From positions 1 to 47,059 of the forward strand of contig JASLLL010000020.1 of the NCBI GenBank assembly GCA_030747075.1: DNA of 47,059 nucleotides, in the 5' to 3' direction. This DNA comes from Gemmatimonadota bacterium. GTDB taxonomy: Bacteria > ARS69. Below, piece after piece: positions 1 to 47,059 of the stretch; the first letter of the stretch is position 1, and each line of letters opens with the position of its first letter. The position numbers and the translations under genes are program-made. The notes beneath the pieces are model-generated. The model worked only from the letters and a program-made list of their open reading frames with translations. It did not search any database and was not told the DNA's origin.

Positions 1-3
1 TCT

Positions 4-2625
4 TTGTCCACACGCCGCAGACTCGGAGGAACCGTGGACCCCGCCGTCGATCGACACGCGCCCCTGTCCGTCCGCCTGATTGCCCGGGAAACCGCCGGAT
101 TCGCGAGGATCGCCGAACCGGTCACCATCGGGGTCCCCCTTCCCCGGGGGCGGGTGCGGGAGGCAGGCCACCTCCGGTTGCGGTCCACGGAGGGAGACGC
201 CATCCCGCTCCAGGTGAAGGCGCAGGACCATTGGAGCGACGGGAGCATCCGGTGGGTGCTTCTCGATTTCGCGGCGGGTGCGCCGTCGCGGGGGGAAGCG
301 GAGTTCTTCCTTACGGTGGACGACGGTCCGCCCGCGCCCGACAGCCCGGAGATCAAAGCGAACAAGACGGGCGACGGCCTCTTTGTGGACACGGGCGCCG
401 CCGCATTTCTCATGGCAAGAGGACCGTTTGACCCCTTCCGGTCCGTACGGGCCGACGGCGTCGAGATGCTGGACCCCGCGGGGACCGGCTGGGTCTGCGT
501 CGACCGGGCCGGGCACTCGTGGAATCCGGTGGCGACCCGGGTCGCCCTGGAGACGGCGGGACCTCTCCGCACGACGGTTCGTGTGGACGGGGAGTTCTGG
601 GGCCCCGGCGACCCGCTTCTCCACTTTACCGCCCGAATCACGCTCCACGCCGGTCGCGCCGCCGCCAAACTGGAGATCGCCGTCACCAATCCACGCCGTG
701 CGGCCCACCCGGGCGGTCACTGGGAACTGGGAGACCCGGGGTCCGTGTTCCTTCGCGAACTCTCCCTTTGCATCGCCTCCCGAAAGGCGGGCCGCGCTTC
801 CTGGTCGGCGGACTGCGGCGCTCCCCTTTCGGAAGTGCCGGGTGGAAGTGTCGGCATCCTGCAGGACGGAAGTGGAGGCAAGAACCGGCGAAGCCGTGTG
901 CACCAGGACCACGAAGGCCGAATCCCCGTCGGACTGGAAGGGTATCGGGTGCGCATGGGGTCCGAAGCGCGCGAAGGGCTGCGCGCATCTCCCCGACTGG
1001 CTGTGCATGACGGAAGCGCGGGCGTCTCGGCATCGATGCGATACTTCTGGCAGGAGTTCCCAAAGGACATGCGGGCCGAGGCCGACGGCACGCTTCGCAT
1101 CGGTCTCTTCCCGGAACGACCGGGTGCCTTCCACGAGATCCAGGGCGGAGAGCGAAAGCGCCACGAAGTCCGGCTGTTCTTCGGCGAGGAAGCGCTGGCC
1201 CCCGCGAATGACGCGGCACGCGCGCCGCTCTTCGTCCATGCGGACCCGAAGTGGTATGCCTCCACGGAGGCCATCCCCTACCTCACAACGCGTGCCGAAG
1301 ACACGGATGCGGATTGTCTGCGTCTGGTAGATCAGGCCATCGAAGGAGACTCATCGTTTGAAGCCAAGCGCGAAGCGGCGGACGAGTTCGGCTGGCGTCA
1401 CTTTGGAGAGATCCCGGCTGATCACGAAGCCCACTTCCACAAGGGCGATGAGACCTTCGTCTCCCACTACAACAATCAGTACGATGCGGTGGACGGCGCG
1501 TTCCTTCGATTCGCCGGAAGCGGAGACATACGCTGGTTCCGGATCATGGAAGAACTGGCACGCCATGTGATGGACATCGACCTCTACCACACGGATCGTG
1601 ATCGCTCCGCTTACAACCACGGGCTCTTCTGGCATACCGTCCACTATGTCGATGCCGGGAAGAGCACGCACCGATCGTACCCGAGCGTGGGGTCAGCGGG
1701 CGGCGGACCGGACAACGAACACAACTACACGACCGGCCTCCTGCACTACCACCTGCTCACGGGGGACGAACTCGCCCGCGAGGCGGTGCTGGGAAGTGCG
1801 CAGTGGGTGGTGGATGCCGACGACGGGGCAAAGACCATGCTGCGGGTTCTGGATCGTGGGGACACCGGGCTGGCGACGAAGACGCGCGATTTCGGCTACC
1901 ACGGCCCGGGACGGGGGGCGGGGAACTCGATCAATGCGCTTGTTGACGGGTGGCGCCTCGGCGGGGATCCGGATCTCCTCGCCCGCTGTGAAACGCTGAT
2001 CCGCCGTTCCATCCACCCCGAGGACAACATGGAGGCGCGAGACCTCCTCAACGCCGAGAACCGCTGGTCCTACACCGTCTACCTGCAGGCACTGGGCAAG
2101 TACCTGGATGCGAAGGCGGAGACCGGACAGCTCGACAGCGCCTACACCTACGCGCGCGAGAGCCTCCTCGCGTACGCACGCTGGATGGCGGCGCACGAAC
2201 ACCCCATCCTGGACAAACCCGGGCAGCTGGAGTACCCGAACGAAACCTGGCCCGCCCAGGACATCCGCAAGTCCGATGTATTCTGCTATGCGGCACTCCA
2301 TGCGAACGATGCGGAGCGTGAGTCGTTTGTCGAACGGGCGCGTTTCTTCTTCCGAAGCGCGGTGGAGTCGGTGGACTCCTTCCCGACCCGCGGGTATGCA
2401 CGCCCCGTGATTCTCCTGATGAAGAACGGCCTCATGCACCCGTGGTGGAGGCTGCACCCGGATGTGCACCGACCGCAGGGCCTGACGACCGGTCCTTTCG
2501 GCGAGCCGGAACAGTTCGTTCCCCAGAAGACGCGTGCGCTTCGCAAGCTCCGCTGGATCGCAGCGGCCGGGGCGGTTCTTCTGCTGGCGGGGGGCGGCGC
2601 GACGCTCCTGCGGGTTCTGTCCTGA
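4..2625 (+). CDS. PcRGLX/YetA-like RIFT-barrel protein with C-terminal membrane anchor
   Basis: This 873-residue protein has an N-terminal region (about residues 20-110) that reads like the RIFT-barrel domain of the exo-rhamnogalacturonan lyase-like PcRGLX/YetA family, including a DGSIRWVLLDF stretch. A long central beta-sandwich region and an alpha-helical C-terminal region follow, rich in His, Trp and Tyr (about 480-800), as in that family's toroid domain. Residues 848-870 form one hydrophobic helix after a basic stretch, so the protein is probably held in the membrane by its tail. There is no N-terminal signal peptide in the visible part. The first in-frame start is TTG at 4, but the frame is open to the window edge, so the true start may lie outside. 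Polysaccharide binding or cleavage is inferred from the family only. Confidence 0.6.
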   Translation: MSTRRRLGGTVDPAVDRHAPLSVRLIARETAGFARIAEPVTIGVPLPRGRVREAGHLRLRSTEGDAIPLQVKAQDHWSDGSIRWVLLDFAAGAPSRGEAEFFLTVDDGPPAPDSPEIKANKTGDGLFVDTGAAAFLMARGPFDPFRSVRADGVEMLDPAGTGWVCVDRAGHSWNPVATRVALETAGPLRTTVRVDGEFWGPGDPLLHFTARITLHAGRAAAKLEIAVTNPRRAAHPGGHWELGDPGSVFLRELSLCIASRKAGRASWSADCGAPLSEVPGGSVGILQDGSGGKNRRSRVHQDHEGRIPVGLEGYRVRMGSEAREGLRASPRLAVHDGSAGVSASMRYFWQEFPKDMRAEADGTLRIGLFPERPGAFHEIQGGERKRHEVRLFFGEEALAPANDAARAPLFVHADPKWYASTEAIPYLTTRAEDTDADCLRLVDQAIEGDSSFEAKREAADEFGWRHFGEIPADHEAHFHKGDETFVSHYNNQYDAVDGAFLRFAGSGDIRWFRIMEELARHVMDIDLYHTDRDRSAYNHGLFWHTVHYVDAGKSTHRSYPSVGSAGGGPDNEHNYTTGLLHYHLLTGDELAREAVLGSAQWVVDADDGAKTMLRVLDRGDTGLATKTRDFGYHGPGRGAGNSINALVDGWRLGGDPDLLARCETLIRRSIHPEDNMEARDLLNAENRWSYTVYLQALGKYLDAKAETGQLDSAYTYARESLLAYARWMAAHEHPILDKPGQLEYPNETWPAQDIRKSDVFCYAALHANDAERESFVERARFFFRSAVESVDSFPTRGYARPVILLMKNGLMHPWWRLHPDVHRPQGLTTGPFGEPEQFVPQKTRALRKLRWIAAAGAVLLLAGGGATLLRVLS

Positions 2626-2643
2626 CGAAAGTGCGCGTCGCGC

Positions 2644-3942
2644 TCAGTCTTCAGCGGGGGGGATCGCGTCGAAGGCCTCCGGTGTGGTTCCGGCGGTCAG
2701 CACGGCGTCGCCGGTTGCATCCCGGAGCCGCCGCTCCCGAAACAGGACCAACGCCACGCCCCACGCCACGAACGGCACGAACAGCAGGAACCCGAAGCGA
2801 GTCGCCACGGAACTCGGGGGCACTCCGGAATCCAGAAACCCTCCCGCGATCCAGCTCATTCCCGAGAACACCAGCGTCATGACGCCGAACTCCAACGCGG
2901 AAACGCGGCCCAGATAGTGTCGGTCCACATCGCGCTGAAGGAGGGTACCCACCATGACCCAGTTCATCCCGCTTCCCACGGCCGCCACGAAGAGGCAAGC
3001 CGCGGCCCCCGCGAATGTCGTGACGCGACCGAGCGCGAGATAGGCCAACCCGGCCAGCGGGTACGCGCAGAGGATCATGCGGCGAAGCGTGCGACTTGAT
3101 TCGCCAAAGACCCGGAACATCCCGATGGAGCCGATCAGCGCTCCCAACCCCCGGCTGCTGTAGAGGATTCCCACCCAGAGCGGCCCCGATGTCGCGGGAA
3201 AGAACCCCGACCCCAATACCGGGATGAGAATGAGCGTCCCGCCGCCGAGAGCCATCATCGGCTTCAGGCAGGCCAGCGCCATCTGGTAGGGGTGCCTGCG
3301 CAGATGACGAAGCCCGTCGACGAATGTCACGCTGGCGCCGCGACGGGCGGCGGGTGCCGGAAGCGCCGGGAGCGTGACCAGAAGTCCCGCGGAAAGCAGA
3401 AAGGTCGCCGAGTCCAGAACAAGCGCCACATCCACCCCTGCCGCTGCCGTAACCCATCCTCCCGCGGCGGCGCCAATCGCCAGCATGACCGACCATGTCC
3501 CGCCCGACAGCGCATTCGCCGTAGCCAGGTCCTTCTCCCCGACAATCTGCGGAATGGCGGCCTGCCGCGCGGGGAAGAAAACACCGGTCATGGTCACCAT
3601 GGCCACGATGCAAGCGTAGAGCGCGGGGAGGCTCTCCGCCCGGTGGGCGAGGATCAGCCCGAGCGCCAGCACCATGCGTGCCAGATCCGACGCAATCAGC
3701 AGAGTTCGCCGATCGAACCGATCCACGAGCGGCCCGGCCACCGGCATTACGAGGAACACGGGGAGCATCTTCGCGACCATCACTACGGCCAGCGCGCGCC
3801 CGCTGCCCGCGAGTTCGAACACAATGGTGTACAGCGCGATCGTGTTGAACCAGTCGCCCAGAAAGCTGACAATTTCCGCAGCCCAGAGAAACCGGAAGTT
3901 CCGGTTCCGCGCCAGGAGTGCCCCGTATCCGGTTCGCCCCAC
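2644..3942 (-). CDS. MFS transporter, MFS_3/EntS-like exporter
   Basis: The 432-residue protein is almost wholly hydrophobic, with about twelve membrane helices, and has the usual MFS loop between helices 2 and 3 (GPLVDRFDRRTLL near residue 70). The N-terminal pattern RNFRFLWAAEIVSFLGDWFN is typical of the MFS_3 group, which includes enterobactin-type and drug exporters. The start is GTG at 3942. It lies 24 bases after the stop of the M3 peptidase gene on the same strand, so the two are likely co-transcribed. The substrate cannot be read from the sequence. It converges on the preceding gene with only 18 bases between stops. Confidence 0.85.
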   Translation of the reverse strand: MGRTGYGALLARNRNFRFLWAAEIVSFLGDWFNTIALYTIVFELAGSGRALAVVMVAKMLPVFLVMPVAGPLVDRFDRRTLLIASDLARMVLALGLILAHRAESLPALYACIVAMVTMTGVFFPARQAAIPQIVGEKDLATANALSGGTWSVMLAIGAAAGGWVTAAAGVDVALVLDSATFLLSAGLLVTLPALPAPAARRGASVTFVDGLRHLRRHPYQMALACLKPMMALGGGTLILIPVLGSGFFPATSGPLWVGILYSSRGLGALIGSIGMFRVFGESSRTLRRMILCAYPLAGLAYLALGRVTTFAGAAACLFVAAVGSGMNWVMVGTLLQRDVDRHYLGRVSALEFGVMTLVFSGMSWIAGGFLDSGVPPSSVATRFGFLLFVPFVAWGVALVLFRERRLRDATGDAVLTAGTTPEAFDAIPPAED

Positions 3943-3966
3943 CCGACCCCGCCTTTCCGCCCGGGG

Positions 3967-5841
3967 TCACCCGGTGATGGAGGCTCCGTCCCGTGGCCAG
4001 TTCTTGAAGATCCAGTCGCGGAAGCGCGCGGCGGCCTCCTGAACGGAGCCGCCCTCTTCCACGATCGTCTCCTTCCCGTGGATCACGCGCAGGCGCAGAC
4101 CCAGGTCCACCTCTTCCGCGGGGGCGTCCGGGGCCGCCACGCGGTCCATCCTCTCGCGCTGGATGCGCACGGCTTCGTCCGTGGAGAGGGAGGCGTGCGC
4201 CACCAGCGCATCCGCGGAGAACCGACCCCCGGTGAGTTCCTCCACCAGTTCCAGAAACCCGCGGCTGTTGCCGGGCGCCCAGTAGACGCGAGCCAGTTCT
4301 TCGCCCACGGCGGGGTTGTCCACGATGTGCCCGTACCGCTGAAGGAAGTAGTCGCGCGTCTGGTACACCGCCATCTGAGCCAGCACATAGCCATGGTAGT
4401 AGCACGACGCCTCCGCCGAGAGGAGATGCGGCACAGCCAGCGTCGGGCGTGGGCAACCGCCCGGCAGGCCGACCAGCCGACGCTCCACATCCCGAAGCAT
4501 CGAGAGCACATTCTCCGGCGTGAGGTCTTCCTCCGCCATTTCGTAGAGTTCCTTCTCCGCATAACACACCACCAGCATGTTGCGAATGTTCTGCGCAAGG
4601 AACGGGTGCGTAATGCGTACGCCCTTCTCCACCAGATCCGCCGACATTGGCCGCCCCGACTCATCCAGCGCATACCGAACCTGCCAGTCCGCGTCTTCCA
4701 GAATGCTGTCGAGAAACATGGACTGCGTCTCCGCAAACGCGACCGAAGTCGGCGCGTACTCCTGCGAGAAACAGGGAGCCCCCATCAGGATGTTGGAGAA
4801 GTGCGCCGCGTGGCCACCTTCGTGGAAGAGCGTCTGCAACGCGCGGAAACCACTGCCCGGTTTGTCGGGCAGCGCGTTCGCCGTGAAGTTGATCTCCGCG
4901 GGCTGCCAGTCTTCCCCACGGAAGAAGGCCGGAGACGGCCCGTGCATGAACCCGTTCTCGTACTTTCCCTTGCGATCCACAAGGTCCAGCGTGATCCGCG
5001 CATCCCGATACCGAATGCCGAGTGCCGCAAAACTCCGCGCCCATCGGTCGATGGAATCCTCGAAGCGGAAGTACGCGTCCCGCTCCGTCTGAATCGATCC
5101 CCAGGTATGGTAGGGGAAGTTCCACGGCTCCAGCGCGTCCTCACCCTCGCGGGAGGCCAGCGCCTTCCGCTCATGAGCCGCCTTCTCCCGGGTGCGCTCC
5201 TCCAGATCGTCCAGGTAGCCGAAGAGCGTTTTCTTGTCGAAGCCCTCTGCCCAGAGAACCTTGTAGTCGTAGTAGTCCTCAAACCCCAGCATCCGTGCGA
5301 AACGGTTCCGGTCACGAACGACCCGGCAGTAATCCTGATCCAGCACGAAGGTCTCGATGGAGCGCAGCCCCTCGAAGCACGCCTTGCGGAACGCGGCGTC
5401 CTTTCCGGACCGCAGTCCGTTGGCCAGCGCCACGGACGACGCAGGCACAAACTCCCCGCTCCGGGGATCGGTGTAGCCCAGCTTCATTTCTCCGCGAGCG
5501 CGCTGAAGAGCGTTCTCGAACTCCACGGACTCCTTTCGGAGGACCCGCGCGTCCGGGTTCTCCACCTGATTCCGGGAGAACATGAGAATCCAGCCGTCGA
5601 GGATCGTCTCCTGATCCACCGAAAGGCCCTCCGCCTCTCTGCGGCGACGAAGCTCCGCCAGCGTGTCCGCATCCGACAGGAACTCCTGGAGCTGAACATC
5701 CGCTTTCGACAGTGTGTCGTGGCGATCGGCCAGACCCATCCGCGTCTCCCAGAAGGCCCCTTCCTTGGCGCGGTGGAACTTCAGGTACTGATCGGTAAGG
5801 TCGTTGAGGAACGCTGCGTGGCAAGTCCGGGTCTCCTGCAT
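3967..5841 (-). CDS. M3 family zinc oligopeptidase
   Basis: A 624-residue zinc metallopeptidase of the M3 (thimet/oligoendopeptidase F) family, which cuts short peptides, usually in the cytoplasm. The catalytic motif HEGGH is at residues 340-344. The third zinc ligand is probably E371 in the downstream AFAETQ segment, a spacing typical of M3. A C-terminal HGYVLAQMAVYQ segment supplies the His/Tyr region seen in this family. No signal peptide is visible. The ATG at 5841 is the first plausible start. The gene leads an apparent two-gene operon with the MFS exporter. A perfect inverted repeat lies about 35 bases upstream of the start. Confidence 0.9.
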   Translation of the reverse strand: MQETRTCHAAFLNDLTDQYLKFHRAKEGAFWETRMGLADRHDTLSKADVQLQEFLSDADTLAELRRRREAEGLSVDQETILDGWILMFSRNQVENPDARVLRKESVEFENALQRARGEMKLGYTDPRSGEFVPASSVALANGLRSGKDAAFRKACFEGLRSIETFVLDQDYCRVVRDRNRFARMLGFEDYYDYKVLWAEGFDKKTLFGYLDDLEERTREKAAHERKALASREGEDALEPWNFPYHTWGSIQTERDAYFRFEDSIDRWARSFAALGIRYRDARITLDLVDRKGKYENGFMHGPSPAFFRGEDWQPAEINFTANALPDKPGSGFRALQTLFHEGGHAAHFSNILMGAPCFSQEYAPTSVAFAETQSMFLDSILEDADWQVRYALDESGRPMSADLVEKGVRITHPFLAQNIRNMLVVCYAEKELYEMAEEDLTPENVLSMLRDVERRLVGLPGGCPRPTLAVPHLLSAEASCYYHGYVLAQMAVYQTRDYFLQRYGHIVDNPAVGEELARVYWAPGNSRGFLELVEELTGGRFSADALVAHASLSTDEAVRIQRERMDRVAAPDAPAEEVDLGLRLRVIHGKETIVEEGGSVQEAAARFRDWIFKNWPRDGASITG

Positions 5842-5874
5842 GGTTCACCCTTCGGGGAAAGCGGATTCCAAGGC

Positions 5875-5887
5875 ACTCTCTGAGAGT
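5875..5887. promoter_or_regulatory. Perfect inverted repeat upstream of the M3 peptidase gene
   Basis: The sequence ACTCTC-T-GAGAGT is a perfect 6-base inverted repeat around one central base. It sits 34-46 bases upstream of the M3 start and 200 bases upstream of the divergent protease gene. Its position would suit an operator, but no regulator is known here and a chance palindrome is possible. Confidence 0.25.
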
Positions 5888-6013
5888 CCAGTGTATCCGC
5901 GGGTGGGAAATCGGCAAATGCTCTTTCTCCGGGAGTGCGCCGCACGAATCGCGTCCTATGAAGCCAGAAAGCACCACCATCCGCAAACGCCTGTCAGGTG
6001 CGCGGCCGCTCTT

Positions 6014-6043
6014 TTGCGTCTGGACGGGAGTTTGGTGTAGAAT
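6014..6043 (+). promoter_or_regulatory. Candidate sigma-70-type promoter of the secreted metalloprotease gene
   Basis: TTGCGT at 6014-6019 and TAGAAT at 6038-6043 are separated by 18 bases, matching the TTGACA/TATAAT consensus at 4 and 5 of 6 positions. The -10 box ends 48 bases before the chosen ATG. The same TAGAAT box occurs upstream of the gene at 26243, at the same distance. Confidence 0.45.
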
Positions 6044-6091
6044 GGATCCGTCGTGGTAGCCCCAAACATTTTGAAAAGGAGTCCTCTCGAC

Positions 6092-7891
6092 ATGAACTTC
6101 AGGATTCAACCCGTCCTTGCGATGATCGCGCTGGCTCTCGTCGCCGCCGCTCCCGTCACCGCCGCTCCGGTGGATGGCGCGGCCGCCATGGAGCTCCTGG
6201 ATCAGGATCGAAACGCCGGACGCATCTCCGCCGAGACCTGGCTCCTCGAGAGCTTCCGGTATGTGTTCGCGCCGGAGGCCGTCTCCCCCCGCTACCTTCC
6301 CGCCAACCGCACACTCATTCGATGCATGACTCCCCGTATCGCCGAGTTCCACCGTCTTCGGGATTCCCTGCAACCAGCGGCGGTCGCGGAGATGGATGGT
6401 TACCTGACGCCATCGGGCGCACAGCCTCGCGCCATCTACATGAGCCCGAGCGGGATCTTCGAGTTCGCCTACCAGACGACCGGAGCGAATGCGGTCGACC
6501 CTTCCGATGTGGACCCGGCCAACGGAATCCCCGACCTCGTGGAGAGGTCTGCGGAGTATGCGGACTACACCTGGGTCACCGAAGTCGACACGCTGGCCTT
6601 CAAAGCCCCCACGCTCACCGCCGGCGTGTATGAGATGTCCTACGAGAGCATGGGCGCATACGGGTACACCACGCCCACCGGCGCGGGAAAGACGCGCATC
6701 GTTCTGCACAACACATTCACCGGTTTCTTCCCGCCGAACACAGACCCGGACGGACCCCAGCTGGGACGCGCCAAGGTCACCATCGCGCACGAGTTCAAGC
6801 ACGCCTCGCAGTACACGAACAGCAGTTGGTCGGAAGGCGGCTGGGTGGAACTGGACGCCACATGGATGGAAGACATCGTCTACGATGACACAAACGACCT
6901 CTACAACTACTTCAACGCGCTGAACGGCGGGAGCCAGCTCTCCAACCCGGAGCAGAGCCTCGACGAGGGCGGATCGGGCAGCTACGAGGATTGCCTCTGG
7001 CAGCTGTACATGTCCGAGAAGCACGGCGTGCAGATCATCACCGACTTCTGGGATCTTCGCGCGGCCAACAGCGGCTGGACGATGCGCAAGAGCTATAGCG
7101 AGATCCTGACCACCTACGGGTCCAGCTGGAACGAGGCCTATCCCGAGTTCATGGAGTGGTGCTGGTTCACGGGTTCCCGCGCCGAACTGCCGTATGGCTT
7201 CGGGGAATCCCCGGACTACCTCCGAATGCGAACGCGCACGGGCAATGTTTCAACCTATCCGGCCAATGTGTCGGACAATGTCGCTCACCTCGCCACGCAC
7301 CCGCGACGCTACAACCCCGGTTCAGCAACCGACCACCCGCGCATCCTCTTCAACGGGGACGACGCGCACACGAACTTCACCGTGTCGGTCATCGCGGAAA
7401 AGCCGGACGGATCGTTCACGATCGTCCAGCCCGCGGTCGACGCAAACCAGGACTTTGACTACACGGTCCCCACTCCGTTCCAGTCGCTTCTGTATGTCGC
7501 CGTGCTCGTGACGAACACGAAGCGCACGGGGTCCGAAGCGTCCTACTCGTACACCGTGGAGGATGCCACGGGATCGACCGGGATCGGTGAACTCGTGACC
7601 GCGGACGCGGGCCTTCGACTCCACCCGGCGGCTCCCAACCCCACCTCCGGCGTGACGACGCTGTCGTTCTCGCTCCCCGCGGATGCTTCGCACGCGGAGA
7701 TGGGCGTGTTCGATGTCCACGGTCGTCTGGTGCGCGCGCTCCACCACGGGCCCCTTTCCGCCGGCCACGGCGAGGCGCGCTGGGACGGCACCGACCACTC
7801 CGGCCGCCGCACTCCCGCGGGGGTGTACTGGATTCGCCTGCACACGGATGACGGCTCCACGGCAGCCCGGAGAGTGACCCTGGTGCGTTGA
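6092..7891 (+). CDS. Secreted MXAN_6640-type metalloprotease with C-terminal sorting domain
   Basis: A 599-residue protein that I assign to the MXAN_6640 family of putative metalloproteases. The ATG at 6092 is chosen over the longer frame (6053) because AAGGAG lies 10 bases upstream and a clear signal peptide follows (residues 1-24, ending AAPVTA). The zinc motif HEFKH is at residues 233-237, followed by a WVELDATWMED segment that could give the third ligand. The last 90 residues (from about 505) hold an APNPTSG motif and a FlgD/T9SS-type Ig fold ending in GVYWIRL, a known cargo-sorting tail in Bacteroidota-like diderms. Secretion by a Por-like system is inference; no such genes lie in this window. 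It is a single-gene unit closed by a strong hairpin. Confidence 0.8.
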   Translation: MNFRIQPVLAMIALALVAAAPVTAAPVDGAAAMELLDQDRNAGRISAETWLLESFRYVFAPEAVSPRYLPANRTLIRCMTPRIAEFHRLRDSLQPAAVAEMDGYLTPSGAQPRAIYMSPSGIFEFAYQTTGANAVDPSDVDPANGIPDLVERSAEYADYTWVTEVDTLAFKAPTLTAGVYEMSYESMGAYGYTTPTGAGKTRIVLHNTFTGFFPPNTDPDGPQLGRAKVTIAHEFKHASQYTNSSWSEGGWVELDATWMEDIVYDDTNDLYNYFNALNGGSQLSNPEQSLDEGGSGSYEDCLWQLYMSEKHGVQIITDFWDLRAANSGWTMRKSYSEILTTYGSSWNEAYPEFMEWCWFTGSRAELPYGFGESPDYLRMRTRTGNVSTYPANVSDNVAHLATHPRRYNPGSATDHPRILFNGDDAHTNFTVSVIAEKPDGSFTIVQPAVDANQDFDYTVPTPFQSLLYVAVLVTNTKRTGSEASYSYTVEDATGSTGIGELVTADAGLRLHPAAPNPTSGVTTLSFSLPADASHAEMGVFDVHGRLVRALHHGPLSAGHGEARWDGTDHSGRRTPAGVYWIRLHTDDGSTAARRVTLVR

Positions 7892-7915
7892 GAGTCGCGC
7901 ATCCCTGTCGTGGAA

Positions 7916-7950
7916 ACGCCCCTCCGGTCGATGACCGGGGGGGCGTCATT
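7916..7950. terminator. Bidirectional intrinsic terminator
   Basis: A 14-base-pair stem (7916-7929 with 7933-7946, one G-T position) closes a 3-base loop between two converging genes. A short T-rich tail follows on the plus strand and an A-rich stretch precedes it, so it could stop transcription from both sides. Confidence 0.75.
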
Positions 7951-7967
7951 TGCCAGGGCCGGTGCGT

Positions 7968-9125
7968 CTACCCGACCGGTTCCGGACTCGGTGTCTCTTC
8001 CCCGGTCAGCGCTTCCCGCGAGAGCGTGGCCTTCAGGTCCGGATGCACCCACTCCCCGTCTTCCCGAACCAGTTCGCCATCAAACCAGACGGATCCGCCG
8101 CCATACTCCGGCGTCTGGATACAAACGAGATCCCAATGGATGGACGACCGGTTTCCGTTTTCCGTGGTGTCGTAGCATTGACCGAGAGCGGTATGGAACG
8201 ACCCGTAGATCTTTTCGTCGAAGAGGGTGTCCTTGATGGCCAGATCCAGATAGGGATTGAGGCCGAAGGCGAACTCACCCACGAACGAGGCGCCTTCGTC
8301 CGTGGAGAAGATCTTGCGAAGTTTCTCCACATCGTTTGAGGCATCGATGCCCGCAATCCGTCCCTTCTCAAAGGTGAGGCGAATCCAGTCCCAACTGGTT
8401 CCCGAATAGAGCGCACCGGCGTTGTAGGTCACGACCCCATCCACCGAATCCCGCACGGGAGCGGTGAAGACTTCGCCATCCGGGATGTTCCGTCGCCCGT
8501 CGCACTTCACCACGCCGATATCCTTGATCGACAGCGTGACATCCGTGTCCTTCGCGGTCAGGCGTACCTTGTCCGTGCGCTCCATGAGCGCCACCAGCGG
8601 ATCCATCGCCCGGCTCATGCGCCCGTAGTCCAGCGTGCAGACATTGTAGTAGAGGTCCGCGAAGGCCTCGCGGCTCATCTTCGCCATCTGCGCCATGGCG
8701 TTCCCGGGGAAGCGCAACACGACCCACTTCGTTCCCGGAACCCGAATCTTCAGATGCACGCGCTCCATGATCTGTTCCCGATCCCACTTGAGGGCGTCCT
8801 CCGGGATGTCGGACAGGTCGAACGGGTTGTGCGTCCCGTTGACGCGGATGTACGCCTGCATCTCCCGCATCATCTTCTCAAGTACGGCACCCGCCGCCTC
8901 GACCTGCGACTCGTTCGCGGACCGAAGAAACCGGCGGTTGATGGAGTCATCGCCCAGGAGGCAGTGCGGAGTGCCACCCGCTTCCGTGACAGCGGTCACG
9001 ACCTCCTTCATGAGGTCGATCGTCTCCGTGCCTCGAAAGTCCAGGAGGACATTGTCCCCCGGCGCGATCTCCATGGAGTACTGGACGAGACTTTCAGCAA
9101 GCCGGGTGTTGCGCGGATCCACCAT
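7968..9125 (-). CDS. M29 family aminopeptidase
   Basis: A 385-residue leucyl aminopeptidase of the M29 (AmpS/PepS, thermophilic aminopeptidase) family, which removes N-terminal residues from peptides using two metal ions. Expected ligand segments are visible in order: IPDGEVFTAP, GEFAFGLNP, YGSFHTALG and SSIHWDLV. The length matches the family (about 370-410). There is no signal peptide, so it should be cytoplasmic. It lies 63 bases behind a beta-barrel gene on the same strand and ends at the shared terminator. With M3, M1 and M28 enzymes nearby it suggests growth on peptides. Confidence 0.9.
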   Translation of the reverse strand: MVDPRNTRLAESLVQYSMEIAPGDNVLLDFRGTETIDLMKEVVTAVTEAGGTPHCLLGDDSINRRFLRSANESQVEAAGAVLEKMMREMQAYIRVNGTHNPFDLSDIPEDALKWDREQIMERVHLKIRVPGTKWVVLRFPGNAMAQMAKMSREAFADLYYNVCTLDYGRMSRAMDPLVALMERTDKVRLTAKDTDVTLSIKDIGVVKCDGRRNIPDGEVFTAPVRDSVDGVVTYNAGALYSGTSWDWIRLTFEKGRIAGIDASNDVEKLRKIFSTDEGASFVGEFAFGLNPYLDLAIKDTLFDEKIYGSFHTALGQCYDTTENGNRSSIHWDLVCIQTPEYGGGSVWFDGELVREDGEWVHPDLKATLSREALTGEETPSPEPVG

Positions 9126-9188
9126 GAGGGTACTCCCTTCCGATGACCTGTGGGCGGTGCCTCGCGATGAACCGGGTGAGATTCCGGC

Positions 9189-9860
9189 CTAGAACCGGTA
9201 TGCGAGCCCCGCGCCGAAGTGGACAGCCGATGCTGTCCCGAACTGCATTTCAAGAACTTCGTAGTCTGCGCCCAGGTCCAGCAGGAGTCCGGGAGCCACC
9301 GCCACGAGAAGCCCGGCGCGTGCCGTTCCTCCCGGGTGGGACGCTTCAAAGGAATCTCCCCGGGCAACGCCGTCCACCGAGTCGACGGTGACGGTGGTAG
9401 TGTGATAGGCGGCGAACAGCGCGGCATAAGGCACCGCGCGCCAGTCGCGCTCCGAGACCCCGTCCAGACGCAGGCCCGCCCGAATCGAGAGCACCTCCAC
9501 CTGTCCCGCCGCATGCCCGGAACGCCCGTCATCGCGGAAGGGCACATCGAGCAGGTGGACCATCTGGTTGTCGAAGCCCCCGCGCCACATGGAGGCGCCC
9601 ACATCGAGACTGAAGCTGCCGAAGAGGCGGGCGGCCATGCCACCCCCCGCAACGGGACCGGCGTCCACGCCCTTGAGTTCGGTGCCGAACACATGCCCGT
9701 AGCCGCCGCGGCCATAGAGAACGATCCGAGAGGGATTCCGGCCCACATCCCCTTCGACAGCCTCCCAGGCCGCAGCGGGCGCGGGACGGGGAGCGAATGT
9801 GACTAGCCCCGCGAGCACCATGCCCAGAAGGGCGGACACACGGCAGTCGGTGCGATTCAT
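9189..9860 (-). CDS. Outer-membrane beta-barrel protein, function unknown
   Basis: A 223-residue secreted protein. The ATG at 9860 is preferred over a longer frame because GGAGGA lies just upstream and a signal peptide follows (about residues 1-30, ending PAPAAA). The mature part alternates polar and hydrophobic residues with many Gly and aromatic residues, and it ends with a C-terminal Phe (AGLAYRF), typical of outer-membrane barrels of 8-10 strands. I do not recognise a family. It precedes the M29 aminopeptidase on the same strand. Confidence 0.6.
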   Translation of the reverse strand: MNRTDCRVSALLGMVLAGLVTFAPRPAPAAAWEAVEGDVGRNPSRIVLYGRGGYGHVFGTELKGVDAGPVAGGGMAARLFGSFSLDVGASMWRGGFDNQMVHLLDVPFRDDGRSGHAAGQVEVLSIRAGLRLDGVSERDWRAVPYAALFAAYHTTTVTVDSVDGVARGDSFEASHPGGTARAGLLVAVAPGLLLDLGADYEVLEMQFGTASAVHFGAGLAYRF

Positions 9861-10092
9861 GCTTTCCTCCGGCGTCCGGACTTCCCTCAAGAGCGCGGCG
9901 TCCGACCCCTCGCGAGCCGAACCACACGAGCAACCCGTCGGCGATGCCGAATCGGGCGCGGACACTTTACCACTCGCCAGAAAGCCCGGCAAGCCGGGGA
10001 AGCCCCCGTTCGTACGGAGCGTTGCCCGCTCCCGGCACCCGTGATACGGTCCCCCGGCCTGTTTCCCCCTGTAGAATCAGCCGGAGAGGAGC

Positions 10093-12210
10093 ATGACCGT
10101 CCGACAGCATCCCAACCCTGACGCCGTTCTCTCCCGCGATGACCTGCTCCTGTTCTTCCGGAATATGGTGCTCTCACGCGCCGTCGACGACGAGGAGATC
10201 CGTCTCAAGCGGAAGAATCTCATCTTCTTCCAGATCTCCGGCGCGGGCCACGAAGCCGTGCTCACCGCCATCGGGCATCTGATGCGCCCGGGTTCGGACT
10301 GGTTCTTCCCGTACTACCGGGACCGTGCGCTGTGCCTGATGCTCGGGATGACGCCCGAGGAGATGCTCCAGAGCGCCGTCGCCGCCAGCACGGATCCCAA
10401 CTCACACGGCCGCCAGATGCCGAGCCACTGGGGGCACCGCCGCCTGAATATCGTCTCGCAGTCCAGCCCGACCGGCTCCCAGGTACTCCACGCGGTGGGG
10501 TGTGCGGAAGCGGGTTCGCTCTTTGAGCGGCTCCCGGGAATCGAGAACCGCGAAGACCGCTTCCACGGAGGCGAAGTGTCCTATGCGTCTCTCGGAGACG
10601 GAACGACCAGTCAGGGTGAGTTCTGGGAAGGCCTGAACACCGCGTCGGTGGGGAAGCTCCCGGTTCTCTTTCATGTGGAGGACAACGGTTACGCCATTTC
10701 CACTCCCGTGGAGCACCAGACTCCCGGCGGCAGCATATCCGCCGTCCTCGCGAGTTATCCCGGCCTCCGTGTGGAGCAGTGCGACGGAACCGACCCCGTG
10801 GAGAGCCACCGCAAGGCGAAAGAACTTCTCGCGCACATCCGCGCGGGCGAAGGCCCCGGGCTCCTGCACAGCCAGGTGACGCGCCCGTACTCCCACTCCC
10901 TCTCCGACGATCATCGCGCCTACCGCGACGCCGGGGAACTGGAGCAGGAGGCTGCGCGAGACTGCATCGCCACCTTCTCCCGCAGGCTCATCGACGACGG
11001 AACCGCCACGCAGCAGGAACTGGACGAGATCCGCGCCGAAGCGACCGCCACCGTAGAGGAAGCCTCGGCCCGCGCACAGGAAGCTCCCAAGCCAAAGCGC
11101 TCCCGGGAAGAGGCCGCCGCCCACCTCTACTCTCCCGCGGTGGATCCCACGGGGCCGGACTTCGACTCTCCGCCTTCCCGGGAGGGAGAGCCGGAGTCCA
11201 TCGTGGGGCTGGTGAACCGCTGCCTTGCTGAGGAAATGGAACGCAATCCGGGCATGGTCGTCTTCGGAGAAGATGTCGCGGACGCGTCCCGTGAGCACCT
11301 CCTTTCCGACATCCCCGGCAAGGGGGGCGTCTTCAAGGTGACCCACGGACTCCAGACGCGCTTCGGAGGAGACCGCGTGTTCAACTCGCCGCTGGCAGAG
11401 GCGAACATCGTCGGCCGTGCAGTGGGGATGGCCGTGCGGGGAATCAAGCCGGTCGTCGAGATCCAGTTCTTCGACTATGTGTGGCCCGCCATGATGCAGA
11501 TCCGGAACGAACTCGCCATGATGCGATGGCGCAGCGGCGGCGAGTTCGCCTGCCCCGTGGTCATCCGCATTCCCATCGGCGGCTACCTGCAGGGTGGCGC
11601 CGTCTATCATTCGCAGTCGGGAGAATCGATCTTCGCGCACTGTCCGGGCCTTCGTGTCGCGTTCCCGTCGAACGCGCTCGACGCCAGCGGCCTTCTGCGG
11701 ACCGCCATCCGGTGCGAGGACCCCGTACTCTTTCTGGAGCACAAGCACATCTACCGGCAGCCCTACGCGAAGGGCCCGCTCCCGGATTCGGACCACTGCA
11801 TTCCTTTCGGGCGAGCCCGAACCCACCGGCCCGGGACCGACCTGACGCTCGTCACCTGGGGTGCGCTCGTGCGCCGCTCGGAGATGGCCGCCGCCCGGCT
11901 CTCGGAAGAAGGAATCGAAGTGGAGATCCTGGACCTCCGAACGATCGCGCCCTGGGACTTCGAATCGGTCGCGGAGTCCGTGAAGCGAACGAACCGGTGC
12001 CTCGTCGTTCACGAAGACCATGTCACCTGCGGGTTCGGGGCGGAGGTGGCCGCACGCGTCGCGGACGACCTGTTCCCGTGGCTCGACGCGCCCGTCCGGC
12101 GCGTCGCGGGAATGGACACACCCGTTGCCTACTCCCCCGCGCTGGAGGACATGATCCTGCCGCAAGTTCAGGATGTCATCGAAGGGGCCCGGCAGGTTGC
12201 GACCTACTGA
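10093..12210 (+). CDS. Fused E1 alpha-beta subunit of a 2-oxoacid dehydrogenase
   Basis: A 705-residue fusion of the two thiamine-diphosphate-dependent E1 chains of a pyruvate or branched-chain 2-oxoacid dehydrogenase. The alpha part (about 1-335) carries the ThDP motif GDG at 168-170, with N198 twenty-seven residues later (EDNGYAIS). A charged Ala/Glu/Pro linker (about 320-365) joins the beta part (367-705), which has VFGEDVAD near residue 392 and NSPLAEANIVG. Both halves look intact. No E2 or E3 gene lies in the window, so the partner complex is encoded elsewhere. GGAGAGGAG is close before the ATG. The substrate (pyruvate or branched-chain keto acid) is uncertain, though ilvE lies 12 kb away. 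Confidence 0.88.
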   Translation: MTVRQHPNPDAVLSRDDLLLFFRNMVLSRAVDDEEIRLKRKNLIFFQISGAGHEAVLTAIGHLMRPGSDWFFPYYRDRALCLMLGMTPEEMLQSAVAASTDPNSHGRQMPSHWGHRRLNIVSQSSPTGSQVLHAVGCAEAGSLFERLPGIENREDRFHGGEVSYASLGDGTTSQGEFWEGLNTASVGKLPVLFHVEDNGYAISTPVEHQTPGGSISAVLASYPGLRVEQCDGTDPVESHRKAKELLAHIRAGEGPGLLHSQVTRPYSHSLSDDHRAYRDAGELEQEAARDCIATFSRRLIDDGTATQQELDEIRAEATATVEEASARAQEAPKPKRSREEAAAHLYSPAVDPTGPDFDSPPSREGEPESIVGLVNRCLAEEMERNPGMVVFGEDVADASREHLLSDIPGKGGVFKVTHGLQTRFGGDRVFNSPLAEANIVGRAVGMAVRGIKPVVEIQFFDYVWPAMMQIRNELAMMRWRSGGEFACPVVIRIPIGGYLQGGAVYHSQSGESIFAHCPGLRVAFPSNALDASGLLRTAIRCEDPVLFLEHKHIYRQPYAKGPLPDSDHCIPFGRARTHRPGTDLTLVTWGALVRRSEMAAARLSEEGIEVEILDLRTIAPWDFESVAESVKRTNRCLVVHEDHVTCGFGAEVAARVADDLFPWLDAPVRRVAGMDTPVAYSPALEDMILPQVQDVIEGARQVATY

Positions 12211-14083
12211 GACCCGCTTCGTCCTCGGCGCGGCCATCCTTGCGGCCGCCCTCTCGCTCTCTCTTCCCGCAACTTCCGCGCACGCCCGGACGCAGACGCG
12301 CCTCCTGGATGAAGAATCCGAGGCGGACGCGCTGGCCGGTCTCGACCACCTCTACCACGGACGCATGCAACACGCGGCCCGCCGATTTGAACGCATCCGG
12401 GAGCGCCATCCGCAAAGCCCCGCCGCGGACTTTCTCCACGGAGGCATCGAGTGGCATCGCGTGGCGACGGGACTGGAAGGCACCGGCAGCGGAAGCAGCG
12501 CGGAGAAACAGTTCTTCGCGAGAATGGACGCCGCGATCGAACTCGGAGAGGCCGCCGCCGACCGGGATCCCGACGATGTCGCCGCGCGCTTTTTCCTGGG
12601 CGGCGCCTACGGCTACAAGGCGCGCTACCTGGCGCTGCGCGAGGACTGGTGGTCCGCGTATCGCACCGGACGGCGCGGCGTCAAGCATCTGGAGTGGGTT
12701 GCCGAACACGCGCCGGACCTCGGTGACGCGAAGCTCGGCCTCGGCATCTATCACTACTACGCCGATGTCCTGCCGAGCGTCCTCAAGTTCTTCAGCGGAT
12801 TCCTCGGGTTGCACGGGGATCGCGAAAAGGGAATGGCCGAACTGAAGGAGGCCGCCATCCACGGCACACTCGTGTCGGTGGAAGCGCGGTTCTTCCTGGC
12901 GGAGCTTCAGACTTCCTTCGAAGACGAGCACTGGACCGCACTGGGCTACTCCCGCGATCTCCGGGACACTTATCCGGAAAACGAACTCTTCCGCTGGCTG
13001 AATGGCCGCATCCTCGACGAGCTGCACCTCTCCGAACTCGCCCTCCCCGAGTGGCTCTGGCTTCGGGACAAGGCGAACCGGCGGTCGCTTCGCGGCTTCC
13101 TGGACTACCGGCTTGCCCGGACGAAGCTCTACGGCGGCGACTTCGCGGGCGCGGCCGCAGAGCTCGGGGCGCTCCTCGACGGGCGCGGCGCCGGAAGCCG
13201 CCGAATCAACGCATGGGGCTACCTCCGCCTCGGACAGGCGCTGGACTTCCTCGGGAGGCACGACGACGCGCTCCGCCGCTGGCGACAGGCCCGCGACGCC
13301 GACGCCTCCGATACGGTGTCCGACCGCGCACAGGTCCGACTGGACGCCGGGAGAGACCACGCCGCGGCGGAAGCGTTGGAGGAACTGGCGGAAGTGGCAC
13401 GCATCGTCCTCCACACCGGTGAGCACAGCCCCGACTCCCTCGACTCCATCGAAGCGCGCGCGCGGGCGACCACGCAGGATCTCACGCGGGAACGCCGAAC
13501 CCTGCTGTTCGCGATCGTCATGAATCTGGCGAAGGCGCGGATGGCGGCCGGGGACGAGGAAGGTGCTCTGGTGGCACTCGACCGTGCGGAGGCATCGAGC
13601 GTTCGCCCGTCGCGGGAAGTCCGGGCGCTCCTGCAGGAGACACGCGCCCGGGCCCTCTTCCGAATGGGGCGGCTCGAAGAGGCCGCGCACGCGCTGGAGG
13701 CCGCCCGCCGTGACGCCCCCGATGACGCACGAGCGCGGATCGACGCGGAGCAGGGGATCGTCCGGCGCGCCATCGCACGGAAGCCAGGCGCACATCCGAA
13801 GACCGGCCTTCGCATTACGGCGCGCGATCGCGGAGAGTTCCTGATGGAAGTCGAGACGCCGCTCGGCCGCGTCCCCATGACGCGGACTCGCGGAACCTGG
13901 ACGGCCCACATTCCGGCCACAGACGGTGGGGCGCGGTACCGCTTCGTCGTCGACGGGAACCAGACGCGGGTCGATCCGTGGGCGCCGCGGGTGCGACTGG
14001 TGGAGGGCGAGGCGTGGAGCGAAACTCCCGCGTCAGGCCAGGCAGAAGAAGTCCCGGCCCTCGGCGTATCCCCACCGCGCTAG
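12173..14083 (+). CDS. Secreted TPR protein with C-terminal E-set/glycogen-binding-like domain
   Basis: A 636-residue protein whose start overlaps the E1 gene by 38 bases (ATG at 12173; a TTG at 12197 is the alternative). A basic n-region and hydrophobic core (about 10-38) look like a signal peptide ending SAHA. Most of the chain is helical and Ala/Arg/Glu-rich, with tetratricopeptide-like pairs (about 45-535). The final 75 residues switch to beta structure with GRVPM, TWTAHIP and YRFVVDGNQTRVDPWAP, the pattern of the E-set/CBM48-like domain. The function is unknown; a periplasmic scaffold that binds glycan is one guess. Its last 51 bases overlap the converging glycosyltransferase gene. Confidence 0.65.
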   Translation: MSSKGPGRLRPTETRFVLGAAILAAALSLSLPATSAHARTQTRLLDEESEADALAGLDHLYHGRMQHAARRFERIRERHPQSPAADFLHGGIEWHRVATGLEGTGSGSSAEKQFFARMDAAIELGEAAADRDPDDVAARFFLGGAYGYKARYLALREDWWSAYRTGRRGVKHLEWVAEHAPDLGDAKLGLGIYHYYADVLPSVLKFFSGFLGLHGDREKGMAELKEAAIHGTLVSVEARFFLAELQTSFEDEHWTALGYSRDLRDTYPENELFRWLNGRILDELHLSELALPEWLWLRDKANRRSLRGFLDYRLARTKLYGGDFAGAAAELGALLDGRGAGSRRINAWGYLRLGQALDFLGRHDDALRRWRQARDADASDTVSDRAQVRLDAGRDHAAAEALEELAEVARIVLHTGEHSPDSLDSIEARARATTQDLTRERRTLLFAIVMNLAKARMAAGDEEGALVALDRAEASSVRPSREVRALLQETRARALFRMGRLEEAAHALEAARRDAPDDARARIDAEQGIVRRAIARKPGAHPKTGLRITARDRGEFLMEVETPLGRVPMTRTRGTWTAHIPATDGGARYRFVVDGNQTRVDPWAPRVRLVEGEAWSETPASGQAEEVPALGVSPPR

Positions 14084-15055
14084 CCGCTCGCGGATCTGGG
14101 CGCGCGCGCCTTTCGTTCCCACGCACGCCAGCACCACGCAATCCGGCCGCTCGACCAGCGTTTCAGCCGGGAGAATGGGCACGCCCATCGTGCGGCGGCC
14201 GACCTTTGTCGGCGCGATGTCCACAAAGTGCCGGAGAGCCACCCCGCCCTTCCGCAGCGCCTTCGCCATGCGCTTCCCGTCGCGTCCCGCGCCCCAGACG
14301 ATCGCGTGGACCTCTCCGTCGCCGGTCGCATGCTCTCGCTCCCGAAGAGTCCCGGCCAGGTGCTCCGCCTTGCACTCCAGAAAAGCCCGGGGCGAATACC
14401 GCGAATCCGTCCAGGTGAGCCTTCTCCTGTGTTCGCGAATACGCGTCAGCACTTTGGGTACTTTTCCAAACCGCCACCCGGCCCGCCAGCCGCGCAGCCA
14501 GAGGTCATAGTCTTCCGGGAAAGGCCCGTCGGAGTATCCGTTCACGGCGCGCAACGCATCCGTGCGCACCATGACCGATGGATGCGGAAGCGGGGACTCG
14601 ACCAGAAGGTCACGGGTCACCGCGCGATGCGTCACCAGCGAGTTCAGCCATCGCTCATAACCGCGAAGCCCCTCCGACACGCTCTCGCCAAAGAACTCCA
14701 CCAGCGACGACACCACGGTCCCCTCCGGATCCGCGCGAAGGAACGCGACCTGTTCCGCAAGGCGCTCCGGCATCATTTCGTCGTCGGCGTCCATGCGGGC
14801 TACGAGCGGCGCACGCACGCGGGCCAGTCCGTCATTGAGAGTCGGGACCAGTCCGCGTCGCTCCCCGCGCACGATCTCAAAGCGACCGTCCTCCGCGGCG
14901 TAACGCTCCCCCACTTCCGCGGATGCGTCTCGCGACCCATCGTCCAGGATGAGGCAGCGGAAGTCAGGCAGTGTCTGGGTTCGGATTCCTTCGAGTGCAT
15001 CGGGCAGCGTCGCAACCGAATCGCGCACGGGCAGCAGTATGTCGACAGTGGACAT
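14033..15055 (-). CDS. GT2 glycosyltransferase with C-terminal Rossmann-like domain
   Basis: A 340-residue protein. Residues 1-235 form a GT-A family 2 glycosyltransferase with LDDGS at 37-41 and the metal-binding DADD at 89-92. An EDYDLWLRG segment near 187 resembles the ED catalytic motif. Residues from about 250 form a second domain with VWGAGRDGKRM, FVDIAPTKVG and VPILPAE, which resembles the nucleotide-binding domain at the C-terminus of C-methyltransferases and PglD-like proteins. It starts 7 bases after the aldo/keto reductase stop, so the two form an operon. The acceptor and sugar are unknown. Its 3' end overlaps the converging TPR gene by 51 bases. Confidence 0.8.
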   Translation of the reverse strand: MSTVDILLPVRDSVATLPDALEGIRTQTLPDFRCLILDDGSRDASAEVGERYAAEDGRFEIVRGERRGLVPTLNDGLARVRAPLVARMDADDEMMPERLAEQVAFLRADPEGTVVSSLVEFFGESVSEGLRGYERWLNSLVTHRAVTRDLLVESPLPHPSVMVRTDALRAVNGYSDGPFPEDYDLWLRGWRAGWRFGKVPKVLTRIREHRRRLTWTDSRYSPRAFLECKAEHLAGTLREREHATGDGEVHAIVWGAGRDGKRMAKALRKGGVALRHFVDIAPTKVGRRTMGVPILPAETLVERPDCVVLACVGTKGARAQIRERLARWGYAEGRDFFCLA

Positions 15056-15061
15056 GGCGCG

Positions 15062-16045
15062 CTATCCGGGCACGGGGGCCCCCGCCGTACGGCTCCGGCC
15101 GAGTTCCCGCGCCCGCGCGATCTCGATGTCCGTCAGCGCAGGCGTGCGGAGACTCCCGACCAGTCCGTCCACCTGCTCGGGGCTGCGAAAGCCGGGGATC
15201 GTGGCCGCCACCGCCGGGTGCGACAGTGTGAAGAGCAGCGCCGCTTCCATCAGGGTGCGACCGCCGTCAGTCGAAAGGAAACGAAACTCCTCGGCACGGG
15301 CGACGCGCGCTTCCACCTCTTCCCGCGTGAGGCTGCTTCGCCAGTCGTCGGGCGGGAACTCGGTCTTTCGGGTGTACCGCCCCGAGAGAAATCCGTAGGC
15401 CAGCGGAATGGAGGCGATGACCGCCACCCGGTGTTCCAGAGCCGCAGGCAGCAGCTCCGTGAGCGCGCCCTGCTGCAGCAGATTGAAGGTGGCCTGCACA
15501 ACATCCACCCGGCCGGAGCCAAGCAGTCGGACACCGGCTTCGTAGTCCGTGCCGACGCTCACGCCGCCAAGCCGGATGAGGCCGGACGCCTTCAACTCAT
15601 CAAGCGCATCGAGCGCGCGATCCGTTTCCGCACCCTCGTCCGGGATCGCGTGAAGCTGCAGAAGGTCCAGCGTGTCTACGCGAAGCCGGGTCGCCGAGCG
15701 TCGTGCCGCCGCGTGAATGTGTTCGCGTGAGAGGTCCTTCGTCCATCGCTCGATACCATCAGGAACCCAGCCGCACTTGGTCGCCAGCACCACCTGTCCG
15801 CGACGCGGCCCGACCACCTCTCCCAGAATGCGTTCGGCGCGGCCCAGACCGTAGGAGTCCGCTGTATCGAAGAAGTTCACACCGGCATCCAGCGCACGCT
15901 CGATCCCGCGCTTCGCTTCACTTCGGGGTACGGCGCCGTATCCGGTCGGCGCACCGCCGAGGAGGATGGACCCCCCCGCCTGCCATGTGCCGAGCCCGAC
16001 TTCGGACACCTCGATGGGGTGCTCCCCCAGGGAACGGTATCTCAT
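15062..16045 (-). CDS. Aldo/keto reductase
   Basis: A 327-residue NAD(P)H-dependent oxidoreductase. The catalytic tetrad is visible as D60, Y65 (FFDTADSYG), K90 (LATKCG) and H132 (LLQLHAIPD). The ATG at 16045 gives the usual MRYRSLG start; an ATG seven codons upstream is possible, and the much longer frame to 16453 runs into the divergent sulfatase gene. The C-terminal IPGFRSPEQVDG is the cofactor phosphate-binding region. The protein belongs to the general YhdN/L-fucose-dehydrogenase-like group; the substrate is unknown. It leads an operon with the glycosyltransferase. Confidence 0.88.
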   Translation of the reverse strand: MRYRSLGEHPIEVSEVGLGTWQAGGSILLGGAPTGYGAVPRSEAKRGIERALDAGVNFFDTADSYGLGRAERILGEVVGPRRGQVVLATKCGWVPDGIERWTKDLSREHIHAAARRSATRLRVDTLDLLQLHAIPDEGAETDRALDALDELKASGLIRLGGVSVGTDYEAGVRLLGSGRVDVVQATFNLLQQGALTELLPAALEHRVAVIASIPLAYGFLSGRYTRKTEFPPDDWRSSLTREEVEARVARAEEFRFLSTDGGRTLMEAALLFTLSHPAVAATIPGFRSPEQVDGLVGSLRTPALTDIEIARARELGRSRTAGAPVPG

Positions 16046-16172
16046 GGGGCGCGACTGTAGGCGCATTCCCGTGCCGAGGCAAGCCGCGTGCCGCTCCCGG
16101 TGGCCACCTCTCCGGGCGTCTGGTAGCCTGCGTGTCCCGGCACGGGCCGGGCAATGCGAAGGCGAAAGCGTC

Positions 16173-18080
16173 ATGAACCGATGCAGACCCGACCGTTCTC
16201 GATTGGCGACCGCCACCATGGTGGCGCTGCTGGCGGGCGTACTGGCCCCCGGCTGCTCCACCCCGCCGGAAGGCCCCGGCGTGCTCCTCGTGACGCTGGA
16301 CACGACGCGCCCCGACCGCATCGGCGCATACGGACACCCCGATGCGCACACGCCCCACCTTGACGCGCTCGCCCGCTCCGGAACGCTCTTTGAACTGGGG
16401 ATCGCGGATGTCCCCGTCACGCTTCCCAGCCATACCACGCTCATGACCGGCATCCCCGCGCTCGGACATGGCGTGCGCTACAACGCGGACTTCAAGGTGG
16501 CCGAAAGCGCCGTCACTCTCGCGGAGAAGCTCCGGGATGCCGGGTATGCGACCGGGGCCGTCATCTCCGCGCTGGTGCTGGATTCGAAGTTCGGGATCGC
16601 GCAGGGATTCGACCACTACGACGACGACCTCACGCCGGGGTATGTGAAGCACGACGAGTCGCTCTACCCCGATCAGACGCACTGGCTCCCCAAGGCGGAC
16701 CGGCGCGCGGCGGAAGCGGTCGACCGTTCCATCGCGTGGCTTGCCGGGGCGCCCCGGCCGTTCTTCCTGTGGACGCACATCTACGACCCGCACTTCCCCT
16801 TCGACCCACCCCCGCCGTGGAGTGCTCGCACGGCGGATCTGTATCTGGCCGAGATCGAATATACGGATCACCAGTTGGGCCGTCTGATGAAGCGACTGGC
16901 CGCGTCCGCGCTGTCGGAAGAAACCGTGATCGTGGTGACCGCCGACCATGGAGAGGGGCTCGATCAGCATCGCGAGGACGGACACGGCATCTTCCTGTAC
17001 GACGACACCATTCGCGTACCGCTCGTGATCCACGCGCCCGGGGCCGACTGCGCAGGACGGGTCATTCCGGATCAGGTGCGCACGATGGATGTCGCGGCCA
17101 CCGTGCTGGAACTTGCGGGCGCGGCGGAGCCTTCGCTCGGGCTGGGGGGGTCGCTGGTCCCGCTGATGCGGGGAATCGGCCCGGCCCCGGACAGTGTGGC
17201 CTACTGCGAGTCGATCAAGACGAAGCTCTTCTACGGGGGATCGGGACTGAAGGCCATCCGAACGCGCAACGCCAAGTTCGTCTGGGCGCCACGGCCCGAA
17301 CTCTACGATCTCGCGCGCGATCCGGGCGAAACCCGGTCGCTGCCCGACGACGCCGACCGGATGCGCCGGTTCCTTGCGACACAGGTGGCCGCCATCCTCT
17401 CCGCCGGGGAAGCCACGGTGGAAGCGGCGAACCCGGACGCCGAGACGCTGGAAGCGCTCGCCAGCCTGGGCTATCTGGGGGGGAGCGGCGGGACCGCACG
17501 ACCCGGCACCACGGAGGAGGAAATGCACCTGACGGGCTATGACCCCAAGGATCTTGTCGATGTCTCCATGGCCGCCCGCGAAATCCAGAACGGCTTTTTC
17601 GACAGCGGAGAGAGGAAACTCCGCCGCTTCTTCCGCACCGCCCCCACCCCGCGGGATGATCGACAGATGACACGCCTGTGGGCTGCCGCGCATCAGAACT
17701 ACGCGAAGATCTGGATGGTCCGAAAGGACTACGCCGCGGCGGCAAAGGAGTATCGGCTTGCCTGCGAAACGGATCCGACCTACGACGCCGCACGATGGAG
17801 TCTGATCTTCGCGCTGAATCTCGCGAGAGACGAGGAGGCCGCCGTTCGTGAGGGAGGGCGCATCTTGGAAGAGTGGCCCCGGTCATGGAGAGTGCGTTTC
17901 CATCGGGGAATCGCGCTGGCGGAAATGGGCAATACCGACGAGGCCACCGCGGAGCTTGATCGCATTCTTCGGGACGCGCCGCAATCCCATGACGCGCGAA
18001 AGCTGGCCGCCTACTATCGCCCCAGACTCGGAACGCCATCCGAAGCGGAGGCGCTCGCAGCCTATCGTCAGGGAGGGTGA
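16173..18080 (+). CDS. Sulfatase-like hydrolase with C-terminal TPRs, no formylglycine motif
   Basis: A 635-residue exported protein of the alkaline-phosphatase/sulfatase superfamily. An N-terminal signal ends at LAPGC (C28), so it may be a lipoprotein, although the lipobox is imperfect. Metal-site segments are present: VTLDTTRPD near 40-48, TADHGEG and EDGHG. The position of the sulfatase CxPxR motif reads TLPSH (83-87), so no Cys or Ser is available for formylglycine and the Arg is His. Related TPR-bearing sulfatase-like proteins share this. From about residue 460 the chain is helical with TPR-like repeats. Phosphoesterase or phosphotransferase activity is as likely as sulfatase activity. 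It ends 7 bases before converging thiS. Confidence 0.78.
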   Translation: MNRCRPDRSRLATATMVALLAGVLAPGCSTPPEGPGVLLVTLDTTRPDRIGAYGHPDAHTPHLDALARSGTLFELGIADVPVTLPSHTTLMTGIPALGHGVRYNADFKVAESAVTLAEKLRDAGYATGAVISALVLDSKFGIAQGFDHYDDDLTPGYVKHDESLYPDQTHWLPKADRRAAEAVDRSIAWLAGAPRPFFLWTHIYDPHFPFDPPPPWSARTADLYLAEIEYTDHQLGRLMKRLAASALSEETVIVVTADHGEGLDQHREDGHGIFLYDDTIRVPLVIHAPGADCAGRVIPDQVRTMDVAATVLELAGAAEPSLGLGGSLVPLMRGIGPAPDSVAYCESIKTKLFYGGSGLKAIRTRNAKFVWAPRPELYDLARDPGETRSLPDDADRMRRFLATQVAAILSAGEATVEAANPDAETLEALASLGYLGGSGGTARPGTTEEEMHLTGYDPKDLVDVSMAAREIQNGFFDSGERKLRRFFRTAPTPRDDRQMTRLWAAAHQNYAKIWMVRKDYAAAAKEYRLACETDPTYDAARWSLIFALNLARDEEAAVREGGRILEEWPRSWRVRFHRGIALAEMGNTDEATAELDRILRDAPQSHDARKLAAYYRPRLGTPSEAEALAAYRQGG

Positions 18081-18087
18081 CGGCGGC

Positions 18088-18291
18088 CTACCCCCCCGCC
18101 ATCGGCCGAACCAGTTCCACGCGGTCGCCCGGGCTGATCCGGGTCCGGTCGAAGAGTTCGCGCCCTGTCGCCTGTCCGTTCACTTCCGCCACCACCCAGC
18201 GCGGGTCGAGTTTCAGCCCTCGGAGAAGGTCCGAGACGGTCATGCCCGGTGCTGTCGGATGGGACTTGCCGTTCAGCAGGAACTCACCCAT
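18088..18291 (-). CDS. thiS: Sulfur carrier protein ThiS
   Basis: A 67-residue ubiquitin-fold protein ending in Gly-Gly (RPMAGG), the tail that is adenylated and thiocarboxylated to deliver sulfur to the thiazole ring of thiamine. It begins FLLNGK and has VAEVNGQ and GDRVELV, all typical of ThiS. The ATG at 18291 overlaps the end of thiH by 8 bases, so translation is probably coupled. No ThiF adenylyltransferase gene is present nearby. Confidence 0.92.
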   Translation of the reverse strand: MGEFLLNGKSHPTAPGMTVSDLLRGLKLDPRWVVAEVNGQATGRELFDRTRISPGDRVELVRPMAGG

Positions 18292-19393
18292 GCAGGACCG
18301 CCTCCCAGTCCTTCCACACCGGGTCGAAGCCGCGCGCGCGAATGGCCTGCGCAACTTCCGCCGGTGACCGGGCGTCCTCCACGCTGAACTGTTCTTCCGT
18401 GTCCATGCCGGAATACCCGCCCGGTTCGGTTTTGGAACCCGCACTCATCTGCGTGATGCCCAGGGGAAGCAGTCCATCCCGGAAGGACGCGCTCTCCCGC
18501 GTGGACAGGACAATCCCCACATCCGGAAGGAGGATTCGAAGCGCGCAGACAATCCGCGCCATGTCCCGGTCCGACACGGGATGCGGCGCGGCAATGGAAT
18601 ACGCGGCGGGCCGAAGTCGCGGCAGCGAAACCGTGACCGCCGTCCTCCAGCACGCGCGCAGAAGATACTGCGCGTGCGCCGCCAGGTGGAGCGCCTCGAC
18701 GCGCCAGTCCGCAAGCCCCAGAAGCGCCCCGATTCCGATTCGGCGCATCCCCGCTTCCGCACCGCGTTCCGGCGTCTGGAGGCGCCAGTCGTAGTCGCGC
18801 TTCTTCCCCGCGGTATGCACGCGTGCGTAGACTTCGCGGTCGTAAGTCTCCTGATAGACGATCAGCCCGTCCGCGCCCGCAGTCGTCCATTCCCGGTAGA
18901 CCTCGGTGGTCTGCGGCTGCACTTCCACCGACAGGCTCGCGAAGTCCCCGGCCAGTTCACGCAGTATCGACGCCATGTACTCGGGCGACACCAGACGCGG
19001 GTGCTCTCCGGACACGACCAGCACATGCCGGAACCCCGCGTCGCGGAGCATCTCGGCTTCCTCGCACACCTCGGGAAGCGTCAGCGTACGACGCACAACC
19101 GGATTCTCCCGTGCGAAGCTGCAGTAGGTGCAACTCTCCACGCATTCGTTGGACACATAGAGCGGCGCATACAGCTGCACCGTCCGCCCGAACCGGCGCA
19201 TGGTGATCTCATGCGAGGCACGGGCCATTTCTTCCAGGCGATCATCGGCCGCCGGGGAGAGAAGGACCGCGAAGTCGAAGAGATCCGGCGAGGACGACGC
19301 CAGCGCGCGATCCACATCCGCCGCCGACGCGGACGCGGACGCTCGCAACAGGTCCTTCCGGCCAATGTCCGCGCACACCTCGGCGAAGCTCAA
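18284..19393 (-). CDS. thiH: 2-iminoacetate synthase ThiH (radical SAM tyrosine lyase)
   Basis: A 369-residue radical SAM enzyme that cleaves tyrosine to give dehydroglycine (2-iminoacetate) for thiazole synthesis. The [4Fe-4S] motif is C84-x3-C88-x2-C91 (CVESCTYC). SGEHPR and [11 protein letters not shown] are family signatures, and the length is close to E. coli ThiH (377). I place the start at the TTG at 19393, whose bases overlap the thiG stop (TTGA). The frame is open far upstream, but that part is a shadow of thiG. Use of ThiH rather than the oxygen-dependent ThiO suits anaerobic or low-oxygen growth. Order: thiG-thiH-thiS. Confidence 0.92.
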
Positions 19394-20169
19394 GGCGCGC
19401 TGCCCAGAAACCCGGTGAGCGGACTCGAGGCTTCCGCCCCGGCTCGCGGCGCCGCGGTCCCCGCAAGATAGCCCTGGCGCCCGGCTTCCACACCCAGTCG
19501 GAACGCGTGCGCCATCGCCACGGGATCCCGGGCGACCGCAAGGGCAGTGTTCACCAGCACCGCGTCCGCGCCCAGTTCCATGGCTTCCGCCGCGTGCGAA
19601 GGCGCGCCGAGCCCCGCGTCCACTACCACAGGCACTCCGGCCTGCTCCACGATGATCGCCACCGAGTCGCGCGTCTTCAGCCCGCGATTCGACCCGATCG
19701 GCGATCCCAGCGGCATCACCGTGGCGGCACCCGCCTCCTCCAGCCGCTTCGCGAGCACCGGGTCCGCGCCGATGTAGGGCAGCACCACAAACCCCTCCTT
19801 CACCAGCGTCTCCGTCGCGGCCAGCGTCTCCACGGGATCGGGAAGCAGCCAGCGCGGGTCGGGCGTCACTTCCAGCTTCACCCATTCGGAGAGACCCGCC
19901 GCCCTTGCAAGCCGGGCCAGGCGAACCGCTTCGCCCGCGTCGACCGCACCGGAGGTGTTGGGCAGAAGCTGAACGCGTTCCCGGTTGATGAACTCCAGCA
20001 GGTTCGGTTCCCGCGAATCAAGATCCACGCGTCGAAGCGCGACCGTCACAATCTCCGATCCCGTGGCGTCGATCGCGGATCGCATGATCTCCGGCGAGAC
20101 GAACTTCCCGGTCCCCACAAGGAGCCGGGATGAAAAGTCCTGCCCCGCAATCTGGAGCGTGTCGGCCAT
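19390..20169 (-). CDS. thiG: Thiazole synthase ThiG
   Basis: A 259-residue TIM-barrel enzyme that joins deoxyxylulose phosphate, dehydroglycine and ThiS-carried sulfur to form the thiamine thiazole. The Schiff-base lysine is K98 (WVKLEV). [25 protein letters not shown] and [11 protein letters not shown] are family motifs. A good GAGGAG site precedes the ATG at 20169. It is the first gene of the thiGHS operon and diverges from thiE across 115 bases. Confidence 0.95.
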
Positions 20170-20284
20170 GCGGTCCTCCTCGCCTTGGCAGCCGGAAGCG
20201 TGCGTGCAGGGTAGACACGCCGTCCGGGGGAGTCAATCGCCCTCGATCCGCGGTATGCTGAAGGCCACGCCGGGAGGAGGTTCC

Positions 20285-20896
20285 ATGCACGCCCGATGCC
20301 CCGGACGAACGCAGTTCATTGCCGAGCTCGGCTTCCTGCCGGAGGGCGCACTGGTCTCTCGCGCCGAAGAGCTCCTGACCGCCGGTCTGGCTTCGATTCA
20401 GCTCCGCGGGAAGGGTCGCTCCGCGGAGGAACTGATCCGCACGGGAACCCGCCTCCGGGAAGCCACCCACCGCGCGGGCGCGTGCTTTGTGGTCAATCAA
20501 AGCGTGGAGGCCGCGCTCGCGCTCCGTGCCGACGGGCTGCACCTTCCGGCCGACAGCCCGCCCCCCGGGGAGATTCGCCCGCTTCTCCCCGCCGGGATGG
20601 CTCTCGGCATGAGCTGCCACTGCGAAGCGGAACTCGCTCGCGCACAGGGCGCCGACTGGATTCTGCTCTCCCCCGTGTTCGCAACGAAGTCGAAGCCCGG
20701 CGCCTCCCCGCTGGGGACGGCTGAACTCGAACGCCTGGCAGCCCTTGCGCCGGCACCGGTCGTGGCGCTTGGAGGAGTGACCGCAAGCACCGCCGCCGCC
20801 TGCTTCGCGGCCGGAGCCGCCGGGGTGGCCGCCATCCGGGGATTCGCGGGGGGCGACGGGGAACGCCTGATCGCGCAGGCCATCAAGAGCGGCTAG
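20285..20896 (+). CDS. thiE: Thiamine-phosphate synthase ThiE
   Basis: A 203-residue TIM-barrel enzyme coupling the thiazole and pyrimidine halves of thiamine. Recognisable segments in order are IQLRGKGRSAEE, GLHLPAD, GMSCHCEAELARAQGADW, LLSPVFATKSKPG and VVALGGV. The ATG at 20285 is preceded by GGGAGGAGG, which decides it against the longer frame. A TATGCT box lies 25 bases upstream. The usual QLREK appears as QLRGK. Its TAG stop shares the palindrome CTAG with the stop of the converging next gene. Confidence 0.92.
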   Translation: MHARCPGRTQFIAELGFLPEGALVSRAEELLTAGLASIQLRGKGRSAEELIRTGTRLREATHRAGACFVVNQSVEAALALRADGLHLPADSPPPGEIRPLLPAGMALGMSCHCEAELARAQGADWILLSPVFATKSKPGASPLGTAELERLAALAPAPVVALGGVTASTAAACFAAGAAGVAAIRGFAGGDGERLIAQAIKSG

Positions 20897-21813
20897 CCGC
20901 GCCCCCGCCTCTTCGGCCCGCGCAACTTCTTTCCGAGGAGCCCTCGGGCCTTCGGAGCTTCCCACGACCCAAACCGTCCTCCACGCGGACCGGATCTCGG
21001 CGGCAGCGTCATTCCGGCGGCCGCGGCCAGGCATTCGCGAAGGTCCCGGGGTTTGTGATCGAAGTCCTTCCACGCGGCCATTCGCACAGGCAGGAGGCCG
21101 CCCGCGAGTGCCCGGAGGAGATGATCGGCCGAGGCGCGCGGAAAGCCCGGCTGTGCCCATGCCCGGGCGAGTGGGCCGCGCAGCAGGCCGGGAAGCGCCA
21201 CTCCCGCGCGGCGAATGCCGAGGGCTGCGGCCAGGTCCCGCACGAGCAGCTCTCCCGTGAGGAACTCCCCGCATCCCAGATCGTACTCGTGGCCGGGCAG
21301 CGCGGGACCGGTCGCCGCAAGAAGGACAAACTGCACGAAATCATCCACCGCCAGCGGCTCAATCCGCGCCCGGGCAAGACCGGGCAAAGGCACCAGCCGA
21401 GAACGCTTCACGACACGGACCAGCGCCTCCGACTCGGCGCACGACCCCATGAGAAGCCCCGCACGCAGGATGATCCCGCCGCGTTCGAGCGCGGGTCGCT
21501 CCGCCGCGTGCGCGGCGCGTCGCCAGGGATCGGGTGCGTCAGGAGCCGCCCCCACCAGCGACCTTCGCACCAGGCGCACGCCCTCAGGGACACCGCCTGC
21601 CACATCCTCCGCGCGCTCACTCTCCGCCGGGATCAGCGCCTCGCCCGGGAGTCGCTCCTGCGGGGAAAGCCCCAGATCCACGACGGCGTCCCGCGCATGA
21701 AGCGATGCCGCCGCATCCCGCGTAAAGTCCCCTGTCTCGCAACCCGCGGCCTCGGCCTCCGCGCGGACCGCGGTGCGTATCCCGGCGCAACCTCCCGCAA
21801 TCAGGATTCGCAT
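20893..21813 (-). CDS. NAD-binding (epimerase/NmrA-like) protein with degenerate Rossmann motif
   Basis: A 306-residue protein that starts MRILIAGGCAGIR, like an NAD(P)-binding Rossmann protein, but without the regular GxxGxxG spacing. The N-terminal half lacks clear Tyr-x3-Lys active-site residues. The middle (IEPLAVDDFVQFVLLAA) matches the interaction segment of NmrA/NDUFA9-like atypical SDR proteins. The tail (about 270-306) is very basic. A good AAGGAGG site precedes the ATG. The function is unknown; it may be a non-catalytic binder. It overlaps thiE by 4 bases at the 3' ends. Confidence 0.6.
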   Translation of the reverse strand: MRILIAGGCAGIRTAVRAEAEAAGCETGDFTRDAAASLHARDAVVDLGLSPQERLPGEALIPAESERAEDVAGGVPEGVRLVRRSLVGAAPDAPDPWRRAAHAAERPALERGGIILRAGLLMGSCAESEALVRVVKRSRLVPLPGLARARIEPLAVDDFVQFVLLAATGPALPGHEYDLGCGEFLTGELLVRDLAAALGIRRAGVALPGLLRGPLARAWAQPGFPRASADHLLRALAGGLLPVRMAAWKDFDHKPRDLRECLAAAAGMTLPPRSGPRGGRFGSWEAPKARGLLGKKLRGPKRRGRG

Positions 21814-21887
21814 GGTCTTCGCCTCCTTGCCGGAACCCGAATCATCGTACAGACTCCGGGCGATCCTCCCAACCTTGGAGAACGCCC

Positions 21888-22736
21888 GTGTCGAACCGGA
21901 CCCCTCGCGCCATCGTCCTCGGATCTGTGCAGGACGGCGGCTTTCCGCACCTGGGATGCGCCTGCGAAGCGTGCCTCTCCGCCGTGGGAGATCCGCGCAG
22001 GGCGCGACGGGTTGCGTGCCTGGGGCTGATCACGCGCGGGGGCGTGGCCGTGATCGACGCCACGCCGGACCTGCCGGCTCAACTCCGCGAACTCGCCCGA
22101 TGCGCGGGCCAGTCCTTTGACACGCCGCCGCGCGCCCTTCTTCTGACGCACCTCCATGCGGGCCATGTCGCCGGGTTGCCGCTCTTCGGCCGCGAAGCCT
22201 GGGCCGCCACCGGAACTCCGCTCTGGGCCACGGAGGCCAACCTTCACTTTCTGGAGTCGCAGGAACCGCTCGCGCGCCTCTTCCGGGAAGGGCACCTCTC
22301 GCCGCAAGTGCTCCATCCGGGGTGGGACACCGCGCTGGACGACCTCATGATCCAGGCGATTCCCGTCCCGCACCGGAGCGAGGCCGGTGACACGGTGGGA
22401 TTCCGCATCGAAGGACCGGAGCGTTCCCTCTTTTACGCGCCGGATCTGGACGCGCTCACGCCGGACACCATCGCGCAGGTTCGGGCGGCGGATGTGGCCA
22501 TCCTCGACGGGACCTTCTTCCGGCGCTCCGAACTGAACCGCGACGACTCCAACGCCGTGCCCCACCCGGCCATTGCGGATTCGCTGCCGGTACTGGCCGG
22601 AATCGACACGGAGATCCGGTTCACGCACATGAACCATACGAATCCCGTGCTCGATCCGGATTCGCCGGATCGGCGCGCGGTGGAGGGAATGGGGATGCGA
22701 ATCTCGGAGGACGGAGACGAAGTAATCCTCGGCTGA
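21888..22736 (+). CDS. PqqB-like MBL-fold hydrolase
   Basis: A 282-residue metallo-beta-lactamase-fold protein of the PqqB-like group. It opens with VLGSVQDGGFPHLGC and has the structural zinc pattern C24-A-C26-x2-C29 seen in PqqB. The metal motif reads THLHAGH (87-93), with Gly where classical MBL enzymes have Asp, as in the PqqB-like orphans. DLDALTP, LDGTFF and FTHMNHTNP follow. The start is GTG at 21888, seven bases after GGAG. There is no pqqA, C, D or E, so it is unlikely to serve PQQ synthesis here. Confidence 0.8.
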   Translation: MSNRTPRAIVLGSVQDGGFPHLGCACEACLSAVGDPRRARRVACLGLITRGGVAVIDATPDLPAQLRELARCAGQSFDTPPRALLLTHLHAGHVAGLPLFGREAWAATGTPLWATEANLHFLESQEPLARLFREGHLSPQVLHPGWDTALDDLMIQAIPVPHRSEAGDTVGFRIEGPERSLFYAPDLDALTPDTIAQVRAADVAILDGTFFRRSELNRDDSNAVPHPAIADSLPVLAGIDTEIRFTHMNHTNPVLDPDSPDRRAVEGMGMRISEDGDEVILG

Positions 22737-22857
22737 CGGAGGACGCCGACCCGGCTGGCTCTCCGCGGCCGGATACGCGGCCCGAAGCCGGGAACCCGCT
22801 CACAATACAGGTATCAGGAGACCCGGCCTGAGGAGAACTGGCTCTCCGCAGCGCCAC

Positions 22858-23400
22858 CTAGTGGAAGCGGGACACCCCGACCGTAAAGCCGGAGGTCGTT
22901 TCGACCTCGTCCGCGAAGTGAGCCTCCGACCGGAACTCCACCGCCGCGTGAGTCATCCAGACATAGCGCAGCACCGGAGACCGGAGCTTCACGCCAAACC
23001 CTACCCGGGCCAGTCCGTCCATGGTTGCTTCCTGCCCCGGGTAGTTCTGGCGCACCACGCCCCCTCCAAGCAGAAGGTACATGTTCCGATTCCCCGGTCC
23101 GAGATCGGGAAACCACAGCGCGTTGGCTCCCATTCCGTACCCGCGCGGCGCGCGGTTCCCCAGCGGCCAGAACCGTACGCTGGCCTCCGCCTGCATCTGG
23201 AGGCCTTCCGCGACAAAGTACCCCCCCCGAACATCCATTCGGAGACTGTGCGGGCCACGGACCTCTTCGGGGAGAGTCAGCGCCGCCATTCCAATCCCGT
23301 ATTCCGTGGTGGAGGCCACTACCGGGATTGTCTGTGCCCCGGCGGTCAGGGTCGGGATCAGAGCCGCGGCCAGAAGCGCGGCAACGGACAGTCTCTTCAT
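22858..23400 (-). CDS. Small secreted beta-barrel-like protein
   Basis: A 180-residue protein with a clear signal peptide (MKRLSV..., ending TAGA near residue 22), placed by an ATG at 23400 with GAGGAG upstream. The mature part has alternating aromatic and Gly-rich strands (GGYFVAEGLQM, MYLLLGGGVVRQNY, GFTVGVSRFH), suggesting an outer-membrane barrel of about eight strands. The penultimate residue is Phe rather than the last. No family is recognised. Confidence 0.55.
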   Translation of the reverse strand: MKRLSVAALLAAALIPTLTAGAQTIPVVASTTEYGIGMAALTLPEEVRGPHSLRMDVRGGYFVAEGLQMQAEASVRFWPLGNRAPRGYGMGANALWFPDLGPGNRNMYLLLGGGVVRQNYPGQEATMDGLARVGFGVKLRSPVLRYVWMTHAAVEFRSEAHFADEVETTSGFTVGVSRFH

Positions 23401-23496
23401 GCGGAACTCCTCGGGCCTCGGACGATGAACGATCCGCTCACCAAAGCGGACATGATGCGGACACCATACCACCTTCCCCGGGGATTCGCTCCCCTG

Positions 23497-23525
23497 TTGA
23501 CATCCGGCAGTGACACACGGATTCT
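23497..23525 (+). promoter_or_regulatory. Candidate promoter of the NAD kinase gene
   Basis: A perfect TTGACA at 23497-23502 is followed after 17 bases by GATTCT (3 of 6 matches to TATAAT), ending 31 bases before the ATG at 23557. The strong -35 box makes it plausible; the -10 box is weak. Confidence 0.4.
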
Positions 23526-23556
23526 CAGTCGGTGACTTGCCATCGAGGAGAGAGGC

Positions 23557-24270
23557 ATGACCACTTCATCGAACAAGACCCCCTGCGTGCAGCGGGTTCT
23601 GGTTCTCGGGCCGGATTCGGCGGAGATCCTTCCTGCCGTGAAGGAAGCCGGGCTCTCCGTGGTCACAGAAGACCCCGAAGCCATCATCACCTACGGTGGC
23701 GATGGTCTTCTGCTGGGGAGCGAACGCGACTGGCCCGGCATCCCCAAGCTGCCTCTTCGGAAAAGTCGACGGGGCAAGAAGTGTGAACCAAGCCGGGCCG
23801 CGCTGGTTCTGGAGAAACTGGCCTGTGGGGAACTCGCCCGCACGAAGTGTTCCAAGATCCGCGCCGAGGCGCTCGGGCAGTCCCGCGTGAGTCTCAATGA
23901 CATCATGGTCCACAACGCCAACCCGACCTCCGGAGTGCGCTACCGGGTCTGGGTGGACGACCGGGAGTTCGGAGACGAGATCGTGGGAGACGGAGTGGTT
24001 GTGGCCACCCCGTTCGGATCCTCCGGCTACTACCGATCGATCACCGGGGGGATCTTTCGCATCGGGCTCGGGCTGGCCTTCAACAACTCCACCGAACAGA
24101 TGGACCACATCGTGTTGCCTGAGTCCTCGGTCATCCGAGTACGCATCACCCGCGGCCCCGCCATGGTGGCATCCGACAACCACCCGAACACCATCCCGCT
24201 GGAACGGGACGACGAAGTCGTCATCCGACGCGATCAGGGACACACAATCATCCTCGGGCTTGCGCACTGA
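23557..24270 (+). CDS. NAD kinase, compact form
   Basis: A 237-residue NAD(+)/NADH kinase that would make NADP from NAD and a phosphate donor. The diagnostic GGDG is at 47-50, NDIMVHNANP supplies the NE/D motif, and GDGVVVATPFGSSGYY the Gly-rich substrate loop. It is shorter than most bacterial NAD kinases (about 270-300), mainly because the N-terminal domain is trimmed. A GAGGAGAGAGG site precedes the ATG. It stands alone and converges on ilvE. Confidence 0.85.
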   Translation: MTTSSNKTPCVQRVLVLGPDSAEILPAVKEAGLSVVTEDPEAIITYGGDGLLLGSERDWPGIPKLPLRKSRRGKKCEPSRAALVLEKLACGELARTKCSKIRAEALGQSRVSLNDIMVHNANPTSGVRYRVWVDDREFGDEIVGDGVVVATPFGSSGYYRSITGGIFRIGLGLAFNNSTEQMDHIVLPESSVIRVRITRGPAMVASDNHPNTIPLERDDEVVIRRDQGHTIILGLAH

Positions 24271-24291
24271 AGCGGACGCTCGGCCCTGCCT

Positions 24292-25422
24292 CTACCGAAC
24301 GCCGGTGACCGCCCGACCGGAAAGGTAGTCGTCGATTTCGCCAACGGGCGTCTCCAGCGGCAACCCGTGGGCGCGGTCCTCCATCATGGCCTCGATGTCG
24401 GTGATCAACCCCTTGCTGACCACCCCGGGCTTCCCGTCTCCGACCTCCACGCCCTCGATGCTCGTGATGGGCATGACCCCCGCGCCGGTCCCGGTCATGA
24501 AGCACTCCTTCCCGGGTCCGACGAAATCGATCGGCAGGAGATCGTTCCGCACGGTCACGCGATACCCCCGCTGCCGCGCGAGTTCCATCACGGTGTCCCG
24601 CGTGATCCCCACCAGGCAGTACTCCTCGGTCGGAGTGCGGATTTCCACGCGACCCGGATCCGCCTCCCACCCTTCGCTCTTCACGATCGAGAAGACATTG
24701 TCCACCGTGGCCTCCGCGACATAGCCGTCGCGGTTCAGCATGAGCGCCTCCACGAGTCCTTCCCCGCGGGTGCCTTCAGCCAACGCCAGCACATTGTTCA
24801 GATAGTTGTTGCTCTTGATGTTCGGGTTCAGCGTCTCCGGTCCGGGTCGGCGCATGTGCCGGGCCAGCCCCAGCGGGATTCCGCGTTCGTACGCGTCGCT
24901 GGAATACAGACGAATGGTGCTGACGATGCAGAACAAGGTCGGCGAGAGACACTTCTTCGGGTTGATCCCCAGATCCCCGAGTCCGCGGGTCACGACGAGC
25001 CGGATGTATCCCGCCATCCCCTCCGGGAAGTCCACTTCGGCGCAGGTCGCCAGGACTCTTTCCGTCAGCATCTTCCGGCTCATGGGTAGCCCGATTCCGA
25101 CATGAGCCAGCGACCGGTCCAGACGCTCGATGTGTTCCCGGTAGAGGAATATGGACCGGTTTCGAATGAGGATTCCCTCGAAAACGCCGTCACCATAGAG
25201 CGCCACATGGTCCAGCGGAGACAGCGCGGCCTCATCCAGCGCGAAGATCCCGTCTCTGCGTTCCATTCCCGTGGGATCTTCGGTGGCTTCGGTACGGGCG
25301 GGGTCCATCAGGATGCGGGGCGTCACGCCCTCCACCACCGGCATACTGAGCCAGACCCGCGCACGCTGCCCGACCTCCCGCAATGTCCGCGCGGCACTCT
25401 CGATTTCTTCGCGACTTCTCAC
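24292..25422 (-). CDS. ilvE: Branched-chain amino acid aminotransferase IlvE
   Basis: A 376-residue class IV PLP aminotransferase for leucine, isoleucine and valine. The PLP lysine is K203 in NPNIKSNNYLNN; LYGDGVFEG, EATVDNVF, TRDTVMELA and FMTGTGAGVMPI are family motifs. I choose GTG at 25422 because a near-perfect Shine-Dalgarno (AGGGAGGTGA) ends five bases before it; a TTG eight codons upstream would bury that site inside the gene. The N-terminus is about 50 residues longer than E. coli IlvE. It is transcribed away from a 198-base gap with repeated GG-x-TCGAA motifs. Confidence 0.88.
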   Translation of the reverse strand: MRSREEIESAARTLREVGQRARVWLSMPVVEGVTPRILMDPARTEATEDPTGMERRDGIFALDEAALSPLDHVALYGDGVFEGILIRNRSIFLYREHIERLDRSLAHVGIGLPMSRKMLTERVLATCAEVDFPEGMAGYIRLVVTRGLGDLGINPKKCLSPTLFCIVSTIRLYSSDAYERGIPLGLARHMRRPGPETLNPNIKSNNYLNNVLALAEGTRGEGLVEALMLNRDGYVAEATVDNVFSIVKSEGWEADPGRVEIRTPTEEYCLVGITRDTVMELARQRGYRVTVRNDLLPIDFVGPGKECFMTGTGAGVMPITSIEGVEVGDGKPGVVSKGLITDIEAMMEDRAHGLPLETPVGEIDDYLSGRAVTGVR

Positions 25423-25427
25423 GGAAC

Positions 25428-25437
25428 TCACCTCCCT
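25428..25437 (-). promoter_or_regulatory. Shine-Dalgarno that fixes the ilvE start
   Basis: On the minus strand this reads AGGGAGGTGA, nearly a full complement of the 16S tail, and sits five bases before the GTG at 25422. It rules out the upstream TTG start. Confidence 0.75.
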
Positions 25438-25620
25438 GCTGCTCAATGCCGGGGAGACGCCCCCCCCGCTACCCGTTCGATCAGAGGCGCCCGGACCCCG
25501 TGGAGTCCGGAGGCTCGGAACCGAACCTACGGACTCGAATCTACCGTCTTTCGCGGGATTCGAAAAGCGCGCTCGGGAGAGGCCTTCACGGCGGTCCGAG
25601 AGGCGCAGAACGGACCCCCT

Positions 25621-26103
25621 TCAGTCTCCCGGCTGTTCGGCTTCTCCCGGTGCGAAAGCGCAAAACAGCCCTTCCACAAGGTCGAGTGCGTTCTGGATGA
25701 AGGGACCCACCTCCGCCCGGTCTGCGGGGATTGCCACCTGACAGGCAATCCCCAGCCCGGGACCATTCAGACGCTCGGGGGACGCGGCCGTATTCAGGCC
25801 GACCCGGCCCATCCGCGACTCCAGAAACTCCCGCACGGAACCGCCCTCGCGGGAGATGCGGTCATCGATCTTCCGTGCCAGCGCCAGGTCCCGCGTCTCA
25901 AAACGCACTTCCGCGCCGGAACCTCCCTCTGCCCGGACGATTCGCAGACGGGTGTTCCGGTTCACCTCCAGCACGGTGCCCCCCGCGGGACTCTCCCTCG
26001 TCGGGCGAAGCGCGACAAACCGGGGGTCTCCCCCGTATCGCTCCAGAAGCCGCTGGCGCAGCTGCGTGAGAACCACTGATTCCGCCTCCGGATGACTCCC
26101 CAC
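25621..26103 (-). CDS. Hypothetical protein, 160 residues
   Basis: I do not recognise this protein. It starts at GTG 26103, with GGGAGGG eight bases upstream, and has normal codon use for the window. It is mixed alpha/beta, soluble and without a signal peptide. A strand-rich part (VLEVNRNTRLRIVRAEG) is followed by a helical part ending IQNALDLVEGLFCAF. The C-terminal half (ACQVAIPADRAEV then a helix) recalls small chaperone-like YbjN or type III chaperone folds, but that is only an impression. Upstream gene on the other strand: a secreted protein. Confidence 0.55.
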   Translation of the reverse strand: MGSHPEAESVVLTQLRQRLLERYGGDPRFVALRPTRESPAGGTVLEVNRNTRLRIVRAEGGSGAEVRFETRDLALARKIDDRISREGGSVREFLESRMGRVGLNTAASPERLNGPGLGIACQVAIPADRAEVGPFIQNALDLVEGLFCAFAPGEAEQPGD

Positions 26104-26164
26104 GCGACCCTCCCTTTCGACAGAGCGTAGGGGCCCGCCCCGGGACCGTCAACCGTGGCCGGGA

Positions 26165-26193
26165 TTGTCGCCGGGCGCGCGGTAGGGTAGAAT
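26165..26193 (+). promoter_or_regulatory. Candidate sigma-70-type promoter
   Basis: TTGTCG at 26165-26170 and TAGAAT at 26188-26193 are spaced by 17 bases. The -10 box ends 49 bases before the ATG at 26243, nearly the same geometry as at 6014-6043. Confidence 0.5.
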
Positions 26194-26242
26194 CCCCGCC
26201 CGCAGCAGCCGAAACCCGCCGATACCGAAAGGACACCGCCTC

Positions 26243-27022
26243 ATGCACAGCCCGGGCCGCATCCTCCACGCCGGAGCCATCATCCCTTTTGCTCTGGCCA
26301 TGACCGCCGGGACCGCCCCCGGCCAGATCCTGATGGATCGGGACCCCGTTCGGCTGGAGTATGTGATCCGGGCTGGCGAAAGCACTGTTGATTCTGTAGG
26401 CACCTTCGCGGTGTCATTCGAACCGACCGACACACCCTCGGGACGGCGGCTCCTGGTGCACGCGGTCACTCAGTTCGGGATCGAACTCCTGGGCGCACAG
26501 GAACACCACAGCAAGATCGACCTCGTTTGCGACAAGACTGGTCTGGAGTCGTTTGCCGTCTCCGCGTCCAGCGGGGAGAGAACGGTCGAGCACACTGCGA
26601 ACCGCAAGGAAGAGACCATTGTTGTGCGATCGCTGGTGGACGGGAAGAAAGCGTCTGCCACGATCCCTTCCAGCGTTCTCCGCACTGATCTGGGGCTCTA
26701 CTGTGGGGCATTCCTCGCCGAGTCGCTTGCGGACGGGCCGATGATGCGGGACTTTCCGCTCCTGGTGCCTGCGTCCGGAGGCCACGCCCCGCGCCAGAAG
26801 TTCCGCGAGGGAATCCTGCGCATCCTTCACCGGGGTCAGCCGGTTCGAACCATGGTGTCCCGGATCGTGCAGTCCGAAGGACCCCCGGATCGCTACTGGC
26901 ACACTCTCGACGAATGGCAGTTGTGCCTGCGTCGGGAAACCGTCATCGGCGGCACTCCCTTTGTCTTCGAACTGGCGAAAGTGAACGGCGAACCCTACCG
27001 GGTGGAATCGGACTCCCGATGA
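26243..27022 (+). CDS. Exported protein of unknown function, DUF6134/DUF3108-like
   Basis: A 259-residue protein with a signal peptide (about residues 1-28, ending APGQ). The mature part is mostly beta and resembles secreted proteins that describe lipid- or polymer-processing barrels (DUF6134 or DUF3108 type): LEYVIRAGESTVDSVGTFAVSF at the start and a late DEWQLCLRRETVIGGTPFVFEL. Two Cys could form a disulfide in the periplasm. Family assignment is tentative. It has its own promoter candidate and lies 34 bases before RNase R. Confidence 0.5.
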   Translation: MHSPGRILHAGAIIPFALAMTAGTAPGQILMDRDPVRLEYVIRAGESTVDSVGTFAVSFEPTDTPSGRRLLVHAVTQFGIELLGAQEHHSKIDLVCDKTGLESFAVSASSGERTVEHTANRKEETIVVRSLVDGKKASATIPSSVLRTDLGLYCGAFLAESLADGPMMRDFPLLVPASGGHAPRQKFREGILRILHRGQPVRTMVSRIVQSEGPPDRYWHTLDEWQLCLRRETVIGGTPFVFELAKVNGEPYRVESDSR

Positions 27023-27056
27023 CTTCCACGCGCACCCCCGCCCCTCTCGGCCGCCC

Positions 27057-28985
27057 GTGAGGAGGGACCGGCGCAGGTTCGTCGAGGGACCGGTGCGACG
27101 CAATGCCCGTGGATTCGGCTTTCTCCTCCGTGAAGACGAGGAGGACCTCTACCTCTCCCGTCGGGAAATGGACGGCGTGATGGACGGCGACATCGTCCGC
27201 GCCATCCCGATCCCCAAGCGTGGAGGGCGCCTTGCGGGGCGGGTTGAGTCCATCGTGAAGCGCACCCGCTCCACGCTCCCCGGAACCTACCGCCGAAGTC
27301 GGCGGGGCGAATGGGTCGAGCCGGACCCCGCACTTTTCGGAGAGGTCATCGACCTCGTTTCGGGGGCGGTCCGGCCCGTCGACGGAGAGATCGTTGAAGT
27401 GGAGATGATCCGCTACCCGAAAGGGAACTCTCCCGCCGTGGGGAGGATCGTGGAGATCCTCGGAGCGCCGGGTGAACTGGGAACGCTCATCAAGACGGTG
27501 GTGCGTCGTCATGGACTCCCGCGCCGATTCGGGGACGAGGCGCTGAATCAGGCGAACGCGCTCCCGGACACCATCGCTCCGGAAGAGATCGCCCGACGGG
27601 AGGATCTGCGGCTGGAGGAGATCTTCACCATCGACGGCGAAGACGCCCGCGACTTCGACGACGCCGTCTCCGTCCAGCCGGGAGCCGACGGAAGCCTCCT
27701 CCTGCGCGTGTCGATTGCGGATGTGGGCCACTGGGTGGGGCGGGACACACCGCTCGATCGCGCGGCGTTCGAGCGCGGCACCAGTACCTACTTCCCCGAT
27801 CGTGTGATCCCCATGCTGCCGGAACGCCTGTCGAACGGGATCGCCAGCCTCGTGCCGGGGGAGGACCGCCTCACGCTGACGCTGGAAGCCTCCTTCGATG
27901 CCGACGGCGAACGACTCTCCTCCCGCGTCTATGAAAGCGTCATCCGCTCCTCCGGCCGGTGGACCTACACCGGCGTGGCGAAGGCTCTGGAGGGAGAGGA
28001 GGTGGAGGGCATTTCGCCCCACCGCGATCATGTGCTCCGCATGGAGGAGTTGATGCAGCGGCTCCGGGGGCGTCGGCTCGCGCGCGGGAGCATCGACTTC
28101 GACCTGCCGGAACCGGACATCGTGATCGATTCCACCGGACGCCCCGAGGATGTGCTGCGTGCCGAACGCAATGACGCGCACCGGCTCATCGAAGAGTTCA
28201 TGATCGCCGCCAACGAAGCCGTGGCGGACTGGCTCGCCGAACGGAGACGGCCCGCGGTCTATCGCGTCCATGCGCCGCCCGACCCCGTGAAGATGCGACA
28301 GTTTCTGGAGTTCGCACGGAACTACGGTCATGTCCCCGAGTTCGGGGCGCTCCCGTCGGGGGTGGCCGTGTCCGGGTTCCTTCGCGGCATTGCCGGCCAG
28401 CCTGCCGAACGCGCGGTGAACCACATTCTTCTCCGCACGATGATGAAGGCGGAATACGCCGAGGAGAATCTCGGTCACTACGGACTGGCGTCAGAGCGTT
28501 ACCTTCACTTCACCAGCCCCATTCGCCGCTACCCGGACCTCCTTGTTCACCGGGCGGTCAAGGCCGCGCTCGGAGGAGACCCTCCGCCCGATGACGCGGG
28601 CGAGCTGGCTTCATCCGCCGCACACTGCACGGACCGCGAAACCGCATCCAGGCGATGCGAGTACGATGTGCTGGATGTGATCCGCGCGGACTTCATGGCG
28701 GATCGAATCGGCGAGTCCTTTGAGGGCATTGTGTCGGGAGTGATCGAGGAGGGGTTCTTCGTCGAGCTCATCGACTACTTTGTCGAGGGCATGGTGCGCG
28801 TCGAGGACCTGGGCGAGCCCTATCGCTTCGTCCCTGAATCCCGCGTCCTGCTGGGGCGTGGATCGCGCCGCCGGTTCGCCATCGGAGACTCCATTCGCAT
28901 CACCGTGCAGGCGGTCCATCGCGAATCCGGGCGGATCGAGTTCGCGCCTCCTCTCCTCGCACGCTCCCGACGCAGACGCCGATGA
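27057..28985 (+). CDS. rnr: Ribonuclease R (RNB family 3'-5' exoribonuclease)
   Basis: A 642-residue exoribonuclease that degrades structured RNA. Two cold-shock domains come first (VRRNARGFGFL near 14-24), then the RNB domain with the catalytic acidic cluster IDGEDARDFDDAV (about 193-205) and HFTSPIRRYPDLLVHR, then an S1 domain (about 560-635) and a basic tail. It lacks the N-terminal winged helix of E. coli RNase R (813 residues). The start is GTG at 27057; an SD-like AGGAGGG falls just after it, but a later GTG would cut into the first cold-shock domain. It overlaps the MATE gene by four bases. Confidence 0.9.
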   Translation: MRRDRRRFVEGPVRRNARGFGFLLREDEEDLYLSRREMDGVMDGDIVRAIPIPKRGGRLAGRVESIVKRTRSTLPGTYRRSRRGEWVEPDPALFGEVIDLVSGAVRPVDGEIVEVEMIRYPKGNSPAVGRIVEILGAPGELGTLIKTVVRRHGLPRRFGDEALNQANALPDTIAPEEIARREDLRLEEIFTIDGEDARDFDDAVSVQPGADGSLLLRVSIADVGHWVGRDTPLDRAAFERGTSTYFPDRVIPMLPERLSNGIASLVPGEDRLTLTLEASFDADGERLSSRVYESVIRSSGRWTYTGVAKALEGEEVEGISPHRDHVLRMEELMQRLRGRRLARGSIDFDLPEPDIVIDSTGRPEDVLRAERNDAHRLIEEFMIAANEAVADWLAERRRPAVYRVHAPPDPVKMRQFLEFARNYGHVPEFGALPSGVAVSGFLRGIAGQPAERAVNHILLRTMMKAEYAEENLGHYGLASERYLHFTSPIRRYPDLLVHRAVKAALGGDPPPDDAGELASSAAHCTDRETASRRCEYDVLDVIRADFMADRIGESFEGIVSGVIEEGFFVELIDYFVEGMVRVEDLGEPYRFVPESRVLLGRGSRRRFAIGDSIRITVQAVHRESGRIEFAPPLLARSRRRRR

Positions 28986-30403
28986 GTACGGCTTCCCGCG
29001 CACCCGCCCCCCGCCGTCTCACGCGCGGGCCGATTTCGCCGCAACTCCTGCATCTCGCGTGGCCTGTCTTCGTGTCGCGTGCACTCCACACGCTCTACGG
29101 AACTGCGGACACCGCATGGGTCGGGCGCCTGTCGCCGGAAGCGATCGCGGCCGTCTCCACCTGCTTCTTCGCAAGCTGGACGCTCTTCGCCGTCGGCGAC
29201 ATCCCCATGGCCGGGGCGACGGCCATCGTCTCCCGCGCGATCGGTGCCGGAGACGACGCCCGCGCCACCCGCGCCGCGCTGACTGCCGCCGCCATGGCGA
29301 TTGCGCTCGGGGTCGTCGTCGCACTCCTGGCCTTCTTCGCATCGGGTCCGTTCTTCGGATTCCTCTTCGACAATGACTCCATCGCGCAGATGGCCACCCG
29401 GTACTTCCGCCTGTTCTCGATGGCCGCTCCGCTTCTCTACCTCGGGTTCGTCATCGAGGCGGTCTTTCGGTCGTGCGGAGACAGCCGCACCCCCATGAAG
29501 GTTCTGCTCGGGGGAACCATCGTGAATATCGTGCTGGATCCGCTCCTGATTCTGGGCATCGGTCCCTTCCCGAAGTGGGGTGTCCCGGGAGCGGCCGCGG
29601 CGACGGTCATCGCTGAGGCGGGAGTCGTGGCGGTCTATGTGAGCCTTGTTCTCCGGGATCGCGTTCCCCTTCCCCGGCCCGAAAAGGGGATTCGCTCGGC
29701 CATTTCGTGGGCGGAAGCACGCCGGATGTTCCCGATCGGCCTCCCGCACCTGCTCGTCGGGACGCTGTTCTCAAGCGTCTACATGTTTCTCACGCGATTC
29801 GCAGGAGAGTTCGGAGCGCCGACGCTGGCAGCCCTCGGAATCGTGAATCGACTGGAGAGCCTGAACTATCTCACGGCCACGGCCGTCGGAATGGGCGTCG
29901 CCGCGATGGTGGGCCAGAACCTCGGCGCACAGCGCCCGGACCGCGCGGCACGCACCGCCCATGTCGGAGCCCGTTGGATCACGCTCACGACCGGCGTCAC
30001 GACGGCGCTCTTCCTCTTGAGCGCGGAGCCCATCGTGCGGCTGTTCACGCCGGACCCGGGCGTTGTGGAACTGGGCGCGCTCTTCCTGCGGATTGTCGCC
30101 GTCTCCCAGGTTTTCATGGGCTGGGAGATCGTCTACGGCCACGCCTTCACCGGGGCGGGGAACACCATTCCGCCCATGCTGGTCTCCGTGATCGTCTCTG
30201 TGGCGCGCATTCCCATGGCGTGGTGGCTGGCGTTTCCAGCAGGCATGGGAGCCGCCGGGATCTGGTGGACCATTTCCGCTACGGGAGTCGTGCGGGGGCT
30301 TCTGGTCACGGGCTGGTTCCTGCTGGGACGCTGGAAGCGCACGGATCCGGGCGCCGAGCCGGTCCATACCGCACCCCTCGGCCCGGATTCTCCCGAGGGC
30401 TAG
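28982..30403 (+). CDS. MATE family efflux transporter
   Basis: A 473-residue membrane protein with about twelve helices in two six-helix halves, each opening with a MATE-type repeat (LAWPVFVSRALHTLYGTADTAWVG; FPIGLPHLLVGTLFSSVYMFL). It would export cationic compounds using Na+ or H+. The ATG overlaps the RNase R stop (ATGA), so they are translationally coupled. The C-terminal tail is polar. The substrate is unknown. Confidence 0.88.
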   Translation: MSTASRAPAPRRLTRGPISPQLLHLAWPVFVSRALHTLYGTADTAWVGRLSPEAIAAVSTCFFASWTLFAVGDIPMAGATAIVSRAIGAGDDARATRAALTAAAMAIALGVVVALLAFFASGPFFGFLFDNDSIAQMATRYFRLFSMAAPLLYLGFVIEAVFRSCGDSRTPMKVLLGGTIVNIVLDPLLILGIGPFPKWGVPGAAAATVIAEAGVVAVYVSLVLRDRVPLPRPEKGIRSAISWAEARRMFPIGLPHLLVGTLFSSVYMFLTRFAGEFGAPTLAALGIVNRLESLNYLTATAVGMGVAAMVGQNLGAQRPDRAARTAHVGARWITLTTGVTTALFLLSAEPIVRLFTPDPGVVELGALFLRIVAVSQVFMGWEIVYGHAFTGAGNTIPPMLVSVIVSVARIPMAWWLAFPAGMGAAGIWWTISATGVVRGLLVTGWFLLGRWKRTDPGAEPVHTAPLGPDSPEG

Positions 30404-30515
30404 CGACACCCTGCGGGGCCGGTCGAATGAGGGGCGACCCCCGGCACGCCGCGAAGCGCCGTCTCGTGCCGTCTCATTCCGCATGGCCGCGGATCCAGGG
30501 TTGGCGCCGGCGTCG

Positions 30516-31379
30516 TCAGGCTTCCGTCTTCCCCAGGAGAACGAGCCCCAGTTCCCCCACCAGATGAAACCCCGCCTTCTCGTAGGCGCGGCGCGCCGCA
30601 TGATTGTCCCGCCCGACATGCAACGCCACAAACGCGGATCCGCGAAGGAGCCGCCCGGAGAGTTCAGACACGCCGCCGCTCCCGATCCCGCGCCCGCGGG
30701 CTTCCGGAATGGTGTAGATGCCCTCGATCTGCGCACCACCCGCGTAGCGTGCGGACACATCCGCCTTGAAGACGATCCTCCCGCCCTCCTCCGCCAGCCA
30801 GGTTCGGCCGTTCTCTATCCGCGACCGCGCCGACTCCTGAATGCCGTCCCTCGAAAGCGATCCCGCCGGGAGGTCAAAGTCCTCCAGCAGCATCCGCTCG
30901 GAAAGATCCGTCATCGAGTCCAGATCCGCAAGGACGGCGCGACGCAGACTCACGCGCGGAACCGGCGGCCCGGGCTTCCCCAGCACGAGAAGATCCTGCA
31001 CCCGATGGACGCGCATCGGGGCACCCCGCCAGCGATAGTGGGAGAGGAACGCGTCCACGGCAACGCGCGGACCGAGAAGGATGACCCAACCGGCTTCTTC
31101 GCCCAGCGCCAGACCGGCCGCCTCCTCCAGAAACGCCGGATTCGACCCGGACAGCAGGACTTCCCGCCTCAGGCCGAAGAACGCGACGCCGTCCAGACCA
31201 TCCGGACCGTAGTGACCGTAAAGCGCACCATGCTCGCCGGAGACTTCGTTCACGACGCCGTCGTGGGCGATGCGGGAGAGAAGGTGAACATTGGCGACGG
31301 GATCCCGCTCCAGGAATCGCACCAGATCGCTGCGATCGGTTTCCACCAGGCGGCGAAGACGCAGCGAGGCTTTCGTCAT
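30516..31379 (-). CDS. GNAT N-acetyltransferase with DUF4081-like N-terminal domain
   Basis: A 287-residue protein. The C-terminal half is a GNAT acetyltransferase with IYTIPEARGRGIGSGGVS, the acetyl-CoA pyrophosphate loop, and HVGRDNHAARRAYEKAGF, the last conserved motif. The first 140 residues (LRLRRLVETDRSDLVRFLERDP...) resemble the DUF4081 half-domain found before GNAT domains. Substrate unknown. Its ATG overlaps the M28 stop by four bases; it is the last gene of the M1-M28-GNAT operon. Confidence 0.82.
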   Translation of the reverse strand: MTKASLRLRRLVETDRSDLVRFLERDPVANVHLLSRIAHDGVVNEVSGEHGALYGHYGPDGLDGVAFFGLRREVLLSGSNPAFLEEAAGLALGEEAGWVILLGPRVAVDAFLSHYRWRGAPMRVHRVQDLLVLGKPGPPVPRVSLRRAVLADLDSMTDLSERMLLEDFDLPAGSLSRDGIQESARSRIENGRTWLAEEGGRIVFKADVSARYAGGAQIEGIYTIPEARGRGIGSGGVSELSGRLLRGSAFVALHVGRDNHAARRAYEKAGFHLVGELGLVLLGKTEA

Positions 31380-32599
31380 TTTCTGGCCCGGACCGTGACC
31401 TCGACTTCCCGTGTCTCCCCGTCTCTCACGATGCGGAAGATCACGGGGTCACCCGGATTCAGCTCCGACAGAACGCCCTGATAGTCGTAGATGTTGTCCA
31501 GAGCCGTTTCGTCCGCGGCCACCAGAAGATCTCCCTTTCGCAGCCCGGCCTCTTCCGCCGGACTTCCCGGCAACACACCCGAAAGCAGAATCCCTCCTGA
31601 CTCGCGGCCGAAGTCCGGGATCGTTCCGACGGACACGCGCCGCGCCTTCCTCTTGCCGCCGGGGCGCGGCGCTTTCTTCGCCAGCCGCTCCGCCCCGGCC
31701 GGGACGAATGAGAGTTCCTCGCCGGAGTCCGCCAGATAAATGACCAACTCTCCGACCAGCCCCCCGACCCGCACAACGCCCTCCGGGTCCACAAAGTCCA
31801 CCACATCCCCCGGCCGATGATACCCCGGCTTCGCCCCGGAGAAGAAATGCAGCACGGGAATCCCCTTCGCGAAGAAGGATGCGTGATCGCTCGCCCCGGC
31901 CCCTTCCTTCGAAAGCGAGAGGTCGAATCCGTACGGGTAGTTCACGCCACGCAGAATATCCGGGAACTCCTCGGCGGTCCCCGTGCCGAAGACGATCAGT
32001 CGATCCTCCTCCACGCCGCCGACGGTATCCAGATTGAGCATTGCGATCGCCGAGGTCAGCGGCTCCGGCGGATGGTCGGCCAGATGGATGGAGCCGAGCC
32101 GCCCGATCTCCTCTCCCGAGAATGCCGCGAAGTAGACCGTGCGCTGGAGCGGACCCTCGGCCGCGACCGCGCGGGCGGCCTCCAGAAGCGCCGCGACCCC
32201 GGATGCGTTGTCGTCGGCTCCGGGGTGGATCTCGCCGGGGAAGGCGGAATCCTCCGCGCCCACCCCCAGGCCGTCATAGTGCGCTCCCACGAGAAGCCAT
32301 CCGTCGCCGGAGCCGGAGCCGGGAAGACGCCCGACCACATTGGTCAGCCGCACGCCGTCCGGGCCGGAGAAGTCCTGCAGCCAGCCATCGCCGAAGCCCG
32401 GCTGGAGCCCCGCTTCCTCCATCCAGCCGACCACGAGATCCCGCGCATGGTCCAGTTGTGGGGAACCGGCCCCGCGACCGCGCAACTCCTCTCCCGCGAG
32501 GCGCTCCACGACGGCCGATGCCCTCGCCACGGCATCGTCTCCGGCAGCGACCGTCTGCGGCGCAAGAAGTACCATCAGCAGCGTGAAGAGCCGCCTCAT
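31376..32599 (-). CDS. Secreted M28 family peptidase with C-terminal PDZ domain
   Basis: A 407-residue exported zinc peptidase. A signal peptide (1-18, ending TVAA) starts at the ATG at 32599, two bases after the M1 gene stop. M28 metal-ligand segments appear in order: VGAHYDG, GADDNASG, SGEEIGRLGS, LNLDTVGG and HRPGD. Residues from about 315 form a PDZ domain (GILLSGVLPGSPAEEAGLRKGDLL). The combination is typical of periplasmic aminopeptidases of this group. It is coupled to genes on both sides. Confidence 0.9.
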   Translation of the reverse strand: MRRLFTLLMVLLAPQTVAAGDDAVARASAVVERLAGEELRGRGAGSPQLDHARDLVVGWMEEAGLQPGFGDGWLQDFSGPDGVRLTNVVGRLPGSGSGDGWLLVGAHYDGLGVGAEDSAFPGEIHPGADDNASGVAALLEAARAVAAEGPLQRTVYFAAFSGEEIGRLGSIHLADHPPEPLTSAIAMLNLDTVGGVEEDRLIVFGTGTAEEFPDILRGVNYPYGFDLSLSKEGAGASDHASFFAKGIPVLHFFSGAKPGYHRPGDVVDFVDPEGVVRVGGLVGELVIYLADSGEELSFVPAGAERLAKKAPRPGGKRKARRVSVGTIPDFGRESGGILLSGVLPGSPAEEAGLRKGDLLVAADETALDNIYDYQGVLSELNPGDPVIFRIVRDGETREVEVTVRARK

Positions 32600-32601
32600 G
32601 C

Positions 32602-34782
32602 TCACTCCCCGGCCAGCGAGACGGTCAACGGTGAGACTCCCGCGCTCCATACGCCCTTCGCTTCGTTCTTCGTCCCGGCGAAGACGAGGTAGCTGTACTT
32701 GGAATAGTGCGGGATCTTCCGGGCGATGGCGGCGACCTCGTCCGCGCTCCCGGGAAGGAACAGGGCCACAGCACCCCCGTCTTTCCCGCGCCAGGACGCC
32801 ACGAGCGAACGGCCCGGGGGAAGCCCTGAACCGCCTCCGAGGCCCGCCGACTCCGGGCCGCCCCCCTCGGAGATCCCGCTCAGAATGTCCCGCGCGGCGT
32901 CTCCTGTGCCGAAGAAGAAGAGGGCGCCTCCCCGGTCCGGTTCCACCGTTCCCGTTCCTTCCTCCACCCACGAGATGGTGGAGTCGGCCGCCCACTCCCC
33001 GGCGACCGCTACCAGCGCTTCCCGAATGTCGGGCCGGACATCCTTCCCGATCACGATCCTCGTGGAGTCCGCGCCCAGGACGCCGCTCAGCGTGGGAGCA
33101 ATCTCCTCCCCGTGGAGAATCCGGAAAATGTCGAACTCGGGATCCACCGCCAGCACTTCGGCACTCCCGTGCACCGCAACCTCAAACGCGGTCCGCGTCC
33201 CCGTCATCGGGATGAGTGCGCGGGCCACCTCACCTCCGGCCGCATCCACGCGGACGGGGACGAGCGTCTCCAGGCAGGGCTCCTCCTGCACGAGTGTGGC
33301 GGAGACAACGGTGGAATCTCCCCGCGCCTGCACGGCCACGCCCTCCACGCTCAGGCGAATGGCTCCGGGTCGCGAGATCCACTGATCGAACCACCCCGCG
33401 AGATCCTCTCCGGATACGGCTTCAAAAGAGAGGCGCAGATCATCCCACGACGCTTCCTGAAAGAGGTGATCGCGATACACGGCACGCAGCCCCGCAAGGA
33501 AGACATCCTCCCCGAGGCGTGTGCGGAGCATGTGGAACACCATCATCGTCTTCCCGTAGCCGACGGCCTGCGTCGCCGCGCTGTCCCGTTGGCGGAACTC
33601 GGAGAGCGGGAAGTCCCTCCCGCCACCTGACGCAAAATCCCGATAGCCGAGCAGTTTGTCACGACGGTAGTCGCGTCCCGCCGAGCCGCCGGTGACCTCC
33701 TTGTACAGGTAGTCCGCGAAGTAGGTCGTGAGACCCTCGCACCAGTTCCCGCCCCGCACATCCACGAACACCCCGTTCCCCCACCAGTTGTGGAGGATCT
33801 CGTGCCCGTAGCTCGTGTCCAGAATGAAGGGGAGCCGGATGACACGGTCTCCCAGGAATGTGAAGCTCGGCATTCCATAGCCGGTCTGCCAGTAGTTCTC
33901 CACCAGCGCGAACTTGGAGAAGGGGTAGTCGCCGAACATCTCTCCGTAGAGATCAAGGTACGCACCGGTGCCGTCCAGATACCGGTCGGTGATGTCTTCT
34001 CCGGTATTCCCGTAGCAGAAGGACATGACCCGGATCCCGCGATGCATCCGCTCCCGGACCTCATACGGTCCCGCGATGAGATAGATCTCCTCCATCGGAT
34101 GCGGGCACGACCACTGCATGCGGTAGCCGTCAGCCGTCGGCCCGTACTCGATCAGATCCCCCTGGGATACGGTCCGCCAGTCGGCCGGGCCGGTCACGGA
34201 GACCTCAAAGGTGAACAACCCCTCTCCCGACCAGGGCACCCAGAAAGTCGACCCCGCCAGAAAGGCCCCCTGGTCCACAATCCGGCCTGAGGTTTTCTTG
34301 AAGCTTCGTCCATACGCCCGTTCCGGCGCGACGAGGCTGTCCGCAATGACCCCCTCGTACTCCACCTCCAGAACGACGGGCTCCTCCCATCCGGAGGGCG
34401 GGGGCGCAACCTCCACCTCGCGGGCCACCTCGTACCCGGACAGCTCCGAGTACGGCGGACGCCGCCAGAAGTGGCGCGGATTCCACCCGTTCGTCGAATC
34501 CCACTCCAATTCCTCTCCCGCGTGGCGAACGGCGAGGATCTCCAGATCCCGGTGAAGCAGAAAGCGCCACGGGGCCTCCCCGGAGGGGACGGAGGCAAGA
34601 TGCGCCTCATCCCGCACGTGAATCCAGTGGGTGGGAACATCGAGGGTGGCACGCACCACATGGCGCTCCACGGGCGCGGCCGGGGCAGCGGAGGACGGCC
34701 GACTGCCGGCAATCAGCAGCACCACAGCCGTCAGAAGGAGAGGCTTCGCTCTCGGCGGAAGGACCACAGTTCTCGCAATCAT
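32602..34782 (-). CDS. Secreted M1 family metallopeptidase
   Basis: A 726-residue exported aminopeptidase-like enzyme. A signal peptide (about 1-28, ending SSAA) follows the ATG at 34782. The zinc motif HEILH is at 327-331 and the third ligand is E349 (WCEGLT), 17 residues later rather than the classical 18. YGKTMMVFHML gives the usual catalytic Tyr region. The GAMEN substrate motif reads YGMPSF, so exopeptidase specificity may be changed. The C-terminal 200 residues hold a beta-rich and an alpha/beta part. It leads the M1-M28-GNAT operon. Confidence 0.88.
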   Translation of the reverse strand: MIARTVVLPPRAKPLLLTAVVLLIAGSRPSSAAPAAPVERHVVRATLDVPTHWIHVRDEAHLASVPSGEAPWRFLLHRDLEILAVRHAGEELEWDSTNGWNPRHFWRRPPYSELSGYEVAREVEVAPPPSGWEEPVVLEVEYEGVIADSLVAPERAYGRSFKKTSGRIVDQGAFLAGSTFWVPWSGEGLFTFEVSVTGPADWRTVSQGDLIEYGPTADGYRMQWSCPHPMEEIYLIAGPYEVRERMHRGIRVMSFCYGNTGEDITDRYLDGTGAYLDLYGEMFGDYPFSKFALVENYWQTGYGMPSFTFLGDRVIRLPFILDTSYGHEILHNWWGNGVFVDVRGGNWCEGLTTYFADYLYKEVTGGSAGRDYRRDKLLGYRDFASGGGRDFPLSEFRQRDSAATQAVGYGKTMMVFHMLRTRLGEDVFLAGLRAVYRDHLFQEASWDDLRLSFEAVSGEDLAGWFDQWISRPGAIRLSVEGVAVQARGDSTVVSATLVQEEPCLETLVPVRVDAAGGEVARALIPMTGTRTAFEVAVHGSAEVLAVDPEFDIFRILHGEEIAPTLSGVLGADSTRIVIGKDVRPDIREALVAVAGEWAADSTISWVEEGTGTVEPDRGGALFFFGTGDAARDILSGISEGGGPESAGLGGGSGLPPGRSLVASWRGKDGGAVALFLPGSADEVAAIARKIPHYSKYSYLVFAGTKNEAKGVWSAGVSPLTVSLAGE

Positions 34783-35109
34783 GTGCCAATCATGCCCGAT
34801 TTCCAGCTGAAATCCACCAAAAACCGACCTGAAGCCACGCAGGATCGGACCGGATCCAGCCGACCCTCTCCTCTCCAAGAGCTGCTGTGAGTTAGTAATG
34901 AAAACTCGTGGATTCGCTGAAGATTCCTGTTATGCTGCGATGGCTGTGAGCCGATCACAGTACCTGTGCATTTCACCGGGGGCCTGTCGACCCGAGGTCG
35001 GGACGATGCTGGTCGGGCTTCGGGCTTCGGGCGTTCAAGCGCCCTCCCCCCCGGGACCGCCGGTGGAAACTCGGCACAGGAACTGACATTTTTCTTTGGA
35101 GGATTTCCG
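34783..35109. other. 327-base intergenic region with leader elements
   Basis: This gap separates the M1 peptidase and the divergent surface protein. It holds a TATGCT box (34931-34936) that could be a -10 element without a good -35, a perfect inverted repeat (34944-34960), a tandem heptamer CGGGCTT (35014-35034), and a small hairpin GGGCG/CGCCC (35029-35044). No ORF with a ribosome site is seen. The plus-strand leader would be about 165 bases if TATGCT is used. Confidence 0.4.
34944..34960. promoter_or_regulatory. CRP-like inverted repeat CTGTGA-N5-TCACAG
   Basis: Six-base perfect arms with a five-base spacer give TGTGA-N5-TCACA, one base shorter in the spacer than the CRP consensus. It lies just downstream of the TATGCT box, where a bound protein would repress. 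It could instead act as an RNA hairpin. Confidence 0.35.
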
Positions 35110-36171
35110 ATGCGGACCTTCCTGATCGTTTTCTGCATTGCCCTGCTTGCTGTCCCGGCGTTCGCCGAGAAGCCTGTCGACAAGGCGCGCAGCGCCCCCG
35201 ACGGCTATATCTCTTTCAGCAATGTCCGTGAGGGCGAGTACATGAGTGAAGGCTTTGAAGGCGCGTTTCCGCCCGCGGGCTGGGCGCTGACGGCCAGCGC
35301 ACCGAGCCCCTATACCTGGTACCAGGGAGCGGGCCCGTACTCCGGCAGCTCCGACGCTCATGTCGGCTGGACTGCGTCGTACACGCAGGATGAGCACATG
35401 GATGTCTCGGTGGATCTCACCGGGGCCGGCGCGACCGACCTCGTCCTCAGCAGCTGGCACAACGGGAGCGCCTACTGGTCCGGCAACGCCAACACCACCA
35501 TCAACATCTCCTCCGACGGTGTGAACTACACCGAGGTCTGGAGCATGGCGGTGGACTACCCGGCCAGCTGGACGTGGACGCAGGCCGTGATCGATGTCTC
35601 CGCTTATGCGGGCGGCATGCTCCATGTCCGCTACAGCTATGTCGGAACCGACGGTGCCGATACCCATGTGGACGATGTCCAGGTCGGCTACCTGGCTCCT
35701 CCTCCTCCGCCGCCGGAGAACGACACCTGTGCCGGTGCCGAGGCCAATGGCTACGCCATCACCCCGACCTCGTTCCCGCTGACCGGAGACACGTCGGCGT
35801 ATGCCACGGATTACCCGCTGAGCTACTCCTCCTGCACCGGGTACTCGTCCAGTGGACCGGACGCCGTCTACTTCGTGGACATGACGGACGGTTCCACTAT
35901 CAGCGTCACCATGACCTGCGGCTGGGATGACTCGATCCGCCTCATCACCGACTGCGCGGACCCGCACAACAGTTGCGTGGCCGGCGCGGACGATTACCCC
36001 GACGGCTCGAGCTTCTCGTACACGCATTCCGGCGCGACGATGCGGTACTACCTGATCGTCTCCGGGTACGGCTCCAGCAACTACGGCCCCTTCCAGGTGG
36101 ACGGCACCTTTGACGGCGCGGTCGCCATCGAGGGTTCCAACTGGGGCACGGTCAAGGCGCAGTACCGGTAG
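35110..36171 (+). CDS. Secreted surface protein with choice-of-anchor-J-like and PPC-like domains
   Basis: A 353-residue exported protein. The ATG at 35110 has GGAGGA upstream and a signal peptide (1-19, ending AFA) follows; this is preferred to the longer frame. Residues 45-200 look like a cleaved-adhesin/choice-of-anchor J beta-sandwich (EGFEGAFPPAGWALT, SSDAHVGW, HVDDVQVGY). A run of six prolines near 205 joins a second beta domain (ENDTCAGAEA..., SSGPDAVYFVDM, MRYYLIVSGYG) similar to bacterial pre-peptidase C-terminal domains. There is no FlgD-type tail. The long leader, strong ribosome site and terminator suggest high expression. It holds two of the three ACGT sites in the window. Confidence 0.65.
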   Translation: MRTFLIVFCIALLAVPAFAEKPVDKARSAPDGYISFSNVREGEYMSEGFEGAFPPAGWALTASAPSPYTWYQGAGPYSGSSDAHVGWTASYTQDEHMDVSVDLTGAGATDLVLSSWHNGSAYWSGNANTTINISSDGVNYTEVWSMAVDYPASWTWTQAVIDVSAYAGGMLHVRYSYVGTDGADTHVDDVQVGYLAPPPPPPENDTCAGAEANGYAITPTSFPLTGDTSAYATDYPLSYSSCTGYSSSGPDAVYFVDMTDGSTISVTMTCGWDDSIRLITDCADPHNSCVAGADDYPDGSSFSYTHSGATMRYYLIVSGYGSSNYGPFQVDGTFDGAVAIEGSNWGTVKAQYR

Positions 36172-36194
36172 AGCCTGACCGTTCGCACAGGACT

Positions 36195-36230
36195 CGGCCC
36201 GCCTGGATCACTCCGGGCGGGCCGTCTTTA
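36195..36230 (+). terminator. Intrinsic terminator after the surface protein gene
   Basis: A perfect nine-base-pair GC stem (36195-36203 with 36216-36224) with a 12-base loop is followed by TCTTTA. It lies 24 bases after the stop and ahead of the converging arsM end, and may serve both. Confidence 0.75.
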
Positions 36231-36251
36231 TAGCGGGGGGCGGACAGGAAG

Positions 36252-37028
36252 TCAGCCCGATGCCTTCTCCGCCACGACGGAGAGGCTTCGGAAGGAGTGC
36301 CCCTTCGTCTCCGGGCCGCTCCATGCGGCGGAACGCGTGACGCGAACCTCGACGAAGCCCGCCGACCGGATCGCGCCCGTGTACGCCCCCTCCGTCACGG
36401 CTCCCGCGAGACAGGCCACATGGTTCCCCACATTCGCCCGGAACTCGTCGTCGAGTTCGTCATCGCAGATGATGTCGGAGACGCTGATCCGCCCCCCCGG
36501 CTTCAACACGCGAAACGCCTCCCTGAAGACCGCATCCTTGTCCTCGGAGAGGTTGATCACGCAGTTGGAGACGACGAGGTCCACCTCTTCGTCCGTGACG
36601 GGAAGCTGCTCGATGGTTCCCTCGCGAAACTCCACATTCGACGCACCGATCCGTTCGGCGTTCGCACGCGCCCGCTCCAGCATCTCCGAAGTCATGTCCA
36701 CGCCGATGATCCGGCCCTCGGGACCGACCGCGCGGGCCGCAAGGAACGCATCGATCCCGCCGCCCGACCCCAGATCCAGCACGATCTCCCCTTGGGCCGG
36801 GGTGGCCTCCAGAAGCGGATTCCCGCAGCCGAGTCCCAGAATGGCGTCGGAGGGAATCGCGGAGAGATCCCCCGCCTCGTATCCGATCTCCACGGACTTC
36901 TCCACTGCGGCGTTCGTGGACTCTCCGCAGCACGACCCGCCGGGGAGACAGCTCCCCGGATCACGGGCGATCCTCCCGTAACCGTCGCGGATCTTCTTCT
37001 GGTGCTTCGTCTGCTTGCCGGACTCCAT
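36252..37028 (-). CDS. arsM: Arsenite S-adenosylmethyltransferase ArsM
   Basis: A 258-residue SAM-dependent enzyme that methylates As(III) to volatile or less harmful forms. The SAM motif LDLGSGGG is at 85-91. Conserved cysteines are C33-C34 (GGSCCGES), C68 (GCGNP), C156 (SNCVINLS) and C206 (HVACLAGA); the 50-residue gap of the last two equals that of the As-binding pair in known ArsM. A GGAGAT site precedes the ATG at 37028. It lies 23 bases after the DUF255 gene in the same operon. No arsR or arsB is visible. Confidence 0.92.
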   Translation of the reverse strand: MESGKQTKHQKKIRDGYGRIARDPGSCLPGGSCCGESTNAAVEKSVEIGYEAGDLSAIPSDAILGLGCGNPLLEATPAQGEIVLDLGSGGGIDAFLAARAVGPEGRIIGVDMTSEMLERARANAERIGASNVEFREGTIEQLPVTDEEVDLVVSNCVINLSEDKDAVFREAFRVLKPGGRISVSDIICDDELDDEFRANVGNHVACLAGAVTEGAYTGAIRSAGFVEVRVTRSAAWSGPETKGHSFRSLSVVAEKASG

Positions 37029-37051
37029 CGTGATCTCCTTTCCCCGGGGAA

Positions 37052-39235
<2,184 letters not shown>

Positions 39236-39243
39236 TCGTGAAA

Positions 39244-39247
39244 CTCC
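39244..39247 (-). promoter_or_regulatory. Ribosome site supporting the lipoprotein start at 39235
   Basis: GGAG on the minus strand sits eight bases before the GTG that opens the lipoprotein signal, which favours the exported form over the internal ATG. Confidence 0.5.
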
Positions 39248-39408
39248 GATGATTCCATCCCCCCCGGTAACTGGGCGATCCCTCGACACGGAGCCCGCTC
39301 CGCAGCTCCATGGGCACCGCGTGCCCACCGGCTCGCGCGGGCTTCGAACGGGGAGCATAGTGCCGTGCGACGCGCGGGTCAAACGCCGCAAGGGCCCGGA
39401 TTTTCCCG

Positions 39409-39438
39409 TTGCCTGAAAACAGCCGATTCGAGTAATCT
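39409..39438 (+). promoter_or_regulatory. Weak candidate promoter of the Gld-like cassette
   Basis: TTGCCT (39409-39414) and TAATCT (39433-39438), spaced 18 bases, end 62 bases before the ATG at 39501 in the most AT-rich part of the divergent gap. Confidence 0.3.
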
Positions 39439-39500
39439 TCCTTCCCGTTTCGCGAGAGCCATCCCGTCGGCAAACACCCAACACGGACCGAACCAATCCC

Positions 39501-40439
39501 ATGATTGATGTCAAGAATGTCTCCAAGTCTTACGGGTCCACGCTTGCGCTGGACCGCGTCAGCTTCTCGGTCGCGGAGAACCAGATTCTGGGTTTCCTCG
39601 GACCGAACGGCGCTGGCAAGAGCACGGCGATGAAGATTATCACCACCTACCTGGCCGCGGATGAGGGCCGGGTGACGGTGGGCGGCGTGGATGTCGCGGA
39701 AGATCCGCTGGCGGTCAGAAACCGGATCGGCTATCTGCCGGAGACGGCCCCGCTCTATGACGACATGCGCACCGTGGACTACCTGGAGTTCGTCGCCCGG
39801 GCGCGCGGACTGGACGGAGCGCGCCTCCTGGGTCGGCTGGACTGGGTCTACGATGCCGCAAGCATCGAGAGCGTCCTCTTCAAGAATGTCCACGAACTCT
39901 CCAAGGGGTTCAGGCAGCGCGTGGGACTGGCCCAGGCGCTTCTTCACGATCCGGACATCCTGATTCTCGACGAGCCCACATCCGGACTCGATCCGCGGCA
40001 GATCATCGACATCCGGAATCTCATCGCCTCCCTTGCGAAGACGAAGACCGTCATCTTCTCTTCGCACATTCTGGCGGAGATCGATGCCGTGACCGAACGC
40101 ATCGTGATCATCAACGAAGGCCGGATTGTGGCGGATGGGCTAGTAGAAGAACTGAGACGCTCCGCGATGAAAGAAACGCGCTGCATCGTCCGCTTCCCGG
40201 ATGCCGGGGAGGTGGCGCGAACAGCACTTGCCGAAGTGGAAGGGGTCCAGTCCGTGGAACCCGCACCCGATGAAGCCGAGGGAGCATGGGTCGTCACCAG
40301 CCCGCTGGATACGGACCTCCGCACCGGGATCAACGCGCTCGCCCGCGCCCGCGGATGGGATCTTCTGGAACTGCGGCCGGAAACGCCCACGCTGGAGCGC
40401 GCCTTCATCCGGCTTACGGGAAAGGAGGTGGACGCCTGA
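39501..40439 (+). CDS. ABC transporter ATPase, GldA-like
   Basis: A 312-residue ATP-binding subunit with Walker [10 protein letters not shown] (34-42), signature [13 protein letters not shown], Walker [14 protein letters not shown] and the switch histidine in SSHILAEID. The 80-residue C-terminal extension is typical of ATPases for Gld-type and drug-type exporters. It overlaps the permease start (TGATG), with GGAGGTG before it. Together with the next three genes it forms a Gld-like cassette. Confidence 0.9.
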
Positions 40440-41164
40440 TGCGCGACATCACCGTCATCTTCCGCAGGGAGTTCGGAGCGTACTTCAACTCCCCCATCGC
40501 CAGCATCTTCATCATCGTGTTCCTCTTCCTGACGAGCGGCTTCTACGCCAACGGGTTCTTCCTGGCCGGAGTCGTGGACATGCGGGACTTCTTCAGCAGC
40601 CTTCCGCTGTTCCTCATTTTCTTCATTCCGGCTCTGACCATGCGGCTCTGGGCGGAAGAACAGCGCCTCGGAACATTCGAACTGCTCATGACGCTCCCCA
40701 TGAAGCCGTTTCACATCGTGCTGGGGAAATACCTCGCGGCCCTTCTCTTCTACGCCATTGCGCTGGGCTGCACGCTCACCATTCCTCTCACCCTCGCGTG
40801 GATCGGATCCCCGGATCCCGGAGCCATCTTCTGCGGATACCTCGGGGCATTCCTGCTGGGTGGCCTGTATCTCTCCATCGGCATCTTCGTGTCGGGGCTC
40901 TTCAAGGACCAGATCGCCGCGTTCGTCCTCACGCTGCTCGCGTGCTTTTTCTTTTTCCTCTCCGGGACGCCGTTTGTGGCGGCGCTTCTGGACGGGTGGA
41001 TTCCCGGGGCAGGCTCCTTCCTGCAGGAAGCGTTCGGGCTGGCCCGACACTTCGACGGCATCCAGCGCGGAGTGATCGGCGTGGATAATATCGTGTTCTT
41101 CGTCTCGTTCTCAGCGGCCTTCCTGCTGCTCAATACGCATTCACTCGAAGGCCGCAAGTACTAG
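40439..41164 (+). CDS. ABC transporter permease, GldF-like
   Basis: A 241-residue permease with six membrane helices, beginning RDITVIFRREFGAYFNSPIA, a motif of the GldF/ABC-2 family. EEQRLGTFELLMTLP is the conserved cytoplasmic coupling segment. The ATG at 40439 shares bases with the GldA-like stop and has a strong GGAGGTG site. The transported substrate is unknown. Confidence 0.88.
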   Translation: MRDITVIFRREFGAYFNSPIASIFIIVFLFLTSGFYANGFFLAGVVDMRDFFSSLPLFLIFFIPALTMRLWAEEQRLGTFELLMTLPMKPFHIVLGKYLAALLFYAIALGCTLTIPLTLAWIGSPDPGAIFCGYLGAFLLGGLYLSIGIFVSGLFKDQIAAFVLTLLACFFFFLSGTPFVAALLDGWIPGAGSFLQEAFGLARHFDGIQRGVIGVDNIVFFVSFSAAFLLLNTHSLEGRKY

Positions 41165-41173
41165 GAGGCTGTC

Positions 41174-42928
41174 GTGTTTTCCAAGAGAATCGGCTTTGAA
41201 ACCGGGCTCGTGGTGGGCGCGGTCCTCCTTCTCGGGATCGCCGTGTTCCTCAATCGCACGGTGTCGAATCTGGCGCTCGGGCGTTTCGACCTGACCGAAA
41301 ACCAGATCTACACCGTCTCCGAGGGCGCGAAGAACATCCTCGGTCGTCTGGAAGTGCCGGTGCAGGTGAAGTACTTTGTCACGCCCGCGGAAGAGATGCC
41401 GGCCGGGCTCACCACGCTTCAGCAGGATGTCCGCGACAAACTCCAGGAACTGGCGATCACCTCGGGCGGAAATCTGGAGTTCCAGCTGGTGAACCCGAAG
41501 GAAACTCCCGAACTGGAAGAGGACCTCGCGGCGAAGGGAATCCGTCCCTTCCAGGTGCAAAGCGTGGATCGGGACGCGCTGGCCCTGAAGCTCGTCTACA
41601 GCGCGCTCTCCATCGGCTACAAGGACAAAGCGGAGGAGATCCTCCCGCAAGTTCTTCCCGAGACGCTCGCCAATCTGGAGTACGAGATCCTCACGGCAAT
41701 CGTCAGGACGACTCGCGACATGGATCCCGTGATCGCCGTCTACTCCACCCGGGAGCGGCCGGACCCGCAACTCATGCAGATGTACATGCAAATGGGGCAG
41801 GCCCCTCCGGAACCCCCGGACAACTTCACCGCCGCGCGGGAAGTCCTGACCGGAAACGGATACGATGTCCGCCCGGTGGACCTCACCGAGGCCAGTCCCA
41901 TCCCCGAGGAGGCCGCGACGCTCCTCCTGCTCGGCGTGCAGGAACTCGGAGAGCGCCAGCGGTATGAGATCGCGCAGTTCCTTCGCCACGGCGGACGCGT
42001 GATCCTCTCTGCTCAGGCTCTCCTGTACGATTACGCGCCCGGGAGCCGCGGGGGATTCAGCATCTCCGCGCGAGCGCAGGCGTCCTCCGCAAACGACCTC
42101 CTTTCGGAATACGGCGTCCGCGTGGATGATCGCATTCTGATGGACGCGCAGATGGCCACGCTCGCCATTCCGCGAACAACCAATCTCGGCGGGCTCCGGT
42201 TTCAGGTGACGGAACCGGTGCAGGCTCCCATGCAGATTCGCGTGCTGGGCGATGGCTTGAGCGACGACCTGCCGCTCACCGCCGGTGTCCCCGAACTCCT
42301 GTACCTGTGGGGCACGCGGGTGACCCTGGACGAAGAGGCCCAGAACGCCATGGAGCTCTCCTCCACGACCGTTCTCTCCGGAAGCGCCGAGTCGTGGCTG
42401 CTGAATCGGAGCGCGGGGCTGATCGAACCGGCCGATGTAAACCCCACCGGACATGAGCCCGTCCCCTCCCCGCCGCTGGCCGTACTGGTGGAAGGGACCT
42501 TCCCCGACCCCTGGGCGGAAAAGCCGGTGCCGGAGTGGCCAGAGGGCGCCGCAGCGGAAGACGAAGCCCCGGAGGAGATGGAACCGGCCGGAGCGGAACT
42601 TCCACCCGCCCCCGGGAAGCTCCTGGTGACGGGGTGCGCCAAGATGTTCGAGAACATGCTTCTTGAGCAGTCAGCCCACGCGCTCTTCCTGCTCAACTCC
42701 GTGGACGCTCTGACGCTCGGCGAAGACCTGATCAGCATTCGCGCCAAGCGTTTTGATCGACGCACTTTCGGGGAAGTCTCCGACGGGAAGAAGCTCGCAT
42801 TCCGTATGATCAATGTGGCGCTGATCCCCATACTTGCCGTGGCCTTCGCACTCACGCGCAGAACCATGAGGCGTCGCCAGTCGGACGAGTACGCCGCACG
42901 CTATGCGGCCTCTCACGGAGGATCCTGA
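41174..42928 (+). CDS. GldG-like ABC-associated membrane protein
   Basis: A 584-residue protein with one helix at each end (about 13-30 and 555-572) and a large extracytoplasmic part. It opens RFDLTENQIYTVSEGAKNIL, a hallmark of the GldG/ABC_transp_aux family, and has DPVIAVYS and LLLLGVQELGERQRYEIAQFLRHGGRVIL. An acidic Pro/Glu-rich insert lies near 455-490. The start is GTG at 41174 with AGGAGG upstream. It lies ten bases after the permease gene. Confidence 0.85.
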   Translation: MFSKRIGFETGLVVGAVLLLGIAVFLNRTVSNLALGRFDLTENQIYTVSEGAKNILGRLEVPVQVKYFVTPAEEMPAGLTTLQQDVRDKLQELAITSGGNLEFQLVNPKETPELEEDLAAKGIRPFQVQSVDRDALALKLVYSALSIGYKDKAEEILPQVLPETLANLEYEILTAIVRTTRDMDPVIAVYSTRERPDPQLMQMYMQMGQAPPEPPDNFTAAREVLTGNGYDVRPVDLTEASPIPEEAATLLLLGVQELGERQRYEIAQFLRHGGRVILSAQALLYDYAPGSRGGFSISARAQASSANDLLSEYGVRVDDRILMDAQMATLAIPRTTNLGGLRFQVTEPVQAPMQIRVLGDGLSDDLPLTAGVPELLYLWGTRVTLDEEAQNAMELSSTTVLSGSAESWLLNRSAGLIEPADVNPTGHEPVPSPPLAVLVEGTFPDPWAEKPVPEWPEGAAAEDEAPEEMEPAGAELPPAPGKLLVTGCAKMFENMLLEQSAHALFLLNSVDALTLGEDLISIRAKRFDRRTFGEVSDGKKLAFRMINVALIPILAVAFALTRRTMRRRQSDEYAARYAASHGGS

Positions 42929-42929
42929 A

Positions 42930-43931
42930 ATGACCGGCAGAAACCGAACACTCTGGGTTCTCGTCGGCCTCTTCCTCGTGCTGGTGGTTCTTTCCCAGCT
43001 CACGGGAAAGCGCCGGAACGCCACCACTGAGGGCGGCGGAATCGTTCCTCTGATTACCGGCCTCGACACGGCGGAGATCGGCTCCATTCGCGCCTGGCTG
43101 GGGTCTTCGCCCGACAGCGTGCTGGAAGTCCGCCGATCGGGAGACGGATGGGAAGTCTCCTCCCGATGGAACTGGCCCGCGAAGCAGACGCAGGTGGACC
43201 AGTTCATGAACAGCCTGAACGACCTCCGCGGCGAGATTCGCTCGTCCACGGAAGACATCCTGGCCGACTACGACCTCGACGAGGAGTCCGGGCTTCATGT
43301 GGTGGCAATGGGACTCGGCGGAACAGAGCGGTTCCATGTCATCGCGGGGAAGACGGCCTCACGCGGAGGGTCCTTCACGCGCCTTGCCGACTCGCCCGCG
43401 GTGTACCTGGTTCGCGCTTCGCTGAGATCGACCTTCGGCATCTGGGGAGATTCGCCGGAAGCGCCGGACGCCAAGCGGTGGGTCGACCTCTCCATCCACA
43501 AGGCGGATCGAAACGAGGTCGATCAGGTCGTTCTTCAGGGAGACGACCGGATCGTGTTGACCAAGGTACTCCCCGCCCCTGCGGGACCGGACTCCGTCGT
43601 GGACCGATCTTCCTGGACATGGAAGGCGGACGCGCACGGCGGGTTCGACAAGGCCGCCGCGGATGGAATCGTCGGAAGCCTGTGTTCGCTCTACGCGCAG
43701 AATGTCGCCGACCCTGCCGGGATCGACCGCTATGGACTGGGCGAAGGGTCACGCATCGCGACGCTCACGATGGCGGACGGGACCACGCGGGAGATCCGCT
43801 TCGGCGCGGAGACGGAGGACGGGCAATCCTGCTATATGCGGGTCGGCCCGGACGGCAATCCCGCCACGCTGCACAAGGGCACGGCCGACCGCCTCTTCCC
43901 TGACCGCGAGTCGCTGACCCCGAAGGAGTAG
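42930..43931 (+). CDS. DUF4340 membrane-anchored protein
   Basis: A 333-residue protein with one N-terminal helix (residues 7-25) and a periplasmic beta-rich part with repeated DUF4340-type units (WEVSSRWNWPAKQTQVDQFM, then WTWKADAHGGFDKAAADGIV). DUF4340 genes commonly follow GldG-like genes. The ATG at 42930 lies one base after the previous stop, with GGAGGA upstream. Confidence 0.85.
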   Translation: MTGRNRTLWVLVGLFLVLVVLSQLTGKRRNATTEGGGIVPLITGLDTAEIGSIRAWLGSSPDSVLEVRRSGDGWEVSSRWNWPAKQTQVDQFMNSLNDLRGEIRSSTEDILADYDLDEESGLHVVAMGLGGTERFHVIAGKTASRGGSFTRLADSPAVYLVRASLRSTFGIWGDSPEAPDAKRWVDLSIHKADRNEVDQVVLQGDDRIVLTKVLPAPAGPDSVVDRSSWTWKADAHGGFDKAAADGIVGSLCSLYAQNVADPAGIDRYGLGEGSRIATLTMADGTTREIRFGAETEDGQSCYMRVGPDGNPATLHKGTADRLFPDRESLTPKE

Positions 43932-43956
43932 CGCCGCTCACCGCACGACGGCCGAC

Positions 43957-43983
43957 GCGGAGGCCGGCTTCGCCGCCTCCCGC
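43957..43983 (+). terminator. Possible terminator hairpin after the Gld-like cassette
   Basis: An eleven-pair GC stem with two single-base bulges and a TTC loop begins 25 bases after the DUF4340 stop. No T-run follows, so it may only stabilise the mRNA end. Confidence 0.35.
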
Positions 43984-44003
43984 CTCTGCTGACGCTCTCG
44001 TCC

Positions 44004-44033
44004 TTGCCAATCCCACTCCGCTGGGGATAGCAT
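44004..44033 (+). promoter_or_regulatory. Candidate promoter of the sdh operon
   Basis: TTGCCA (5 of 6) and TAGCAT (4 of 6) are spaced by 18 bases and end 69 bases before sdhC. The leader holds a seven-pair hairpin GGGACGG/CCGTCCC (44052-44074). Confidence 0.4.
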
Positions 44034-44102
44034 CCGCGGTCGGGATGGGAAGGGACGGCCCCTCTTCCCGTCCCCCTGCAAACCGGGGCCGGGGGGACCG
44101 AA

Positions 44103-44795
44103 ATGAACCGGTGGTCGAGTACCTGGAGTTCATCCATCGGGGCCAAGACCATCATGGCCCTGACCGGACTGGCACTCCTGCTTTTCGTTCTCATCCACTT
44201 ACTCGGGAATCTTCAGATCTATCTGGGACCCGATGCCATCAACGCCTACGCAAAGAAGCTCGCCAGCCTCGGCGGGATCCTCTGGGTGATGCGCGGCGGT
44301 CTGCTCGCAATCTTCGCGCTGCATGTCGCGTCTGCCATCCGGCTCACGCTCCGAAACCGCGCAGCCAGGCCGGTGCGTTACGACACGCAGCAGGCGCTGG
44401 AAGCGGGGATTGCCTCACGGACGCTGATCTACAGCGGGTTTGTCGTGATGGCGTTTCTCATCTACCACATCCTGCACTTCACGATCGGCACGACAGACCC
44501 GTCCATCATGGTGGACGACGGCCACGGCCACCGCGATGTGTACTCCATGGTCATCCTCGGATTCCAGAACACTCCGGTGGCCATTGCGTACATCGTCGCC
44601 ATGGTTCTTCTCGGCTTTCATCTGCATCACGCCATCGCCAGCCTCGCGCAGACGCTGGGTCTCTCCCACCCCGGCTATCGCACCACGATGGCCCGGGTCG
44701 GTCCCGTGCTCGCCTTCCTGATCGCGGCGGGCAATCTCTCCATTCCCCTCGCGGTGCTGAGCGGCTTCCTCGGCCTTCCCGCAGGAGGGCAGTGA
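44103..44795 (+). CDS. sdhC: Succinate dehydrogenase cytochrome b subunit (type B)
   Basis: A 230-residue membrane protein with five helices, of the single-polypeptide diheme type found with menaquinone. Heme-ligand histidines occur in [28 protein letters not shown] and [12 protein letters not shown]. It anchors the succinate:quinone oxidoreductase. The ATG follows a weak G-rich site. It is followed by sdhA after one base, in the C-A-B order typical of Bacteroidota and deltaproteobacteria. Confidence 0.9.
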
Positions 44796-44796
44796 C

Positions 44797-46710
44797 ATGA
44801 GACTCGATTCGCAAACCCCGTCCGGACCTCTCGCGGAGAAGTGGGACCGCCACCGCTTTGAAATGAAGCTTGTGAATCCCGCGAACAAACGAAAGTACCG
44901 GGTGATCGTCGTGGGAAGCGGACTCGCCGGAGCTTCGGCCGCCGCAACGATGGCGGAACTCGGCTACGGAGTGGACTGCTTCTGCTTCCAGGACAGTCCC
45001 CGCCGCGCGCACAGCATTGCCGCACAGGGCGGAATCAACGCCTCCAAGAACTATCAGAACGACGGCGACAGCGTCTTCCGGCTCTTCTACGACACCGTCA
45101 AGGGCGGCGACTTCCGCTCTCGCGAAGCCAATGTTTACCGGCTTGCGCAGGTCAGCGAACACATCATCGACCAGTGCGTCGCGCAGGGGGTGCCCTTTGC
45201 GCGGGAGTACGGCGGGCATCTCGACAACCGGTCATTCGGAGGCGCACAGGTCTCCCGGACATTCTACGCCAGAGGGCAGACCGGCCAGCAACTACTGCTC
45301 GGGGCCTATTCCGCTCTGTCGCGGCAGATTGGCGCGGGGGCCGTACGGATGCATCCGCGAACCGAAATGCTGGACCTGATCGTGATCGACGGACGCGCGC
45401 GCGGAATCGTCACCCGAAATCTCGTGAGCGGACGCATCGAGTCCCATGTGGCGGACGCAGTCGTCCTCGGGACCGGCGGGTACGGGAATGTGTTCTACCT
45501 CTCCACCAACGCGAAGGGCTGCAATGTGACTGCCGCCTGGCGGGCGCATCGTCGCGGCGCGGGCTTCGCAAATCCCTGCTACACGCAAATCCACCCGACC
45601 TGCATTCCTGTCTCCGGAGATTATCAGTCAAAGCTGACGCTCATGTCGGAGTCGCTCCGAAACGACGGCCGCATCTGGGTCCCGGCCTCCGCAGACGATT
45701 CCCGAGCCCCGGGGGACATCCCGGAGGAAGAGCGCGACTACTACCTGGAGCGAAAGTACCCGAGCTTCGGAAACCTCGCCCCGCGCGACATCTCCTCCCG
45801 CAGTGCAAAGGAAGCCTGCGACGATGGGCGTGGCATCGGCTCGACCGGGCTCGGCGTATATCTGGACTTCCGGGACGCCATCGGACGCCTCGGCGAGGAC
45901 ACGATTCGAGCTCGCTACGGCAACCTCTTCCACATGTACCGAAAGATCACCGGTGAGAATCCGTACGAAACGCCCATGCGCATCTACCCTGCGTCCCACT
46001 ACACGATGGGCGGCCTGTGGGTGGACTACAACCTCATGAGCACCATCGACGGGCTGTTCGTCATCGGCGAAGCGAACTTCTCCGACCACGGCGCGAACCG
46101 ACTCGGCGCGAGCGCGCTCATGCAGGGCCTTGCGGACGGCTACTTCGTTCTTCCGTACACCATCGGGAACTACTTCGCCCGAATGGAACGGACGGAGGTC
46201 ACGACGGATCATGCGGAGTGCCGTGGCGCCGTCGAAGAGGCCACCGCCCGCATCGATGCGCTGCTCGGTACCGGCGGGAAGGAAACGCCGGACTCCTTCC
46301 ACCGTCGGCTGGGACAGATCGTCTGGGAGCACTGCGGCATGGCGCGCAACGATGCCGGGCTTGCCAAGGCGCAGGCGGCAATCCCCGCGCTCCGTGAGGA
46401 GTTCCGCGAGAACCTCCTCGTATGCGGAACGGGGAACGAACTCAACATGAACCTGGAGGCGGCGGGCCGCGTCGCGGACTTCCTGGAGTTCGCGGAACTC
46501 ATGGTCACGGACGCCCGCGCACGCACGGAGTCGTGCGGGGGGCACTTCCGCGAGGAAAGCCAGACGGAAGAGGGCGAAGCCGCTCGCGACGACGAGAACT
46601 TCTGCCACGCATCCGTCTGGGAGCATCGCGGTGCCGGAGAGACGCCGGTGCATCACCGGGAACCGCTCGTCTTCGAGCATGTCGAGTTGAGCCAGAGGAG
46701 CTACAAGTAA
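44797..46710 (+). CDS. sdhA: Succinate dehydrogenase/fumarate reductase flavoprotein subunit
   Basis: A 637-residue flavoprotein that oxidises succinate or reduces fumarate. [19 protein letters not shown] (about 36-54) is the FAD dinucleotide site and H72 in [15 protein letters not shown] is the covalent FAD histidine. [12 protein letters not shown] and [14 protein letters not shown] are active-site segments. The protein is of the type-B, Bacteroidota-like form. The stop overlaps the sdhB ATG (TAATG). Direction in vivo cannot be told. Confidence 0.95.
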
Positions 46711-47059
46711 TGAAACTCACTCTCAAGGTCTGGCGCCAGCGGAGCGCGAGCGAGAATGGCTCGTTTGAGAAGTACACCGTCCCGGACGCAAGTTCCCACA
46801 TGTCTTTTCTGGAGATGCTCGATGTGGTCAACGAACAACTGGCCACCTCCGGGGGAGATCCGATTGCGTTCGATCACGACTGCCGCGAAGGAATCTGCGG
46901 GATGTGTTCGCTGGTGATCAACGGCGTGCCGCACGGGCCGGAGCGCGGAACCACCGTCTGCCAGCTCCACATGCGTTCTTTCACCGACGGCGACACCATC
47001 ACGATTGAGCCGTTCCGCGCCCGGGGGTTCCCGGTGCTTCGGGATCTCATCACCGACCG
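46710..47059 (+). CDS. sdhB: Succinate dehydrogenase iron-sulfur subunit, N-terminal part
   Basis: The gene starts at ATG 46710, overlapping the sdhA stop by one base, with AGAGGAG upstream, and runs off the window after 116 codons. It shows the [2Fe-2S] ferredoxin motif CREGICGMC and a later Cys (TTVCQLH) as fourth ligand. The C-terminal domain with the [4Fe-4S] and [3Fe-4S] sites is outside the window. Confidence 0.92.

What the first reader, a model, noticed from the sequence alone, without database searches (positions are those of the whole stretch)
1..47059. Near-total loss of the tetranucleotide ACGT
Reading the whole window by eye I find ACGT only at 34616, 35572 and 35791. At about 65% G+C with independent bases roughly 150 would be expected. 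ACGC, ACGG, ACGA and palindromes such as GATC, GTAC, CATG and CTAG are all present. The avoidance is written into codon choice: Asp, His, Asn and Tyr end in T before Val (for example GAC-GAT-GTC near 12572), while C-ending codons are used elsewhere; Thr is ACA before T-starting codons (near 6710, 6859, 39975, 45258). Both changes are the transitions expected from 5-methylcytosine deamination in ACGT on either strand, but restriction avoidance fits too. This implies a present or past ACGT-specific modification or restriction system in the lineage.
Basis: partly seen in the sequence, partly recalled or inferred. Interest (0 to 1): 0.8.

Follow-up and report, generated by a model that had tools for sequence, protein, structure and literature searches.

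The report
Genome purged of the sequence ACGT
This bacterium has lost about 98% of the four-letter sequence ACGT (and most AATT) from its whole chromosome while its relatives keep it; the pattern of replacements says selection, most likely to escape a DNA-cutting defence enzyme, rather than chemical decay of methylated DNA, yet no DNA-methylating gene of the main families tested is left in the assembly.

Summary
ACGT occurs at 34616, 35572 and 35791 only; about 131-145 are expected. It holds genome-wide: outside six islands, 100 sites in 2.16 Mb (o/e about 0.016 in codon-pair terms, 0.02 between genes). Same-family relatives have normal ACGT. AATT is also depleted (o/e 0.06-0.18).

All three codon frames are equally depleted, including xxA|CGT, where deamination would be missense. 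Thr before T is mostly ACC (65%), not ACA (15%). Where relatives have ACG|T, this genome has ACC|T 21 times and ACA|T once. Intergenic ACAT and ATGT show no excess. This is selection against the site.

Best explanation: restriction avoidance from long residence of an ACGT-specific and probably an AATT-specific type II restriction system. The puzzle: five main DNA-methyltransferase families and DndC give no hit in the 2.67 Mb assembly, so the system was lost very recently or is missing from the draft. Unpurged ACGT survives in the rRNA operon and in apparently recent islands, two of them beside tRNA/tmRNA genes.

Restriction-site avoidance and traces of lost systems are known, and ACGT is known to be scarce in Helicobacter pylori. 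The depth here and the lack of a methyltransferase are notable.

The parts
1..47059 (.). Whole window (contig C20 of the 61-contig assembly): ACGT 3 seen, about 131-145 expected
34616..34619 (.). Residual ACGT (CAC|GTG, His-Val, inside the minus-strand ORF 32605-34878)
35572..35575 (.). Residual ACGT (ACG|TGG, Thr-Trp, ORF 34966-36168)
35791..35794 (.). Residual ACGT (ACG|TCG, Thr-Ser, same ORF)
3871..3874 (.). Residual AATT (GAA|ATT, Glu-Ile), one of two in the window
34508..34511 (.). Residual AATT (GAA|TTG, Glu-Leu), second of two
12571..12579 (+).
   Evidence: letters around 12572

Best explanation
The genome has been purged by selection, site by site, of ACGT and, less completely, of AATT. 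The likely agent is restriction: over a long residence, one or more type II restriction-modification systems that cut unmethylated ACGT (and AATT) made each site a small risk of self-cleavage, so mutations that removed sites were favoured and new sites were rejected. Shown: genome-wide, frame-independent depletion specific to this lineage, with a replacement spectrum of selection. Inferred: that the selecting agent is a restriction enzyme, and that the system was recently lost or sits in DNA missing from this draft genome. If the remaining sites all arose after relaxation, selection stopped no longer ago than about 0.4-0.5% neutral substitutions per site (inference from 1-exp(-4d) = 0.016-0.02); if it is still at work, equilibrium needs only 2Ne*s of about 4 per site (inference).
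For: All three codon frames equally depleted: 18/1662, 57/3035, 10/492. Intergenic 12/584. Relatives o/e 0.96-1.39 and 1.08 in codon-pair terms. Orthologous sites: ACG|T in relatives became ACC|T 21 and ACA|T 1 of 28. AATT o/e 0.075 against 0.52 in relatives. Several palindromic hexamers are mildly avoided here but not in relatives: GCCGGC 0.37 vs 1.07, CTCGAG 0.39 vs 0.89, GGGCCC 0.53 vs 0.97, which also fits restriction exposure. Islands have normal ACGT (0.91) and AATT (1.02) and two abut tRNA/tmRNA genes, as expected of recent arrivals not yet purged. PMC4687349 reports that long-resident orthodox type II systems are the ones whose sites are avoided, and that avoidance without the system can be a trace of a lost one.
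Against: No hit in the whole assembly to PF00145, PF01555, PF02384, PF07669, PF02086 or DndC. The depletion is so complete that a loss must be very recent. No ACGT-specific enzyme was identified, so the agent is inferred from the pattern alone. Foreign-looking islands carrying 7-18 ACGT sites sit in the chromosome, which argues against an active nuclease without protection.
Confidence: 0.75

Rival explanations
1. Mutational decay: ACGT was (or is) methylated to A-5mC-GT and lost by deamination to ATGT/ACAT, as proposed for Helicobacter pylori.
For: In coding DNA NAC|GT became NAT|GT almost throughout and 68 of 69 relatives' xAC|GTx sites are ATGT here; ACA before T is somewhat raised (0.15 vs 0.05-0.10 before other bases). 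H. pylori ACGT losses are skewed to ATGT/ACAT (PMC10423294).
Against: NAT is the only synonymous escape in that frame. Thr ACG|T went to ACC (21) not ACA (1). xxA|CGT, where both products are missense, is as depleted as the others. Intergenic ACAT 465 and ATGT 474 are no commoner than composition-matched AAGT 466 and ACTT 513, although about 570-780 ACGT are missing. AATT cannot be lost this way. No PF00145 gene.
Confidence: 0.05
2. A system that acts on ACGT without a classical DNA methyltransferase: an unknown DNA modification with a matching nuclease, or a nuclease restrained in another way.
For: No DNA methyltransferase of five tested families and no DndC in an assembly scored 100% complete, yet near-complete depletion up to the present.
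Against: The assembly is a 61-contig draft; several of the ACGT-rich islands lie at contig ends, so accessory DNA is probably missing. Type II systems are the known cause of such avoidance. The motif scan for divergent methyltransferases covered only 82% of the genome.
Confidence: 0.1
3. Selection at RNA level: a sequence-specific mRNA interferase or other RNA-level process that recognises ACGU.
For: The palindrome makes both strands equal, so strand symmetry does not exclude it; the rRNA operon keeps 13 ACGT.
Against: Intergenic DNA is as depleted as genes (0.02); AATT and several palindromic hexamers are also avoided, which points to double-stranded DNA.
Confidence: 0.03
4. Composition, codon bias or assembly artefact.
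For: None found.
Against: o/e 0.02 against Markov and codon-pair expectation, with neighbours such as ACGC, ACGA, TCGT and TCGA near normal; relatives of similar G+C normal.
Confidence: 0.01

Closest known systems
Restriction-site avoidance and traces of lost type II R-M systems in prokaryotic genomes (PMC4687349)
   Same: Underrepresented short palindromes, host-wide, including in genomes that no longer encode the system.
   Different: The published cut-off for avoidance is an o/e of 0.78; here it is about 0.02 for ACGT. No cognate or candidate methyltransferase was found.
ACGT scarcity and M.Hpy99XI in Helicobacter pylori (PMC10423294)
   Same: Same motif, similar abundance in hpEastAsia (about 53 per Mb there, 46 per Mb here); a known type II specificity.
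   Different: There losses are skewed to ATGT/ACAT, attributed to m5C deamination, and a C5 methyltransferase exists; here the spectrum is not that of deamination and no C5 methyltransferase is found.
ACGT-cutting type II enzymes (MaeII, TaiI, HpyCH4IV) and AATT-cutting ones (Tsp509I, MluCI); from own knowledge
   Same: They show that natural enzymes with just these two 4-base specificities exist.
   Different: No homologue was identified here.

Membership tests
Restriction-site avoidance (orthodox type II) | Palindromic site strongly underrepresented against Markov or codon expectation | tested here: met
Restriction-site avoidance (orthodox type II) | Depletion independent of codon frame and present in noncoding DNA | tested here: met
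Restriction-site avoidance (orthodox type II) | Lineage-specific, absent from relatives without the system | tested here: inconclusive
   Lineage-specific: yes. Whether the relatives lack the system is not known; they were tested for PF00145 only
Restriction-site avoidance (orthodox type II) | Cognate methyltransferase and endonuclease encoded in the genome | tested here: not met
   five methyltransferase families absent; endonucleases have no common profile and could not be tested. Absence is allowed for a lost system
5-methylcytosine deamination at ACGT | ACGT replaced chiefly by ACAT/ATGT wherever another choice is possible | tested here: not met
5-methylcytosine deamination at ACGT | C5 methyltransferase present | tested here: not met
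   (control rang in 10 of 14 genomes)
DNA phosphorothioation (Dnd) | dndC present | tested here: not met
   (no control genome passed the curated cut-off, so the test is weak)
MT-A70 type DNA methyltransferases | PF05063 match | tested here: inconclusive
   no match, but no control rang either
Restriction-modification acting at ACGT in the living organism | Modified base at ACGT | not testable with these tools
   needs long-read or bisulfite data

The most novel reading that the evidence does not exclude
A defence or self-recognition system that targets ACGT (and AATT) but protects self DNA without any classical DNA methyltransferase, for instance by an undescribed modification, and that is still at work in this lineage.
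Probability: 0.08. Interest if true: 0.85.

Novelty: new member of a known kind. Interest (0 to 1): 0.42.

Why it matters
It is an unusually complete record of what restriction can do to a host genome: about 98% of sites removed in every frame and between genes, with relatives as controls. It separates selection from methylcytosine decay cleanly, which the best-studied ACGT case (H. pylori) does not. If a closed genome of this lineage really lacks any methyltransferase, it becomes either a very fresh trace of a lost system or a lead to an unknown kind of DNA self-marking.

Tried and rejected
Deamination as the cause: rejected. One degenerate recognition site AMKT covering both ACGT and AATT: rejected, AAGT and ACTT are normal. 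A longer site behind AATT or ACGT: rejected, all flanks are depleted. TTAA as a third site: not counted, TTA/TAA-containing words are low here and in relatives. A CRISPR array whose spacers could be tested for ACGT: none found by a simple scan of 82% of the genome. The ACGT-rich island at C10:1-3700 as the seat of the system: its first ORF (P0001) has a D...ExK pattern like PD-(D/E)XK nucleases, read by eye, but no Pfam, PADLOC, PDB, plasmid or viral match and no relative in 386 genomes, and it is foreign-looking DNA, so it hardly explains an old purge. A literature search for ACGT together with restriction avoidance and palindrome gave nothing.

Full report
Observation. Dinucleotide-preserving shuffles give 144 +/- 12. 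The window is contig C20 of a 2.67 Mb, 61-contig assembly scored 100% complete.

Extent. I fetched 2.18 Mb of that genome (82%). It holds 175 ACGT, and nearly half sit in six islands: C10:1-3700, C19:16192-18498, C29:31251-32590, C35:204-2714, C41:886-3839 and C46:674-3922. Outside them there are 100 in 2.163 Mb. The exact word GACGTC, counted over the whole assembly, occurs 31 times against 1443-4299 in the four other genomes of the family, while its reversed control CTGCAG is 478 against 1006-1447. Samples of the relatives give ACGT o/e of 0.96-1.39. So the loss is genome-wide and specific to this lineage within the genomes held.

AATT is lost as well: 129 of 1727 expected in codon-pair terms, against 52 of 99 in relatives, and 31 of 203 between genes. 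Both words are normal in the islands (ACGT 75/83, AATT 26/25). TTAA and CTAG are also rare, but TTA/TAA words and CTAG are rare in the relatives too, so I do not count them. Several palindromic hexamers are mildly avoided here and not in relatives.

Selection or mutation. NAC->NAT does not discriminate, because it is the only synonymous way out. Four tests do. (1) Frames: ACG|T 18/1662, xAC|GTx 57/3035, xxA|CGT 10/492; in the last frame deamination would change Arg to Cys or His, yet depletion is the same. (2) Thr before T: ACC 0.65, ACT 0.19, ACA 0.15, ACG 0.005; in relatives ACG 0.52, ACC 0.37, ACA 0.05. (3) Aligned orthologues with the same residues: relatives' ACG|T is ACC|T 21 times and ACA|T once here, of 28. 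(4) Between genes, ACAT 465 and ATGT 474 equal the composition-matched AAGT 466 and ACTT 513, though several hundred ACGT are missing. AATT holds no C. Deamination is therefore not the driver; the site itself is selected against.

Agent. Selection against a 4-base palindrome in every context is the known result of long exposure to an orthodox type II restriction system (PMC4687349), a paper that also reports avoidance as a trace of lost systems. ACGT is a known specificity and is very scarce in H. pylori (53 per Mb in hpEastAsia, PMC10423294; here 46 per Mb), so the depth is not without precedent. Two independent specificities, ACGT and AATT, are the simplest reading, since AAGT and ACTT are normal. 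That the agent is a restriction enzyme is inference.

The missing enzyme. Profiles of C5 (PF00145), N4/N6 (PF01555), N6 (PF02384), Eco57I-type (PF07669) and D12 (PF02086) methyltransferases find nothing in the whole assembly, although each finds members in the control genomes. DndC gave no match (weak control); MT-A70 was inconclusive because no control rang. A motif scan of the fetched 82% found only an RsmD-like protein (by its motifs). Either the system was lost very recently (inference: at most about 0.5% neutral change ago), or it lies in DNA that the draft lacks. The second is plausible: most of the ACGT-rich islands lie at or near contig ends, and two islands sit beside tRNA or tmRNA genes, where mobile DNA commonly inserts. 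The C35 island is the rRNA operon; its 13 ACGT are as expected of constrained RNA.

How unusual. Among 386 genomes across the domain, GACGTC is near zero in several. Most of those that I checked are also poor in GTCGAC and so simply short of CpG or G+C, but at least G224 (0 against 138) and G099 (4 against 113) look like ACGT-specific loss. The phenomenon seems to recur.

Verdict.

Noticed in passing
genome G000; window 3871 and 34508: AATT is also nearly absent (o/e 0.06-0.18), normal in islands and closer to normal in relatives; probably a second avoided restriction specificity.
   Followed up: yes
L125:16192-18883 (C19), L124:9100-12657 (C29): ACGT-rich islands lie next to a tRNA gene (C19) and next to a tRNA cluster with tmRNA (C29): probably recent insertions that have not been purged.
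   Followed up: partly
L015:2-862 and 951-2060 (C10): Foreign-looking, lower-GC (0.57) gene at a contig start with a D...ExK pattern like PD-(D/E)XK nucleases, followed by a 370-aa orphan; no match in the libraries searched, and the first has no relative in 386 genomes.
   Followed up: partly
genome G000: Palindromic hexamers GCCGGC, CTCGAG, GGGCCC and GAGCTC are mildly avoided here (0.37-0.60) but not in relatives.
   Followed up: partly
genomes G224 and G099: Unrelated genomes with GACGTC nearly absent (0 and 4) while GTCGAC is present (138 and 113): likely further cases of ACGT-specific loss.
   Followed up: no
window 6053-7888, 41174-42925: Putative metalloprotease with a FlgD/T9SS-type C-terminal domain, and a GldG-like gliding-associated ABC transporter protein; the phylum has only five genomes held, all of one family.
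   Followed up: no
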